Source: Mycetohabitans endofungorum
Lineage (GTDB): Bacteria; Pseudomonadota; Gammaproteobacteria; Burkholderiales; Burkholderiaceae
Length of the DNA: 64,000 bases
Reading direction: 5' to 3'
Assembly (NCBI RefSeq): GCF_037477895.1
Contig: NZ_CP132744.1
Span: 1-64,000, forward strand
In this document: positions 1 through 64,000 of the stretch, one piece after another
Layout: every line of letters begins with the position of its first letter
How positions within the stretch are numbered: the first letter of the stretch is position 1
The notes under the pieces: model-generated
Told to the model about the DNA's origin: nothing
Databases searched by the model: none
What the model saw: only the letters and a program-made list of their open reading frames with translations
Position numbers and translations under genes: made by a program

Positions 1-39
1 ATGCGGCCGATACGACGTCGCGACACCACAACAGACCAC

Positions 40-1593
40 ATGAACGATTTCTGGCAACACTGCTCGACACTGCTGGCACGTGAACTGACGCCTCAGCAGT
101 ACGTGACGTGGATCAAACCGCTCTCGCTGGTCGACTTCGACGCTGAAGCCAACACAGTGCGCATTGCCGCACCGAACCGCTTCAAGCTCGACTGGGTGAA
201 AAGCCAATTCTCCGGGCGCATCACTGACCTGGCGCGGGACTTTTGGCAGCATCCGGTGCACGTTCAGTTCGTCCTCGATCCGAAAGCCGGCATGAAGGCA
301 TCGCCGGCGCGGCGCGCCAGCGGCAGTCCGCTCGCCAACGCCGTGGACGCGGTCATTGCCGCGGCCTCGGGCACATCGGCCGCCGCGCTGGCCAATGGTT
401 CACCGCCTCACCCGACGATGGCTCAAGCGCTCAGCACGACCAGCGCCGCGACCGCGGACGGCAACGCGGAACTGGACTTGCCGAACCTGGACGCGAACGA
501 AGCCGCGGCGGCACGGCGCAACTTCCGCGCCGGGGCACCCGCGCCGTCGCCCGAGGCCGATTCCGCGTACGAGCGCTCCAAACTCAATCCGGTCCTCACG
601 TTCGAAAACTTCGTCACCGGCAAGGCGAACCAACTTGCGCGCGCCGCGGCGATCCAGGTCGCCGACAACCCCGGCGTATCGTACAACCCGCTGTTCCTGT
701 ACGGCGGCGTCGGGCTGGGCAAAACGCACTTGATCCACGCGATCGGCAACCAACTGCTGCAGGACAAGGCCAATGCGCGCATCCGCTACATCCATGCGGA
801 GCAGTACGTGTCCGATGTCGTCAAGGCGTACCAGCGCAAGGCGTTCGACGAGTTCAAGCGCTACTACCATTCGCTGGACCTGCTGTTGATCGACGACATC
901 CAGTTCTTCTCCGGCAAGTCGCGCACGCAGGAAGAATTCTTCTACGCGTTCGAGGCGCTGGTCGCGAACAAGGCGCAAGTGATCATCACCAGCGATACCT
1001 ACCCGAAGGAGATCTCCGGCATCGATGACCGATTGATCTCGCGCTTTGACTCCGGCCTGACGGTGGCGATCGAGCCGCCCGAGCTAGAGATGCGCGTCGC
1101 GATCTTAATGCGCAAGGCGCAGTCCGAGGGTGTCGTGCTGAACGAGGATGTCGCGTTCTTCGTCGCGAAACACCTGCGCTCGAACGTGCGCGAGCTTGAA
1201 GGCGCATTGCGCAAGATTCTCGCGTACTCGAAATTCCACGGACGCGAAATCACGATTGAGCTGACCAAGGAGGCGCTCAAGGATCTGTTGACGGTGCAGA
1301 ACCGCCAGATCTCGGTCGAGAACATCCAGAAGACCGTCGCCGACTTCTATAACATCAAGGTCGCCGACATGTACTCGAAGAAGCGCCCGGCCAACATTGC
1401 GCGGCCGCGCCAGATCGCCATGTACCTGGCCAAGGAACTCACGCAGAAGAGCCTGCCTGAAATCGGCGAACTGTTTGGCGGTCGCGACCATACCACCGTG
1501 CTGCACGCGGTGCGCAAGATCTCCGACGAGCGCGGCAAGGATGCGCAGTTAAACCACGAGTTGCACGTACTCGAGCAAACCCTCAAGGGATAA
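40..1593 (+). CDS. dnaA: Chromosomal replication initiator protein DnaA
   Basis: DnaA binds DnaA boxes at the origin, melts the duplex and helps load the DnaB helicase. The product is 517 residues. An in-frame ATG exists at position 1, but the codon at 40 gives the family N-terminus (MNDFWQHC...) and is the likelier start. Domain I covers roughly residues 1-85. A variable Ala/Pro-rich linker follows to about 180, then the AAA+ core with Walker [11 protein letters not shown] near residue 222 and Walker [11 protein letters not shown] near 281. The C-terminal DNA-binding domain contains [15 protein letters not shown] near 480. It is followed by dnaN and gyrB, the classic origin order. The sequence fits Burkholderiaceae. 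No DnaA box cluster is visible downstream, so the origin itself is probably just upstream of the window. Confidence 0.97.
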
Positions 1594-1984
1594 GGAATAA
1601 CTGCCGCGGCGATCCGTGCCAGCGGCCCACGATGCGCCACGGTGCCGCGTCGCGGTGCCGGCCACCGTCGGTCTCACCCGCCATGTGTCGCCGGCGGCGC
1701 CCTACCGGGGTGCCGTACAGCAGGACCCCTACACCGCCACAGGCACCGCCTGGAAAACTGCATGATCACCCCCTATGAATCGGGCAAATCTGAGCGTTTT
1801 TCAGGCACAATACGGGTTTATGGCCGGCGGGCCGACAGCCGGGCGCAACGCCTTGTTCAAACGCCTGTTTGATCGACCGCTACATGCCCTGCGGTGCGGG
1901 GCACGGGGGCCGCCCCGCACCAGGCGTTGCGCACGGCAATGGCGAGGTGGGGCGGATGAGCCGTCATATCAACGAAGGAATTCT
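1594..1984. other. dnaA-dnaN intergenic region
   Basis: About 390 bases separate dnaA and dnaN. The reading frames here do not resemble known proteins and I see no convincing DnaA box. The dnaN promoter probably lies here. The only firm signal is the GAAGGA ribosome-binding site just upstream of the ATG at 1985. Confidence 0.5.
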
Positions 1985-3091
1985 ATGCAATTGGTCAAGA
2001 CCGAACGAGACACCCTGCTGCGTCCGTTGCAGACGGTCAGTGGTATTGTCGAACGCCGCCATACGCTGCCAATCCTCGCCAATCTGCTGATCTCCAAAAA
2101 CGGCCCGGACGTGTCGTTTCTGTCCACCGACCTCGAATTGCAGATCACCACGCGTGCCGACTTCGGCATCGGCAACGAGCAGGTGGCCACGACGGTGGCT
2201 GCGCGCAAGCTCGTCGACATCCTGCGCGCGATGCCGATCGGCGACGTCACGCTGACGTTGTCCGACAAACGGCTGACCGTTCAGTCCGGTAAGAGCCGGT
2301 TCGCACTGCAAACGCTGGCGGCCGACGAGTTCCCGACGCTGGCGCAGGCAAAGGACTTTAGCGCGAGCCTGTCGGTGCCACAAAAGACGTTCAAGCAATT
2401 GCTCGGGATGGTCCACTTCGCGATGGCGCAGCAGGACATCCGCTATTATTTAAACGGCATGCTGCTGGTGGTCGACGGTGATCAGTTGATGGCCGTGGCA
2501 ACCGACGGCCACCGCCTCGCGTTCTCGTCGATGAAGACGGACGGCGCATTCGCGCGCCAGGAAGTGATCATCCCGCGTAAGACGATCCTCGAGCTACAGC
2601 GGCTGCTGGAAGACATCGACGACCCGCTAAAGATCGACATCGCGTCCACACAGGTGAAATTCACGTTCGGCCAGGTGGAATTGGTGTCCAAACTCGTCGA
2701 GGGCAAGTTCCCGGACTTTCAGCGCGTGATCCCGAAGGGCTACAAGAACACGTTCATGATCGGTCGTGACGAATTGCAGCATTCGTTGCAACGGGCGGCG
2801 ATCCTGACGTCGGACAAGTTCAAGGGCGTGCGGTGCATCGTCGCGCCTGGCCAGCTGAAAATCATGTCGACCAATGCCGATCAGGAAGAAGCGCAGGAAG
2901 AGCTAGAAATCGCATACCAAGGCGATACGCTGGACGTGGGCTTCAACGTCACGTATTTGCTGGACGTGCTTGCGAACCTGAAAGTCGACATGATCCAGGT
3001 CGCGTTGGGTAGCGATGCGACATCGAGCTCGTTGATTACGATCCCCGAGAATGAACAATTCAAATACGTGGTGATGCCAATGCGGATATGA
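1985..3091 (+). CDS. dnaN: DNA polymerase III beta subunit (sliding clamp)
   Basis: This is the ring-shaped processivity clamp that tethers DNA polymerase III and other repair and replication proteins to DNA. It has 368 residues, the usual bacterial length, with three clamp folds. The start is the ATG at 1985, preceded by GAAGGA and giving the family N-terminus MQLVKTERDTLLRPLQTV. A longer frame from 1775 has no family similarity and is discarded. The C-terminus ends in the typical clamp motif YVVMPMRI, part of the client-peptide binding cleft. A strong hairpin terminator follows before gyrB. Confidence 0.97.
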   Translation: MQLVKTERDTLLRPLQTVSGIVERRHTLPILANLLISKNGPDVSFLSTDLELQITTRADFGIGNEQVATTVAARKLVDILRAMPIGDVTLTLSDKRLTVQSGKSRFALQTLAADEFPTLAQAKDFSASLSVPQKTFKQLLGMVHFAMAQQDIRYYLNGMLLVVDGDQLMAVATDGHRLAFSSMKTDGAFARQEVIIPRKTILELQRLLEDIDDPLKIDIASTQVKFTFGQVELVSKLVEGKFPDFQRVIPKGYKNTFMIGRDELQHSLQRAAILTSDKFKGVRCIVAPGQLKIMSTNADQEEAQEELEIAYQGDTLDVGFNVTYLLDVLANLKVDMIQVALGSDATSSSLITIPENEQFKYVVMPMRI

Positions 3092-3113
3092 CCCGCAGAT
3101 TAGAGCGATGACC

Positions 3114-5674
<2,561 letters not shown>

Positions 5675-5721
5675 GGCCTGCTGTAGATCTGTTTGCGCCG
5701 CGCGTCGGCCAACGACAAGAG

Positions 5722-5799
5722 TATGAGCCGGAACAACCGCGTGCCGCCGGACGACACCAGGCGGTCGGATCGACCGACAACGAGTACCCGCCGTTTGCT
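5722..5799 (-). pseudogene. hipA remnant next to gyrB
   Basis: On the minus strand this 78-base stretch reads KRRVLVVGRSDRLVSSGGTR followed by LFRLI. It closely matches KRRVLVVERFDRVVSSDGTR plus LFRLI of the intact hipA at 55926-57275 (plus-strand positions about 56496-56574), and the bases are also nearly identical. No other part of hipA is found here. It is a leftover of a HipA toxin gene, either a lost second hipBA copy or a fragment carried in by recombination. Confidence 0.75.
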
Positions 5800-5836
5800 T
5801 AGTTCGATATCGGCCCGGCAACCTTGAAGGCGAACT

Positions 5837-6763
5837 TCACTGGCCGTGCGGTTCGGATGGGTGAGCGACATCCACGCCATCCGGCACAGCCTTCATTCGG
5901 CTCTTAAAACGCGAAGATTTGGACTTTGGTGATCCAGGCTGCACTGCCTGGCCCTCCTCCTTGCCGTCACCTTTACTGGATGGATACAGCTGCTTTCTCA
6001 GACGCAGGGCTTCTTTTGCTGCACGCGCAGCCAAGATATTGCTCAGGGCTACGACGACGGCAACCAGGACGACAGCAATTGCGACCCATGCTTGCTCTTT
6101 CAGGGTTTGTTTGACCAGCGCTTTCAAACTATCGTCTTTCAGAGCATTGCAAATTGCGTCGATCTCGGAGGCATTGAAGCCGGTCAATTGCGCGAGGCCA
6201 GCTTTGTCGGCCACGCATTTTGCCGAATCGAAGGACCAACCTCCCAGCGGTGCCTTGACCGTGACAGCGTCGGTCTTGAACAACACTTTGGACGTACGCG
6301 TTTGAAGGTAAGCGTCGCCCGACCCGACGAGTTGACTGATCCCGGATATTGGGAACAGTGCCAAGCAAGCCCACGCTAAATGGATCAAAACATAGTGCCT
6401 GGGTGGCTGGCGCACCATCTCGTGCGAAGTGGTATCAATCCAAAAGCGCATTTTTTGAAGCCGAGACATGCTGATTTCATGTGTTCTTCTCCATTTGTCG
6501 AGCCTGTGGATTGCAGCCATAGTCTCTACCTTCAACCGGTAGGTATATTTAAATTTTTCAATGTCGCGGCTTTCAAGCAAGAGCGCTTTCAGTACTGGGT
6601 CATGCACGTCGGCCTTGCCGGCAACCAGCCGCCAGAGCCGGTCCAGCACGATGTGAATTGAGCCGGCACGCCACCAAAATAAGCCGACCATAATCAGCCC
6701 GCCGAAGATGATAGATAGTGGTGAAAGGGCTGGACTTTGGACAAATGTTGAAAGGGATTCCAC
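5837..6763 (-). CDS. Uncharacterised three-helix membrane protein
   Basis: I do not recognise a function for this 308-residue protein; it may belong to the DUF6216 group, but that is a weak recollection. It has a GTG start at 6763. Three hydrophobic segments are visible: near residues 16-31 (LSIIFGGLIMVGLFWW), 122-142 (HYVLIHLAWACLALFPISGI) and 225-250 (AWVAIAVVLVAVVVALSNIL). The stretch between the last two is polar and may be extracytoplasmic. The C-terminal 60 residues are charged and Pro/Ser/Lys-rich, probably a cytoplasmic tail. It stands alone between gyrB and a divergent antitoxin gene. Confidence 0.7.
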   Translation of the reverse strand: MESLSTFVQSPALSPLSIIFGGLIMVGLFWWRAGSIHIVLDRLWRLVAGKADVHDPVLKALLLESRDIEKFKYTYRLKVETMAAIHRLDKWRRTHEISMSRLQKMRFWIDTTSHEMVRQPPRHYVLIHLAWACLALFPISGISQLVGSGDAYLQTRTSKVLFKTDAVTVKAPLGGWSFDSAKCVADKAGLAQLTGFNASEIDAICNALKDDSLKALVKQTLKEQAWVAIAVVLVAVVVALSNILAARAAKEALRLRKQLYPSSKGDGKEEGQAVQPGSPKSKSSRFKSRMKAVPDGVDVAHPSEPHGQ

Positions 6764-6892
6764 GTTGTCGATTCCTGGATGCTTTGATGGGTCTAGCGAA
6801 CGGCGATGAGGACAGGAACCTGCACATGCAAGCGCCTAATCCGCGGGATGTCATGACGTTTAGGCAATGAACGAGGTACGCATTCCAGATAG

Positions 6893-6913
6893 ATGGGCCA
6901 TAATGTAGCCCAT
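6893..6913 (+). promoter_or_regulatory. Probable operator/promoter of the RelB-type antitoxin
   Basis: The inverted repeat ATGGGC-N9-GCCCAT lies 18 bases upstream of the antitoxin start. Its spacer contains CATAAT, which resembles a -10 element. Antitoxins of the RelB/DinJ family usually repress their own promoter through such palindromes, so autoregulation is a reasonable inference. Confidence 0.5.
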
Positions 6914-6931
6914 AGGCTAGAAAACCCCACC

Positions 6932-7195
6932 ATGTCTGCAAACGCGGTTGTTCCCGCCCGCATCGACAAGCGTATCAAAGAAGAGGCATCGATCATACTG
7001 GCGGCGACGGGCCTTACGGTATCCGACGCTTTCCGCATCATGCTGACCCGCGTCGCCCACGAAAAAACCCTTCCATTTGAGCCGCTGGTGCCGAATGAAA
7101 CGACTATCGCGGCTATGCGTGAGGCACGTGCAGGTAACCTCAAGCGCTTCAATAGTGTTGAGGCGCTAATGGGAGACATGCATGCGCAGGATTAA
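6932..7195 (+). CDS. RelB/DinJ-family antitoxin (orphan)
   Basis: This 87-residue protein starts at 6932 (MSANAVVPARIDKRIKEEAS). The N-terminal half has the ribbon-helix-helix pattern of RelB/DinJ antitoxins (ARIDKRIKEEAS...LTVSDAFRIMLTRVA), which dimerises and binds the operator. The C-terminal part would wrap the RelE/YafQ-type toxin. A toxin start overlaps its end at 7182 but is destroyed after nine codons, so the antitoxin has no partner here. It may persist as an anti-addiction protein or as a regulator. Confidence 0.85.
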   Translation: MSANAVVPARIDKRIKEEASIILAATGLTVSDAFRIMLTRVAHEKTLPFEPLVPNETTIAAMREARAGNLKRFNSVEALMGDMHAQD

Positions 7196-7211
7196 GGTAA
7201 GCTTTCAGTAG
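7182..7211 (+). pseudogene. Truncated RelE/YafQ-type toxin start
   Basis: An ATG overlapping the end of the antitoxin gene opens MRRIKVSFQ and stops at once. YafQ/RelE toxins paired with DinJ-type antitoxins commonly begin with a similar basic MRxIK sequence at an overlapping start. I infer that the toxin body was lost by deletion. The following 220 bases hold no toxin-like frame. Confidence 0.5.
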
Positions 7212-7431
7212 ACGACATGGTTTAATCTGGGTGGTCTGCCATACGTCAGTGCGTTGAGGCGAAGAGCCGTCACGGCAACAGGGCCTAGTAATCGTCGGCA
7301 GTGTTTGCCAGTGGTAGAGGCCTGAACAGCGCGATGAGATAGCCATACGATTCGACGCGATTTGCCTTTCAGGTTTCGATCAGCGAATACAGTAGACTAA
7401 CCCAACAAATATTTCACCAGTTAAGTTTTAA

Positions 7432-8532
7432 TTATGCATTGTTGGCGTTAGTTAATTTACGATTTTCATCATCAACCAATTGTCTATATAAACGCGTATC
7501 AGATCTATCATCCTTTCCCGCGTAATCCATCGAAATAATGCCCGGACTGACACCTCGCAAAACAAGGTGACGAACAAAATTGGTAACCTGCTCTTTTTGA
7601 TCCGCAGCCAGATTTTTAACGCTAAATAATTTCATTAAACCAAGGAAATAATTAAAATCCTTTGAAATAGGATTAGCCCTCATTGGCATATTTGTTTGTA
7701 TAATGTTGAATTTATTTTCCCTGTCGCCTCTACGATCACCATGAAAATTTAGAATATGAGATCCCGTTCCTGAGCCACTGGCCTGATCGGCCCATTTTGT
7801 ATTGGTATTTTTATCATAGTCCCAGAAATATTTCTTTAAAGACCCCTCCATAATACTACCCTCCGCATTTTTGACTAGCAGCAAAATATTTCTGTTTTGG
7901 CCAATCGTATTATCAATGGTCAAACTCCCAAGAGGCTTTTCTGAACCTGATGCGTTATTTTGAATAATACGTTGCTCGAAATCTGATAATTGACGAATGA
8001 AGTGCCTCGCATCTCTCTTTTTGAAATGCAACTTCATTATATATAAATTTCTTTCATCTCCGGCCGCATACCTAAGCAACTTTTTGACCTCTTCCAGTGC
8101 ATCCCCGCCTGTCGAGCTAAAGTTATGAAAAAATCGGTAAATATTGCTTTTATCACGTTCTACTCGCAAATCAAAATAGTGGATACCCGCTTCAGCTTGT
8201 CCCACCAAATCCAGGGATTGACACTTAAAAGGGCCCGGAAATGTTTTTCCCAACGCAAAGCCGCCTTGCGCTTTTTCTTTACTAAACAAATAGGTGCCTG
8301 CATCGTGTGAACCCAGCATGTTGAGCTGGGTTAACCGTGTTTGAGGCGGTAGGTCTGCGTGATCTAAGGGTGGCAGATTCTCGGGTAGTCGATCCGGATT
8401 TTCCGGGTCCAGGTTACGCCGGCTGAGCGGCATAACTTGTAAGTCCATCGCGTCCTGGTCTGGCGTAGCAAGCTCACCTTGATTTCTCTTTTGTTTTTTG
8501 GATTGGATATCATACGAACTTGTCTTTGGCAT
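7432..8532 (-). CDS. PI-PLC X-domain-like phosphodiesterase, candidate injected effector
   Basis: This 366-residue protein resembles bacterial phosphatidylinositol-specific phospholipase C. The catalytic pattern is visible: LNMLGSHDAGTY places a His at residue 76 and an Asp at 77, IHYFDLRV gives Asp121 and Arg123, and YRFFHNF gives the second His at 136. These match the His/Asp/Arg/His set of the Bacillus enzymes. ISMDY near the C-terminus may supply a further acidic residue. The start at 8532 has an AGGTG site; the longer frame from 8544 does not. There is no signal peptide. The first 60 residues are polar and apparently disordered, as in eCIS payload leaders. Its base composition is AT-rich compared with its neighbours. 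It lies directly downstream of the eCIS terminal gene on the same strand, the usual cargo position. Substrate and packaging are inference. Confidence 0.75.
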   Translation of the reverse strand: MPKTSSYDIQSKKQKRNQGELATPDQDAMDLQVMPLSRRNLDPENPDRLPENLPPLDHADLPPQTRLTQLNMLGSHDAGTYLFSKEKAQGGFALGKTFPGPFKCQSLDLVGQAEAGIHYFDLRVERDKSNIYRFFHNFSSTGGDALEEVKKLLRYAAGDERNLYIMKLHFKKRDARHFIRQLSDFEQRIIQNNASGSEKPLGSLTIDNTIGQNRNILLLVKNAEGSIMEGSLKKYFWDYDKNTNTKWADQASGSGTGSHILNFHGDRRGDRENKFNIIQTNMPMRANPISKDFNYFLGLMKLFSVKNLAADQKEQVTNFVRHLVLRGVSPGIISMDYAGKDDRSDTRLYRQLVDDENRKLTNANNA

Positions 8533-8864
8533 TGTGCACCTCATGAATAGCTGTATTTATTCATAACTTTAATGTGCCAATGATCACCCGTTTCAGACTC
8601 GAACTTTTGATGACGTTGGCCCGCTTGCACCAGTGCGTCAAGCTTAACGGCACCACATTATTTATAGGCAACCAATCAATGCTAGGTTTGCGTATTTAAC
8701 ACATCAAATTCAAAATCGTCTACGCGAGAATATCAGCTTGAATTGGCATATCATTGCGACATCTATGCTGCTGTCACAGCCAAGCCAATCCTCAATCCAC
8801 CATCAGCCTCTTTCCCATACTTAAAATTCATGGCACTGCGGACACGCAAGTCAGCTTTCATTCA
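8533..8864. other. Intergenic region between the DUF4255 gene and the PI-PLC-like gene
   Basis: About 330 AT-rich bases carry no credible gene on either strand. The gap suggests that the PI-PLC-like gene has its own promoter instead of depending wholly on eCIS read-through. No clear terminator hairpin was identified by eye. Confidence 0.4.
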
Positions 8865-9746
8865 TCAATCGGCATCGTGAGCGGGAGCGTTCACTACAGT
8901 CAAATCAGTAATCACCAATAGAGAATTAGGCAGATCCTCATCTATCTCATTCCAACGGTTGTTATACTCTTTAATCACTTCTTCTACTGCATTATTTGTC
9001 GCTTGGTCAAGTAGGCCGCTTACGTGAACCGCAGGCTGATCGGGCTCTTTGTACTCACATGTTATGGCCAAACGTGCGAGCTGTGCTCGTACCTCAGGCA
9101 TTGTGTTGACGTCGGACTTCTGCAGAACTTGTTTAACCAGCGCGCGCTTGAAGGGCAACGATTTATCATACTGTTCCCATTTTGACGATTCAAGTTCCGT
9201 ACTAAGCACGGGTGGCGCTTTTACAGGCTGGTCAGGAACTATTTTAATTGGTATCGTCACTTGAAAATTCAGACACAGGCGTGGCCGATCGCCCAACGAT
9301 TGCCAAAAATTCCCCAAACTCGATAAATGCTCCAATGGTGCGATCACCCGCGCAAATGACGGCAGACCTGCGTCACGAAGCAGCGTACCCAGCTCAGCAC
9401 TGAGCAGTGCATCGAGCACCGCATTCATTACTATCATCGGTTGACCGTCTGGCTTCATCCCCTCTTTCTTCGGTTGCTCCCAATACGTTACAAGATAACA
9501 ACAACGCACGTTGACTTGTCTAGCATCAAATGTCCCTGTCTTTGCACAATACTGACGTGATTGCCCTTGGCGTAGCTCAAGGTCTTCTTGAATGTCATAG
9601 AGGAACACGCAAACAGTTGGCATATCCGGTAGCAATGTTTTGTCCGGAATATCAAAACGAATATCGATTGGCACATCGCTGATCCGCGACAAGTATTTTT
9701 CCAATGAAAGTGCAATCGCTTTATTCAAAGTGATGATCGGCTGCAT
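8865..9746 (-). CDS. eCIS DUF4255 protein (Pvc16-like, tail terminator/cap)
   Basis: This 293-residue protein is of the DUF4255/Pvc16 N-terminal type and probably closes the distal end of the sheath-tube as cap or terminator. The start is placed at 9746 (MQPIITLNKAIALSLEKYLS), where the family pattern begins; the nine residues upstream are unlike the family. The N-terminal part shows the typical helix followed by the DMPTVCVFLYDIQEDLELRQ strand region. The second half is variable. It lies downstream of the AAA+ ATPase, the usual position of pvc16 in PVC/Afp loci. Confidence 0.85.
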   Translation of the reverse strand: MQPIITLNKAIALSLEKYLSRISDVPIDIRFDIPDKTLLPDMPTVCVFLYDIQEDLELRQGQSRQYCAKTGTFDARQVNVRCCYLVTYWEQPKKEGMKPDGQPMIVMNAVLDALLSAELGTLLRDAGLPSFARVIAPLEHLSSLGNFWQSLGDRPRLCLNFQVTIPIKIVPDQPVKAPPVLSTELESSKWEQYDKSLPFKRALVKQVLQKSDVNTMPEVRAQLARLAITCEYKEPDQPAVHVSGLLDQATNNAVEEVIKEYNNRWNEIDEDLPNSLLVITDLTVVNAPAHDAD

Positions 9747-9855
9747 ACTTTCTGACTCCTCGCCCCTATCCATGATTTAGTCTGCGATGACCGCATCCGT
9801 CATTTAAAGTTGACGTTTTCATCAGCCCCCGCCTTGCATTGGCAAAGGCCTTTAC

Positions 9856-12042
9856 TTAAAGCTGCGGCATAATCCTCCCCGTCTTGCTCAGCTCGCGGCG
9901 CACCGCGCGAGCGATATCAACCCAACTTACCGCTCGGTCCTCCTCGGCAGCAAGCCAGCTCGCCAGCAACGCCACGTTCCGGATGCCCGCTCCCGTTAAC
10001 TCCGTGGCCGCCGAGAACCGCGCAAAATCCACTTCCTGATCCACCGCCACCTGCTCCGGCCAGATCGCCCGCCACATGCGTTCACGCAATACGGCATTGG
10101 GTGTCTCGAAACGCGTAATAAACGTTAAGCGGCGTGTGAACGCATCATCCAAGTGCGCACGATTGTTCGTCGTCAGCACCACCAGCCCGGGGTACTGTTC
10201 CAGCCGTTGCAACAAGTACGACACTTCAATGTTCGCATGCCGGTCTTGCGCGTCCTTTACCTCACTGCGCTTGCCAAACAGCGCATCCGCCTCGTCGAAC
10301 AACAATACGCCCGTGTCCGCCACCGCTAGATCAAAGATCTGCGACAGATTCTTTTCTGTCTCGCCGACATACTTGTTGACTACCGTCGACAGGTCCACTC
10401 GGATCAAATCCAGCCCTAACTCCCCAGCGAGTACCTCTGCGGCCATCGACTTGCCCGTGCCCGATTCGCCATAGAACAATGCGCTGATGCCAGTGCCATA
10501 GCCTACTTTGCGAGCGAACCCGCGCGTCAGCACCGCGTCGCGCTGCCGGATGGCCGCGAGAATCTCGTGCAGCTGCTCACGTAGGTGCTCGTTCACGATC
10601 AGGTCGTCGAGGGTGCGCTGCGGCTGCATGCGCTGTGCGAGTTGCCCAAAGTGTTGCTGGCCCCGCACGCGCAGCGCTTGGCACAGGTCGGCTTCTGCAA
10701 GCGGCGCTTGCGCCCCACGCAGTGCCCGATAGCCTTGCGCCTCCTGCAGCGTTGAAGTCAAGGTGTCCGGATTCACCCGTGTGCGCTTAAGCAAGCCTGC
10801 CAGATCCCACCCATCACTGCTAGTCCCCAGGCCAGCTTGCAGCAACCGCACGTTATCCTCGTGCATGCGCGGCGGCATCGTCAGGCGCAGCTTCGGCAGG
10901 CTTGCGAACGCCTCTGCTGTTTCCTGCGTAGACAATAGGCACACGATGGGTTGACCATGCCGCGCCAGTCGTGGCTCCAGTGCCTCGAGGAGCGGTCTGT
11001 GCCGAGATAGGCCTTCGGTGACGTGCTGTAATACCAGTATGCCACCGTGCAAGCGCGCCTCACGCAGCGCCGCCAGTAGCAGCGGCCAGGCATCCGTCGC
11101 ATCGTCTGGCAACGCCCGCAGATTGACGATCAAAGTTGGGCGGCCTGCCTCGCTGGCTAGCTGCGCGATAAGTGCCTGGCTGCCATTGCCCCCTTGCAGC
11201 AGTAGTAACGGAGTGGGCATGGCGCGTGATCCGGTCCCGAAACAGAACGTCGCAATCTGCTCCGCGCACGCGGCCCACGCGCCATGACGCAGCGCCTCGC
11301 CAGCATGTGAGGTTGGATGCCATTGCGCGAGTTCCGTCAGTGCCATGGGTAGCGACATCGCGTCCGCCCCACTGAGATAGCGAAACACGGTCTCGTTCAC
11401 GCGCAGGTAGGCTGCATCGTCGCGCGCGCATGCGCGGCCATTGCGCTCGGCCGTATGCACAAGCTCATTAAGCAACAGGCTGCCTGCGCTCGAGTAAAGC
11501 TGGTGGCGGTGTGCGATACGCTCCACCGGCGTGGCGCTAAATAGCGTCAACGCCAGCTCCACGCCAGGCCAACTCGCGCCTTCATCACCTTGCAAATAAG
11601 CAATCAATGCGCGGTAGCGTGGCTCGAGGAGCGGCAATAAGCACAGCACCAGCACCTGGGTTTCAAAATGCGTCAGCCCGAATCGGTCGATAACGCTGGC
11701 GAGCCGGCCGTGCGGCACGGGTGCGCACAGCGTTGTCCACGGGGGAGCGTCGCCGCTCGCTGCACTCCAATGCGGCATGCCGCGCGGTTGCGTGCGTGTG
11801 GCTTCAAGCGCCTCCTGCGTGTGCAGCAACTCCGCTATGTTAAAGCGGTCGTCTTCGCGTTGGTGCTGCCACACCAGCAGGTGCTGCAGCGCCTGGTCGA
11901 CGTATTCGAGCCATGGCCCCAGCGCCTCGAACGCATGGGCCACGCCTGCATTCGCAGGCGGCGCATTGGCCCAATCAACCGTATCGGGTTGCCCAGCGCC
12001 CGATGCAAGGGCGTCTAACACGTCAGTCGAGAGAGTTTTCAT
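9856..12042 (-). CDS. eCIS AAA+ ATPase (Pvc15-like)
   Basis: This 728-residue protein has a long N-terminal region of unknown role and a C-terminal AAA+ module. Walker A (FYGESGTGKSMAAEVLAGEL) is near residue 527 and Walker B (GVLLFDEADALFGKR) near 580, followed by a sensor segment VVLTTNN. In PVC/Afp-like systems this ATPase is needed for particle assembly or cargo handling but is not part of the mature particle. The start at 12042 (MKTLSTDV) shares an ATGA with the stop of the tape-measure remnant upstream, showing that the gene was once translationally coupled to a different tape-measure gene. The frame can be extended to 12105, but that part overlaps the remnant in another frame and is unlikely. 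Confidence 0.92.
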   Translation of the reverse strand: MKTLSTDVLDALASGAGQPDTVDWANAPPANAGVAHAFEALGPWLEYVDQALQHLLVWQHQREDDRFNIAELLHTQEALEATRTQPRGMPHWSAASGDAPPWTTLCAPVPHGRLASVIDRFGLTHFETQVLVLCLLPLLEPRYRALIAYLQGDEGASWPGVELALTLFSATPVERIAHRHQLYSSAGSLLLNELVHTAERNGRACARDDAAYLRVNETVFRYLSGADAMSLPMALTELAQWHPTSHAGEALRHGAWAACAEQIATFCFGTGSRAMPTPLLLLQGGNGSQALIAQLASEAGRPTLIVNLRALPDDATDAWPLLLAALREARLHGGILVLQHVTEGLSRHRPLLEALEPRLARHGQPIVCLLSTQETAEAFASLPKLRLTMPPRMHEDNVRLLQAGLGTSSDGWDLAGLLKRTRVNPDTLTSTLQEAQGYRALRGAQAPLAEADLCQALRVRGQQHFGQLAQRMQPQRTLDDLIVNEHLREQLHEILAAIRQRDAVLTRGFARKVGYGTGISALFYGESGTGKSMAAEVLAGELGLDLIRVDLSTVVNKYVGETEKNLSQIFDLAVADTGVLLFDEADALFGKRSEVKDAQDRHANIEVSYLLQRLEQYPGLVVLTTNNRAHLDDAFTRRLTFITRFETPNAVLRERMWRAIWPEQVAVDQEVDFARFSAATELTGAGIRNVALLASWLAAEEDRAVSWVDIARAVRRELSKTGRIMPQL

Positions 12043-12195
12043 TGAAGCCACATCACGCTGATTGGGGCCAGCAGCCACGGCAGCGATACTTGCGTGAGCG
12101 GCCACGGCACTTCATTGAGTAGTATGTCGATCGCCACGCGCTCGACGCTAAACTGCAGCCTGCCGTCTTCTTGCTGCAGCGTGCCCGGGCGCATA
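12039..12195 (-). pseudogene. C-terminal remnant of a second eCIS tape-measure gene
   Basis: The last 50 codons read MRPGTLQQEDGRLQFSVERV then AIDILLNEVPWPLTQVSLPW. This matches the C-terminus of the intact tape measure at 16873-19221 (RPGMLTRQPNKRWTLQVEPH, then ADVLLHMIPWPLEQVWLPW). The remnant stop overlaps the ATPase start as ATGA, the normal coupling. Its sequence differs clearly from the intact copy, so it is not a recent duplicate. The upstream part is gone, replaced by IS3 debris and the plus-strand gene block. Confidence 0.8.
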
Positions 12196-12479
12196 GGAAC
12201 AGCTCGCGCAGCGCTTGGCGGAATCAATCTCCCTCGCTCACCGGTGTCCTCGGACCCGTCTACGCCTTTCAGGATTTGCAGTCCTCACACGTCAATATGC
12301 ACGTTTCTTGCAAATCTCACAACACTATTTGGCCTTACATTTAGGCTAACGAAATAGCTTTGTCACATTGTATTGTGAAGGGAACGAAATGGAATTATGA
12401 ATAAAAAAGATAAAATTCCACCGCAAAAGACGTGGATTGCATTGAATGCATCAACATTGCAACAATGAATGTATCAGGG

Positions 12480-12670
12480 GACAGTTTGTTTCCGGTTGCA
12501 GGATCTCGTCGCGTTTCGCACGGGCGCAGAGTTTTGACGGATCGTAAAACTGTACGGCATGGCACCGGTAGCCACTACCTACTCACCAGGCGCACTGCGC
12601 GCGCTCGGACTTCCGGTGGAACTTGTTTGGCCTGTTGTTCATGGCTCCATTCTCTCAAGAGTACGAGCCT
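12480..12670 (-). pseudogene. IS3-family transposase debris
   Basis: On the minus strand an ATG at 12642 opens MNNRPNKF, after which a shifted frame reads PPEVRARAVRLV, the N-terminus of an IS3-family OrfA. Nearer 12480-12540 the same strand reads KLCARAKRDEILQPE, like the start of an IS3-family OrfB. The middle is deleted and frames are broken. It lies between the tape-measure remnant and the first plus-strand gene, marking a rearrangement junction. Confidence 0.6.
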
Positions 12671-12790
12671 CCACAACGTCCGGGGCAATTTAGTCATTGA
12701 CTATTTTTGAACATAGACTAAAGTGAGTGTGAGTTCGCTGTTGGTTGGCCAGGGAACTCAAGCTGGCGGGACAGTCACCTCATCGATGAC

Positions 12791-12833
12791 GAGTTCAGCT
12801 GCATCGGACAAGTCAGACGTATGCGGTCTTTTA
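12791..12833 (+). repeat. Spacer repeat, copy A
   Basis: A block beginning GAGTTCAGC and ending GTATGCGGTCTTTT recurs at 16049-16092 ahead of the fourth paralogue. A shorter relative (AGCTCAGCTGCCAGG) follows the first gene near 13713. Its recurrence in front of paralogous genes indicates that gene plus spacer was duplicated as a unit. A role as promoter or leader is possible but unproven. Confidence 0.55.
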
Positions 12834-12939
12834 GCGGCACCATTCTCAATGGATGGGAAGAAGCAGGAAGTTGAGAAAGCGTCGTGGTCCTAATAAGAAG
12901 TAGCCAACCACTTTGCCAAAAACGCAAAATAGGGGAAAA

Positions 12940-13656
12940 ATGATGTTTTTAGCTAGACTTCTCACTGATTCAGCGGTCCTCACCAGGTTTGTGGTCGATG
13001 AAGAAAACCTCAACTCAAGCAACATTCCCATTCACTATAATACTTTGGAGGGAAACCAACCAAACACCTACGACAACAAATTTTTTGTGTGGCAAACAGA
13101 TGGTTGGGAAGTCAACGGATCGCCTGACAATACGTTTCCAATCGACTCCGACCATGCCAGTGGCCCTATAACCTTTACTGATGTTGGACTAACTGACGCG
13201 AATTACTTGTTAGGCTACGCGGTAGGCAACGACCCGAAGGCTGTTGCGACCACATGTCGCTTAGAGACCCAAGGCGGGGGTAAATACAAGGTAATTACGC
13301 CGGAAGCGGATGAAGCGTTCTTGTTTGAGACGACCAATATCACTAGAACAACGGTAACGTACCGCTTCCGCATACCGACCGGGTATGGCGCGGAAGGTGC
13401 TGGGGATTGGGTCGGAGTATGGAAGGGGTCTACGGGATCGTACCTCTACGACGAAACGCGAGCGCCCATTACTTCCAAGAATGTAACAATTGATGAGCCC
13501 TCCGGGACCGTTCCGTTGGTCCTTTCTAATGGCCAGCAATTCGTGAGTGGCTCCAGCTACATGCTCGGCTACTTCAAGAGTGGGTACAATCGAACAAAGC
13601 CAGAAGATTCCAAGCGGACTACGCTCGCCGCTATTATCAAATTCAAGGGTCCCTAA
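12940..13656 (+). CDS. Tandem beta-sandwich-like protein, paralogue 1
   Basis: I do not recognise a named family for this 238-residue protein; it founds a four-gene paralogous block. Start at 12940 after AGGGGAAAA. It has two halves that look related. The first carries IPIHYNTLEGNQPNTYDNKF and a YLLGYAVG strand. The second carries VTYRFRIPTGYGAEGAGDWV, then GVWKGS, and ends SYMLGYFKSGY...RTTLAAIIKFKGP. The GDWVGVWKG stretch recalls the RDWIGIF motif of SKICH and other Ig-like beta-sandwich domains, which is inference only. No signal peptide or membrane segment is seen. It runs opposite to the eCIS operon it interrupts, so it could be cargo, decoration or an unrelated passenger. Confidence 0.75.
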   Translation: MMFLARLLTDSAVLTRFVVDEENLNSSNIPIHYNTLEGNQPNTYDNKFFVWQTDGWEVNGSPDNTFPIDSDHASGPITFTDVGLTDANYLLGYAVGNDPKAVATTCRLETQGGGKYKVITPEADEAFLFETTNITRTTVTYRFRIPTGYGAEGAGDWVGVWKGSTGSYLYDETRAPITSKNVTIDEPSGTVPLVLSNGQQFVSGSSYMLGYFKSGYNRTKPEDSKRTTLAAIIKFKGP

Positions 13657-13666
13657 GCACTGAGCA

Positions 13667-13696
13667 GCGCCCGGGCAGATAAAGGTACCCGGGCGC
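13667..13696 (+). terminator. Hairpin terminator after paralogue 1
   Basis: A perfect 9-bp stem, GCGCCCGGG pairing with CCCGGGCGC around a 12-base loop, is followed by CCTCTCTTTT. It starts 11 bases after the stop codon, so paralogue 1 may be partly separated from paralogue 2. Degenerate relatives of this hairpin occur after paralogues 2 and 3. Confidence 0.65.
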
Positions 13697-13780
13697 CCTC
13701 TCTTTTGCCCCTAAGCTCAGCTGCCAGGGGCAAATTAAAAATATATTTTTTAAATAAAAAATCAAAATAGGAGAAAAGTG

Positions 13781-15184
13781 ATGGTGTCGCCAACTAAGCT
13801 TCTCACCAATCCCTCTTTTCTTACCGAGTTTAATGTCGATGAGGAAAATATCACCGCAACAAACATTCCCATTTGCTATGACACTCTAGAAGGAAACCAG
13901 CCAAAAACATACAAAAATACTGTCTACCTGTGGCAGGTAGACGGTTGGGAGGTTCCTCCATCGAGCCCGAATCTAATAAAAGAGCCTTTAATTAAAGACG
14001 ACAGTCACAGCTCCTCTCAAATCTTTGAAGTTGAGTTGACTCTTGCGAATTATTTAATTGCCTACGCGGTGGACGAGGAAAAGGATGCCGTTGTGACCAC
14101 GCAGCGCCTAGAGCCCTTAGGCGGCGGCAAATACAAGGTCATCACACCACCCGAGGAGGAAGCACTCTCGTTTAAGATGACCGATGTTAATCCGACAACA
14201 GTGTCATACAGCTTTCGCATGCCGAGTGGGACGAACGCGAAGGACGATGGGGATTGGATCGGAGTGTGGAAGGCCCCCAAGGTGTCGGACCTCTACGACA
14301 ATATACACGAGCCTATTCACTTTTTGCCGATAGAAGTCGACGACAGCAATGAGGACAACTGTATTTTTACCCTTCCCCATGCCCGGCAATTCGAAATCGG
14401 CGTTAACTATATGCTCGGCTACTTCAAGAGCGGGTACAATACGCAAACACCCTTGCGGACCACGCTCGCTGCCGTTACCTCCTTCAAGGGCCCCCCAAAG
14501 CCTAGCCTCACCTGGTTCAGTGTCGATCCATGTAACATCGACGCGACCAAAATTGGCTTTCGCTATGAAACGCTGGACGGGAACCAGCCGAAGACATACC
14601 AAAATACCGTCTACCTCTGGCAGACAGAAGGTTGGACGGTCCCCTCAACGACGGACAAAAAGCATTCAATCACCTCCGACTCAGCCAAAGATTTTCAAAA
14701 CTTTAACGTTGAATTAAAACAGGCGAATTACTTGATCGCCTACGCTGTGGGCCCAACAGTCAATGCTATTGTAACCACCCAGCGCCTAGAATACCAAGAG
14801 GACAGCAAGAACTACAAGATCATTCCGGCGCCCAGCGACGAGGCACTTTCGTTGAAGGTGACCCATGTTAATACGACAATGGTGTCGTACAGCTTCCGTA
14901 CACCGGCGGGGACGAGCGCGAAAGCCAGTGGAGATTGGGTCGGGGTGTGGGAGGGTACTACGGTGTCGAAACTCTACGATAATACGCAAAAGCCCATTGG
15001 CTTGCAGCCGATATCAAAAGACGACAGCCACGGGGACGATAGTTTGACCCTTCCTGACGGCCAACAATTCGTGAGCAGCAAAAGCTACATGCTCGGCTAC
15101 TTCAAGAGCGGATACGATCAAAACAAACCAAATGAACCCGCGCGGACCACGCTTGCCGCCATTGTCCGCTTCAAGGGCCCCTAA
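13781..15184 (+). CDS. Tandem beta-sandwich-like protein, paralogue 2 (double length)
   Basis: This 467-residue protein is two full copies of the unit seen in paralogue 1 joined head to tail, each about 230 residues. Both copies carry the markers GNQPKTY, NTVYLWQ, YLIAYAV, VTTQRLE, GDW(I/V)GVW, YMLGYFKSGY and TTLAA. The units join near residue 240, right after the first unit's FKGPP. Start at the ATG at 13781 after AGGAGAAAA; a GTG one codon earlier is possible. If each unit holds two beta-sandwich halves, this protein has four. No enzyme motif is visible. A binding, structural or inclusion-type role is more likely than catalysis, but that is inference. Confidence 0.78.
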   Translation: MVSPTKLLTNPSFLTEFNVDEENITATNIPICYDTLEGNQPKTYKNTVYLWQVDGWEVPPSSPNLIKEPLIKDDSHSSSQIFEVELTLANYLIAYAVDEEKDAVVTTQRLEPLGGGKYKVITPPEEEALSFKMTDVNPTTVSYSFRMPSGTNAKDDGDWIGVWKAPKVSDLYDNIHEPIHFLPIEVDDSNEDNCIFTLPHARQFEIGVNYMLGYFKSGYNTQTPLRTTLAAVTSFKGPPKPSLTWFSVDPCNIDATKIGFRYETLDGNQPKTYQNTVYLWQTEGWTVPSTTDKKHSITSDSAKDFQNFNVELKQANYLIAYAVGPTVNAIVTTQRLEYQEDSKNYKIIPAPSDEALSLKVTHVNTTMVSYSFRTPAGTSAKASGDWVGVWEGTTVSKLYDNTQKPIGLQPISKDDSHGDDSLTLPDGQQFVSSKSYMLGYFKSGYDQNKPNEPARTTLAAIVRFKGP

Positions 15185-15225
15185 ACGCCAAGCAGCATCC
15201 GGGTAGACCTTAACTAGGAGGCAAT

Positions 15226-15996
15226 ATGATAATAAGCCCAGGTAGGTTCCAATCTCAGCTCACTTCAATCACTGTCGAGTCGGAAGACATCAAGTCGACC
15301 ATCATACCCTTTCGTTATGACACGCTGCCTGGGAATCAGCCGAAGGCAAACAAGAATATCGTCTACCTTTGGCAAACGAACGGGGAAGAAATCCCCTTCC
15401 ATGAAGACCCGCAGCGAAAATCAATGCTCATCGATTCTAATCGGGCCGATAACTTCACCAACTTTGACGAGCTTTCGCTGGCTAAAGATTCGTATTTGAT
15501 GGCCTACGCGGTAGCGAATAATGTGAACGCCGTTGTGACCACGCTACTCATCACGGGTGTGGGTGACGGCCGGTTTAACGTATCCCTCCCAGAAGATAAG
15601 CTGGCATTCTCGGTGGCCCAGATCGGCTCGACATCATTGTGCTATTACTTTTGCGTGCCGAGAGGAATGAGTCCGAAGGACGATGGCGATTGGGTTGGAC
15701 TGTGGGAGGGTTCTACGGTGTCGGAACTCTACTACAAAAAACCCCTATTCTCCTCGCCTGTGTTAAGTGACATCAACAGCGGATACGGTGGACTAACGCT
15801 GCCTGAAGGCCAAAACCTCATGAGCGGCATCGAATACATCCTCGGTTACTTCAAGACCGGGTATAAGAAAGATAAGAAAGTCGATAAAGAAGGAAGCGTT
15901 AAAGAAGAAGTTAAGAAGAACAATCAAGAAGAGGGAAGTAAGGAAGACCCCTTGCAAACCACGCTAGCCGCCGTTACCATCTTTACTGGCCCATAA
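15226..15996 (+). CDS. Tandem beta-sandwich-like protein, paralogue 3
   Basis: This 256-residue family member starts at 15226 after a strong AGGAGG. It keeps the markers IPFRYDTLPGNQPKANKN, YLWQTNGEEIP, YLMAYAVANNVNAVVTTLLI, DGDWVGLWEGSTVSELYY, YILGYFKTGY and TTLAAVT. It has a unique Lys/Glu-rich insertion near residues 220-242 (KKDKKVDKEGSVKEEVKKNN), a likely flexible loop that separates it from its siblings. It is more like paralogue 4 than like 1 or 2: both share the DGRF...SVAQIGSTSL or SVTQIGPASL segment. Confidence 0.78.
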   Translation: MIISPGRFQSQLTSITVESEDIKSTIIPFRYDTLPGNQPKANKNIVYLWQTNGEEIPFHEDPQRKSMLIDSNRADNFTNFDELSLAKDSYLMAYAVANNVNAVVTTLLITGVGDGRFNVSLPEDKLAFSVAQIGSTSLCYYFCVPRGMSPKDDGDWVGLWEGSTVSELYYKKPLFSSPVLSDINSGYGGLTLPEGQNLMSGIEYILGYFKTGYKKDKKVDKEGSVKEEVKKNNQEEGSKEDPLQTTLAAVTIFTGP

Positions 15997-16048
15997 ACGC
16001 CGGGCGGCATCCAGGCGGATGAAGGGACCCCGGCGGACGCCCGCGCCT

Positions 16049-16092
16049 GAGTTCAGCGGCGCCAGGTCAGTCAAAAGTATGCGGTCCTTTTT
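16049..16092 (+). repeat. Spacer repeat, copy B
   Basis: Second copy of the block at 12791-12833, again beginning GAGTTCAGC and containing GTATGCGGTCCTTTT, located 20 bases before the paralogue 4 start. It marks the unit of duplication within the block. Confidence 0.55.
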
Positions 16093-16111
16093 CTCAAACT
16101 AAGAGGGAAAA

Positions 16112-16816
16112 ATGATGGACGAGCCCTCCTCCCAAGCAACTTCGATCACTCAGTTCACTGTCGAAGCGGAGGACATCAAGCCGAGAATCATCCCCTTGCG
16201 CTATGACACACTGCAAGGGAACCAGCCGAAGACTAACAAAAATACCGTCTATCTCTGGCAAACGAAGGGAGAGGATGTTCTCGTCAAAATCACGCCTTTC
16301 AGATCGCAGTCCATCAGTCGCAACGAACCTAACGCCTCGACCAACTTCATGGGGCTTTCGTTGAGTAAAGAGCCGTACTTAATGGCCTACGCGGTAAATG
16401 ACAACGTTAGGGCTATTGTCGCCACGCTGCTCATCGAAGGTGTGGGCGACGGTCGATTCACGGTATCCTCCCCTACGGATAGCCTATCGTTTTCGGTAAC
16501 TCAGATCGGACCGGCATCTTTGTCGTACTGGCTCTGCGTGCCAAGAGGGATGAATCCAAAGGACGACAACGATTGGATCGGACTGTGGGAAGGTTCTACA
16601 GTGTCTGAGCTTTACTACAAAAGACCTCGATGTTTCTCGCCGGTGCCAATCCACACCAACAAGGGAAACGGTGTGTTTGCCCTCCCTGAAGGTCAGAACG
16701 TTGAGAATGGCATCGAATATACGCTCGGCTACTTCAAAAGCGGGTATGACGAGCAAAATCCCTTGCAAACCACGCTCGCCGCCAGTACCACCTTTAAGTG
16801 GGAAGGGGGCGGGTAG
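16112..16816 (+). CDS. Tandem beta-sandwich-like protein, paralogue 4
   Basis: This 234-residue member begins at tandem ATGs (16112/16115) after AGAGGGAAAA. It shows IIPLRYDTLQGNQPKTNKNT, VYLWQTKGEDV, YLMAYAVNDNVRAIVATLLI, DDNDWIGLWEGSTVSELYYK, YTLGYFKSGY and TTLAASTTFK. It lacks the Lys/Glu insertion of paralogue 3 and ends in a short Gly-rich tail instead of FKGP. Its 3' end converges on the tape-measure gene, whose stop is at 16873. The sequences of paralogues 3 and 4 suggest a later duplication than the split from 1 and 2. Confidence 0.78.
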   Translation: MMDEPSSQATSITQFTVEAEDIKPRIIPLRYDTLQGNQPKTNKNTVYLWQTKGEDVLVKITPFRSQSISRNEPNASTNFMGLSLSKEPYLMAYAVNDNVRAIVATLLIEGVGDGRFTVSSPTDSLSFSVTQIGPASLSYWLCVPRGMNPKDDNDWIGLWEGSTVSELYYKRPRCFSPVPIHTNKGNGVFALPEGQNVENGIEYTLGYFKSGYDEQNPLQTTLAASTTFKWEGGG

Positions 16817-16872
16817 TCCGTAGTGTCTACCTGCTCATCTTCAGCAAGACGAGTGTGGTAAACACTTACTCT

Positions 16873-19221
16873 TCATCTTCGCCACTCCACGCATAACAAA
16901 TCGTTACACCATGGCAACCACACCTGCTCGAGTGGCCACGGAATCATGTGTAACAGCACGTCAGCCGCATGCGGTTCAACCTGCAGCGTCCAGCGCTTAT
17001 TGGGCTGACGCGTCAGCATGCCGGGACGTTGCAGAAACAATTGCCGCACATCAGTCACACTGCAGCGGTGCAACCCTGGCAGGCGAGATGGCAACGCCGC
17101 GAGCCAACCGTTCAGTTGCGCCCTCACCGTTGGGTCAGGCTGCCAATCGGGTAACATAGCGTCCAGTGCCACACCGCACAGTAGTTTATTAACCGGTGTA
17201 CGCCACTCGGCAACCGTGTCATCGCCCCAAGCCAGTTCATCAAGCCAACCCGCAGCAATCAACGGTGCGCTGGCATCGATAAAGTGATTGGCATCATCGA
17301 GTAGCGCAAGCGTGCGAAACAAGCCTGGCAACATCGGCCACAGCAGTACGAGACCCGCGCTTAAGACGGCAAACTCGGACGGTATGAACGCGGCGTTCCG
17401 GTCACGGCTTCTGTTTATACGATCAGGAGTATCTGGTAGCACGGGTGCATCTGGCCGAACGGTACGTTGTGCGGACACCGCCTCTGGAGCTGGCCGATTG
17501 GAACCTGCGATAGCATCCGGTAAACGTGTGGCGGATGAAATGTCTTGCGCCGCACGGGCTAGGCTATCCGCTTTAGCCGGTTCGGGGTGCTGAGCCTCGT
17601 AGGCAGCCCAGATATCTTTTAGCGCTGGTATCGCACACAGCTGCGCCAACCGGTGACGCACCGCTGGGCGCAACACCGGGTTCGCTTGTAGCCATTGTTG
17701 CAGACGGGTTCGTGCGGTATGTATGGCCTTCTCGGTGACCTGCATTGCGGAGGACGTTGGCATTACCGGATATGACTGAAAAGACTCCAACGCAGTCCAC
17801 AGCAATGCATCATCAGTATCCGCCGCCGGTTTATTGCGTTCAAGCGCACGAAGCACGCCCGGCAACAGCGGCCAGAGCAACCCAAAACCAGCGCTCAAGC
17901 CAGCTAGTTCGTTTGGCACGATCGCGGGGTTCATCCGATAAGGCATATCCGGTGCGTGCTCAGATGCGTCTGGCCAGATGGCATCTTGTTGCGCGGGCAC
18001 TGCCTCCGGAGCCGTCCGATTGGACTTTGCAATAGCGTCCGGCAGACGTGTGGCGAATGGAATGTCTTGCGCCGCACGGGCTAGACTATCTGCTTTAGCC
18101 GGTTTGGGGTGCTGAGCCTCGTAGGCAGTCCAGATATCTTTTAGCGCTGGTATCGCACACAGCTGCGCCAACCGGTGACGCACTGCTGGGCGCAACACCG
18201 GGTTCGCTTGTAGCCATTGTTGCAGACGGGTTCGTGCGGTATGTATGGCCTTCTCGGTGACCTGCATTGCGGAGGTTGTCGGCATTGCCGGATGTGACTG
18301 AAAAGACTCCAACGCAGTCCACAGCAATGCATCATCAGTATCCGCCGCCGGTTTATTGCGTTCAAGCGCACGAAGCACGCCCGGCAACAGCGGCCAGAGC
18401 AGCCCAAAACCAGCGCTCAAGCCAGCTAGTTCGTTTGGCACGATCGCGGGGTTCATCCGATAAGGCATATCCGGTGCGTGCTCAGATGCGTCTGGCCAGA
18501 TGGCATCTTGTTGCGCGGACACTGCGTCCGAAGCCGGCCGAATGGACTCTGCAATAGCGTCCGGGGAATATGGGGTGAGTGGAATGCCTTGTGCCGCACG
18601 GGTTAAGCTATCTAGCTTAGCCTGTTCGGGATGCTGAGCCTCATAGGCAGCCCAGATATCTTGTAACGCCGGTATCGCACACAGCTGCGCCAACCGGCGA
18701 CGCACTGCTGAGCGCAATACCGGGTTCATTTGCAACCATTGTTGCAGCCGGGTTCGTACAGTGCGCATAGCGCTCTCGGTGAGCTGCGTCACAGGTGCTG
18801 CCGGCATCGCCGGATGTGCCTGCATATTCATCGCGGAAAGAGACGGTGCAGCTGACGCTGTCCCAACGCCCGTGTGCAGCCAGTGCATCCAAGCCTCGGA
18901 CTCATCATGCGGTGTCATCGAATCCTCATTAGCCCTGTTTTGCTCAGCACGTGCCAATTCCTCGATAAGCGCCTGCTCCAATCGCTGCAGCAAACGCGTT
19001 CGCCATTGCTCTTTCCAGCCGGACGCATCCAACACACCCAGATCAATCACCAGACGTTTGATGAGTCTGGGACGGGAGGTTCGCGTTGCTAAACGATGGA
19101 TGAGCTGATCGAGATCAGCCAGCACACGCTGGTGAAACAACTGGCTGCATTCACGCAGCAACGCGTGGCCATCAAACTGCTCAGCCTTGAACGATAAGCG
19201 CAGTCGGTCAATCTTGGACAC
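16873..19221 (-). CDS. eCIS tape-measure protein (Pvc14-like)
   Basis: This 782-residue protein sets tail length in eCIS particles. The N-terminus (KIDRLRLSFKAEQFDGHALL, with LIDQLIHRLA-type helices and RLVIDLGVLD) and the C-terminus (VLLHMIPWPLEQVWLPW) fit the CIS tape-measure family. I place the start at the GTG at 19221, 13 bases after the methyltransferase stop and preceded by GGAGAG; the frame stays open upstream to 19263. The middle contains a 174-residue repeat present in two near-identical copies plus diverged flanking units. Each full unit has LQQWLQANPVLRPAVRHRLA, IWAAYEAQHP and ELAGLSAGFGLLWPLLPGVL. The last, diverged unit keeps LSAGLVLLWPMLPGLF. The duplication probably lengthened an original protein with one such unit. 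Confidence 0.85.
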   Translation of the reverse strand: MSKIDRLRLSFKAEQFDGHALLRECSQLFHQRVLADLDQLIHRLATRTSRPRLIKRLVIDLGVLDASGWKEQWRTRLLQRLEQALIEELARAEQNRANEDSMTPHDESEAWMHWLHTGVGTASAAPSLSAMNMQAHPAMPAAPVTQLTESAMRTVRTRLQQWLQMNPVLRSAVRRRLAQLCAIPALQDIWAAYEAQHPEQAKLDSLTRAAQGIPLTPYSPDAIAESIRPASDAVSAQQDAIWPDASEHAPDMPYRMNPAIVPNELAGLSAGFGLLWPLLPGVLRALERNKPAADTDDALLWTALESFQSHPAMPTTSAMQVTEKAIHTARTRLQQWLQANPVLRPAVRHRLAQLCAIPALKDIWTAYEAQHPKPAKADSLARAAQDIPFATRLPDAIAKSNRTAPEAVPAQQDAIWPDASEHAPDMPYRMNPAIVPNELAGLSAGFGLLWPLLPGVLRALERNKPAADTDDALLWTALESFQSYPVMPTSSAMQVTEKAIHTARTRLQQWLQANPVLRPAVRHRLAQLCAIPALKDIWAAYEAQHPEPAKADSLARAAQDISSATRLPDAIAGSNRPAPEAVSAQRTVRPDAPVLPDTPDRINRSRDRNAAFIPSEFAVLSAGLVLLWPMLPGLFRTLALLDDANHFIDASAPLIAAGWLDELAWGDDTVAEWRTPVNKLLCGVALDAMLPDWQPDPTVRAQLNGWLAALPSRLPGLHRCSVTDVRQLFLQRPGMLTRQPNKRWTLQVEPHAADVLLHMIPWPLEQVWLPWCNDLLCVEWRR
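17400..18820 (-). repeat. 522-bp tandem repeat inside the tape-measure gene
   Basis: The segment beginning near 17579 (GTGCTGAGCCTCGTAGGCAG) recurs near 18101 and, diverged, near 18623, so the spacing is exactly 522 bases or 174 codons each time. The two inner copies are almost identical in bases, which indicates a recent duplication or gene conversion. The phase is in frame, so length changes keep the protein intact. In a tape measure, one unit more or less could change particle length. Confidence 0.88.
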
Positions 19222-19234
19222 GGCTGCTCTCCAG

Positions 19235-21067
19235 TCAATTTTTTGGCGAACTGAAGGAGGCAATCGCTTTATTAATCGATTGCCCGGCTGTGCTTGACAC
19301 CTCCCCTGATAAGGTCATCGCTTGCACCTGGTCGTGCTCGGCATCCTGCCGGTTACCGCCTGGTTCGTCCTTTGCCTGTGCAACCAGCAATGCCGCCCGC
19401 GCATAATGCCGCAAACGTGCAATGAGCAGCTCGCGCAGCGACACATCACCGTGCTCAGCAAACTTCAGCAGCCCTTCGGTCACGGCACCCGACAGTGCTG
19501 TGAGTAGCGCAGCGATCGACATGTCCCCCGTCAAGCGAGGTAACAGAAGGTTATCAATGGCTGTAAGCTGCACAGGCCGGTGAAGCAGGTTCGCCGTGGC
19601 CCGCGCGCCGGCCGCAGCATCGCTGCGCGCCAGCACACTGGCACAGCAAAATGTCACGTCCAGTTTATCCTCCAGCACCGCGCATTCCAGTGTGCTCGCG
19701 GGTTGTGCGCACACCGGTTCCGTGCGCGCGATCGCGAGCCCGCCCACCACGAGGTAAAACAACGCGTCACGTATTGTCGCTCGAACGGGCTCTGAAATGC
19801 CAGATCCCACCGCAGCCACGCTCAGTTCATCCAACGTACTCGAAGCCGGATACCGTAAGATAAGCGTATTCAAAGCCGCCTGCACAAAGGGATCGGATGT
19901 CCGGTATTGACCTTGAGGAGCATGCAACACCCAAGCGTCATTCTCCAACTCGAACCGGTAAGACCCACACAAAACGACGTGCAGCTTATCTATATGCATA
20001 GCCCGCAATGTGCGATCAATCGTCTGATGATCATGCACGAGCAAGCTTTCGCGAAACGGGCGGCCCGAGACGAGATCATTCACCTGCTCGTTCGCCAGTA
20101 ACCGGTCGCCCGTCCACGCGCGGATTGCGGCTGCCCGCTCGGGAGCGCTCAACTCCGGCAGCATGGTGGTTAAGCGCGCCTCGCACAGAAACACCAGCCC
20201 TTTAGCCGCCTGCACGAATTCGCTGAATAGGCACGGTGCGTTGGTTGCGGCCAGATATTCATGCATCAAATACGGATCTGAGCGCTGCATCAAATCGTCG
20301 ATGATGGCACATACTGCCGAACCATACATCGAATCGGGCGATGCATGCGTTCGTAAAAAGCTCAGCATTGCTCGCAACTGCTCGAGCTGCTGAGCGGGCT
20401 CCGCATCCGCTGAAATGTGCCACAACAACGCATCCCGAATCGCCTGCCGCTGCCGCCAACCCGGCAGCACGTTATAACTAACGTGCGCGATTCCGTCGGG
20501 GGCCAGATGCTGTTGGCAGATTTGCATAATCGCCGCACGCACCGCAGGCGGCACCCAGCTGTAGACACCGTGACAAATAATGTAATCGAATAGGCCTAAT
20601 GTGCCAGGAAGCTCGAGCAAGTCGCGACATTCGAGGCGCACATTGCGCAAACCCGAGTAGGCAATGCGTTGTTGCCCATCCTCAATTTGGACCGGCGACA
20701 GATCGATACCCACGCACACCGACTCAGGAAATTCAGCGGCGAGCGGAATCAGATTTCCGCCAGCCGCGCAACCCAGCTCCAGAATCCGCGCGGTATGCAC
20801 TGGCGGCGCGGTAAGTCCGAACAGTCCCGCGAGCGCAGCCAGTGCTCCTGGGTGTGTCTGCTCGAACGGATACGAAGTGTACGGCAAACGGTCATACGTC
20901 GAGACAAAGGGCGCAAGCGCTGTTGCCACGGTGTCTTGAACGGCTTCATCAGTTTGTAGTTGAGTTTCTAACATAAACTTTCCGAGATGTGAGACAACCT
21001 GCCATTTAGCCAGCTCATACAGGCTCCCTTTCAGGCGCGCGACGCAATCATCAAACTGTGATGTCAC
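19235..21067 (-). CDS. SAM-dependent methyltransferase with regulatory domain (PKMT-like), in the eCIS operon
   Basis: This 610-residue protein has a Rossmann methyltransferase core near residues 90-215 (ILELGCAAGGNLIPLAAEFP, VGIDLSPVQIEDGQQRI, FDYIICHGVYSWVP). A methyltransferase regulatory-type region and a variable C-terminal domain follow. The preceding YDRLPYTSYPFEQTHP motif is typical of the protein-lysine methyltransferases known from Rickettsia. It starts at a GTG that overlaps the stop of the fibre-propeller gene as GTGA, and the tape measure follows after 13 bases, so it is translated with structural genes. A role in modifying fibre or baseplate lysines is attractive but inferred; it could also act on a host or cell-surface protein. 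Confidence 0.8.
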   Translation of the reverse strand: MTSQFDDCVARLKGSLYELAKWQVVSHLGKFMLETQLQTDEAVQDTVATALAPFVSTYDRLPYTSYPFEQTHPGALAALAGLFGLTAPPVHTARILELGCAAGGNLIPLAAEFPESVCVGIDLSPVQIEDGQQRIAYSGLRNVRLECRDLLELPGTLGLFDYIICHGVYSWVPPAVRAAIMQICQQHLAPDGIAHVSYNVLPGWRQRQAIRDALLWHISADAEPAQQLEQLRAMLSFLRTHASPDSMYGSAVCAIIDDLMQRSDPYLMHEYLAATNAPCLFSEFVQAAKGLVFLCEARLTTMLPELSAPERAAAIRAWTGDRLLANEQVNDLVSGRPFRESLLVHDHQTIDRTLRAMHIDKLHVVLCGSYRFELENDAWVLHAPQGQYRTSDPFVQAALNTLILRYPASSTLDELSVAAVGSGISEPVRATIRDALFYLVVGGLAIARTEPVCAQPASTLECAVLEDKLDVTFCCASVLARSDAAAGARATANLLHRPVQLTAIDNLLLPRLTGDMSIAALLTALSGAVTEGLLKFAEHGDVSLRELLIARLRHYARAALLVAQAKDEPGGNRQDAEHDQVQAMTLSGEVSSTAGQSINKAIASFSSPKN

Positions 21068-22836
21068 ACGATAACTGAGCCTTTAAATACCATCCCTAAA
21101 AAGGGGGCCTCATTATTGGATGATTTGATTGCAACAAGATACTGTTCTTTTTGCCCTTCCGAGTTTTCAATTACTTTCATCGAGATGGACCGTGCGGAAT
21201 AATCAAGCGTTTGCACTTTATCAATAGAAAGAGCAGAGGGATTTTCCCGTTTAATTCGATAAACCCCAATGACATCTTCCTCTATTGCGGCGAAATAATC
21301 TCCATTTTCACCGATGGCTAGCGCAGAATGAGGCAACTCACATTCGTGCTCTTTAGTCCAATTCTTTTCACCCGACTCTTTGAAAAAATATATTTTTTCT
21401 TCGTCCCCCACCGCTGCAAATTTTCCGTTTCCACTCAACGTTACACAGGTTGGAGCAACATGGAAAGGAAGAGCATCATTAGGGAAAAAATCGTTACTTT
21501 TTTCGTATTTTTTCTTTACGCTACCATCGCCTTCATCGTCACCGCCCTCATCACCGCCCTCATCACTAAAATAATATACATTGACATTTTCCTTATCGCC
21601 ACCCAACAAGATTATTCGATCTCCATCCGAACTAAAGCATAGCGGCCCACTAAAATAAATTTTAGGACCAGATTTTGGTTCAAGTTGAAATATTTCATCC
21701 CTATAACGTGTAGTACTTACATCTATACAGTGAATTTCAGATTCTTCTTCGCATACACCAATGGCAACCAATTTATTGCCAATAATAACAACTGAACCCC
21801 CAACCTTCCCTTCAATATCCTTTCTCCCCTCCCGATCCAAAAACATTGATGATTTATTTTCGTCATTTTCATTAATAGCCAAAACAGAAAACCACCCGCT
21901 ATTCGAGCGATAGTTATCGTAACGACTGCAGGCTGCATCAGCCCGTACAAAATCTTTAATTTCAGGTCCAAACGGCACACCATTTTCATCAAAAACAGAA
22001 CGAAGTAAATTGTATATTTTTTTCAACGACTCTTTTCCGAGACCCTCAAAAACTTCCTTCGAAAATATATCACCTTGCTTTAAACAAAGCCCTTCTGAAA
22101 GGCTTTCAAAATGACTCTCGGCATCGAGTTTCAAGCTTAACCCGTTATTAAATTCTACGCCCCTTATCTTATCAAGCTGGACACTCAATTCGTTTTGATT
22201 ACTCCCCTCATCCGGGATGACTAGCCCCTTTCCCTTAAGTATATCGAGCTGCAAGGTAGAGTCGATCTTGAATCCACTGTTCTCCTTGCACTTCAATCCC
22301 AGACCTTCTTGTTTATCTAAGGCTAATGCATCTTTGTTCTTAATTTTCAGTTTGACTTTTTTACCCTTACCACCTTCACCACCCTTTGTGACCTCAATCC
22401 CATAGCCCGCCTGCAGTGCAAGCGTTGTCACACCATTTTCATTTTCTTCGCCTTTCAACTCGTTACTAAAAATACATTTTAAACCGTTACTATCCGAACC
22501 GATTCCTCGATCTTTGTCCACCTTGACAGCCACACTACCCGTCTCGCTGGTCATTGACCGTTTTTCATCCAGGTACACAGATAATTGATAGTTATTGTTG
22601 GGTAATTTATTCAAATACAACCCATTCGCAGGCAACTCTGGCTTTCCCTCTGAATCGATACCAACAGCCTTAAAACATTTTGACAATCCATCCAAAATAG
22701 CTTCGAAGTGCTCCTGTCGTGGAACATGTTTGGCTTCAAAGCACGATTTCAGCTTTGACAGCGACCAGGGACCCTCTGTAGAGGAACCCCCTTCATCGAC
22801 ATTTTTTTTCGTATCGGGATCTTTATTTGATTCCAT
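21064..22836 (-). CDS. Tail-fibre-like protein with propeller-like head
   Basis: This 590-residue protein has an N-terminal helical module near residues 25-60 (LKSCFEAKHVPRQEHFEAIL) shared with the two neighbouring fibre genes. Repeats of the adenovirus-fibre-shaft type follow at roughly 75-260, with recurring x-G-L-x-hydrophobic patterns such as GLGLKCKENSGFKIDSTLQL. Then comes the shared module end (GLGKESLKKIYNLLRSVF). The C-terminal 300 residues look like a WD40-type beta-propeller, with blades such as GPLCFSSDGDRIILLGGDKE and TCVTLSGNGKFAAVGDEEKI. A Glu/Asp/Gly loop (GGDEGGDDEGDG) lies between blades. It is AT-rich. It is probably a receptor-binding fibre carrying its own head domain, but the target is unknown. 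Confidence 0.7.
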   Translation of the reverse strand: MESNKDPDTKKNVDEGGSSTEGPWSLSKLKSCFEAKHVPRQEHFEAILDGLSKCFKAVGIDSEGKPELPANGLYLNKLPNNNYQLSVYLDEKRSMTSETGSVAVKVDKDRGIGSDSNGLKCIFSNELKGEENENGVTTLALQAGYGIEVTKGGEGGKGKKVKLKIKNKDALALDKQEGLGLKCKENSGFKIDSTLQLDILKGKGLVIPDEGSNQNELSVQLDKIRGVEFNNGLSLKLDAESHFESLSEGLCLKQGDIFSKEVFEGLGKESLKKIYNLLRSVFDENGVPFGPEIKDFVRADAACSRYDNYRSNSGWFSVLAINENDENKSSMFLDREGRKDIEGKVGGSVVIIGNKLVAIGVCEEESEIHCIDVSTTRYRDEIFQLEPKSGPKIYFSGPLCFSSDGDRIILLGGDKENVNVYYFSDEGGDEGGDDEGDGSVKKKYEKSNDFFPNDALPFHVAPTCVTLSGNGKFAAVGDEEKIYFFKESGEKNWTKEHECELPHSALAIGENGDYFAAIEEDVIGVYRIKRENPSALSIDKVQTLDYSARSISMKVIENSEGQKEQYLVAIKSSNNEAPFLGMVFKGSVIV

Positions 22837-23012
22837 TACTCAATATTCGATCGAGTCCCGCTGATTCCACGTTGATACGAAGAAATTACTCCGTTATCTA
22901 AACTTAACGCTTTCATCAACTTTCGTCGAATCGCCCCATTTTCCATTAAAGATTAAAAGTAATACTCTACCGTTTTTTCACTACATGCAGCGCTCTCGTT
23001 CATTCTGTTGCA

Positions 23013-23879
23013 TCACAAATCCTCCCGTGCAGCTTTGCATAGAAGCTGATAAATATCCTTCAAGGTCTGGCGGCCCTCTGGTTTTTCATCGAGCTTTCTA
23101 AAAGTGGCAACATCACAAAGCAACGTGTCTTCCTTTACGCGCAAAGCATTTTGGCCATTCTCTTCGACTTTTTCTATCACGTTACCTTTTTGAGAATTAA
23201 GCAACAAATCGACAGTATTTTCTTTAAAAATCAAACCACCATCTTTTGCCAGATTGATTTCGAGAGTTTTATCTTGATCATTCCACTGTAATCCCTCACC
23301 CAGCACAACCTCAAGTGGACCCTTATCGATCTTGATAGCAGGCCCACAATGGATTTGCACGCTGTCGCCTTTTGTGCTGTCAAACCTCAAACCTTTATCC
23401 TCTTGCAACTTCATCGCAAGGGTTTCTTTCCCCACGCTCCTTATAATTTCCAGTCCCGGCCCCGTTTGGATCTGAAGCAAACCCTTTCCCTCCAACTCCG
23501 AACTGAAAACAAGCTGAAGCTTTCCATCATCAGAAACCTGCAACGCGCCGTCCGGGTTCGTTTTCAGTTTCAGTGCCTTTGACCCTTCTTGCTCCGCGCC
23601 TAGCTCAGTTGTCTGGCCGTCACACTTAACGCTCAGCTTCAACGGACCGTCCAATTCTGTCGACGGCGGAGACAGCTGCAAACCAGCTCCCGGATTAAGA
23701 TCCACTGCCCCAACTGCTTGACAGGCTTCTTGCAACAGGTCCAATAGTTCAGAAAAGTCAGCTTCAGTCGGGACCTGCCCCGCTTGAAAATATCCTTTTA
23801 GCTCTGCAATCCGGTCTCTCAGCGGGTTATTCCGAACGAGCGTATTCTGCGGCCTGCCGTTTTCATCGTCTAAACTCAT
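23013..23879 (-). CDS. Tail-fibre-like protein, single shaft module
   Basis: This 288-residue protein consists of the shared N-terminal helices (RIAELKGYFQAGQVPTEADF, then SELLDLLQEACQAVG), shaft-like repeats over about 60-240 (GAGLQLSPPSTELDGPLKLS, GPGLEIIRSVGKETLAMKLQ, GPAIKIDKGPLEVVLGEGLQ) and the module end (TLKDIYQLLCKAA). It has no extra head domain. Its start overlaps the stop of the upstream double-module fibre gene as ATGA. The following 176 bases before the propeller-fibre gene carry nothing recognisable. It may be a spacer fibre or co-assemble with its neighbours. Confidence 0.72.
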   Translation of the reverse strand: MSLDDENGRPQNTLVRNNPLRDRIAELKGYFQAGQVPTEADFSELLDLLQEACQAVGAVDLNPGAGLQLSPPSTELDGPLKLSVKCDGQTTELGAEQEGSKALKLKTNPDGALQVSDDGKLQLVFSSELEGKGLLQIQTGPGLEIIRSVGKETLAMKLQEDKGLRFDSTKGDSVQIHCGPAIKIDKGPLEVVLGEGLQWNDQDKTLEINLAKDGGLIFKENTVDLLLNSQKGNVIEKVEENGQNALRVKEDTLLCDVATFRKLDEKPEGRQTLKDIYQLLCKAAREDL

Positions 23880-25564
23880 GTCAACTCATCCTCCTCTTTT
23901 TCTTGACCTGCTTTCACTAAAATCCGCCATATCTCTTGACGCTGGGCAAGCGGCATCTTTTCGAACGTTTCAACTGAAACCAAAGCGCTCGGATCGAGCG
24001 CCAATTGGCCGCTGCCGTTCAATCGCAACGCGTTGTCTTCGACGGTATGCACATGGAGCCCGTTTGCATCGAGCGCCAACGCGGTGTCCTGAGCCAGCGC
24101 AACGTGCAGCCCGTCTTGGACACTCACACCGCCACCACAGACCACTGCCAGCCCCTCGCGGGTCGTCAGCCCGCTGCTGGCCACCGCCACCTTTAAACCC
24201 TGCACCGTGGCCTGAAGACCGCCCACGGGTTGGTTATTGCCTTGCCAAGTGCTTGGCACCACTTTTTTGACACCGTCCACCTTTTCGACCATCACGCCGC
24301 GCCCCGTTTGCACAGCCAGGCAGCCTTGGCCATCATGGAGCACGGGGTGGCACTTCACATCGATCCCTTTGTCATCAGCCACTAAACATGTGCTATCGTC
24401 AATATGGACCGTGAGGCACGATTGTTGATCGACACTCAACCCGCTTTTCTTATCTAGATTCAGCGCAAGACGGTCTTGCTCCAATCGCAGTCCATCACCC
24501 GGTACGACTTTCGTTAGATCCTGCGTCATACCCAGCGCGTCAAACAACGCTTCGAGCACATTGAACCATGACACGTAATGCTCGGGACACGGTAACTTTT
24601 CTGTCTGAAAAGCCTCCTTGAGTTGCACAATGACTGATGCTAAATCGCCCGTGACCGCCTGAGCCGGTTGCTCTGAAGCAGCTGGCACAAAATAAATTTT
24701 GGCCAGTTCAATTTTTTCCTGATCGTTGAGGATGCCACCCAAGTGCACATCTTCAGATTGACTCAAAATACGCAGTTTACCGATCGCGGGGGGTTGAGTA
24801 GTTGCTTCTAAAAGCTTCCATATCTCTTGACGCTCGGCGAATGACATTTTTTCAAACGTGCTAACCGAGACTTTTGGATTAAGCGTCAATTGACCCTTCT
24901 CGTCAATCTGCAGCGCATTGCCTTTGCCTGTACACACATGCAGACCATCGGCATCGAGCGCTAACGCTGTATCGTTAGCCAGCACGATCTGCAGCCCCTG
25001 CTCAGCGCTCATGCCTTTGCCGCACGTCAACGCCAGCCCCTCTTTGATAGTAAGCCCGCTACCGGCTGCCGCCACCCTTAAGCCGTCCTCCGTAGCCTGA
25101 ATACCGCCCACGGGTTGATTCACGCCTTGCGGCACCACTTTTTCAATACCACCGACCTTTTCGACTCTCACGCCAAATCCCGCCTGCACAGACAAAGGGC
25201 CTTTACCATCATGAAGCACGGGGCGGCATTTAACATAGATACCGTTGTCATCGGCCGCTAAACATGTGCTGCCGTCGAAATCGGCAAACAGATACGGCGC
25301 CAATGCATTGATTTTTAACCCTCCCTTTGCCTCTAGATTTAGCGCGAGACGGTCTTGTTTCAACCGCAGTCCATCACCCGGCACAACTTTCGTTAGATCC
25401 TGCGCCATGTCCAGCGCATCACATAATGCCTCGAGCACGTTAAACAAGAGGACATAATCGCCTTCACTCGGTTTTCTGCCGGTCCCGAAACGCTTTTTCA
25501 AATCGGCAATCTTAACTTCCAAACGAGCATCCAATATTCGGCGCATGGCTTTTTGCAGCGTCAT
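23876..25564 (-). CDS. Tail-fibre-like protein, two tandem shaft modules
   Basis: This 562-residue protein is an internal duplication. Module 1 runs from LKKRFGTGRKPSEGDYVLLF to STFEKMSFAERQEIWKLLEA. Module 2 runs from LKEAFQTEKLPCPEHYVSWF to ETFEKMPLAQRQEIWRILVK. The two share DLTKVVPGDGLRL(K/E)QDRLA, KVVP, NQPVGG(I/L)QAT and other stretches almost residue for residue. The body is built of G-L-x-hydrophobic shaft repeats like those of adenovirus-type fibres, as seen in Pvc13-type proteins. It follows the second baseplate protein by 52 bases, the normal place for a fibre gene in PVC/Afp loci. Confidence 0.75.
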   Translation of the reverse strand: MTLQKAMRRILDARLEVKIADLKKRFGTGRKPSEGDYVLLFNVLEALCDALDMAQDLTKVVPGDGLRLKQDRLALNLEAKGGLKINALAPYLFADFDGSTCLAADDNGIYVKCRPVLHDGKGPLSVQAGFGVRVEKVGGIEKVVPQGVNQPVGGIQATEDGLRVAAAGSGLTIKEGLALTCGKGMSAEQGLQIVLANDTALALDADGLHVCTGKGNALQIDEKGQLTLNPKVSVSTFEKMSFAERQEIWKLLEATTQPPAIGKLRILSQSEDVHLGGILNDQEKIELAKIYFVPAASEQPAQAVTGDLASVIVQLKEAFQTEKLPCPEHYVSWFNVLEALFDALGMTQDLTKVVPGDGLRLEQDRLALNLDKKSGLSVDQQSCLTVHIDDSTCLVADDKGIDVKCHPVLHDGQGCLAVQTGRGVMVEKVDGVKKVVPSTWQGNNQPVGGLQATVQGLKVAVASSGLTTREGLAVVCGGGVSVQDGLHVALAQDTALALDANGLHVHTVEDNALRLNGSGQLALDPSALVSVETFEKMPLAQRQEIWRILVKAGQEKEEDELT

Positions 25565-25616
25565 AAGCTCCTCGCCGGTAATATCAGCAACGTCGCGCTC
25601 AAATATCGCATGGTGG

Positions 25617-28493
25617 CTAGTACTGTTTATCTGTTAATATATACATCACTTCGTTTTTCTTGACGGCTTCTTCGTCTTGATAAGTCCCATCAGGATTGAG
25701 CTTTACATCTCCATCTGTTTTATACAGAGAGACCGTGCCAATGCCAGCCGGTTGATCCGGCAAGCGGCTCAGTGACAGGAGCTCGAGCAGTTGATATGCC
25801 TCATTGCCGAACGGACAACCGCTATTTTGCCAACCATTGTACGCATGTCCAAAGGAACGGAATGCGCTACGGTTCAACCAGTGGACAGTCGATTGGATAT
25901 GACATGGAATTTCATCTCGTACAACCTGCTCGACCCACTCAATAATATCGCTGGGTTTAGAAGACGGAGAGAACCAATCGTTATCGCGATTCAACACGAC
26001 GCCGATGCTAAATGAAAACTGGTCTATCAAGGGTAACGAACGCTCGATGTAGCAGCGCCGAAGTGTTTTGCCGTCTCCGTTGGTTCCTGGCCACTGGGCG
26101 CCATTGCCACATTTCGCTACAAATGTGCCCTGCGATATGTTCACCTGTTCAACCACCACGTTGATCGGATCACCCGGAATGTTTGGATTAGATGGAATAT
26201 CGATCGTATCTCCGATCTGAATCGCTGTCGCGCTGGAGGCAATTTGGCAACGCTTTCGCTGATTACCGAGTAAGCCAGATTGATCAGCAGCATAGACGAG
26301 TGGGTAGTCGACGCCCCACATCCATTCACTCAATGTCTCGCAAGACAGCTGCCACGCTTTATTGGATACACCATCCACAATGTATTCAGCATCGACATAC
26401 AGCTGGTTATTGTGTTGCAGATCGAACGATAGCGTAATAGACCTTCCTTCTTCCTTTACATTCGAAACAACCGCCCAAGGATAAGCACTAACATCAGGCG
26501 GTGGAGAACCACCTGTCACAGTCATTTTGAAAATTTGTCCGATTTTGGGAGCGTCTGCTCCCTTTACAAAGCTCAGAGCTAGTGCTTTTTTCTCCGTTTC
26601 CTGTTCGTCTAAAAATTCAATGACTGCCTTAAACGCAGCTCCCAACTGAATGGATTTTCTGGGTTGCGGCGGTAACAATAGCCAATATTCGATCAGGTAA
26701 AACGGTAGATTATTCAGCTTGCCGCCACGAGGCAGGGCAAAGAGTTCTGCGCCAATGCCCAGTCGAGCGGCAATTCGCTTCTGAAGATCGGAGATCTGAC
26801 CGATTTGTACATTGGCACGGTTGTAGGTCAGCGTACAAAAATGTTCGAGGTAGCCTTGCTGAACCTGAATAAATTCATGAAGCCGCGCCTCATCACGCAA
26901 CACGCCTAGACCTTCCCCAAAATACCCCAGTAGATAGCCGATAATCGCCAGTTCTTTGGCCCAATCCTCCGAGCGTTCAACCATACAATCGGTTAGGTCC
27001 TTTTTCCAGTGATCGAACAATTCATTCAAGTGAGAATCCGGCAAATAGGGCCACTGAAATCCCCATACGTTCCCTGGCGCAGCTTGCTTCAAGGTGTACC
27101 GGTCGAATGCCAATAATTTGGCAACATTGGCCGTTTGCGCTATGCCGTTCGCAATCCACTGCTCGAACGGCAAAAAGAATTGGTATTGGCGTTGCAGGCG
27201 TTCTTTTTCCTTATCCTCTTGAGATTTAAGATCATCCTGTAAGCCGTAGCACGGCGGGATGCGATTGCTCGCTGGTGCGTAGGTATCGCCACGCCAACGG
27301 CCAATCGGCACACCCGTAGGTGTGTCCGTGACGATGGCGGGTTGCGCATCTTGGATCGCTTGTTGGAGAGCGTTTGGGTTAATAGTTTGTAGTTTGCCTC
27401 GCTTAAATAAGCGGACTTTAGGTAAATCACCGGTTAACGAAGCAATCGGATCGTCCCCCCAGGCGACCGGATAGCATGCCAGGTCGATCACCGTTGTCCA
27501 GGATGGTATATCGCCAATTTGCAGCTTCATCAGCCTATCGACCCCGGCAAGCGCCAGTAGTGATTGAGCAAGTCCACTAATATCGACGGCACGGGACTGC
27601 ATGTAGTCAACGGGGTCGGGTATTGAGGTAATCCAGCCGTTCTGTAATCGCGGACCATCGTAGACTGCCTCCGCCGGGATGCCTTGCTCGACGAGCTGCT
27701 GCGCCCCCGCTCGCCTCGTCGGTGAACTGATGCAAGCATCCACCTGCTGATAAAGAGCGGCCATTGTCTTGACCGGATCCTGCCACTCATCGTCGAGTTC
27801 GATATCGATTTGCACGTCCACATTTTGGGGCTTGAGCCAGATAACCCTACGCACCTGCTCACACAGATTGCGATTGTTTCGCAGACACCTTTGCAAGGCC
27901 TTCTTCGCTTTTTCTTCATCGATGCCACGCTGCTTCGCCACATACAAGTGGTATCCGCCTAACAAACAGAATTGGTTGGGCTCAAGCTGCGGGTGACCGG
28001 AAAGCCGATCGAAATCGAATCGGAAACGGCGATTGCCTTTATCGTACCGATAGCTATATATCTGTTCGAGATCGAAGGGCTCCCGTACCAGCTGCGCATC
28101 CATAAAGTAAAAGCCCTGCGATAGGGTCGCAACCTGCGTTGGCTCATCCGAGCGAAGATCCAAAACCGCGCGCCGATAGTCGTTGTCTGTGACCGGTGAA
28201 CAGGTTAGTGCCCAATCTGGACCAAACGTCAATGGAAAAATCCGAGTCCGATTTTTTCCTTTACGCCACTGCACATCCTCGGGACTGAGCGTCAGCAAAT
28301 CTTTTAGCGGATGTGTGTGCCGATAAGCTAGATCGGCCACGTTATAGGTGAGCGCCTGCAAAAACGTTACACCCGGATCATGCTCACCAAACTCGGTCCA
28401 TTGTTGGCCGGCGAGCGTACGCAACGTATCCAGCGCCGTGGCCCACAAGCTATCAAAGTGAATCGCGTCGTACTCCTGCTCAGCGTCATCCAT
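25617..28493 (-). CDS. eCIS baseplate J-like protein (Pvc12-like)
   Basis: This 958-residue protein is a wedge component of the baseplate, related to phage gpJ/gp6. The N-terminal segment (QQWTEFGEHDPGVTFLQALT, then YNVADLAYRHTHPL) is the hallmark of Pvc12-type proteins. Further on it contains long predicted alpha-beta regions without enzymatic motifs. It should form wedge heterodimers with the product of the upstream Pvc11-like gene. The start at 28493 follows the Pvc11-like stop by 75 bases. Confidence 0.88.
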   Translation of the reverse strand: MDDAEQEYDAIHFDSLWATALDTLRTLAGQQWTEFGEHDPGVTFLQALTYNVADLAYRHTHPLKDLLTLSPEDVQWRKGKNRTRIFPLTFGPDWALTCSPVTDNDYRRAVLDLRSDEPTQVATLSQGFYFMDAQLVREPFDLEQIYSYRYDKGNRRFRFDFDRLSGHPQLEPNQFCLLGGYHLYVAKQRGIDEEKAKKALQRCLRNNRNLCEQVRRVIWLKPQNVDVQIDIELDDEWQDPVKTMAALYQQVDACISSPTRRAGAQQLVEQGIPAEAVYDGPRLQNGWITSIPDPVDYMQSRAVDISGLAQSLLALAGVDRLMKLQIGDIPSWTTVIDLACYPVAWGDDPIASLTGDLPKVRLFKRGKLQTINPNALQQAIQDAQPAIVTDTPTGVPIGRWRGDTYAPASNRIPPCYGLQDDLKSQEDKEKERLQRQYQFFLPFEQWIANGIAQTANVAKLLAFDRYTLKQAAPGNVWGFQWPYLPDSHLNELFDHWKKDLTDCMVERSEDWAKELAIIGYLLGYFGEGLGVLRDEARLHEFIQVQQGYLEHFCTLTYNRANVQIGQISDLQKRIAARLGIGAELFALPRGGKLNNLPFYLIEYWLLLPPQPRKSIQLGAAFKAVIEFLDEQETEKKALALSFVKGADAPKIGQIFKMTVTGGSPPPDVSAYPWAVVSNVKEEGRSITLSFDLQHNNQLYVDAEYIVDGVSNKAWQLSCETLSEWMWGVDYPLVYAADQSGLLGNQRKRCQIASSATAIQIGDTIDIPSNPNIPGDPINVVVEQVNISQGTFVAKCGNGAQWPGTNGDGKTLRRCYIERSLPLIDQFSFSIGVVLNRDNDWFSPSSKPSDIIEWVEQVVRDEIPCHIQSTVHWLNRSAFRSFGHAYNGWQNSGCPFGNEAYQLLELLSLSRLPDQPAGIGTVSLYKTDGDVKLNPDGTYQDEEAVKKNEVMYILTDKQY

Positions 28494-28568
28494 GCGATAA
28501 GCCCCAGTCGATAAAAGTGTCTGTTTCCTGGCGCGTAGACGGTGTGTACCGTCGAATCAACAGTGGAC

Positions 28569-31500
28569 TCATATTGACTCTGCTGACCGGTGAAACAATA
28601 GGATTGAGTCTTGTTCGCCGCCCATCGCCAGTATTAAGCCATTGCCGCTTAAGCTTACACTTGTGCCGAACTCTGTTTCCGCCTCAAGCGTTTGCAACAA
28701 GGTGGGATCGGGACCATTCACACCAATCCAAATTTCAACCTGCTTGCCATCAGCAGCGCCGGCAGCCAGAACATAGCCGGTATCGCTCAGACTCACACTA
28801 GTCACCGGCTGAGCCAATGAGATTCCCTTACCGGCACGTTGCCAGATGCCGTTTTGTAGCTGATCAATAGTAATATCCGTTTGATACGCGCATGTGATCA
28901 CCTGCGCGTTCCGGCTGAGAGTAGACACGGCACTTGATGTACTTCCCAATTGGACAGGCTTATCAGGATGATGGATCACGTCCGGGTACACATAAACGCC
29001 CGTACCGTCCTTGCAGCTTGCGACTAAGGGAAGCGTTCCGCCGCCATTGAGGTCAATTTGGCGATCTTTCCAATCCGGCAGCGTTATCGGGCTCCTCTGC
29101 CCTTCCTGATACGTATTGTTAGTGAGTGTCCAGAAACGAAGGTACCCTTCTTTCTGAGCCACAGCGATGAACTGCCCGTTGTCCTCAACGCTGAGATCCG
29201 TCACAGCACCTTCGTTTGTTCCCACCTTGAAGCTTGGGCCGATGCCAAACGGCTGGTTATTGAGCAGATCAAACTGCACGGCGGTACCGCGAAGATAGGC
29301 AATACCAGGGCAGGCATGCGGCCCAGTCAACTCAAATATGACCGCCTGCCCAGCATCTAGGTCAATCTGGCGCCATTGGCTGCCTGGTCCATAAATGGCA
29401 ATGGCCGGCGTGTTAGGCGCCTTAGTCGCATCGACCGCCAGATACTGGCCGTCATGGCTAATGCGTACGCGATTGCCAACAAGGGTATAGTCTGCCGGAA
29501 GCTTCACCTGCTGAGGTTGTCCAAAAAGTGTTGACGTGCGCTCGCCAAACGTGAGCACCAACGCCTCTAGACCGTTTGCTGAAACGGTTCGCGCTTGTCC
29601 ATCGAGCAATAGGCTTTTCACGCGCATCACGATCGGCAAGCGTTCAATAAAAGCAAGCATCGCATAGTAGTCGAGCGTTGCACCCGTATAAACTTCACCC
29701 GGGCTGGAGCCATTGGCCCACGGCATATACTGAGCGCTGAGCGCCTGGGCCACCAGCCGATAGCCCTGGTCAGGATTCGTGCTCGCAGTAAAGTCGATCG
29801 TATAAGCGAGCGGGACATCACGATAAGCTGGGTTGCCGATTTCAAGGTTAAGCCATAGCGTCGCTTTGTCGAGAATGAATTGTTTCATCTGTTTCAGCCG
29901 TGACGCATTGAATGCAGGACGCAACCGGTCACCGCTATCGGATTGATCAGGCTTTGGAATGACAACCAGGCGCTGAATTAAAGGATGAGCGTTCGGATCA
30001 TCTTTGTCTTGCACTCGGGGGGCGGCCTCTCGTACGTCATGAATTTCCGTATAACGCTCCGTGAGCAATTGCCGAATATCGCCCCATGTCAATGCACGGC
30101 CGCGGTGATGCAGGCACTGGGCAATTCGTTGATAAAATCTTTCTGTATCTTCCACGGGTTGGCCACCCTCGGAAGGCCAGGGTTGTGTGATAGTTTGCAG
30201 ACCCTCGATGGGCTCGACACTGCGCGTGACCGTATCAGCAGGCAGGGGCGTGGTCAGATGATCTGCGGCAATATGCTCAACATTGACAAGCGTAGCCGTC
30301 ATGCAATTGACATTCAGGCCCAACAGCCACGGAAAATCGGAAGGCCGCACCGCATCGTCACTGACCGCAAAGTCATCCTGCTCCCCATCCTGATTCTGCT
30401 GGGCAGGCGGTTTGAACTGTGCGCGTACCCAATAGCGCCCTGCGGGCATGGCCGGGTCTTGGTGACTCGCATCGTGCGGCAAAGTTGTCCGCCATAAGCC
30501 GGACATTGACAATTTTCCTGTTTTATCATGCACCTGCATGTCCAGCGCTTGCCAGCAGCTCTTCTTATCCTTGTCCTGGGAAAGATAGTCCCAAGACAAC
30601 AGCACATCGGGGTTGGCTGCTCGCACTTTCCAGTACAGCGTCAAATCTTGTCCCGGCTGTATCCCCGCGAAACCCAGCATTAATTGACGCGCTGGCTGGC
30701 TCAACTCGCGGGCCATTGGCGCATCGTCCGCACAATGACCAAATGGCGTAAGCCGGTATTGGGTGTCGAGTGCAGCCGTCGATAGTTTGTACGACACGGA
30801 CAACGATGACCACTGCGGCGTATACGGGGGATGAAGCCGGATAATCGTAGGCGTATTCTTGTAGAGCGGTGCGTTCAGAGAACTTTGATAAACGGCATGC
30901 TCAAAGTCTTGGCCCGTCAGTTTGAAACGAAGGTACTGGTCCCACTGGCGCGGATCGGGATTTGCGATGATCTTGGCGGTCAGTGCATCAATCGCGTTAA
31001 AGGCTAACGAAGCGCCAATCGGTGACGAATCGTTTCCCGGCGATTTGTCTTTGAATAGCGAGAGCTTCCCGTCATCTGATGGATTGCCCGCCATCGCCAG
31101 TTGACGCTTTGCCACGGCCATTTCGACCATGAAAACCTGATTATTTACAGGTACGCAACCGCCATAAATGGCATAGCCAAACTTCTCATCCTGGCCATCA
31201 ACGCTGTCCCATTCATACCAACGCTGGAAACTCTGCGTGGGCAATCCCACCCAATTTGGGTCCAGCGTGATGGTCAGTTTACAATCCGGCTTGTTGCACC
31301 AGTCCGGCGACATCAAATAAAAGCTGCTGTTGTCCAATGCTGGGGAATCACCAAATGGCTTATTTTCGTTATCTATTTCCGCCACACCACTATCGGTCGC
31401 CATGATCACGTGGGGAGAATTGTGCACGGTTACGTTGATCTGGGTAACACCTGGAACCTCAGCCGATGGATGTGTCATCTTGAGCAACGGCACAAGATCA

Positions 31501-33431
31501 TCAAAGCCATCCAACCCAGCGGGCGCCACTACTGCGCCCTGACTGGCCTGTAATACAAATGAAGCCTTTTTATCATCATCGATCTTCTCGGTCTTCTGCA
31601 GGGAAATCCAACTTTGGTTCTCCCCACTCACCCATGCACACAGGTCCTCTCTTGCCCCGATAGAGGCATCAAATGTCACTTCGATCACACGCTGGCCGCC
31701 CGCAACAGCCAGCACCGGCGAAGCAATAGCACAACCTGGTTCAGACGGGAGTGGGTGCCGGATGGGCGGGTTCGTTGTCGATAACTCGTACAACACCGAT
31801 AACGATGTCCACCGCGGTGTATAGGGAGGATGGAGTTCAATAATCGTAGGCGTCTTCTTATATTGCGGCGCGACAAGTGAATTCTGATAAGCAGCATGCC
31901 CAAAATCCTGACCCGTCAATTCGAAACGAAGATATTGTGTCCAGTCGTGTGGATCGGTACTTTCAATGATAGAGGCAGTGAGTGTCTCAATCTCGTTAAA
32001 AGCTAGCAAGGCGCCTATCGGCGGCGGAGCGTCTTCCGGCGATTGATTGTCGTATAACGGGACCGTTTCACCGTCTGATTGGCCATTTGCCACCGTCATT
32101 TTGACCGTGAACGCCTGATTATTCGCGGGTACGCCACCGCCATAAATGGCGTAACCAGACTCTCCACCCTGGCCGCCCACGCTGTCCCATTGGTACCAAT
32201 CGTGGAAATTCTGCGTGGGCAATCCCGTCCACGCCGGATTCAGTGTGATGGTCAGCGTACAATCCGGCTTGTTGCACCAGTCCGGCGACATCAAATACAA
32301 GCTACTGCCCAATGTGGGAAATTCACCGAATGGCGTGCTCTTTTTACCTATTTCTGCCACACTGTCATCGGTCGCCATCATCACCTGAGTGGGGTTGCGC
32401 ACCGTGACGTTAATCTGCTTAACACGTGGAATATCAGTCAATGGACACGTTATCTTGAGCAACGGCACGGAATCGTTAAAACCATCCAACCCCGCGGGCA
32501 CCGCTATGGCGCCTTGATCGGCCTGTAATACAAACACCGCCTTCCAGCCATCAGGCGGCATACCGATGATAGGAAGCCTCTTTAGGGGAGCCCAACCTTT
32601 CTCCCCGCTTATCCATGCACTAAGATTCTGGTCTTCTTTCATCAGGCTGCCGGCACAATCAAACGTCACCTCGATCTCGCGCTCCCCTTGCGCAACAGCC
32701 AGCACCGGCGAAGCCACCACGCGCCCGGACACCACGGTCTGGTCCCTTTGAGGACCGTAACTAAATAACCGCACCCCTTCGTTTGGCCACACCGTGGCAG
32801 ACTGACCAAGCGTATCAAGCACCACCCGCTTCGTGGCAGGATGCTGGATTTGAGGGTTATCGTTATGGTTTTCCGACTGATACCAGCACACGTCCGTGAG
32901 CATCGCCTGGTTCGCCCACACATCCTCATCAAGCCGATATTCCAATGGTGTCCCTGCACTATCCTGGCCCGCACTGAACCGTTCACCGGCCGGCAACATC
33001 AAGGTTGGCTGGCTTGGCGTGAATGACAGCAGCACCTGATCCGGCACGGCAGGGCTTTCCCGCACACCAAGCTCGTCCCGGTAATAAAGCGCGCGATGCC
33101 GAGCCGGTATTGTGTTAAACAGGTCTCGCGGCACGTTGAGTGAGGCTAAAAATGCGATCAGAAAGGCTTGTTGGGGAGGCAGCAAGCCATTGGGCTGAGC
33201 TACCGCCTTAAGTAGGGCCGCGACGGGGTCGACTGAATCAACGGCTTCATCGGACGGTAAAAAAAACTTCTTCCACGACTTATCGTCTTTATTAAAGCTG
33301 CCCGGTGTGGCAAACGGGTCATCAAATGGCAGCAAAGCTACATAGTCTCGCCAAGCCTTTAAGTGCCATGCCAAATCGCGTTGATCCAGTATGAACGACT
33401 CTTGAGGCGATAATGTCTTCTTCACTGTCAT
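28569..33431 (-). CDS. eCIS baseplate J-like protein (Pvc11-like) with internal duplication and propeller tail
   Basis: This 1620-residue protein is much longer than typical Pvc11 because of additions. The N-terminal 220 residues are standard (ARHRALYYRDELGVRESPAV, PTLMLPAGERFSAGQDSAGT). A 330-residue segment then appears twice in tandem, with markers ASPVLAVA, YLMSPDWCNKPDC, AIYGG and LHPPYTP in both. The core baseplate region, with RLVVIPKPDQSDSGDRLRPA, lies near residues 1120-1260. The last 300 residues read as propeller blades (VTDLSVEDNGQFIAVAQKEG, VTSVSLSDTGYVLAAGAADG, GTSVSLSGNGLILAMGGEQD). Domains projecting from the baseplate could bind carbohydrate or fibres. That use is inference. 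Confidence 0.85.
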   Translation of the reverse strand: MTVKKTLSPQESFILDQRDLAWHLKAWRDYVALLPFDDPFATPGSFNKDDKSWKKFFLPSDEAVDSVDPVAALLKAVAQPNGLLPPQQAFLIAFLASLNVPRDLFNTIPARHRALYYRDELGVRESPAVPDQVLLSFTPSQPTLMLPAGERFSAGQDSAGTPLEYRLDEDVWANQAMLTDVCWYQSENHNDNPQIQHPATKRVVLDTLGQSATVWPNEGVRLFSYGPQRDQTVVSGRVVASPVLAVAQGEREIEVTFDCAGSLMKEDQNLSAWISGEKGWAPLKRLPIIGMPPDGWKAVFVLQADQGAIAVPAGLDGFNDSVPLLKITCPLTDIPRVKQINVTVRNPTQVMMATDDSVAEIGKKSTPFGEFPTLGSSLYLMSPDWCNKPDCTLTITLNPAWTGLPTQNFHDWYQWDSVGGQGGESGYAIYGGGVPANNQAFTVKMTVANGQSDGETVPLYDNQSPEDAPPPIGALLAFNEIETLTASIIESTDPHDWTQYLRFELTGQDFGHAAYQNSLVAPQYKKTPTIIELHPPYTPRWTSLSVLYELSTTNPPIRHPLPSEPGCAIASPVLAVAGGQRVIEVTFDASIGAREDLCAWVSGENQSWISLQKTEKIDDDKKASFVLQASQGAVVAPAGLDGFDDLVPLLKMTHPSAEVPGVTQINVTVHNSPHVIMATDSGVAEIDNENKPFGDSPALDNSSFYLMSPDWCNKPDCKLTITLDPNWVGLPTQSFQRWYEWDSVDGQDEKFGYAIYGGCVPVNNQVFMVEMAVAKRQLAMAGNPSDDGKLSLFKDKSPGNDSSPIGASLAFNAIDALTAKIIANPDPRQWDQYLRFKLTGQDFEHAVYQSSLNAPLYKNTPTIIRLHPPYTPQWSSLSVSYKLSTAALDTQYRLTPFGHCADDAPMARELSQPARQLMLGFAGIQPGQDLTLYWKVRAANPDVLLSWDYLSQDKDKKSCWQALDMQVHDKTGKLSMSGLWRTTLPHDASHQDPAMPAGRYWVRAQFKPPAQQNQDGEQDDFAVSDDAVRPSDFPWLLGLNVNCMTATLVNVEHIAADHLTTPLPADTVTRSVEPIEGLQTITQPWPSEGGQPVEDTERFYQRIAQCLHHRGRALTWGDIRQLLTERYTEIHDVREAAPRVQDKDDPNAHPLIQRLVVIPKPDQSDSGDRLRPAFNASRLKQMKQFILDKATLWLNLEIGNPAYRDVPLAYTIDFTASTNPDQGYRLVAQALSAQYMPWANGSSPGEVYTGATLDYYAMLAFIERLPIVMRVKSLLLDGQARTVSANGLEALVLTFGERTSTLFGQPQQVKLPADYTLVGNRVRISHDGQYLAVDATKAPNTPAIAIYGPGSQWRQIDLDAGQAVIFELTGPHACPGIAYLRGTAVQFDLLNNQPFGIGPSFKVGTNEGAVTDLSVEDNGQFIAVAQKEGYLRFWTLTNNTYQEGQRSPITLPDWKDRQIDLNGGGTLPLVASCKDGTGVYVYPDVIHHPDKPVQLGSTSSAVSTLSRNAQVITCAYQTDITIDQLQNGIWQRAGKGISLAQPVTSVSLSDTGYVLAAGAADGKQVEIWIGVNGPDPTLLQTLEAETEFGTSVSLSGNGLILAMGGEQDSILLFHRSAESI
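30790..32715 (-). repeat. Tandem duplication (about 990-bp period) in the Pvc11-like gene
   Basis: Two consecutive segments, roughly 31790-32715 and 30790-31725, encode the same 330-residue domain. Matching positions such as the AAACGTCACC near 32661 and AAATGTCACT near 31671 are 990 bases apart. The copies are clearly diverged in protein, so the duplication is older than the one in the tape measure. Confidence 0.8.
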
Positions 33432-33576
33432 AATAGATTTTTTTAAGCTGATCGTAAGAGAACGTTCTATTTACCCGGCTTGGACTTCCTTCTCTAAGCA
33501 CTGCTCTCATTGGCTCGCCGCGTGGTACGCATGCTCTACTGCATCACACTGGCTCAAGGGCGCCTTATCCGGCTAT

Positions 33577-34017
33577 TCATTGTGCAAGCCATCCTCCCTG
33601 CGGACTGCTGATATTCAGCTTGCCACCGACATGTTGCACCGTATTGTTCAGGGGAATCCGGTAAGCAATATCGATATTGAGCGTCCACGGCGAATTGCTG
33701 TCCGGTCTGAAATCAATTGAGACTAGCGTGCCCCGGGGCTCGTAGGTTTGAACCGCGTCACTGATCATCTGGCGAATTGCGGTGCGCAGCCCATCGCTGA
33801 TATTCTCAAACACAAAGGTCTGCAAATCACACCCATAGCCTGCGCGCATCACCCGTTCGTACGGCTGCGTACTAAACAGTACCTGCAGACTCTCTCTGAT
33901 ATTGTCCGCATCGCGTGACATCGTCACTTGCGCTGCTTTTGGCTTGTTGGAGACACATTCGAACTGCACTGGAAACTTCCAGCCGCATCCAAGCTGATCC
34001 TGAGGTCCGTTCACCAT
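33577..34017 (-). CDS. eCIS gp25-like baseplate protein (Pvc9-like)
   Basis: This 146-residue protein is a small baseplate wedge protein of the GPW/gp25 family. It shows the family signatures NIRESLQVLFSTQPYERVMR and AGYGCDLQTFVFENISDGLR. The start at 34017 (MVNGPQDQ) is preceded by GGAGGACAGG at ideal spacing. An ATG at 34029 lies upstream of that site and is disfavoured. It follows the spike gene by 20 bases. A 145-base gap separates it from the Pvc11-like gene, where a PAAR gene (pvc10) would sit in PVC loci but is absent. Confidence 0.9.
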   Translation of the reverse strand: MVNGPQDQLGCGWKFPVQFECVSNKPKAAQVTMSRDADNIRESLQVLFSTQPYERVMRAGYGCDLQTFVFENISDGLRTAIRQMISDAVQTYEPRGTLVSIDFRPDSNSPWTLNIDIAYRIPLNNTVQHVGGKLNISSPQGGWLAQ

Positions 34018-34037
34018 CCTGTCCTCCATTCATACGA

Positions 34038-35798
34038 TTAACCCAAGTTGACCTGGCCGCCTTTGAGGTCAGCTTTGGCTGAGCCCTGCAGCGAAAGCGT
34101 TTGCGATTTGGCGCTTAGGGAGGTCCCTCCCATCTTCATCTCGGATTGACCATTTTTGAGGGTGAGACCTTCTTTGGCTTCTACGGTGATTTTTTTCGCA
34201 TCAAGCGCGAACGCTTCTTCGCCATGCAAGCGCAGGCTTGTCTTGGACAGTACCAGCGCCGTCTTCTGCGCTTCCAACGTAAGCGTGCCACCGTCCTTGA
34301 CATCAAAAAGCCACTGGAACTGCGTCTTGCCGTCTTTCGCCAAAACCAAGCCCTTTTGCTCGTTTTTCTCGCTCGGTTCGAACGGTGCCTTGTTTTTCGG
34401 GTTATGCACGGCGCTGACGATCACTGGAAAGCGCGGATCGTCACTCAGAAACGCCAGCATCACCTCGTCATCGGCCTCCGGATACAAGCATAAGCCGCTG
34501 CCCTTGCTGGCATAGGCCATGCCGGGCCGCACCCAGACCGACGGCTCCTGTCCTGGCTTGCCTCCCAGACCCGGCACGCGCACCGCCATACATCCCCAAC
34601 CAGTCGGGTCCTTTTCGCGACCAGGCTTCACAACCACACCGGGTGCCATACCTTGGACCCTTGGCATCAAGGGCGCATCGATCTCCGGTATTTGAAGGCC
34701 GATCACGGCGTTAGGCCGGCCTGTCGTCACGATCGTCTTACCTAGGCCAGCACCGAACCATTGGTGCCGCACTTCGGCAATCAGCCCCTTGCCATCGAAA
34801 GTGCCATAGCCCGACAACTCTAGGGTTTGTCCAGGTGCCAGTTTAGCCGTTGCTTCACTCCAATCCACTGTGAACTCCGCCTGGGTACCGGCCAGTTGGC
34901 AACCTACCAAGCGGGCATCCGCGAAAGATTGCGCTTCCGTTTCGCTAAGCGGCAAGCCTGAGTTCAGTGTCCAGTGCATCGCATCGGACGCAGCATAGGT
35001 GAGCGGCTTGAACACGCCCGATCCGACTGCCGGAGGTTTTGCCTTCACAGACCGACTTTTCTGCTGCGCGACATCCCAGTAATTTACGCTCAATTGGCTC
35101 GGTAGTCTTCGGCTATCACGCCGGTACTTCATATCACGCAACTCGATCCCAGCATTCTGCTTCGCCGCTTTCAAGACGAGGCCTTGTGGCGCTTGCCCAA
35201 TATCCGGTTTGAGAATCGACACCGATTGTTCGGGAGCACCGATCAACCAGACCGGATACGCGCTAATTCGGCTCATCAACCAGGCCCAGTCCGAGCAAGA
35301 CCATTGAATCAGCTGTGCGTGAGAAACCGTCATGCCATCCATTTTTTTCACCTTGATGCCGTGCTCCTTGAACAGCTTTTGCAGAGCCTGAGCATCGGTG
35401 AGTTTTTCGCCTTTTTGGGTCAACACCTGACTGCGGTGGCTGTTGGCCATTTTCTGCAGCTCATGGACCACCTCGAGCTGGCACGTTAGTTGCCGTTGCG
35501 CATAGCTTGGGTTCAGTGGCCTGGCGACCATCCCATCAAAAATCGGGACACGCGTGCCTGTTTCATCCGTATAACTGATTTTGACGGGATGAGCTGGCTG
35601 CCATGCCTTATCTATCTGGCTTAACGATGCCCAGCTGTTAGCTGGATCTTCTATATCCACCAGGCACGTTAACCGGGCCATTGGAATCCGGTTAACTGCA
35701 TACTGAACTTGCGCTTCAATCACCGTTAAACCAAGCTTAGACAGCGGCTGGCCTTGCACCTGGATGTCAAATCTTTTACTCGCAAAGGGAAGCGCCAT
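34038..35798 (-). CDS. eCIS VgrG-like spike protein (Pvc8-like)
   Basis: This 586-residue protein forms the trimeric hub and spike. The N-terminal gp27-like region spans about 1-370. An OB-fold of the gp5/baseplate-V type follows near 385-470 (GWGCMAVRVPGLGGKPGQEP, EVMLAFLSDDPRFPVIVSAV). A short beta-prism needle of alternating residues ends the chain (LTLKNGQSEMKMGGTSLSAK). The start at 35798 has GGGAGGCGTG upstream and overlaps the LysM gene stop as TGATG. No extra C-terminal effector domain is fused to the spike. Confidence 0.92.
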   Translation of the reverse strand: MALPFASKRFDIQVQGQPLSKLGLTVIEAQVQYAVNRIPMARLTCLVDIEDPANSWASLSQIDKAWQPAHPVKISYTDETGTRVPIFDGMVARPLNPSYAQRQLTCQLEVVHELQKMANSHRSQVLTQKGEKLTDAQALQKLFKEHGIKVKKMDGMTVSHAQLIQWSCSDWAWLMSRISAYPVWLIGAPEQSVSILKPDIGQAPQGLVLKAAKQNAGIELRDMKYRRDSRRLPSQLSVNYWDVAQQKSRSVKAKPPAVGSGVFKPLTYAASDAMHWTLNSGLPLSETEAQSFADARLVGCQLAGTQAEFTVDWSEATAKLAPGQTLELSGYGTFDGKGLIAEVRHQWFGAGLGKTIVTTGRPNAVIGLQIPEIDAPLMPRVQGMAPGVVVKPGREKDPTGWGCMAVRVPGLGGKPGQEPSVWVRPGMAYASKGSGLCLYPEADDEVMLAFLSDDPRFPVIVSAVHNPKNKAPFEPSEKNEQKGLVLAKDGKTQFQWLFDVKDGGTLTLEAQKTALVLSKTSLRLHGEEAFALDAKKITVEAKEGLTLKNGQSEMKMGGTSLSAKSQTLSLQGSAKADLKGGQVNLG

Positions 35799-36559
35799 CA
35801 CGCCTCCCTAGAGCCAGGCACACGCAAAAATTGGCCAGGTGTCAAGGCGTCCAGGCTATCCAGATCATTTACACGGGCGTACGAGAGGTAATCGCTCGCC
35901 GTCGTTTGGCTCGGCACAGACCACGCCCCCTCGGCAATATGAGCCAATGCGGCACCATCTGGAACGGTCCCTCCCTCGTACAACATGCTGGCTTGCCGCG
36001 TACTACCACCGCTACCGCCTTGGCCACCTCCCTGCGACACGTTACCGCCGCTGCCCCCCTTGCCTCCCATATCTAGTTCCAACTCTTCAAGGAAGTTGAC
36101 TGAGAGGTTGGCACGTTGAGGCGCGCCACTGCGGTCAAAGAGCGAACATGTCACCGTCATGTTCGTCATCCAACCGGTAAACTTCATTTGCCCCGCCCAG
36201 CCAAAATGGCCCCATTCGACCTTAACAATGTTGGGTGTACGCACCGCACCATTGATCCTAAAAAACGTGATGTACAGACTAGACAACTGCTCATCGACGC
36301 TTGTTTTGCTGTCTGGCAAACTGCTGTCTAGGATCAACTCCACCGCCAACGTGCTAGGTGTCACCGCGCCGAATTTGACGCGGGTATTGGAGCTATCGGC
36401 CAGCGACTCTTTCCGAAAATCCGCACCATACCCAATCGTCAATGATTCGGGGTTGTACAAAACTTCGAAGGGCCCGGCCAAGTTTTTGAGCGCGCCCCCC
36501 TTGTCCAGCGAATAGGGTGTCATTTTCAATTTCTGCAGCGACTGATTGTTCCCGCTCAT
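35798..36559 (-). CDS. eCIS LysM-containing adaptor (Pvc7-like)
   Basis: This 253-residue protein links the inner tube to the spike hub, as gp53/gpX-type proteins do in phages. The N-terminal two-thirds carry FEVLYNPESLTIGYG and VKVEWGHFGWAGQMKFTGWM, typical of Pvc7/Afp7. A Gly-rich linker follows (GGSGGNVSQGGGQGGSGGST), then a degenerate LysM motif at the end (ASDYLSYARVNDLDSLDALT, PGQFLRVPG). It overlaps the small DUF5908-like gene upstream by 4 bp and the spike downstream by 1 bp. Confidence 0.9.
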   Translation of the reverse strand: MSGNNQSLQKLKMTPYSLDKGGALKNLAGPFEVLYNPESLTIGYGADFRKESLADSSNTRVKFGAVTPSTLAVELILDSSLPDSKTSVDEQLSSLYITFFRINGAVRTPNIVKVEWGHFGWAGQMKFTGWMTNMTVTCSLFDRSGAPQRANLSVNFLEELELDMGGKGGSGGNVSQGGGQGGSGGSTRQASMLYEGGTVPDGAALAHIAEGAWSVPSQTTASDYLSYARVNDLDSLDALTPGQFLRVPGSREA

Positions 36560-36768
36560 ACGCTACCTCCGTGGACATCACTACGCCATTCATCACGCAG
36601 CCGTTCAATGACCTGCCGCACAATCGCATCCACCCAACGCGCCTCACACTGCGTTGCTTCCTGAGAGGGTATGGGCGACGTAGCCGTACTCAGAGCGGTC
36701 GCCGGCACGCTCCATGTCCCTGGCGTACCGATGCGCGCCTCGATGATCAATTCATGAATTTCAATCAT
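36556..36768 (-). CDS. eCIS small DUF5908-like protein (Pvc6-like)
   Basis: This 70-residue protein starts MIEIHELIIEARI, the beginning of DUF5908/Pvc6 proteins. Its role is unknown; it is present in most PVC-like operons at this place. The start at 36768 overlaps the stop of the second tube gene by 4 bp, and its own stop overlaps the LysM gene by 4 bp. A longer frame from 36801 lies in the tube gene and lacks family similarity. Confidence 0.8.
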   Translation of the reverse strand: MIEIHELIIEARIGTPGTWSVPATALSTATSPIPSQEATQCEARWVDAIVRQVIERLRDEWRSDVHGGSV

Positions 36769-37307
36769 GCCACCAACCCCATCCACTGCACATCCCGGCA
36801 AGCAAGCTCCATCGTATTAAGCAAGACGGTGTTGCTATTGGCATCAAGTTCACCCCATTGCAGCTTCACAGGTAAAGCATCCATGCAGATCCAACTGCAC
36901 AGCGGCAACGACGATGAATCAAGCAACAAGATAACCACCACCAGGTACCGGCTTTTGAATTGACGCATCGTGTCGATGAACATTGTCGTCAACGGCGATA
37001 ATGTCGTGACCCCGCGCTCCAAAACAATGTTCTCCTGTATAAGTTCCTTCGGTAAGTGAATCTGGTTAATAGGATCACCGCCTTGATGAAACTTCTGTGT
37101 TTGGATCGTCCGGCCCAGTCCACTAATGCGTTGAAAACGAAAATCAACGACCGTTGGCAGTACATTGAGCGCTTGCAGATTACCCGTGAATCCCCAATTC
37201 TTCTTAGCAAAGATTTGGACTAGAAACCGGTGGCTATGCGCGTAAAAATCACCGGTGATCGGCGCCTTAGCCATCGCCTCGGCGGTTGATAAAATTGCAC
37301 TGCTCAT
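36765..37307 (-). CDS. eCIS second tube protein (Pvc5-like, gp19 family)
   Basis: This 180-residue gp19-family protein probably forms the first tube ring that adapts tube to baseplate. It shows FLVQIFAKKNWGFTGNLQAL and FQRISGLGRTIQTQKFHQGG, typical of the family. The start at 37307 (MSSAILSTAEAM) overlaps the sheath stop as ATGA. The reading frame extends far upstream into the sheath gene, but that part is only a shadow. Confidence 0.88.
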   Translation of the reverse strand: MSSAILSTAEAMAKAPITGDFYAHSHRFLVQIFAKKNWGFTGNLQALNVLPTVVDFRFQRISGLGRTIQTQKFHQGGDPINQIHLPKELIQENIVLERGVTTLSPLTTMFIDTMRQFKSRYLVVVILLLDSSSLPLCSWICMDALPVKLQWGELDANSNTVLLNTMELACRDVQWMGLVA

Positions 37308-38710
37308 GATGTCGCTTTCTCCGTCGATTCCGTTAGCACAGCATCGCTGCCCGTTTGAAACAACACGCGCAGCTCGATAAATTCCGCCGGATATTGCATC
37401 GCAAGCTTCGCGATCAGAATTAACCGGCCCGATCGAATATCTTCTGTCGTCATGCTCTCGCCAAGTCCTAACAAGACCTGGAATGCATCGCCTTCCTGTG
37501 CTCCAACCAGTCCTCCCGCGAGCCATAGATCGCGTAGCCAAGCACGCGCTAAGCTTTTGAGCGTCGTCCACGTAATCGCGGTATTCGGCTCGAACATCGT
37601 ATAACGGCCAATGTTCGTTAAAGTGGTCTCGATATAGGTCAGCGTGCGCCGTACCTGAATGTAGCGCCACCGGTCCGGCAACGGTGGGGCAACCAACGTG
37701 CGGCAGCCCCATACACGCACCCCGCGCCCAACGAAGCTTCGAATCAGATTAATGCTGATTTTATTTTCATCGAATAACGGCGGCTCAGAAAGCAATACAT
37801 CGCGCCAGCTCCGATAGTTAGGCCGGGTCACTTGGGTTAATTCGACATTGGCCGGGGCCTTCCAAATACCACGATCGCGGTCGGTTTTACCGATCGCTGC
37901 AACCACAGCGCCTGAAGGTGGAACGACGATTTGGCGTCGAATACGCTGACGGCCGTCATCATAATCAACGTAATAGTTCGTTTGCAGACGCGGCCAATAC
38001 ACCGCACCGCGCGCGCGCAGTGCTTCATCCGTTGACTTCTCCAGCCCATCCAGACACTGGCGCACAAGCTTCGGATTGTCCGGCGCATCGAGTACTACAA
38101 AAACTTGCCGATGAGATTCGGTTGTTTCTAATAACTTCTTCCACACCGACGTCCAAAGCCCCGCATCTTCCTGCGGTACCTGCTGATCGCTCAACTGATC
38201 GCTGCCGTTTGCCTGATAGTACTGGGGCGCTGATAGCATCACCATATCGGGCACCGCCAGCAGCGTTGCATCTAGCGCCTGCTCAAGAAAATCATTCCAG
38301 TCAGTTCTGGTGATGCAATCGGCTATGTCTTGCCGTGCGTAATAGTCGTCCCCTTCTGGAAAATTCGCATAGCTTCCCAATGAAACACCATAGCACGCAC
38401 TACCACCGTTATCGAAATAATGTCTCACGGTGTAATAGAAAGCGGCTTCCTGCGTCAACGGAACCCGTGGATTAGATGACGGAAAACCACCAAAAACCTG
38501 CGTAAAATCTTCAAACGTATTCAGCAAGACGGGGGACTTCGGGCACTTTGATGCTAGATCTTGTGATTCCGGATCTTTTTCTGTATAGCCAGCAAATAAC
38601 GGCACCGTCGTATCGGCCGGTGTTGTCGTACGGGCTTCATCTTGAAAATTAAAACTGACACCAGGTTGCTCATGACGCACTGTTCGAACTCCAAGATTCG
38701 TCAATCTCAA
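37304..38710 (-). CDS. eCIS sheath protein 3 (Pvc4-like)
   Basis: This is a 468-residue contractile sheath subunit. The conserved C-terminal domain is visible (RWRYIQVRRTLTYIETTLTN, FEPNTAITWTTLKSLARAWL). The N-terminal handshake part has QPGVSFNFQDEARTTTPADT. The start is uncertain: the best GGAGG is followed by ATGCGTTGA, which stops at once, while the real frame opens at TTG 38710, 12 bases after that site. It is the most divergent of the three sheaths and probably makes the ring next to the baseplate. Confidence 0.85.
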   Translation of the reverse strand: MRLTNLGVRTVRHEQPGVSFNFQDEARTTTPADTTVPLFAGYTEKDPESQDLASKCPKSPVLLNTFEDFTQVFGGFPSSNPRVPLTQEAAFYYTVRHYFDNGGSACYGVSLGSYANFPEGDDYYARQDIADCITRTDWNDFLEQALDATLLAVPDMVMLSAPQYYQANGSDQLSDQQVPQEDAGLWTSVWKKLLETTESHRQVFVVLDAPDNPKLVRQCLDGLEKSTDEALRARGAVYWPRLQTNYYVDYDDGRQRIRRQIVVPPSGAVVAAIGKTDRDRGIWKAPANVELTQVTRPNYRSWRDVLLSEPPLFDENKISINLIRSFVGRGVRVWGCRTLVAPPLPDRWRYIQVRRTLTYIETTLTNIGRYTMFEPNTAITWTTLKSLARAWLRDLWLAGGLVGAQEGDAFQVLLGLGESMTTEDIRSGRLILIAKLAMQYPAEFIELRVLFQTGSDAVLTESTEKATS

Positions 38711-38758
38711 CGCATCTTAATGCCTCCAACCGGCACTCGGTGTGCCAAACTCAAGTGC

Positions 38759-40177
38759 TCACTCGTCTTGTTGTTTCTGTGAAAACTGCAAGATAATAAA
38801 TTCGGCCGGGCGCACCGCAGCCATTCCAACCTTAACAATCAGTTTGCCCGCGCGAATATCGGCATCGGTCATCGTCACATTCTTGCCCACCTGCACGAAA
38901 TACGCCTCTTCCGGTTTTGTGCCCTGCAAGCCGCCCTTACTCCATATCGCGTGTAGGTAAGCATCAATAGCCGCACGAACTTTTTCCCATGTCGGCTGAC
39001 TGTTTGGCTCGAACACGACTTGCCTCATCGCGGCCTTGATATCCCGTTCAGCCGCATTAAATAATCGCCGCACTGGGATATACCGCCAACGCTTATCAGG
39101 ATTGTCGTCGGTACCGTTCTGCGTCCGGGCTCCCCAGACTACATAAGCTTGTTGATTCGTGAAATATCGGATTGCATTGATGCCTACTGGATTTAGTTTC
39201 TCCTGAATCTCATCGGTAACCGTCACCGGCTGAGGTGCTTTCTGGATTACTCCCTGCGGTGTTGGGCAAGGCCACACCGTCCCTTTTACCGACGACAAAG
39301 TCACATTTGCCGGGGCCTTCCATACTCCACGCAATGCATCGGTACGCGCATAGACTCCCGCCATGACTCCACTTGCACGCAGGGGAATGGCTGACAACGA
39401 CCTAATCTTTCCAATCAGTTCATCTTTATCCCTCTGTTCCGCATCATTTTTTGGCTTATAATCAATCAGCAATTTAAGTGTTGACGGCAAGGGTGTACCG
39501 GAAGATGAAAAACTTTTAAAACTTCCTTTTAATGTAATCTTATTATCATCAGGTATTGTCATCTGGTAGTTCATCTGCAATGCCGGATAGTAAATCGCAA
39601 CCTGCTCCTTATTACCGAAATCGATATTCTTTACATTATCAAGATCGCTGTCCGTCAACACAAAATAGCCAAGATTTTTCTGCGGATCAATCAAGTTTTT
39701 GAAGGTAATTTTAACGTTTTCCGGCTCCGACGGTTGATTTCCACAATAACACAGCAGTGAGATGTCAGGGTAGGCCAGAATTGCACTTTCAATATCGGCT
39801 TGTGATGTTAATTGCTGAATTGATAAAATATAACATGGCCCGCCGCCATTTTCGAAATACGCCTGTATCGATACGGCGCTGGCGGAGTCGGGTACAACTT
39901 TACAATTACCTTGAATGATATCGTTATTCACGGTGAGCTGGGCTTCCTTTAAATCAAGCGCGCTAACAAACTGCTTAGTAAATTCAGCCCAGTTATTCAC
40001 TCTGATGCAGACTACAGGGTCTGTAGTCACTAGTATTGGATCATCCCCTTGGTTCGCCCCGGGTTTAAAAAACTGTCCAACAAACACTGGAATGGCCGTT
40101 GCACCAGACAGCACACTCAGCGACAACGAATGGTCTTCTTCAATATAAACGCCGGGAACTTTATAAGGTCCACCCAT
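38759..40177 (-). CDS. eCIS sheath protein 2 (Pvc3-like)
   Basis: This 472-residue sheath subunit starts at 40177 (MGGPYKVPGVYIEEDHSLSL) with GAGGAT upstream. The C-terminal domain (RWRYIPVRRLFNAAERDIKA, FEPNSQPTWEKVRAAIDAYL) is very close to that of sheath protein 1. The middle, surface-exposed domain is larger and AT-rich, unlike sheath 1. Several sheath paralogues in a row are usual in PVC/Afp loci. Confidence 0.92.
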   Translation of the reverse strand: MGGPYKVPGVYIEEDHSLSLSVLSGATAIPVFVGQFFKPGANQGDDPILVTTDPVVCIRVNNWAEFTKQFVSALDLKEAQLTVNNDIIQGNCKVVPDSASAVSIQAYFENGGGPCYILSIQQLTSQADIESAILAYPDISLLCYCGNQPSEPENVKITFKNLIDPQKNLGYFVLTDSDLDNVKNIDFGNKEQVAIYYPALQMNYQMTIPDDNKITLKGSFKSFSSSGTPLPSTLKLLIDYKPKNDAEQRDKDELIGKIRSLSAIPLRASGVMAGVYARTDALRGVWKAPANVTLSSVKGTVWPCPTPQGVIQKAPQPVTVTDEIQEKLNPVGINAIRYFTNQQAYVVWGARTQNGTDDNPDKRWRYIPVRRLFNAAERDIKAAMRQVVFEPNSQPTWEKVRAAIDAYLHAIWSKGGLQGTKPEEAYFVQVGKNVTMTDADIRAGKLIVKVGMAAVRPAEFIILQFSQKQQDE

Positions 40178-40244
40178 GACTATCCTCACTATTTCTACAT
40201 TCTTAATTTTTAGTACAGCCTATCCGCTCGATCACCCATCCGCA

Positions 40245-41474
40245 TTACGCGGTGTGCATGTCCTGAGTGAAGCGCAAAATAATGAACTCCGCAGGAAACA
40301 CGGGCGCCATGCCAATTTGGACAATCATTTTGCCTTCATCGATGTCGTCCTGCGTCATTGTCACCCCCAGCCCTAACCGCACAAAGTACGCCTCCTCCGG
40401 CTTCGTACCCATGAGCCCGCCCGCCTTCCAGATACCGTACAGATATGCATCGATTGCCGCCCGCACCTTCTCCCACGTCGGCTGGTTATTCGGTTCGAAC
40501 ACCGCAAACGCCATCGCCCGTTTGATATCTTTTTCCGCCGCACCGAATAGCCGCCGCACCGGCACGTATCGCCAACGCTCCTTCTCGCTGTCGCCTGCCA
40601 GCGTGCGCGCACCCCACACCAATGGCACGTCTGTCTGAAAGCAGCGAATGATGTTCAGGGGTTTGGTATATTGATTGTAGATCCCCTGGGTGGCATCGGA
40701 TACAACAAACTTTGGCACGACCCCGCCTTGTAACGGAACATTGGCTGGCGCCTTCCACACGCCGCGGTCACGGTCAACAGCACAGTATGCGCCAGCAACC
40801 GCCGCACTCACCGGGATATCCTTTATGACCTGCGCATCCTTCCCTGTACCTTTATCCGTCGTGACATACGTTGCCCAGTTTGCCTGCAAAGGGGGATAGT
40901 AAGCAGCAGCATATGAGCTATTAGGATAATCCTTTGTCATGCTCTGACTGGGATCCGTGGCAAGCTTGATGGATGGACCATCCAGGATCGCAAAGCGCGA
41001 TTTGCCCTCTGCACATAAACCTGTACCTGGCATAAAGACCGCGTCTGCCAACTTAGGCCCCCCCGCTTGAACAATTAACGTCACGTCATCCAGCTCGGGT
41101 ACAGTCTTGATTAAGGTGTCGGTAGTATCACCTTTTCCGTTCGTTGGACACACATAGCAATAGCCACCGCCATTGTCGAAATAGGTTTTTAACGCAACAT
41201 AGAGTGAGTAATCGACCAGATGCTTTGTAAGAGGATTTTTTGGATCTTTTGCCTCGTTCTCGGCCACGGTCTGAACATTGGGCAAATTTACGAACGCCAT
41301 CCATGAATCGATACGGGTCGGCGCTGAGATTAATTCTTGATTACTCGCTTTAGTTTTATCTTTAGCATCGCCAAGGTCGTACGCAATCACCGGCACCGCG
41401 GTCGCCCCGCTGGTAATCGCCAAGGACAGACCTTTATCTTCTTCGACATAGACACCCGGCCAATCGTAAGCCAT
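40245..41474 (-). CDS. eCIS main sheath protein 1 (Pvc2-like)
   Basis: This 409-residue sheath protein starts MAYDWPGVYVEEDKGLSLAI, the typical sheath N-terminus that donates a strand to neighbouring subunits. It carries the conserved core ERWRYVPVRRLFGAAEKDIK and GTKPEEAYFVRLGLGVTMTQ. It is the shortest of the three and follows directly after the tube gene, so it is probably the main subunit of the contractile sheath. Confidence 0.93.
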   Translation of the reverse strand: MAYDWPGVYVEEDKGLSLAITSGATAVPVIAYDLGDAKDKTKASNQELISAPTRIDSWMAFVNLPNVQTVAENEAKDPKNPLTKHLVDYSLYVALKTYFDNGGGYCYVCPTNGKGDTTDTLIKTVPELDDVTLIVQAGGPKLADAVFMPGTGLCAEGKSRFAILDGPSIKLATDPSQSMTKDYPNSSYAAAYYPPLQANWATYVTTDKGTGKDAQVIKDIPVSAAVAGAYCAVDRDRGVWKAPANVPLQGGVVPKFVVSDATQGIYNQYTKPLNIIRCFQTDVPLVWGARTLAGDSEKERWRYVPVRRLFGAAEKDIKRAMAFAVFEPNNQPTWEKVRAAIDAYLYGIWKAGGLMGTKPEEAYFVRLGLGVTMTQDDIDEGKMIVQIGMAPVFPAEFIILRFTQDMHTA

Positions 41475-41528
41475 GTTCTTACCTCAATCGGGATAGGGCA
41501 CTGGCGGCATGCGCCGCTGATCGCGCTT

Positions 41529-41978
41529 TCAGTGGAATGTTATCGTCAATCGATCGGCTACAAGCGTCAACTCCTCGATCGACACCTCATTGCTTGTCGC
41601 ATCAAAGCTTGGCCCCGACAATTTGCTCGGGAATGCATCCGTCACATTCCACGTCACCAGCAACGCGGTGCCCGCCTCATCAGTCAGGCTAATTGAGAGG
41701 TCTCGTTTGTCAATCAAGTTCTTCGATATCTTGCTAATCCAGTCATACAGCTCGCTTTTACCCTTAATCACGCCCCGCCGCAATGTGATGTTTAACTCAC
41801 TGGCCTGCCCGGGCATCCGGTACACATGTCCCGCTCCATCTTTATAGGTAATCGTCTCAAATCCCAAATCCAACCCCGAGACATTGCTAAATGCCATCTC
41901 GTCTTTGCCCATCATCACTTTGAACCGGTAAACCGGAATCGGGTAGGTTGTTGCGATTTGATCTGCCGTGGTTGCCAT
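41529..41978 (-). CDS. eCIS main inner tube protein (Pvc1-like, gp19 family)
   Basis: This 149-residue Hcp/gp19-fold protein builds the inner tube through which cargo could be carried. Signatures: YPIPVYRFKVMMGKDEMAFS, NVSGLDLGFETITYKDG and ISKNLIDKRDLSISLTDEAG. A good GGAGAAG lies before the ATG. It is the first gene of the coupled operon. The promoter should be in the 41979-42400 region, where I could not pick a convincing -35/-10 pair. Confidence 0.94.
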   Translation of the reverse strand: MATTADQIATTYPIPVYRFKVMMGKDEMAFSNVSGLDLGFETITYKDGAGHVYRMPGQASELNITLRRGVIKGKSELYDWISKISKNLIDKRDLSISLTDEAGTALLVTWNVTDAFPSKLSGPSFDATSNEVSIEELTLVADRLTITFH

Positions 41979-42439
41979 AACTTCTCCTTTATTGTGTATT
42001 AGGAAACCTTGCGTCCCGATTGCATCATGAGCCCGTGCCGTTTGACTAGCACATATTACGTACAGTGGACACGACGTTTACCGTGCCGTTCAGCGATATT
42101 TTGGTCCACTGACAGACGCGCCCAACTCATCGACGGTTATACGTCGCTTCATTGAGAGAATGGATTGACCGGCTAAGCTAGTCGAGCTTCAACGCTTCGA
42201 ATATCGACACCCGCCCGCGGCTGAACAAGCGATAAAGGCTAACTCAGTGCTGTCATCTTCGTATCCTTTTTATGCTTCGTGATTTTGACAATTCACCCGA
42301 TTCGCGCTGGACCTTCACCTCTCTGACTCGGTTGCTGCGCCAGCACCGCCCGAGTGATGCTTCGTTCTCAGTCGGCAGTGTATCGCCGTGGCTAAAAGTT
42401 TAGTCCAGTGTGAAAAATAGTTTAGTACAATCTATTCTT

Positions 42440-43623
42440 GTAGTAGATGACGGAGTTGGCCTCAGTTATTCGGACAATTTTAGTGATTTTTCGCCACATT
42501 CGTTCAACAAATACATTGTCGCGCCAACTTCTTTTGCCCATTATTAACACTCGAATGCTCCGGCCCAGCACGGCACGGCCTCAATGAACGCGTTCGCTGT
42601 GAGCTGCCTTGGTTTGTGTTCGCGGGTTTGGGCTGCCGTAGCGTGCGTACTCGTCCTCGAGCGCTTCGACAGCGTGCGTTGCTTCCAGCGTGATGGCGAC
42701 CCGGTGCGCGAGTACCTTGCAGCTAACCCAGTCCACCACCGCCGTCAGATACACGAAGCCATGCATCATCGGAACATAGGTTGTACCCAGCGCCCACAAC
42801 TGGTTGGCCCGCTCGATCTTCATGCTCCGCAGCAGATACGGCCAGACCTTGTGCTGGCTGCCGTCACGGTGAACAAGTCCAATACGGCGTTCGGGCGTTT
42901 ATCGTCGTTTAACAGCGCGTATCGGTAAAGCAAAGACATTAACAGCCACCGCCCGGAAGATTGCAGTGCTGCGCTACAACGCGATGCGTTTCGGCATGAC
43001 GTCCACGCCCCCCGGAGCAGACCGTTACGGACGGTGCTACAGGGAGCGAGTCATCAAACAATGACATCGGCGAGCGGCGGAATTCGGCGTCTCACCGCAA
43101 CCTGCGCAAGGCATTTCTTAAAAATTCTCTTGCCTTCTTGCTCATTTCTTCAAAGTCTGTCCGATTGAGTAAGGCCATCTCCGGACGATTTTACCGAGCT
43201 TCGGTCAAAGCCCGGGCCATCTTGTTCTCCTCCTAGTTCGCCACGTTCATAATAATAAAGGGTGCGCGACATCCCCACTAAGCGGCACACACGCGCCAGA
43301 CTCACGGTGAAATGCTGCCTTAAGTGATCGATTAACCTGCGACGCTTGTGTGTGCTGAGACTCTGCGCTCGAAGCGCCTCGCTCAGTACTTCACTATCGC
43401 GTTCAAGCGATTTCACACGCTGGCGCAACCGTGCGTTTTCCCGCGTCAGTGCGGTGATACGTTCAAATACAGGTGCACTCAGACCGTCATAACTTCTTTT
43501 TAATTGATAAAGCGTCGTTGCACTGATACCCCATCGGCAACAAACCTGAGGCACCGTCTCACCCTCACGAAGTGCTTGTAACACCGCTATGATTTCAGTC
43601 GCATTGAGCTTATGGTTCCTCAC
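42440..43623 (-). pseudogene. Decayed IS3-family transposase genes
   Basis: OrfA is readable at 43150-43623 (MRNHKLNATEIIAVLQALRE, CCRWGISATTLYQLKRSY), running into an OrfB-like start (RRLIDHLRQHFTVSLARVCR). Pieces of the OrfB integrase core follow in broken frames: ANQLWALGTTYVPMMHGFVY with LTAVVDWVS at 42581-42823, and WRDNVFVERMWR near 42466-42535. Much of the catalytic region is missing. It lies between the eCIS tube gene and the PAAR-like gene and may have split one operon. Confidence 0.8.
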
Positions 43624-43926
43624 GTCATGTTATTCCTATCGTTGAACAGCATGAGAAAATGAATTGCGGCACACAATCGCATATCCTATCAGATGCTAAC
43701 TGCTATCGAAATAAAGATCGATTCATTTTTATAGAAAAAAACATACCACATTAAAGTCTTATTTTCCCCATAAGGATTATCAAGGGAGTGCATGCGATTG
43801 TGCCAGCTGTTTCGCGCATGTTGCAAACCTGAATGGATGCTTGCTTTGATTCAGACGAAGTCCTCATGATGCTTAAGGAGAAAATGGTGTGGGAAGTGTT
43901 TTTTAGATAGATGAGCAACCTATGCC

Positions 43927-44343
43927 CTAGTTCGCTATCACATTGATATTGGGATTGGCCATCACGGTAGCCTTGCCTGAAACGGGTGGATGGGGTTGTG
44001 GAACAGGGGGCGTACCCGGTATTTGTGCCGGAACCGTGATGGTACATAATATGTCCCAACTGGGCGCAATAATGACAGGCAGCGGGCTCTTTGTTCGCTT
44101 GGCGGTTTCAGCCTGCGTGACCGTCAAAATAGCGACGCCTGGAATGGAAGCCGAAGCCGTCTGATAGCTAGTTGTCACGATGATTTTCTTTTCATCGCCC
44201 AGCTGACAAACCGGCCGCCCTTTTACCTTGGCAAAGCCGCTTCCCGACAGGGGCCGTGGAGGAATCGGGGGCACGAATAGTACATCCTGAATCTGAACCG
44301 GAAAAACCAGCATGGCACCCGTCACGACGATCAGCTTGCCCAT
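43927..44343 (-). CDS. PAAR-like spike-tip protein (possible Pvc10 counterpart)
   Basis: This 138-residue protein has a PAAR/DUF4280-like pattern: an initial MGKLIVVTGAMLVFP strand, GFAKVKGRPVCQLGDEKKII and a Pro-rich tail (PGTPPVPQPHPPVSGKATVM). The start has GGAG seven bases upstream. PAAR proteins sharpen the spike tip. Because no PAAR gene lies next to gp25 in this operon, this one is the likely tip. It is separated from the tube gene by IS debris. Family assignment is moderate; no His/Cys metal site is obvious. Confidence 0.6.
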   Translation of the reverse strand: MGKLIVVTGAMLVFPVQIQDVLFVPPIPPRPLSGSGFAKVKGRPVCQLGDEKKIIVTTSYQTASASIPGVAILTVTQAETAKRTKSPLPVIIAPSWDILCTITVPAQIPGTPPVPQPHPPVSGKATVMANPNINVIAN

Positions 44344-44423
44344 TGATGATCTCCATTGCCTTCAGCTAAAAATCGACCGTTCCATTACCAAGCCCTTGCG
44401 AAATCTAAAATAAATCCTTTTCC

Positions 44424-44720
44424 CTATAGGGAAATCACAAAATCAGCGTATTTCGGTAAATGGCCATCGGATATCAATACGCGCAACGATTCGAACAACG
44501 CCTGTGCAGCAAGAAGCCAATCGAACAGGTCATGATGGATAGCCGGTAGATGGCGAGCCATTGCAGCGTAAGCTACCGACAGTTCTAAAAAGCCGCCAGC
44601 CTCAATTTCTGACACGAGCGGACTCACGTTAGCATCAAGCTTGCCTAGATTGGCCGCGAATACTCGCGCTGCTGACAAAACATCGTCTGCGTCGAGTCTC
44701 GCTGAAAGTGCATAACACAC
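44424..44720 (-). CDS. Unrecognised protein with IS-derived N-terminus
   Basis: I do not recognise this 98-residue protein. The body is helical and Ala/Leu-rich (DDVLSAARVFAANLGKLDAN, FLELSVAYAAMARHLPAIHH). The first eight codons (MCYALSAR) come from an IS5-type end at 44698-44727, so the native start was lost and translation, if any, begins in the IS end. It is probably the C-terminal part of a longer gene. It lies just upstream of the PAAR-like gene on the same strand. Confidence 0.4.
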   Translation of the reverse strand: MCYALSARLDADDVLSAARVFAANLGKLDANVSPLVSEIEAGGFLELSVAYAAMARHLPAIHHDLFDWLLAAQALFESLRVLISDGHLPKYADFVISL

Positions 44721-44727
44721 TTTAAGT
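44698..44727 (-). repeat. Solo IS5-type end
   Basis: This 30-base block matches, in opposite orientation with one mismatch, the left end of the IS5-type element at 45686-45715. The shared part includes the flank ACTTAAAG, GTGTTATGCACTTTC and AGCGAG. It is therefore either the trace of a lost second copy or a rearranged end. Confidence 0.7.
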
Positions 44728-44899
44728 TCATACTAGTCCATCCTAACTCGCCCAGTCAACGCTTTTTAAAAGCTGGCTCTCACATATCGTGTGACGTTTA
44801 GGGTCCAAGTTAGCGTAGGCAGCCTTGCAATCGGACATCCTGATAAGTGAAATGTCCGAGCCCTGAGCCGGCGATAATGCAGGCAAAGGATCCCAGGAA

Positions 44900-45058
44900 A
44901 TGACGAAGAGAACGAGACGGAAGCACTCATCGGCGGTCAAGGCAAAGCTGGCAATGGCAGCGGTCAAGGGTGAGCGAGCGCTGGCAGGATTGGCGCACCC
45001 ATTCAATGTGCGCCCGAATCAGGTCACGGAATGGAAGGGGCAGTTGCAGGAGCGTGCG
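44900..45058 (+). pseudogene. IS3-family OrfA fragment
   Basis: MTKRTRRKHSSAVKAKLAMA, then AVKGERALAGLAHPFNVRPN and QVTEWKGQLQERA, is the N-terminal half of an IS3-family OrfA helix-turn-helix protein. Similarity ends near 45058, and no OrfB follows. It differs from the IS3 remnant at 42.4-43.6 kb. Confidence 0.7.
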
Positions 45059-45237
45059 ACTTCACCGCCGCAGATTTTGCAGCGCCCCTGCAGCACGAAA
45101 TCCCCGCGTTCAGTCCGACCACTAAAATCGACGATCGTCGTTACGTCGCGACACCGGGTACACCAGACGTTGGCGAAGAGTAACTGTTGCCTGTGGGAGG
45201 TGATTGCATTCCAAAACGCGCGGGCTGCTGCGTGACA

Positions 45238-45369
45238 GCATATATCGCCGAGACCTTGTACCGCGAGGGGCCGCTCAGCGTTGAGCAGATTGCGCAACAG
45301 CCGCACATTCCCAAGAGCACGCTCTATGCGTATATCTGCTATCGCACTGTCCCGGTGGGCAGACGCGCC
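45238..45369 (+). pseudogene. Fragment of a mobile-element HTH protein
   Basis: The frame reads AYIAETLYREGPLSVEQIAQ then QPHIPKSTLYAYICYRTVPV, a resolvase/recombinase-like helix-turn-helix. It has no start or catalytic domain. The minus strand nearby (45040-45170) encodes VWCTRCRDVTTIVDFSGRTE and VLQGRCKICGG, a CxxC pair pattern, also without a complete gene. The whole 44.9-45.7 kb stretch is a graveyard of mobile-element parts. Confidence 0.4.
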
Positions 45370-45685
45370 GCGGCCCAGTGAGCCGGAGGGCTGGAGGGCC
45401 CCATGCCACACAGGATGATTCTCGCCGAGTCCATGATCGACTTGTCCCGGCAACTGGCGGCATCGCCACATTAATGCGACAGAACTTCTATGTGTTGGTC
45501 GGTATCCTTCCCTTTGGATATAGCACACTGCGGTCCCATCTACGTCGCTCCCATTGTGTAGAAGGCCCTGGCAATTTACAACCTTCTGGCAGGTTGCGCA
45601 CTGGGACGCATGGGACGCGCATATTGCGCTCTTCATCATTGCTGACACCGTATGCCATAACGAGTGGCAAGCCAGGCTCTTGCGG

Positions 45686-46555
45686 ACTTAAAGCGTGTTA
45701 TGCACTTTCAGCGAGGTTCAGAATCGAATCGAGATGGAGAAACGCAGACCCTATCCGAGCGGCGTGACAGACGAAGCATGGCGCTTCGCTGCTCCGTATT
45801 TGACGTTGATGGAGCCAGACGCACCGCAAGATGGTATGAATTGCGCGAGTTGTGCAACGCGCTGAGTTGGCTGGCTCGTGCAGGCGCTGCATGGCGCATG
45901 CTGCCGGCGAACTTTCCGCCATGGGAGGCGTGGTGCATCAGCAAACTCAACGCTGGCTGCGAGCGGGTAGCTTCAAAGCGATGGTTCAAGATTTGCGTTC
46001 GGTGCTGCGTGTTGCGCAGGGCCGGCAAGCCCAGCCCAGTGCGGTGGTTCTGGACGGGCGTACGTTGCACTCGAGCTGCGAGAGTGGCCCACGCGCAAGC
46101 TACGACGGCGACAAGCGCAAACGGGCAAGCAAGGTGCATAGGGCCGTCGATACGCCCGGGCATTGGCTGGCGGTCCATGTCACGCCGGCCAATGAGCAAG
46201 CACGCGCACAGGTTCAGGTGTTGGCACAAGAGGTACAACATGTGAGCAGGCAGCGCGTGAAGCTTGCCTTTGCCGACCAAGGTTATACAGGAGAAGAGCC
46301 TGCGCAAGCCGCGTAAGATGAAGGCATCGAATTGCAGGTTATCAAACGGTCAGAGGCAACGAAGGGCTTTATCCTGCTGCCGCGCCGATGGGTCATCGAG
46401 CGCAGTCTTGGATGGCTTAATCGCTTTCGAAGACTCGCTCGTGACGACGAGCGTTTGCCCGAAACGCTCGTCGGCTTGCATTTCGCCGCTTTGCCATGCT
46501 CATGCTCGTTCATGCCGCGCCTATCTCGCAAAGTACATAACACGCTCTAGATAAT
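45686..46555 (+). mobile_element. IS5-family insertion sequence, defective
   Basis: The terminal inverted repeats are AGCGTGTTATGCACTTT at the left (from about 45692) and its near complement AAAGTACATAACACGCT at the right (ending about 46551). They enclose one broken transposase. The flanking bases (CTTA and CTAG) do not match, so no clear target duplication remains. A solo left end in the opposite orientation lies 1 kb to the left. Confidence 0.8.
45734..46550 (+). pseudogene. IS5-family transposase with two frameshifts and a stop
   Basis: Translation starts MEKRRPYPSGVTDEAWRFAA in one frame and continues in a second near 45830 (WYELRELCNALSWLARAGAA). It shifts again near 45935 into a third (GSFKAMVQDLRSVLRVAQGR, ASKVHRAVDTPGHWLAVHVT). 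A CAA-to-TAA change near 46314 interrupts it after FADQGYTGEEPAQAA, and the frame then continues to [23 protein letters not shown]-type residues survive but no full product can be made. Confidence 0.85.
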
Positions 46556-46738
46556 TTTGATCCATCAGACATAACCTAGTCGATCGCCGCCAAAATAAAT
46601 AGAGATCACCCAAATTATTCTACATTGAGGGTTTGACCGTTGATTGACAGTCCAAATGCTCTGTGCATTGCGCAAAGAAAGATGCCAATAAGGAAGAAGT
46701 TTGTTTTTCGATAATTTGGATATAGCTATACTTCAATA

Positions 46739-46756
46739 ATTTTAATTAATTAAAAT
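46739..46756 (+). promoter_or_regulatory. 18-bp perfect AT palindrome before the effector-like gene
   Basis: ATTTTAATTAATTAAAAT is a perfect palindrome ending two bases before the GAGGGA ribosome-binding site and 12 bases before the ATG. It may be an operator or simply an AT-rich hairpin leader. A TATACT-like box lies just upstream near 46727. I did not find a TTCG-N16-TTCG hrpII-type box. Confidence 0.35.
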
Positions 46757-46768
46757 AGAGGGAAAATT

Positions 46769-48376
46769 ATGCTTGGCCGCAAAGAGCTAAAAAATAATTC
46801 TACAAATCCTTCTAGGTCGTCCAGATCGGCGGAAGCACACGCTTCTGTTTCGAAAGGTCACCAAAGTTCTTTAAAAAATTCAAGATACTATACCCCTAAA
46901 CTTCATCTTACTGGAGATCGTAGCGCTCCTGATATAAAAAATAATTCTGGCACTGCGCCTGCAGGGAAACCTGCAATTAAGATAGATTTAAACCCTCGAT
47001 GGGCTGACAAAAAAACGCGACCAAGCTGCAAATATGCTCCCGTCACCGTATCAAGTGATAAAAATAAAAATTTTGAATACATGAAAGAAGTGTTAGAAAA
47101 AAGAATTGCCACATGTAAAGAACTCGCTTCTCAAGGCAATTATAAAGATAATCCAGCTGACTGGCTCTCATTCAGAAAAAGAGAGGGCACACAAGAACAT
47201 AACGGGCAAGAATATGATCTGCAGTCAAATAAAGTGCCAATTATTGTTATAAGCGGCGGGAGCGCCAACAAAATTGCAGGCGACCTTAAAAGCAAAACAG
47301 GCGGTAGCCTCGCATGGCATCCAAAATATATGCGAGATGAATCAGTTTATTTGCTTGTTCATGAGACAGAGTTCAAATGCTATGAGGCTGCTCTTAACGA
47401 AATGATGGAGCAATATAAAAATTTGCACCTTGTCGGGTGGTACGGCGGTAGCTTGACCGGTTTCGGCGCTGCGCGCGCTGCAGCCTTGGCGTTTGCAGAT
47501 ACACTGCCATATCGTCCTCAGCAAATTATAATGATGGATCAGGACGTTGCTCTAACCGAAAATACTAGACACACCAATCCTGGTATAAAAACTCAATTGA
47601 ACAATAAACATAAAAATACTCAAAAATCTATCATCGGACTTGGAGTTGGTTATCCTACACGCGAAGATCCTCCAAAACACTTTGGATTCAAAAAAAATGA
47701 ATATTCACCCAAAAAACCGAAAGCCGCAAACGAGCGACCAGTTCTATCGCCAGCACAACAATACGTTTCTATAAAATCTCCATTTCGCAAAAAAGGGGAA
47801 GATGGAATCTATGCTGCGTATATGGTTGCAGGCGGAGAAGACATGCTTATGGGAATACAGCAAGGCTTAATCCAAAAATTTAAACAAAAATACGGTCGAC
47901 CTATTGTCAAAAATATCGCTTTAATGGAAGGAAAAATTGTGAAGAAGGAACTCAAGGGCCAGGAGGATGAACTTAATCACTATTGGAAAAAAATGCGCCC
48001 CGAAACCCTTAAGAAGCTTTTTGAAGCAGAAAAGGATACCCAAGTTGAATTTGACGGGAAAACCATGAGCTTAAATAAACTCGTGGAGCATTTTAAAGAT
48101 CAAGGATATATTGAGCAACACCCAAGCCCGGAATCACACAACGTCGCAGCATGTATTATAGAGCGCATTATATTAGATTATCATAAGCAAAAATCCTACG
48201 ACAATCAATCTAATACAATTTTTAATACTTGGACCAAGAGCCCCCTTGAAGGAGCGACTTCAACCAAAGCTCCATCAGCAGTTTCAAAGTCCGACCCAAT
48301 TAGTTCACCACTATCGGCTCTTCAAAAATCCGAGCGCCTCCGCGTTTCTGGGCGCTCTCGCTATTATTCGGAATAA
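46769..48376 (+). CDS. Putative type III effector, GT-A glycosyltransferase-like
   Basis: This 535-residue protein is AT-rich compared with the core genes. The first 60 residues are Ser/Asn/Lys-rich and apparently disordered, as in type III secretion signals and chaperone-binding regions. The centre resembles a GT-A fold glycosyltransferase: VGWYGGSLTGFGAARAAALA near 222, a DQD in IIMMDQDVALTENTR near 256 as a possible metal-binding DxD, and VAGGEDMLMG near 350 like the GGED acceptor motif. There is no signal peptide or membrane segment. The next gene on this strand is a CesT-type chaperone. I do not know a named homologue; the glycosyltransferase reading rests on motifs only. Confidence 0.6.
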   Translation: MLGRKELKNNSTNPSRSSRSAEAHASVSKGHQSSLKNSRYYTPKLHLTGDRSAPDIKNNSGTAPAGKPAIKIDLNPRWADKKTRPSCKYAPVTVSSDKNKNFEYMKEVLEKRIATCKELASQGNYKDNPADWLSFRKREGTQEHNGQEYDLQSNKVPIIVISGGSANKIAGDLKSKTGGSLAWHPKYMRDESVYLLVHETEFKCYEAALNEMMEQYKNLHLVGWYGGSLTGFGAARAAALAFADTLPYRPQQIIMMDQDVALTENTRHTNPGIKTQLNNKHKNTQKSIIGLGVGYPTREDPPKHFGFKKNEYSPKKPKAANERPVLSPAQQYVSIKSPFRKKGEDGIYAAYMVAGGEDMLMGIQQGLIQKFKQKYGRPIVKNIALMEGKIVKKELKGQEDELNHYWKKMRPETLKKLFEAEKDTQVEFDGKTMSLNKLVEHFKDQGYIEQHPSPESHNVAACIIERIILDYHKQKSYDNQSNTIFNTWTKSPLEGATSTKAPSAVSKSDPISSPLSALQKSERLRVSGRSRYYSE

Positions 48377-48990
48377 ACAATGATTTGACTAAATTTTAAA
48401 CTGCGCTTTCAGCGCGCATAATCCAACAAAAACGTTTTTTGGATTAGAGCAAAATGCCACAACCGCATTAAGTTTGACAAAAGGTTTCGGCCGCGCAGGT
48501 AAATACTAAAACTTATATTTAACATGGAATAAATTATAGGACAAAACGCATAAACAAGTGAGGCCGCACGGGTGTAAGTGGGCTACTGAGAGAATGCACA
48601 TCGACATTTATGCCGTGAGCTATCTGAGCGTTTATTTTTGACAAATATTTAAACAATATTTTTTGCACGACTGCCGGCTATTAAGCAGCGCAACCAGTCA
48701 CCAATAAAATTCACACATTTTTACGTTTTGTTATTCTGAGCAGCACAGAAATTATGTACATGATCACCGATTAATCCACGGAAATTAAATTAACGTTTAC
48801 ATGCCGTAAAATTAATTTTTTCAGAAAAATACTTAAATAAAGCAAGCTTTCCAACATAAACTATCTGTCTTGATGAAATTTTCGCAAATTATGGCCAAAT
48901 ATCCAAAAAAGGTTTTTTCTATATTTTTAAAACAGCACTTCACTCTTTGAGCGGTCATGTGCTATTGCATCTATTGACAGTAAAAATACT
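48377..48990. other. AT-rich intergenic region between effector-like gene and chaperone
   Basis: About 615 AT-rich bases lie here without a credible gene on either strand. A short hairpin (GCGCT-TTC-AGCGC) follows the effector stop near 48403 and might terminate transcription. The chaperone promoter is probably near the 3' end, but I could not place it with confidence. Confidence 0.4.
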
Positions 48991-49431
48991 ATGAATCATT
49001 TTTTTGCAGTCATGCAATTTCAAGCTAAAGAACGCGTGCGCAGGTGTCTTGAAGCACTTGGTCAACGTCATCGTATCACCGGCTTGACATTGGATGCCAA
49101 TGACGAGGCAGGGATCGAGCTAGCGTGGGGGGAGCGTTTGTACCTAAGGTTCAATGCTGAATCAAACAAACTGTATATATATGCACCCTTTGCTCCGTTG
49201 AATGATGCTCAGGATGGGCAAATTCTTGCCGATATGTTGCGTTTGAATTGTTTGGAGGTAGGCACGCGTGGCGGTGTAATTTCAGTTTCTGAGCCGATGG
49301 ACGCATTCGTCTATCATCTCGGTTTGCCTGCCGAGACGCTTAAGCCCGATGCGCTTGAGCAAGCAATCGAAAAATTTATCGAAGAACGCCAGCGCCTCGC
49401 TCAACGGTTTCGACAAATCCGGCAACTTTGA
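48991..49431 (+). CDS. CesT-family type III secretion chaperone
   Basis: This 146-residue protein is small and acidic with the CesT/Tir-chaperone layout: an N-terminal helix (VRRCLEALGQRHRITGLTLD), strands with LYLRFNAESNKLYIYAPF, a dimer helix (GQILADMLRLNCLEVGTRGG), a final strand (AFVYHLGLPAE) and a long C-terminal helix. Such dimers bind one effector and bring it to the secretion ATPase. It lies 615 bases after the effector-like gene on the same strand, its likely client. No clear Shine-Dalgarno sequence precedes the ATG. Confidence 0.8.
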   Translation: MNHFFAVMQFQAKERVRRCLEALGQRHRITGLTLDANDEAGIELAWGERLYLRFNAESNKLYIYAPFAPLNDAQDGQILADMLRLNCLEVGTRGGVISVSEPMDAFVYHLGLPAETLKPDALEQAIEKFIEERQRLAQRFRQIRQL

Positions 49432-49615
49432 CGTCCTTTGAAAGTCCGGACACACTCTGCCACTTACAATAGCGGGTAGGCATAAGACTGTGAATACGAA
49501 GCAGCTGGAAGCCGGCGCGGCCATTCCTCGACCCAGTAACCAGCCGCCTATTCGGCGAGTGGACCCAATTCTGAACATCAACGCGGCCCTGAAACAACGC
49601 CTACCCTACGCTAAC

Positions 49616-52600
49616 TCAGTTCCGCAACCGAACAGAACCACCCTCCATAGCCACTGTTGCCTGGACTCGCCCGTGGGTCAGCGCCCGAGAAATCCGTATG
49701 CCGGCATCGGCCGTTGTCCTAGCCACACCGAGTAGTCGGCAAACCGCTTTTACCAATCCCTCTTGCGACGTACCACCCTGTTGCATCAAGATATACATAG
49801 CCGCATTGCCCAATTCTTCGAGGCTAATCTCGTCGATACTGCGGCGCGTTTCGGGGTCACCGCCTGGTACCCGGATACCTTCCCAGGTGCTTGGGTTAGC
49901 ATGCCCAGGCCAATAAAAAGTGATGTCGTTGTCCGTCGTACGGGTCACCTGCTTGGGCACCACTGCAATCAAATGAGCCTCGATGCGACTACCCACCCTA
50001 GACAACCCCCAAGCCCGCGTCACACGCTTGAACACTATCGCCTGCGATACCGGTCCTTCCGTTTCGATTACCTTAAGTAACTGCTCGACCAAAGTCGGCA
50101 TTGAGCGGCTCTCGTAGAAGAGGTGGGGGTTGCCCCTGTCCAAGCGGGTCAGTTCGTATTCGAGCAACTGAGTCGCAGGCGCAATCGACTCGACGACCGA
50201 TCCGGCCCGGGCATACAAAGCATGCGGCGCTTCTTCATCCTTCTCCTCTTCCGGCAGCTCAACGGGCGGTTCGCTCTCGGTCGGCACCGTCGCTACCAAC
50301 TCTTCCAGTCGGGCCACAAGCTTTCGTATCGGCTCTTGCGGATTCAACCACCAGTCCGTGGACCATATACGATACAGTTCCCAACCCAGCCCTTCAAGGA
50401 CATGCTGGCGGAGCCGGTCACGGTCGCGCGCAGTGGCGCCGGAGTGATACATGGCGCCATCGCATTCGACGCCCAGCAGATAGCGTCCCGGCGCACGCGG
50501 GTCGACCACGCCAATATCAACCCGGTATCCGGACACGCCGACCTGCGGGTGGACAGTCCAACCTTTCTCACGAAGTGCGGAAATCACCTGCTGCTCGAAC
50601 GGGCTATCGGGCTCCCGTCCAGTCGGCACATTTTGCTCCACCAGGGCGCGTGGGCCTCGAATGGCGAACTCCAGGTAGTTCTTCAGGTCTCGTACGCCGG
50701 CAGCCCGGACACGCGACAGGTCAATCTGCTCGGGAAGCAATGTGCTAAAAATCACAACACCGACACGAGCACGTGATACGGCCACGTTGAGACGCCGATG
50801 GCCGCTCTCTAGATTCAACGGCCCAAAGTTGAGGCTGATCTTGCCCGATGCATCGGGGCCGTAGGTAATGGAGAAGAAGATGATGTCCCGCTCATCACCT
50901 TGGACGTTTTCCAGGTTCTTGATGAACAGCGGCTCCTGCGCCGCCTGTGCAATAGCCTGGTCTAGTTGCTGAGACGCTCGACGGCGCTCCTCCAGCATCC
51001 GCTCAATCAGGCTTTGCTGTGCCTGATTGAAGGTCACTACGCCGAGCGTCAGATGCCGCTTTGCCGAGTCCAGATAGTGCCGCTCAATTGCCCTGACGAT
51101 GGCATCGGCTTCCGCCCGATTAGTTCGCGAACCGCCGCGATCATAGACACCCAGTACGCGTTCAAAGCGCACGCTCTGGTCATTTGTCATCGGCGACGGG
51201 AACGTGACCAATTCGTTATTGTAGTACGTGACATTGCTGAAGGTAATCAGCCCTTCATGCTTGCTTCGGTAGTGCCATTTCAACCGCAGTTCAGGCAGGC
51301 CGATACTGAGACACTCGTCCAAGATGCTCTCAAGGTCCTGAACATCGTCGCTATCCGCCCCGACTTCCGAGTCATCTGACCGGCAGAAGAAGCGGGTCGG
51401 CGGCAGTTGCTTCGGGTCGCCGACGCAGACGAGCTGCTTGCCGCGCGCCATTGCACCGACGGCGTCCCACACCGGAATCTGAGAGGCCTCGTCGAAGATG
51501 ACCACATCAAACTGAGCGTGCGACGCGTCCAGATACTGGGCGACTGACAAGGGTGACATCAGCAGGCATGGCTTCAGCCGGGTCATCAGAGTCGGCAGGT
51601 TTTGCACCAGCTGCCGAATCGGCATGTGCTTGCGCTGCTTCTGTAATTCGCGCCGTAGCTTCCCCAGTTCAGAATCAGCACCGGGCACAACCTCGAGGCT
51701 CGCCGGAATCTGGCCCGCAAGTTTGGCCACAATATATTGCTGGGTCAGCTTCTGAAACCGCTCGTCAGCCTCGTTGAACTCAGCAATCTTGCGGTTATGC
51801 TCGGCACTCGAGAAGTTGCAGAGCACCGGCTCGCGGTCAATCGCTTTGCGCAGCCACCAGCTCTGGTAGCTGTATTCGAAGAACGTCGCCACAGCGGACA
51901 ATGGCACCTCGCCAGCCTCCAGTGCATCCACAATACCCTGCAACCCGCTGTTGATTGCATTGGCGCGGGATTTCCGCCACAGGCACCACGGCTGCAGTTG
52001 CCGCGAAGCAGATTGCCATCTTTGAAGCAAGTTCAACAGCCGAGGAATCACACTGGCGGCAGTTGGATCGAGTCCGAAGTCAGCCTGACAGTGTCCAAGC
52101 TCAATGACCTGGCGGAGTTTAGTCATGACGTCCCGATAGCAATCGCGGTACGCCAACAAACTGGAGCCGAGAGGCATGCCTGCCTTCAGCATGCCCCGGT
52201 TGTCGGAAACAAACGGCTGCAGCTTTGCGCGGAGCGTCTGGGCCAGCTCGATGTCGTTGTCCGCGATTGCCGCTACCGCGTCCGCAAATGACGTCGCCCA
52301 CCGCTCGGCCGACTCGACGGCGTTCCAGTCCGTCTTCGACGCAGCGAACGCTTCATGCAGCAATTGCAACGCGTCATGAGACATAGACTCGATGATCTTG
52401 TCCTCGGCATTGACAGCGGTCAATGCCGTAATGATGGACGGAACATCGCCACCTGGTGGGCGACGCTGGTCCTGTCGATACAGTCGCAATCGTCCGGTAA
52501 CCGCACGCCGGGCAAATAGGCGTTTCGGCCACCAGGTATGGGTCGCCGCCGCCCACTGCAGTTTCAGCTCCGACGCATTTAGGGTGGCAACGTCTTCCAC

Positions 52601-55549
52601 GTAGTGTTTGCTCAGCGGCTCCCATGCCTGATTGCGCGCGAGGCCATGGCGCCGCAGGTTGGCAAGTCGGTTGCGCGTGGATTCGTCATGCGCCGACCGG
52701 GCAACCTCGATAGGAACGGTGGGCGCGGCAGAGAGCACGTCGGCCAGTACATCCAATTGGCCCAGCCCATTCAGGGAAAAAGCAATTTTAGGAAGGCCCA
52801 ATTGATCCAGCAGGTTCGATGCAGCCTCATCCAGCTTCTTGATTTGGGCTTCAAACGCCGAAACCGCGTCGAGAAACTCTTGCTGCCAGGACGCCATCCA
52901 TTCGGTTTTGTGGACGGCTGCCAGAGGATGGTTCTGCAAACCGGTCAGCTGGCCAGCCAGAGCGCCCATCTGGCGACAGCTCTCACGCAGTGCCTCGAGC
53001 CGGACACGATCATGTACATCTGCATCCGCCCACGGCATTGCGCCAGGCCGCCACTGCGCATACTGCAGGCTGGTTCCGATGGCCTCGTAAATGGCCAGGT
53101 CGTTCGGATGGATGTGATGTAGTGCACGCGCGACACCATTGAGGTCTGCACGAAGCGTTAGAAGCCGTTCTGACTCCCGCTCCCAATCCTTCACCGTACG
53201 TGTGCTGGCAGCATCAAGCGCGACGCCAAGCTGCTTCAGAACCTCCCCTTTTTTAGCCTTGGACGAATGCAGCTCAAGACAAAATGGCCCCAAACCGAGG
53301 CTGCTGAGCCGACGATGTACTACCTCCAGCGCGGCCATCTTCTCCGAGACAAACAGCACGGTCTTCCCAGTCGCCAACAAGTGCGCAATCAGGTTCGAGA
53401 TGGTCTGGCTCTTACCCGTACCTGGCGGACCCTCGATGACAAGATTCTTGCCTTCGGCAGCGACGCAAACGGCACGCAACTGCGACGAATCCGATAGCAA
53501 CGGCGTAAATAGGTCTTGAGGTCGGAACTTCTCATCCAGGGTACTGGGCTCGAATCCAGTCGCACTGTCAGCAAATGCCTTGCCGGGATGGTTAATTAAA
53601 TGAGCGACAACGCTGTTTTTCTGAAGCTGCTTTTGGCGGTCCTGGAGGTCCTTCCACATCAGATACTTCGTGAACGAAAAGATACCTAGATGCACCTGCT
53701 CCTTGACTTCCCATCCCTTCATTTCGCCCACATGCAGCCGGAAGATCTGCAGAATCCGGTTGACGTCGATACCACGATCATCAGTCAGTAAAACGTCGAA
53801 TGACGGCAGACTCAGGCTGAAATCTTGCCGCAACTTTTGTAGCAGCGTCGGATTCACGAGCGCGTCGTCGTCGTGACGGGCCAGGCGGAAACCACTCCGG
53901 ACGGATTGGCGGAACAACGTGACCGGGATGAGCAAAATAGGAGCTAGGTGGCTGGATTCGGCATCCTGGCTCTCTTGCCACTCCAACATTCCAAAAGCCA
54001 GAAACAGCGTATTGGCCCCGCCTTCTTCCATGCCCGTGCTGGCCGTTCGAAATATCTCGAGAAGCCTGCTTTCCAGCGCTTCCTCGTCGATGTCTGTGAC
54101 GATTTCGTTGCGACCAAGCGCGTCGGTCGCTAGGTCATCCATTGCAGCCGTACCGTTCCGCCCGGTGTACACATCGGCATCGCGACCATCCGAACCGGAC
54201 ATCATCTTCGGTTTCGCACGAACGCGGAATGCGTTTCCGCCTGCCAGCCGGTCTTCTAGCGCACCCAGGTTAGGGCAGATGACGCGCAGCGTCGACTTGG
54301 TCGGCTTGAAATTCAGAAGCTTGTTTCGGAGCGTCAGGTCGAGCAGCTTGCTCTTCCATTTCGCCAGTCGGCCTTCGGGTGTATCGAATGTAACATTATC
54401 GTGCAGTGGAACGACGACCGGGTCCAGCGGCGGCAATTGCGGCATGTCCTCGATGATGGGCGTTTCGGTCTTGCCAATCGGGACAGCAGACGCATCGACC
54501 TGCGATGAGCGCGATGGCAGGGGACGAAGCTGGACTTCACGTGCGCGCCGAATATCTACTGCATACACGAACTCGTCCTCATCATTCAGGTGTTCCTGAC
54601 CACGAGCGCAGGCCCAGCGAAGGGACGGTTTATGTCCGCCTGCTACGCTGGTGGTCTCAAAAACCATGAACTCGCCGGATTTCACCCGCTTGCGAACAGC
54701 CTGAACGTCGTCTACCAATGCGGTCGGGAAACTGGTCTCTATCAGCCAGACACCGATCCAGGCGTGACCTTCCTTGAACAGCACAACGGGATGCAGGCCC
54801 GCCTGCTCCAAGCAAGACGCAAACAGCATGGCGAGGTCTAGGCACGTCGCGAGCTTGCCATCCAGAATGCGTTCCGGCGTCCGGATTTTCTGACCGTCAT
54901 TGCCGAACGACGCCGGCGGGTTGGAATATTGGATATCCTCAGCAACTATCGTGCTGTAGATAGCCGACACCTGTTTCCAGACCTTCTCACGATTCTTGGA
55001 CTGGTATCCGTCCATGGACAGGTCGGCCGACGTCTGGCGCAACAACCCGGATACTCGTGCGAGAAGCTTGTCTACGACCCGCGAGTTCGGCATGCAAAAC
55101 GCGGCAAGCAGTTCGGGTAGCGACCGTGTGCCGGCCCACTGGTCGTAGGCGAGCACATCAATGTTGTGCGTTGCCGTTACGAGTGCCGTTTTCCGAGCAT
55201 GCAGCGTTGCTGTGATGACCGCTCGCTCAGATTCGTCGAGCTGGCTGAAATACTGATGATCAGGGCGTAGGTCGACCGGTGCAAGGCGACGGCTCTCTCC
55301 AGGCATCAATGCGTCGAAACGGAAACGGGCACTTTCAGCAAAAGCCGGCACACATTTGACCATTAGTTCAATATCAGAGAGCGTTGTTTCACCCTCATTT
55401 GTGACCCGAATTTCACGGATGACCGGAACATTGTTTTGAATCGCCGCATACCCTATCGTCAGGTTGGCAATCACCTGAACGTCAGGTAGCTTCACATCGG
55501 TATCGGTCGTCAGATCCTTAGCATTGTCTGCCTGTTCCTGCATCATCAC
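49616..55549 (-). CDS. DUF4011/SF1 helicase/Vsr-like nuclease/DUF3320 protein (candidate defence)
   Basis: This 1977-residue single-gene protein has these parts: an Ig-like N-terminus (about 30-130); a transglutaminase-like segment with TCLDLAMLFASCLEQAG (Cys236) and KEGHAWIGVWL (His262); DUF4011 (WKSKLLDLTLRNKLLNFKP); and an SF1 helicase. The helicase Walker A is EGPPGTGKSQT near 706, its Walker B is VVIFDEASQIP near 1350, and it has GDPKQLPPTRF and NVAVSRARVGV. A Vsr/MTES_1575-type nuclease follows near 1640-1740 (GYRVDIGVV, GVECDGAMYHSG, WSTDWW), then DUF3320. Proteins of this build are found in phage-defence islands, including the Hhe type. It stands alone, next to hipBA. No phage target can be read from the sequence. 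Confidence 0.88.
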   Translation of the reverse strand: MMMQEQADNAKDLTTDTDVKLPDVQVIANLTIGYAAIQNNVPVIREIRVTNEGETTLSDIELMVKCVPAFAESARFRFDALMPGESRRLAPVDLRPDHQYFSQLDESERAVITATLHARKTALVTATHNIDVLAYDQWAGTRSLPELLAAFCMPNSRVVDKLLARVSGLLRQTSADLSMDGYQSKNREKVWKQVSAIYSTIVAEDIQYSNPPASFGNDGQKIRTPERILDGKLATCLDLAMLFASCLEQAGLHPVVLFKEGHAWIGVWLIETSFPTALVDDVQAVRKRVKSGEFMVFETTSVAGGHKPSLRWACARGQEHLNDEDEFVYAVDIRRAREVQLRPLPSRSSQVDASAVPIGKTETPIIEDMPQLPPLDPVVVPLHDNVTFDTPEGRLAKWKSKLLDLTLRNKLLNFKPTKSTLRVICPNLGALEDRLAGGNAFRVRAKPKMMSGSDGRDADVYTGRNGTAAMDDLATDALGRNEIVTDIDEEALESRLLEIFRTASTGMEEGGANTLFLAFGMLEWQESQDAESSHLAPILLIPVTLFRQSVRSGFRLARHDDDALVNPTLLQKLRQDFSLSLPSFDVLLTDDRGIDVNRILQIFRLHVGEMKGWEVKEQVHLGIFSFTKYLMWKDLQDRQKQLQKNSVVAHLINHPGKAFADSATGFEPSTLDEKFRPQDLFTPLLSDSSQLRAVCVAAEGKNLVIEGPPGTGKSQTISNLIAHLLATGKTVLFVSEKMAALEVVHRRLSSLGLGPFCLELHSSKAKKGEVLKQLGVALDAASTRTVKDWERESERLLTLRADLNGVARALHHIHPNDLAIYEAIGTSLQYAQWRPGAMPWADADVHDRVRLEALRESCRQMGALAGQLTGLQNHPLAAVHKTEWMASWQQEFLDAVSAFEAQIKKLDEAASNLLDQLGLPKIAFSLNGLGQLDVLADVLSAAPTVPIEVARSAHDESTRNRLANLRRHGLARNQAWEPLSKHYVEDVATLNASELKLQWAAATHTWWPKRLFARRAVTGRLRLYRQDQRRPPGGDVPSIITALTAVNAEDKIIESMSHDALQLLHEAFAASKTDWNAVESAERWATSFADAVAAIADNDIELAQTLRAKLQPFVSDNRGMLKAGMPLGSSLLAYRDCYRDVMTKLRQVIELGHCQADFGLDPTAASVIPRLLNLLQRWQSASRQLQPWCLWRKSRANAINSGLQGIVDALEAGEVPLSAVATFFEYSYQSWWLRKAIDREPVLCNFSSAEHNRKIAEFNEADERFQKLTQQYIVAKLAGQIPASLEVVPGADSELGKLRRELQKQRKHMPIRQLVQNLPTLMTRLKPCLLMSPLSVAQYLDASHAQFDVVIFDEASQIPVWDAVGAMARGKQLVCVGDPKQLPPTRFFCRSDDSEVGADSDDVQDLESILDECLSIGLPELRLKWHYRSKHEGLITFSNVTYYNNELVTFPSPMTNDQSVRFERVLGVYDRGGSRTNRAEADAIVRAIERHYLDSAKRHLTLGVVTFNQAQQSLIERMLEERRRASQQLDQAIAQAAQEPLFIKNLENVQGDERDIIFFSITYGPDASGKISLNFGPLNLESGHRRLNVAVSRARVGVVIFSTLLPEQIDLSRVRAAGVRDLKNYLEFAIRGPRALVEQNVPTGREPDSPFEQQVISALREKGWTVHPQVGVSGYRVDIGVVDPRAPGRYLLGVECDGAMYHSGATARDRDRLRQHVLEGLGWELYRIWSTDWWLNPQEPIRKLVARLEELVATVPTESEPPVELPEEEKDEEAPHALYARAGSVVESIAPATQLLEYELTRLDRGNPHLFYESRSMPTLVEQLLKVIETEGPVSQAIVFKRVTRAWGLSRVGSRIEAHLIAVVPKQVTRTTDNDITFYWPGHANPSTWEGIRVPGGDPETRRSIDEISLEELGNAAMYILMQQGGTSQEGLVKAVCRLLGVARTTADAGIRISRALTHGRVQATVAMEGGSVRLRN

Positions 55550-55925
55550 CCCGTTCCCCCTACTGTGTTCAACCGAGTTCTCATTATTGCAGGCGCTAGA
55601 TTGGACCTTGATTGCGCGATAACCTGCGAGTCTTTCGCAAAGATTTTATTCTCTCCTCGCCAATGCCGGGTGCGCGGAAATTTGTCCCCTTGATCAAGAA
55701 CGGCAACCTGGAAGCGACATGCGTCACCGTACGGATGAACATGGCGATCATAGTCAGTTTCGCATCATTGTTCCGGCGGGCTTGCAAGTGCTGAGACCAG
55801 CGTTGGCGGCATCGCTTCTTTCGTCTCGCGGCAGAAGTGCGGCCGGTGGCGTAAGGAGCTTTCACGACAAGGTAATTCGCGTGGTTGTCGCCTGTCCTTA
55901 CCCGTTGCTACGACTGCCGCGGGCG
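55550..55925. other. Intergenic region between helicase and hipA
   Basis: About 375 bases separate the helicase start and the hipA stop. Short frames on both strands look like chance openings. The region should hold the helicase promoter and the end of the hipBA transcript, but no definite element is seen. Confidence 0.35.
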
Positions 55926-57275
55926 TCACACTGGCGGCATCCCTTCGAGCGCCCGGGCGGCATCCAATAGCCCGCCCAGTACCTTGTCGGCCACTTGCTG
56001 CGAAAAGCCTTGCGGCAGCTCCGCTTGCACTTGCGCGACTACCTCTGGCGTCCGAGCGACCAGTTCCTGAAGCAATGGCTCGGCGTTTCCTCCATAGCCG
56101 AGCTTTTGGGCCGTGCTATTGAAGTGCCGGCGCTGGATGGCGTGCATACGATAGTGCCGGTTCTTGCCTAGCAGCGCCATAGCAAGCTTAAGGTCCTGCT
56201 CGGCCCACTGGTTCGGTCCTTCGCCGATGACCGGATACGCAGACATCACGTCATACATCGGCGTGAGCCGGAACCGTCCAGCTGTCCCGGCCTGTAGTTG
56301 GATGCTGAAGTTCTTGGCATGCCCGTCCGGCGCGCGCAGCATCCAGAACAGGATTTGCGAAGCCATGAGGGCGCGCAGGTCACGCTCGGCATCCAGCGAC
56401 TGCTGCACGAGGGGGAACAGTTGCTTGAGGCCTGGCCCGCCTTCGTTCTCGTACTTTACGAGCGGCGATGTTCCAGTGGCTTGGCAAAAATCTTCCTGTA
56501 TGAGCCGGAACAACCGCGTGCCGTCGGACGACACCACGCGGTCGAATCGCTCGACAACGAGTACCCGCCGCTTGCCGAATGTGGCGATGTGAGCTTTTGC
56601 CGTGGATAGGCCATACGCCTTGAACAAGCGAAGACACAGCCACTCGTTGTCCACGGAGGTGCTGAAGTCGGCCTGCCGACCACCGACCAGGCCAAGCGGC
56701 AGCTTAAAGATGTGCGTGGTGGGCGTTGCGCCGCGCGGCTTCATCCACTTGTCATCCCACCACAGGAAAGCATCCTTCTCCTGAGCGCCGGCTAGCGAGA
56801 ACCGGAAGTCGTCGTCAGGGTCCCTCGCACCGGCGAAGCGGTCCGGGGTTACGACTTCGAGCAGATGGCGTTCGATGGCTTCGTCGTCCACGACAACGCC
56901 GTCGATACGGTCAACACCAGAAGGTGTCTCGCCTTCCGGCAGGAGTTGTAGTGCGCCTACGCAATCGCGTCCGATGGCGGCCAACAGGTTGAAGGCTTCG
57001 GTAGACCCCGTCTTGAAGCGGGCTGCAACGCGCTTGCGGATGGCATCGCTATCAGGCAGCAGGCCTTCGAAGTAATGGGCAACGCGCTCGCCTTTCAACG
57101 GCTCGTTGTTGAGGTTAAAGGGCAGCGACAAAGATATTGGCCGTCCATGCGCAGAGGCAAGCCAGCCCCCATCGTATTGCAGCTCCATGTCGCCGCGGGC
57201 CGTGATAGTCCAGCGGCCTACGTAGTCGCCGTTGGCCCAAAGCGTCAGGGTTTGACTGTGCGAGCGCCGCCCCAT
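55926..57275 (-). CDS. hipA: HipA-type serine/threonine kinase toxin
   Basis: This 449-residue protein belongs to the HipA family, kinases that in Escherichia coli phosphorylate glutamyl-tRNA synthetase and cause growth arrest. The N-terminal HipA_N domain (YVGRWTITARGDMELQYD, GRPISLSLPF) is complete. The nucleotide-binding segment FSLAGAQEKDAFLWWDD is near residue 155. The catalytic PDGHAKNFSIQL is near 311 and the metal-binding PMYDVMSAYP near 335, so it seems active. It follows hipB with a one-base gap (TGAGATG). A scrap of the same kind of gene lies beside gyrB. Confidence 0.92.
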   Translation of the reverse strand: MGRRSHSQTLTLWANGDYVGRWTITARGDMELQYDGGWLASAHGRPISLSLPFNLNNEPLKGERVAHYFEGLLPDSDAIRKRVAARFKTGSTEAFNLLAAIGRDCVGALQLLPEGETPSGVDRIDGVVVDDEAIERHLLEVVTPDRFAGARDPDDDFRFSLAGAQEKDAFLWWDDKWMKPRGATPTTHIFKLPLGLVGGRQADFSTSVDNEWLCLRLFKAYGLSTAKAHIATFGKRRVLVVERFDRVVSSDGTRLFRLIQEDFCQATGTSPLVKYENEGGPGLKQLFPLVQQSLDAERDLRALMASQILFWMLRAPDGHAKNFSIQLQAGTAGRFRLTPMYDVMSAYPVIGEGPNQWAEQDLKLAMALLGKNRHYRMHAIQRRHFNSTAQKLGYGGNAEPLLQELVARTPEVVAQVQAELPQGFSQQVADKVLGGLLDAARALEGMPPV

Positions 57276-57276
57276 C

Positions 57277-57546
57277 TCACCACTGCGTCTTGTTGGTCGA
57301 TTCGAGGCGCTCGCGCTCGCGCTCGCCCAGCCGCAGTTCCAGGCCGACGGCCGCGCACCAGCCCAGCAACTGCTTGAAACTCAGTTGGTCCGGATGTTGT
57401 TCCAGATAGGAAACGCGGTTCTGGCTCAGCCCCAATCGGGCCGCCACCTCGGCCTGTGTCAGCTTGCTACGCTTGCGAGCCGCCTTCAGCAGTTGACCTA
57501 GCTGCAAAGCAGTCACAAGCAGTTGGAACGGCGGGGTGTGAGACAT
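57277..57546 (-). CDS. hipB: HipB-type XRE antitoxin/repressor
   Basis: This 89-residue protein has an XRE helix-turn-helix near residues 27-55 (KLTQAEVAARLGLSQNRVSY). It should bind HipA and repress the operon. The order antitoxin-toxin, with a one-base gap, is standard. Two palindromes just upstream (57607-57650) are the probable operators. The extended C-terminus (RERERLESTNKTQW) is charged. Confidence 0.92.
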   Translation of the reverse strand: MSHTPPFQLLVTALQLGQLLKAARKRSKLTQAEVAARLGLSQNRVSYLEQHPDQLSFKQLLGWCAAVGLELRLGERERERLESTNKTQW

Positions 57547-57606
57547 ACGATTTGTACCCGAAAATCAGCTATTTTAATTTTAGCTGCAATCCGGATATTT
57601 GCAATA

Positions 57607-57650
57607 TATCCGAAAAACGGATAACCTAAAAAATATCTGAAATTCAGATA
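57607..57650 (-). promoter_or_regulatory. hipBA operators
   Basis: Two 17-bp inverted repeats lie 60-105 bases upstream of hipB: TATCCGAAAAACGGATA (57607-57623) and TATCTGAAATTCAGATA (57634-57650), with centres 27 bases apart. The first closely resembles the E. coli HipB operator TATCC-N8-GGATA, with a spacer shorter by one. A third, shorter ATCCGGAT palindrome is near 57590. Autorepression by HipB is expected. Confidence 0.75.
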
Positions 57651-58318
57651 AAATTGAGCCCTTCAGCACGCTGACGCCGCGTCAGATTCGCAATTACCCA
57701 GCTTTGCACCACCGATACCGCGCGCAACGTCCCAGCAGCACATTGGCAATACACCAATGCTTCGCTAAACGCTTCACCGATACGCCAGCCGCGGCCAGCA
57801 CGCAAAAGGGCTGGTGTAGCGTGGGCTAGCCACCGCATCACTGAACCCACCACCTCGTCATAAAAAGCAAGCATTCCGTCTGTTTGTAAAAAGGTCGGAC
57901 GCAAGCATTGCGACACACGGACACCGACGATATGCTGACCTGGTTTCCAACCTCGTCCAGACAAATCTGTCCATTTATTAATGGCTGCACCGAGGGTCCG
58001 CTTATCTGATATCGATAGCGATGTGGCCGTTTGTCACTGCAAGGTATGCGGCGCACCGACTGTTCTGGACGGGTACGCTGGTTTTTTGAAAAGCTGCGTC
58101 GATCCCGCAACGACGGGCACGCAAGCAAACCCACTGTCGATACCCTATATGCACTGCAGTCAACGCGGTCGGCTGTTTACGAACGCGTTTAATCATTTGA
58201 GCGACGGTTTGCATGTCGCATTCCACAGCCAGTCGCCGTGGCTACCAATTGGACCGCTTGTCTAGCATGTGAATCCCGAGATACCGCTTGAGCCAATGGG
58301 CTCGTCAGGAGAACCTGC
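57651..58318. other. Region without assignable gene between hipBA and the pterin-type operon
   Basis: About 670 bases. A minus-strand frame of 106 codons (57644-57964) and a plus-strand frame of 94 codons (57981-58265) are open, but neither resembles a protein I know, and both lack clear ribosome-binding sites. The DNA looks like decayed coding sequence. The promoter of the 58319 operon must lie near its right end; AGGAG at 58308 serves the first gene. Confidence 0.35.
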
Positions 58319-58819
58319 ATGAACAAGTTTGTAACGCTCGCGAGAGGCCTCGTGCTCATCCTGTTCGTCTTCGGTGGCCTTGCACAGGCTACGCCGATGC
58401 AATTGGATGTCACCGGCAATATTCAACGCACGAATGTGCCAGGTACTCACATGTACCGTTTCACGGAGCAGGAATGGCGGTCAATGCCGCGTGCCCAGTT
58501 CACCACGGCCACGAACTGGACGCCCTCGTCGCAGTTTTCCGGCGTGCTTTTAAGCGATGTGCTATCGAAGGTGGGCGCAAAGGGAACGACGCTCCGGGTG
58601 ACAGCACACGATGGCTATGTATCGTATGCGGTCCCGATCAGCGACGCGCACCGGTACGGCGTGATTCTAGCCGACCAGATCAACGGCAAACAGCTGACGC
58701 TCAGGGACTTCGGCCCGCTGTTTCTTGTCTATCCCCGCGACCGGTTCCCAAAGGAGTTGAATCGCTCAGAGATCGCCGGGCGGTTCGTGTGGCAGGTGAA
58801 GTCGATTGAGGTCAGATGA
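58319..58819 (+). CDS. Periplasmic SUOX-fold protein without cysteines (PruR-like pterin-binding candidate)
   Basis: This 166-residue protein has a signal peptide at 1-24 (LVLILFVFGGLAQA). The body resembles the molybdopterin-binding SUOX fold (GVLLSDVLSKVGAKGTTLRV, FGPLFLVYPRD). It contains no cysteine at all, so the Cys that ligates molybdenum in sulfite oxidases is missing and the protein is unlikely to be a Mo enzyme. In Agrobacterium the SUOX-fold protein PruR binds pterins and controls a partner membrane protein. Here the next gene, overlapping by 14 bases, is a membrane histidine kinase, followed by a pteridine-reductase-like gene. That context supports pterin sensing by inference. Confidence 0.75.
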   Translation: MNKFVTLARGLVLILFVFGGLAQATPMQLDVTGNIQRTNVPGTHMYRFTEQEWRSMPRAQFTTATNWTPSSQFSGVLLSDVLSKVGAKGTTLRVTAHDGYVSYAVPISDAHRYGVILADQINGKQLTLRDFGPLFLVYPRDRFPKELNRSEIAGRFVWQVKSIEVR

Positions 58820-60644
58820 TACGTGTCAATGGCTTCGTTGGTCGCGGGCAGGCACCTTGTTGGGGGTGGCGCTCGCGCTGGTGATAGCGGCATGGGGCTA
58901 TACGGCACTTCAATGGACCAGCACGGAACCCATGTCCGTGTACAAGCTAGCCGGTCCGCAGGAAAACTACTACTGGGCACCCGCTCAGTTCAAGTTCAAT
59001 GCAGATCGCCTGGAAAACCTGCTTTTGCGGTATGCGAGCGGCGACAGCCAGGACCTGGATGAGATCCAGCGCTCCTATGAGATCCTGGTGTCAAAGTTCT
59101 CGCTTATTTCGAAGCCGTCGGATACTACCCAGGTACAGCTGAGCGTGCCGGACTACGTGCAGGCCATCGCGGCAATCCGACATTGCCTGCAAACGATCGA
59201 TCCGCTCATCGTCGATCTGCAGCCAGGCGACAGGTCGACGGCACGCGTCATCGCCGGCCACCTGCACGCGCTGGACGAGTCAACACTTCGATTGGCGCAA
59301 GGCATCGGCGAAGCGGAAAACAAACGTCGCGACATTGCGTTGGAGGACTTCCGACACAAACGGCGAGTGCTGTGGGCGAGCTATATCAGTGCAGCTTCGT
59401 TGACGAGCACGCTATTGATCGTGTTGGCCATCGCCACATATCGTGGCATGCGCGCCGCCTGGCGGGAGCGAACCTGGAGAATCGCCGAGCAAAGCGCGAC
59501 GGCGGCAGCCAATGCATCATTAAAAGCTAAGAGTGCGTTTCTAGGGGCGATCGGGCACGAGATCCGCACGCCACTACAAACCATATCGGCCGGTCTTTCG
59601 AGTCTCGCGGACGCCGAACTGTCGACAAGAAGTATGCGCGCTGTGTTGCGAATGGAGCAGGCGGCCGAACAGATCGACGCGCAACTGCGAGACCTGGCCG
59701 ATTATGCAAGGCTTGACGCGGGCAAGCTCAAGTTGCGCATTGCGCCGGTGGATCTGATCGATATCGTGCAGCAGGTCGCCACACAGATGCGGCCGATGGC
59801 TGCGCTCAAGCGGCTGTCTGTACGAATCGACACGCGCGGCATCGTCTGGTTGATTCATTCCGATCAGCAACGGATACGGCAGATCCTGCTCAACCTGGTC
59901 GACAACGCAATCAAGTATTCGACCCAAGGCGACGTGCTGATCCGTGCGACGCAGCACATTGCTGCATCGGAATGCGTCACGCGGATCGCGGTGACCGACC
60001 ACGGCATTGGCATCCCGGAGCAGGCCAAGGAAAAGCTGTTCGAGCCGTTCGTGCAGCTTGACGACGGCAACACGCGAAGCCACACGGGCATCGGCATGGG
60101 TCTGGCCATTGTCGACGGGCTGGTGCGACTGCTCGGCGGCCATATCACCGTTACGTCGACGCTCGGTGTTGGATCGACGTTCGAAGTCACGTTTCGCGAA
60201 TCGACCGACTCGTTGATACGTCGCGCGCAGCCCGACGGCGACAGCCGAAGCGCGCTGCCGGACACGCCGCTGTGCGGCAAACAGGCGCTGGTGGTGGACG
60301 ATCAGCCCCAGATGCGGGATGCGCTGGTCGCGCTCATGCGCAGCTTGGGCCTGGCCGTTACTGCCGTGGACTCGGCATGGGACGCCAGAGTCATGCTTAG
60401 CCAGCGGGAAGTGGATGTCGCGCTCATTGACCTGCAAATGCCGGGGGAAGACGGCGCTTCATTAGCGCGATGGATCCGGAAAACCGGCGCACCTCATTCG
60501 AAATTGATTGGCGTAAGCGCATCGGCACCGGAGCTACTCAGTGAAACGCAATTGGCCATGTTTGATGAACTTTTGATGAAGCCGGTCCGGATTGACGCGC
60601 TACGCGCCGCATTCGAAAACTTGCTGGATGGAGCGTCTTCATGA
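58806..60644 (+). CDS. Hybrid sensor histidine kinase
   Basis: This 612-residue protein has a first membrane segment near 15-35 and a second near 190-210 (SYISAASLTSTLLIVLAIAT), with an all-helical periplasmic sensor of about 150 residues between them. The kinase core shows the H-box GHEIRTPLQTI (His near 249), N-box NLVDNAIKYST, DHGIGIP, FEPFVQLDDG and GIGMGLAIVDG. A receiver follows with Asp in ALIDLQMPGEDG near 540 and Lys in LLMKPVR. The start is a TTG at 58806 because an in-frame stop lies just upstream; no better start fits. The overlap with the SUOX-fold gene suggests that the periplasmic protein feeds this kinase. Confidence 0.88.
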   Translation: MRSDDTCQWLRWSRAGTLLGVALALVIAAWGYTALQWTSTEPMSVYKLAGPQENYYWAPAQFKFNADRLENLLLRYASGDSQDLDEIQRSYEILVSKFSLISKPSDTTQVQLSVPDYVQAIAAIRHCLQTIDPLIVDLQPGDRSTARVIAGHLHALDESTLRLAQGIGEAENKRRDIALEDFRHKRRVLWASYISAASLTSTLLIVLAIATYRGMRAAWRERTWRIAEQSATAAANASLKAKSAFLGAIGHEIRTPLQTISAGLSSLADAELSTRSMRAVLRMEQAAEQIDAQLRDLADYARLDAGKLKLRIAPVDLIDIVQQVATQMRPMAALKRLSVRIDTRGIVWLIHSDQQRIRQILLNLVDNAIKYSTQGDVLIRATQHIAASECVTRIAVTDHGIGIPEQAKEKLFEPFVQLDDGNTRSHTGIGMGLAIVDGLVRLLGGHITVTSTLGVGSTFEVTFRESTDSLIRRAQPDGDSRSALPDTPLCGKQALVVDDQPQMRDALVALMRSLGLAVTAVDSAWDARVMLSQREVDVALIDLQMPGEDGASLARWIRKTGAPHSKLIGVSASAPELLSETQLAMFDELLMKPVRIDALRAAFENLLDGASS

Positions 60645-61420
60645 GCGTCGATAAGGTAGCACTGGTGACCGGTTCGGCCAAGCGGGCCGGCAGACAGATC
60701 CTGGAGCATCTCGCGAAGAATGGATATCGCGTGGCCGTACACGCGTGCACATCGCGCGATGAGGCGGAAACGGCCGCATTGGCGCTACAGCATGCCGGGT
60801 ATGACGCACTGGCCTTCAGCGGTGACCTGCGGGACGCCGCGCAGATCGACCAGCTCATCCAGGATGTCTTCGCGCACTTCGGCCGGTTGGACCTGCTGGT
60901 CAACAACGCGGCGGTTTTCTGGCAAGACGATTTCGTCGACTTCTCCGTGCAGGCGCTGGATCAGGCATGGGCGGTGAACTGCAGGGCTCCGATTCTGCTA
61001 ACGCGGGCCTTCCACGACTGCGCGAGAGCCACGGGTGCAACCGGCGCAGTGGTCAATGTTGTGGACCAGAAGGTGAAAGGCAACTTCCACCGCGACCACT
61101 TCACTTATACGGTCGGAAAGACAGCGCTGGGCAACCTAACGCAAATGCTTGCGATCTCGGCCGCGCCGGTCTTACGCATTAACGCGGTTTTTCCCGGGTT
61201 AATGTTGCCCAGCGACAGCCAGACTGATGCGGACTTTCATTACGCGGCCCGCCAGTCCAACTTGCTGGGTAGGGTGGCAGGCCCGGCCGATGTCGCAGCG
61301 GCGGTCCTGCTGCTGGCTTCCCCCGCCTACAACGGCACCGACTTCGTCATCGATAGCGGCCAGAACCTGATACCCGTGCAGCAGGACGTCATCTATCTGC
61401 ATCGCGCCCCGCGGCCCTAG
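60641..61420 (+). CDS. SDR oxidoreductase, pteridine-reductase-like (FolM/PruA type)
   Basis: This 259-residue short-chain dehydrogenase has a nucleotide-binding N-terminus (VALVTGSAKRAGRQILEHLA, with Arg typical of NADPH-binding pteridine reductases), LLVNNAAVFWQDD, and the catalytic YTVGK near residue 156. The VVDQKVKGNFHRDHFTYTVG stretch resembles FolM/pteridine reductases. The start overlaps the kinase stop as ATGA. Such enzymes reduce dihydropterins to tetrahydropterins and in Agrobacterium supply the PruR ligand. The same arrangement here suggests that the enzyme makes or changes the signal. Confidence 0.85.
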   Translation: MSVDKVALVTGSAKRAGRQILEHLAKNGYRVAVHACTSRDEAETAALALQHAGYDALAFSGDLRDAAQIDQLIQDVFAHFGRLDLLVNNAAVFWQDDFVDFSVQALDQAWAVNCRAPILLTRAFHDCARATGATGAVVNVVDQKVKGNFHRDHFTYTVGKTALGNLTQMLAISAAPVLRINAVFPGLMLPSDSQTDADFHYAARQSNLLGRVAGPADVAAAVLLLASPAYNGTDFVIDSGQNLIPVQQDVIYLHRAPRP

Positions 61421-62294
61421 CCGGATGGCCCCCCGCCTTGAGCCGACGCGCCAGTTCCACGGCCACCCAATTCAGTCGCGCCGGCTTTTCAAAGGGTTTC
61501 ACATCGTATTGCTGAATGACCCGCGCCACCTCATCCTCGTTCGCCTCGCCTGTCACCAGCTTGCCCGTGAGCAGCAAAATGGGTGCGTCGCCGTGACGCG
61601 ACTGACGGATCGACTGGATAATCGCTTCGGCCGTGCCCGTCTCCAGTAGCCAGTCAACGATGAACCCGTCGAACACATTCTCCCCAAGCGCCGCGCGGAA
61701 CGTGGCCTCCGTATTGTACGGCCGGGCAATATAGCCATGCGAATGGAAATACGAGCACATCTCTGCGGTCAATAGCGGATCGTCGTCCACTATCGCAATG
61801 ACCGGGCTCGACTCAGGCGCGTCACGAGGGCGAATCAGAATCTGCTCCACCACGAAATAGTCGCCACCCGATGCCGACTCCACCGGATACACCTTCCAGC
61901 GACTGCCCTCCTTTAGCGCAACGAACTCCAGCCCCGATACGTCATGCGCCCTCTCTCCAATATCGGCTAGGCAACGATACTCAGCATCTCCCACATAAAA
62001 CATCGCTTCTTGCATCTTCGCGGCCAGCGCCCCAACCGGCTCGCCTGAGTCCAGCCCATCGAGCAGCATCGCCGCAGATTCACCATACGCTTGCGCCACA
62101 GCCTTGACCTGCGCAATGGTCCACGGATTGGCGCCCTTCATCTTCCGGTGAGCCTGGGAATAACTTAGCCCAAGGATGCGCTGTACCTCCACCGCATGTT
62201 GGCGTTTGCCAACTCCATGGCGGTTCAGTAAATCATGAATTCGCATGGCAATCGCCAGCGACTCTTCTGAAACCTTGTCTTCGCTTGAAAACAT
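61389..62294 (-). CDS. Response regulator with N-terminal BetR-like HTH and C-terminal receiver
   Basis: This 301-residue protein carries an N-terminal XRE/BetR-like helix-turn-helix at about 8-75 (HGVGKRQHAVEVQRILGLSY) and a C-terminal receiver at about 170-290 (VIAIVDDDPLLTAEMCSYFH, GFIVDWLLETG with Asp near 215, DVKPFEKP). HTH before receiver is the reverse of most regulators. It is convergent with the SDR gene; their 3' ends overlap by 32 bases. It is a plausible output partner of the neighbouring hybrid kinase, which has its own receiver. Confidence 0.85.
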   Translation of the reverse strand: MFSSEDKVSEESLAIAMRIHDLLNRHGVGKRQHAVEVQRILGLSYSQAHRKMKGANPWTIAQVKAVAQAYGESAAMLLDGLDSGEPVGALAAKMQEAMFYVGDAEYRCLADIGERAHDVSGLEFVALKEGSRWKVYPVESASGGDYFVVEQILIRPRDAPESSPVIAIVDDDPLLTAEMCSYFHSHGYIARPYNTEATFRAALGENVFDGFIVDWLLETGTAEAIIQSIRQSRHGDAPILLLTGKLVTGEANEDEVARVIQQYDVKPFEKPARLNWVAVELARRLKAGGHPARAAGRDADR

Positions 62295-62999
62295 GTAATG
62301 TCCGAATCGTTCTGCTCGGCCCCAACTTTAGGAGAAAACGCGCATCACATGCAATGTTCTTTTAAGAAACCCAGCAAAATATTGCTTGACATACGATGTT
62401 TAGCCGCTAATACTTGCATTCCGTACAACGATTTGACTTGCCATTGATGGGGTAAAGGGTATCCGCCATGAACGTAATAAATCCGACATGGTGCATAGGT
62501 TCGGGCAAACGCAATGGATTGAATGGCCTATGCCCGCGTCAATTCAGCGTTGCTTGTCGCGGACTCGATGAGCCGATATTGCAACGGTAAGACGTACGCC
62601 TGAACGGACTGGTCAGCCGGTTGCCCTCAATTGACGAATCCCATGCAGTTCAAACGATTGATAACGCAAAAGGCCATGCAATTCATTGCATGGCAGTAAT
62701 CGCCGCATTGCGCCGCCGGGTTCATCCAAACCACGAGGCGCGTCTACGACATCGAACCGCTCCCGATGGCGCGCAGCCCTATCTGTACGGTTCGATCATG
62801 CTGGCCAATGTGAAGGCAAAAGCCACGTGGCCGTTTCCCTTAACGTGGAGGCAACAACGCTGACAATGAACGAGCGTAGTGCAGGCAGGCCTGGACAGCA
62901 GGCGACAGTACAGCAAGACACGAACGGACCGGTCCCACCTTTGCGGGTTAGGTGCCACGGGTGTCGAAGGCGGGACACAGCGGCATCGGAGGTGGCGGC
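62295..62999. other. Long intergenic region
   Basis: About 700 bases hold no convincing gene. Short frames at 62621-62863 (plus) and 62779-63054 (minus) lack homology and ribosome-binding sites. The left end should carry the promoter of the response regulator. A perfect inverted repeat lies at 62673-62694. Confidence 0.45.
62673..62694. repeat. 9-bp perfect inverted repeat (hairpin)
   Basis: GCCATGCAA and TTGCATGGC are separated by TTCA, which can form a 9-bp hairpin. No T-tract follows, so it is not a usual terminator. It may be a protein-binding site. Confidence 0.5.
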
Positions 63000-63452
63000 A
63001 TGAGCTTCGAGTCAGGTCCACGCGCGAACGCCGCCTTGGAACGGCCGTTGACACGTGACGAGCTCAGCCGCCATGCTGTCGCGTTCGAGGTGGCCAAATG
63101 GCTGCATATCGGCGCGGCGGCGGTCATCGTATTGCTGTGCATGATGATTATTTATCGCGCGCTGCAGGATATCGACGCAGGCCACGGCGGACAGTGGAAA
63201 ATCGCCGCGGCGTTGTTGATCGGCCATCTGGCCGTGCTCTGGGCCATTTTGCGCGCGATGCGCAGCAATCGATATCGGCCGCTGGGCAAAGATGACGAAC
63301 CGGCTGCCACGCTGCTGCTGGAGGGGATGCGGCACGACGCGCAAGTGCAGGCCTACTGCCAGGCCATCCAGGACGAGCCACGCGCATTGACGGGCCATGA
63401 CATCGACGTCTTACAGCGCTATCGCCAATCCATGAGCGCAGGATCCGGCTAG
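63000..63452 (+). CDS. Small membrane protein of unknown function
   Basis: This 150-residue protein starts at 63000 (MSFESGPRANAALERPL), seven bases after GGAGG; an upstream frame to 62952 is less likely. Two hydrophobic segments are near 37-55 (LHIGAAAVIVLLCMMIIYRA) and 66-86 (AAALLIGHLAVLWAILRAMR). The C-terminal 60 residues are polar and probably cytoplasmic. I do not recognise the family. It stands before an MFS gene but a strong hairpin separates them. Confidence 0.7.
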   Translation: MSFESGPRANAALERPLTRDELSRHAVAFEVAKWLHIGAAAVIVLLCMMIIYRALQDIDAGHGGQWKIAAALLIGHLAVLWAILRAMRSNRYRPLGKDDEPAATLLLEGMRHDAQVQAYCQAIQDEPRALTGHDIDVLQRYRQSMSAGSG

Positions 63453-63510
63453 TTCATCCGCGCTTGACACGCCGCCCGCACTCGCCGTAAAGTGAGCGCA
63501 CAGATCTAGA

Positions 63511-63539
63511 CAAGAGACTATCTGTAAGATGGTCTCTTG
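63511..63539 (+). terminator. Strong hairpin between the membrane protein and MFS genes
   Basis: CAAGAGAC pairs with GTCTCTTG, and inside it ATCT pairs with AGAT around a GTA loop, with one T-G pair between, giving a 13-bp stem. No T-run follows. It could terminate the upstream gene or form a leader structure for the transporter, which starts 62 bases later. Confidence 0.55.
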
Positions 63540-63600
63540 CGCGCATCGATCGCGTTGTCTGTTCAGGCCTCTTACAGAATCATGGGAATGGAGGCCGGCA

Positions 63601-64000
63601 GTGCAAGCCATCGCGATCAAGATTCGTGGCATTGAAGACATCATATCGTTCCTCGACTCACAGCCCCGCATCGCGGGCAGAGCCGGCCTCATCTGGTGGC
63701 TGTCGCTCGGTGGGTTGTTTCTCGACGCATTCTCGAATTCAGCGCTGAGCGCGGGCCTCGGGCCAATGACGCGCGATCTCCATCTGACGGCGGCGCAGGT
63801 GGCGCTCATGACGTCGTTCGCATCATGGGTGGCGATTGCATTCAATCCAATCGGCGGTTGGATGGCCGACCGCTGGGGCCGGATCCGCCCCCTAGTCATC
63901 GCGAAACTGCTGTCAGTGCTCGGCGCAGTGCTGGTGGTATTCGCGCCGCGCTTTGAAGTGATCCTGCTGGGGCGCTTCTTCGTTGGCATGGCGTATGGCA
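63601..64000 (+). CDS. MFS transporter, N-terminal part (runs off the window)
   Basis: A GTG at 63601, six bases after GGAGG, opens 133 codons to the window edge without a stop. The sequence has typical MFS transmembrane helices (LIWWLSLGGLFLDAFSNSAL, TSFASWVAIAFNPIGG) and the loop 2-3 signature GGWMADRWGRIRPLV, where Asp and Arg of the G-x-x-x-D-R-x-G-R-R motif are kept. Substrate cannot be told from this part. Confidence 0.85.
   Translation, partial: MQAIAIKIRGIEDIISFLDSQPRIAGRAGLIWWLSLGGLFLDAFSNSALSAGLGPMTRDLHLTAAQVALMTSFASWVAIAFNPIGGWMADRWGRIRPLVIAKLLSVLGAVLVVFAPRFEVILLGRFFVGMAYG

Follow-up and report, generated by a model that had tools for sequence, protein, structure and literature searches.

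A complete-looking extracellular contractile injection system (eCIS) of the Afp/PVC type was found by profile and structure-chain searches in Mycetohabitans endofungorum, behind dnaA-dnaN-gyrB at positions 8865-44343 of the window (the whole 64,000-nt stretch of DNA analyzed). We consider it likely that this locus encodes an Afp/PVC-type injector of a fungal endosymbiont, working through the mechanism proposed below. The eCIS itself is not new, since this class has already been published for M. rhizoxinica. Beyond the first-pass annotation, our sequence analyses point to a recombinant origin, a cargo candidate with a PI-PLC fold, a putative regulator derived from an IS3 transposase, and a PKMT-like gene overlapping that of a lysine-rich fibre.

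The eCIS locus and its structural genes

Matches to families of Afp/PVC or of CIS in general were obtained for the sheath, spike, gp25, baseplate, tape measure and cap genes (Table 1), in agreement with the eCIS interpretation of the first-pass annotation, and the two tubes, three sheaths, spike, gp25, tape measure, ATPase and DUF4255 protein that it listed were all recovered. The locus has the components of lineage Ia, namely two tubes and three sheaths, Pvc8, 9, 11 and 12 with a spike tip, and a tape measure, ATPase and cap; it may belong to this lineage, the trees built being local ones (11-14 rows) and the nearest solved chains those of PVC/Afp. T6SS membrane-complex genes had been set beforehand as a possible refutation: IcmF_C (TssM) had no matches in the whole genome of the strain, in a search whose control was positive in one of 14 control genomes, E. 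coli.

Other details required revision. The two proteins described as J-like have no J profile match, but both match Pvc11 or Pvc12 chains and their Afp counterparts; the propeller tail of the former, a probable C-terminal WD40-like domain, matches WD40 profiles at about 3e-6, under their cut-offs. Similarity of the small Pvc6-like protein to DUF5908 was seen, yet at 26.1 bits against a curated cut-off of 27.7, and the supposed LysM protein has a CIS_tube match and no LysM profile. The start of the second tube was corrected to 37307, giving 180 aa. The genes are not all on one strand as claimed, as four (12913-16816) are + strand genes that interrupt the set between the tape measure and the ATPase. 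Among these, bs1 is the fastest evolving of the genes compared (dN 0.27-0.38), and bs4 has a dN/dS of 0.09. Overlaps of 1-4 bp had been reported throughout; among 19 neighbouring - strand pairs, seven overlap, five of them by 4 bp and the other two by 29 and 37 bp, whereas gaps of 8 to 4767 bp separate the remaining 12. The span of 8865-44343 does hold the eCIS set, but the unit reaches further, to the cargo candidate at 7432-8544.

Syntenic eCIS genes occupy one chromosomal site in all four full-size Mycetohabitans genomes searched, and no sheath was found in the four reduced genomes (1.1-1.2 Mb) searched. In comparisons of 30 genes of the window with those of relatives, dN/dS never exceeded 0.61. 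Three genes of the locus appear broken in a probable M. rhizoxinica genome (G005); this strain may be able to do without the locus, or its assembly may be faulty.

Table 1. Features of the M. endofungorum eCIS region, in window coordinates, with the matches on which each assignment is based
Feature	Position	Strand	Basis
Spike tip (Pvc10/PAAR-like)	43927..44343	-	CIS_spike_tip 7.8e-22; upstream of operon
IS3-transposase-derived DNA-binding protein	43150..43623	-	NF033516, positions 6-123 of 369 only
Leader, 1.17 kb, decayed insertion-sequence debris	41979..43149	-	Alignment
Tube 1 (Pvc1)	41529..41978	-	1.7e-35
Sheath (Pvc2)	40245..41474	-	Phage_sheath_1C 1.2e-12; closest solved sheath chains 9qgl (Photorhabdus-linked entry) 2.8e-106, Pvc2 3.7e-100
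Sheath (Pvc3)	38759..40189	-	Phage_sheath_1C 2.6e-14
Sheath (Pvc4)	37304..38710	-	Phage_sheath_1C 7.2e-7
Tube 2 (Pvc5)	36765..37307	-	gp19 1.1e-20
Small protein, Pvc6/DUF5908-like	36556..36801	-	1.5e-5, slightly below cut-off
Tube adaptor, Pvc7-like	35798..36559	-	CIS_tube 1.1e-26
Spike (Pvc8, VgrG-like)	34038..35801	-	Phage_base_V 5.5e-11
gp25 (Pvc9)	33577..34029	-	1.8e-20
Pvc11-like baseplate protein	28569..33431	-	Pvc11 2.3e-112
Pvc12-like baseplate protein	25617..28493	-	Pvc12 2.1e-142
Fibre-like protein 3	23876..25564	-	Tail fibre chain 9qgo, E 0.0022
Fibre-like protein 2	23013..23879	-	Related to fibre 3
Fibre-like protein 1	21064..22836	-	Weakly similar to fibre-like proteins 2 and 3
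Protein-lysine-methyltransferase-like enzyme	19235..21067	-	PKMT1 chain 5.1e-67; PKMT_2nd 5.2e-10
Tape measure (Pvc14)	16873..19263	-	CIS_TMP 4.4e-63
bs4, beta-sandwich protein	16112..16816	+	Model pLDDT 94.9
bs3, beta-sandwich protein	15226..15996	+
bs2, doubled beta-sandwich protein	13778..15184	+
bs1, two-domain beta-sandwich protein	12913..13656	+	Fold via homology to bs4
Tape-measure 3' end debris, type-3-like; recombination scar	12048..12191	-	Identities in text
Pvc15-like AAA ATPase	9856..12105	-	AAA 5.2e-24; winged-helix (WHD) 9.7e-21
Pvc16/DUF4255 cap	8865..9773	-	Pvc16_N 2.2e-13
PI-PLC-fold protein, probable cargo	7432..8544	-	Model against PI-PLC structures; gene directly after cap

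Recombinant origin of the locus

In local trees of 11-14 rows, the tube and Pvc12 are nearest to one Mycetohabitans eCIS type and the ATPase and cap to another, the ATPase being 70-73% identical to those of type 2/3 eCIS versus 29-47% for type 4/5. Beside the ATPase gene lies debris of a tape-measure 3' end that is 73% identical to type-3 tape measures, 56% to those of type 2 and 47% to that of its own locus. The GTG start of the ATPase open frame overlaps this debris, and the true start may be internal to the frame. The intact tape measure gene has three direct repeats, at 17466, 17988 and 18510 (spacing 522 nt). Judged by sequence, the locus is a true recombinant of two eCIS types, with the second-type debris marking the joint. 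It is therefore mosaic in a stronger sense than the first-pass annotation meant, as its parts differ in their closest relatives and a scar is present where they meet. Such a fused operon is a sign that loci of one genus can swap front and back eCIS modules.

A PI-PLC-fold cargo candidate and its possible target

The best cargo candidate, and a probable eCIS cargo as judged from its sequence and predicted model, is the product of the gene that follows the cap. Structure comparison of the model revealed a PI-PLC barrel: the best 24 PDB rows are all PI-PLC (1aod, TMt 0.70, E 1.3e-9), with a moderate model pLDDT of 75.5 and 13-17% identity to solved PI-PLCs. No Pfam match was obtained even at E 1. 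Residues H80, D125, R127 and H140 are invariant in all 24 aligned sequences (the query and 23 of the 28 homologues found), which makes H80 and H140 a candidate catalytic pair. Residues 1-54 fall below pLDDT 50 and are disordered in the model; PVC payload genes are described as lying downstream and encoding disordered signals of 50-70 residues (PMC11495950). Further homologues carry names from Xenorhabdus, Photorhabdus and Serratia, and of RHS/TccC proteins.

An alternative that we regard as unlikely, but deserving of attention, is that the PI-PLC-like protein is secreted by a type 3 system or acts alone. The genus is described as depending on its T3SS for effector delivery (PMC11261895), a gene for a CesT-type chaperone lies within the window, and a homologue encoded by the M. 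endofungorum B3 megaplasmid has only about 25 residues ahead of its folded domain, shorter than the usual loading signal. However, the gene of that homologue (41% identity) likewise comes right behind the cap gene in a divergent eCIS, so that this position is occupied in two divergent loci on different replicons.

The usual substrate class of PI-PLC is chiefly eukaryotic. The candidate makes the question of the target testable, as phosphoinositide attack would point to a eukaryotic cell. A eukaryotic host is a plausible target of the particle, given the fungal endosymbiont habit of the genus, the PI-PLC fold of the cargo candidate and the reported toxicity to yeast of an M. rhizoxinica eCIS toxin (EAT17, Danov 2024; PMC11297309). 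Distinctly unlikely, in our view, is that the particle targets competing bacteria or acts inside its producer, the way CIS of cyanobacteria or Streptomyces do. In favour of this reading, the locus has no recognisable lysis gene that would account for release, and there is a GH108 lysozyme gene in the B3 plasmid eCIS and, by eye, a look-alike in the type-4 locus; the PVC/Afp identity of the closest solved relatives, the fold of the candidate and the yeast toxicity argue for the eukaryotic aim instead.

Methyltransferase and fibres

The methyltransferase has a SAM-type domain and a PKMT second domain, with residues 49-366 of 610 aligning to the PKMT1 chain; PKMT1 and PKMT2 are rickettsial enzymes. 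Its gene overlaps by 4 bp that of fibre-like protein 1, which is 10% lysine, has no PDB match below E 0.05 and, by eye only, is suggested to end in a C-terminal propeller. Fibre-like protein 3 matches an adenoviral fibre only at E 0.32, and repeats resembling a shaft were noted in it by eye. Particle lysines are the probable target of the methyltransferase, and the adjoining lysine-rich fibre would be its likeliest substrate.

An IS3-derived protein upstream of tube 1

The protein encoded at 43150-43623 retains the OrfA helix-turn-helix (HTH_Tnp_1 1.6e-11) and lacks the DDE catalytic core, as the frame ends after the matched part of the IS3 model, which takes in OrfA and the start of OrfB. Its gene lies upstream of tube 1 in 11 of the 12 Mycetohabitans eCIS loci read, with the same place and strand in all nine genomic loci; it is missing from the B3 plasmid eCIS, and a search of seven multi-sheath loci outside Mycetohabitans found it in none. 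The proteins of the other eCIS types are 30-57% identical to that of the window, and a core of 126 codons aligns without gaps across four types. Synonymous sites are saturated or nearly so between types, and within types dN/dS is 0-0.23 (type 1 core), a value drawn from a small number of differences (0-8 nonsynonymous ones in each type-1 pair). Among 398 Burkholderiaceae genomes, with at most ten candidates per genome scored, nine Mycetohabitans genes fell below 1e-60 and the next best match was 5.9e-27. The first-pass annotation left this conserved gene, although within its span, out of its reasoning. The last part of the adjoining leader is conserved in an alignment of four genomes, and its debris was called IS3 OrfB by eye only.

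The gene looks functional, encoding the DNA-binding module of an IS3 transposase without its core and showing the marks of purifying selection, and its product is probably a domesticated eCIS regulator, although no DNA motif common to the loci was found for it. It is improbable that the gene is just what remains of a decaying IS3 element, its front third, near the eCIS by chance: its relatives are labelled 'transposase' in public records, it matches the IS3 profile and the type-1 leader holds further insertion-sequence debris, but the gap-free core despite protein divergence, the synonymous saturation with low dN/dS, the constant place and strand and the gap in scores across 398 genomes all argue against decay. 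We lean toward the view that an IS3 transposase, through its DNA-binding front, has given Mycetohabitans a dedicated, locus-specific eCIS switch, that four types carry their own diverged copies, and that such 'transposase' genes upstream of tail genes are regulators timing the arming of the syringe inside the fungus. If true, this regulator would be a direct handle on when the endosymbiont makes injectors and a clear bacterial example of transposase domestication.

Proposed mechanism

In the mechanism we propose, the domesticated IS3-derived protein, encoded by a gene with its start 1.6 kb ahead of tube 1, would control the operon and the tape measure would set tube length. The ATPase would load the PI-PLC-fold protein into the tube via its disordered N-terminus, and the methyltransferase would probably modify the particle, likeliest on the adjoining fibre. 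After release, the fibres would bind a eukaryotic, probably fungal, membrane; the particle would then fire and its cargo hydrolyse phosphoinositide lipids.

Comparison with known systems

The best solved relatives, Photorhabdus PVC and Serratia Afp of lineage Ia, likewise have two tubes, three sheaths, Pvc6-16 homologues and payload downstream. The Mycetohabitans locus differs in its upstream spike tip, whose gene adjoins gp25 in a second eCIS locus, and in having the + strand array and the methyltransferase within it. Upstream of Afp on pADAP are a NusG-family gene, holins and lysozyme, the place of which is taken here by the IS3-derived protein. According to a review, neither a lysis cassette nor conserved regulatory genes are present in some eCIS loci, and the regulation of these clusters is unclear (PMC10598620). 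A putative GerE/LuxR-type transcription regulator is reported to adjoin 25.8% of eCIS loci (Geller 2021, PMC8213781); both it and the IS3-derived protein are putative eCIS-linked regulators, of unrelated DNA-binding families. With IS3-family transposases (OrfA plus the start of OrfB) the latter shares the helix-turn-helix and a match to the IS3 model over its first third; unlike them, it is coreless and fixed to eCIS operons.

Bacterial PI-specific phospholipases C share the fold and probably the conserved His/Asp/Arg pattern of the cargo candidate, which departs from them in its want of a Pfam match and its long disordered N-terminus. Rickettsia PKMT1 and PKMT2 resemble the methyltransferase over the aligned residues, the Mycetohabitans gene instead being inside an eCIS operon. 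Within the genus, an M. rhizoxinica eCIS (Rbrh_00107-00122) was termed Afp/PVC by Sarris 2014 (PMC4122934). By eye, EAT17 (PGAP1-like) would fit the content of the type-3 locus rather than that of the locus described here.

Gene Content and Class of the Locus

At the start of the window, in a genome of 3.55 Mb and two contigs, are genes named from their sequences as dnaA, dnaN and gyrB, and its large locus (see table) is, judged by sequence, an extracellular contractile injection system (eCIS) of the Afp/PVC type. PVC and Afp chains are the solved sequences nearest to its proteins, and a search of the same genome found no TssM. Read from 44343 down to 8865, the minus strand carries the spike tip, an IS3-derived gene, tube1, three sheaths and tube2, then Pvc6-, Pvc7-, Pvc8-, Pvc9-, Pvc11- and Pvc12-like genes and three fibre-like genes; there follow a methyltransferase, the tape measure, four plus-strand genes (bs1-bs4), the ATPase and the cap. 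Relatives of sheath 2 occur in Mycetohabitans sp. B8 (96%) and M. endofungorum HKI456 (83%), and next, after Mycetohabitans, in Pseudomonas saxonica and Paraburkholderia polaris (42-50%). Two P. polaris stretches (L012 and L013) hold one and two sheath-like frames, respectively, standing alone; the fetched DNA around them showed no further homologues of the window's tail genes.

Features of the window discussed in the text
Coordinates	Strand	Feature
7432-8544		Cargo candidate with a PI-PLC fold, directly after the cap
8865-44343	mainly -	eCIS locus
9856-12105		ATPase open frame; its first codons overlap tape-measure debris, an internal ATG being the likelier start
12048-12191		Remnant of a tape-measure 3' end
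12913-16816	+	bs1-bs4, beta-sandwich genes
43150-43623	-	IS3-derived gene, putative regulator
46769-48376	+	535-aa protein, no Pfam family above cut-off
48991-49431	+	CesT-type chaperone
49616-57275		Large DUF4011 helicase with MTES_1575 nuclease domain, adjoining a HipA-like gene

Distribution and Locus Types

Sheath 2 was matched in four of eight genomes of the genus, all of 3.3-3.8 Mb, and in none of the four Mycetohabitans genomes of 1.1-1.2 Mb. In all four sheath-bearing genomes the eCIS genes of the window lie behind gyrB with their order kept (type 1). Further loci were found in G000 (one), G005, a probable M. rhizoxinica (two), and G002 (two), with none in G007, giving nine eCIS loci across four genomes when contigs C18 and C40 of G002 are counted as one split locus, as inferred from complementary sheath pieces. 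Plasmids of M. endofungorum supplied three more, read on B3, B5 and, for its start only, B14. Besides type 1, we distinguished type 2 (G000 and G005), type 3 (G002 and G005), type 4 (G002, B5 and B14) and type 5 (B3). In the G005 type-1 locus (L037-L039; C2:1-56000), sheath 3 and Pvc12 are each in two frames and the PI-PLC-like gene contains a stop, reflecting either decay or an assembly error; all three genes are intact in the other three type-1 genomes. In two genomes of another genus, stretches L090 (G080) and L091 (G021) each contain an ATPase gene, a pair of cap-like genes and tube and sheath genes paired twice over, with no homologue of the window baseplate detected within the fetched DNA.

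On plasmid B3, a GH108 lysozyme gene and a gene without Pfam match that resembles a holin by eye lie upstream of the eCIS (L104:18161-19296), and a similar pair, also recognized by eye, follows the ATPase of a type-4 locus (L084:5254-6407, G002 C18). These pairs, not seen in type 1, are possibly release cassettes. The gene for the 535-aa protein is present in all four type-1 regions (the G005 copy being cut by the stretch end) and the chaperone gene in three; together they resemble an effector of a type 3 system and the chaperone that serves it. The helicase region could represent an island for defence or persistence.

Mosaic Origin

Different parts of the window locus resemble different types. 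Tube1 is 69-70% identical to types 4/5 versus 60% to types 2/3, and sheath 2 is 56-63% versus 46-47%, the 63% rows spanning only about 225 of 409 residues. The back shows the reverse, with 70-73% to types 2/3 versus 29-47% to types 4/5 for the ATPase (the 29% row being a cut gene) and 52-66% versus 38-45% for the cap. Trees grouped type 1 with types 2/3 for the ATPase and with types 4/5 for Pvc12 (both 100/100, with long-branch warnings). The tape-measure remnant, located at the joint of front and back, is 73% identical to type-3 tape measures and 47% to the window's own. Most simply, these patterns would reflect the fusion of a type-4/5-like front to a type-3-like back, with bs1-bs4 at the joint. 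Two results fit this less well: gp25 had no clear type preference by identity, and in the tree of the IS3-derived gene type 1 grouped with type 2, so exchange probably occurred more than once.

The IS3-Derived Gene Upstream of tube1

The IS3-derived gene matches only positions 6-123 of the 369 in the IS3 transposase model (61 bits; cut-off 160). Its nine best matches in the genus lie upstream of tube1, one at each eCIS locus of the four genomes, with 591 to 2188 bp between the two gene starts, and a 126-codon core aligns across them without gaps. Among 398 Burkholderiaceae genomes, with at most ten candidates per genome scored, the nine eCIS copies scored below 1e-60 and the next match 5.9e-27, a 387-residue frame of the length expected of a complete transposase. 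Core dN/dS was 0.00-0.23 within type 1, 0.17 in type 2 and 0.13 in type 3 (few changes), and between types synonymous sites were saturated or dS was 1.7-3.2. Whole type-1 genes compared with the window gave 0.26-0.56, above the core values, which fits a loose tail behind the core.

With the plasmids (two of three, B3 being without it), 11 of 12 Mycetohabitans loci carry the gene, although the near-identical B5, B14 and G002 type-4 copies mean that the 11 cases are not all independent. It was not found, within fetched flanks that are short in places, at seven multi-sheath loci from beyond Mycetohabitans (G022, P. saxonica, four Serratia plasmids and one Enterobacter plasmid), one Serratia plasmid having an OrfA-like frame (62 bits) in the eCIS flank, or in nine further sheath-bearing Burkholderiaceae stretches (L089-L097). 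Relatives of the protein (P0008-P0010) share 48-67% identity. As the product is of a DNA-binding type, and its gene is fixed upstream, has diverged with the operon types and is constrained, we consider it most simply a putative regulator of the eCIS operon.

Methyltransferase and Beta-Sandwich Genes

Residues 49-366 of the methyltransferase match PKMT1. Its gene is present in all four type-1 loci; the remaining Mycetohabitans loci, types 2 to 5, yielded none in the DNA read, which covers B14 in part. It overlaps the fibre 1 gene by 4 bp, and fibre 1 has the highest lysine share (10.0%) of 22 proteins read in frame; our guess is that this lysine-rich fibre is the substrate. The bs1-bs4 products are two-domain units, possibly decoration or a second cargo family. 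The first Foldseek rows for the bs4 model (pLDDT 94.9) were FnIII pairs (E about 1e-5, low TM-scores). While bs4 is among the most conserved genes compared (dN/dS 0.09), bs1 is the fastest (dN 0.27-0.38, dS also raised).

Cargo Candidate and Comparison with Known Systems

PVC payload genes sit downstream of the core operon and their products are loaded by disordered N-terminal signals of 50-70 residues, according to PMC11495950. In the model of the cargo candidate (mean pLDDT 75.5), residues 1-54 are below 50 and precede a folded body. The first 24 Foldseek rows were PI-specific phospholipases C at 13-17% identity (1aod, TMt 0.70, E 1.3e-9), and H80, D125, R127 and H140 are invariant in a 24-row family alignment. 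Sequence searches returned 28 homologues, including Xenorhabdus, Photorhabdus, Serratia and RHS- and TccC-named proteins; one, from an assembly of the fungus Apophysomyces, perhaps belongs to its endosymbiont. A PI-PLC-like domain (37%) also lies within an RHS-repeat protein on an M. rhizoxinica plasmid (NZ_CP062175.1, 572331-573239). On B3, a 41% homologue begins 41 bp past the cap gene; as only about 25 residues precede its folded domain, a long loading signal is disfavoured there. The post-cap slot differs between loci, since it holds an alpha/beta-hydrolase-like protein resembling EAT17 (by eye) in type 3 and proteins without known identity, differing from the cargo candidate, in type 2.

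An eCIS in Mycetohabitans is not new: Burkholderia rhizoxinica Rbrh_00107-00122 was listed and classed as Afp/PVC (Sarris et al., 2014; PMC4122934), EAT17 of M. rhizoxinica HKI 454 was reported to be toxic to yeast (Danov et al., 2024; PMC11297309), and a fibre with an adenovirus shaft from that strain appears in a catalogue of 2026 (PMC12923769).
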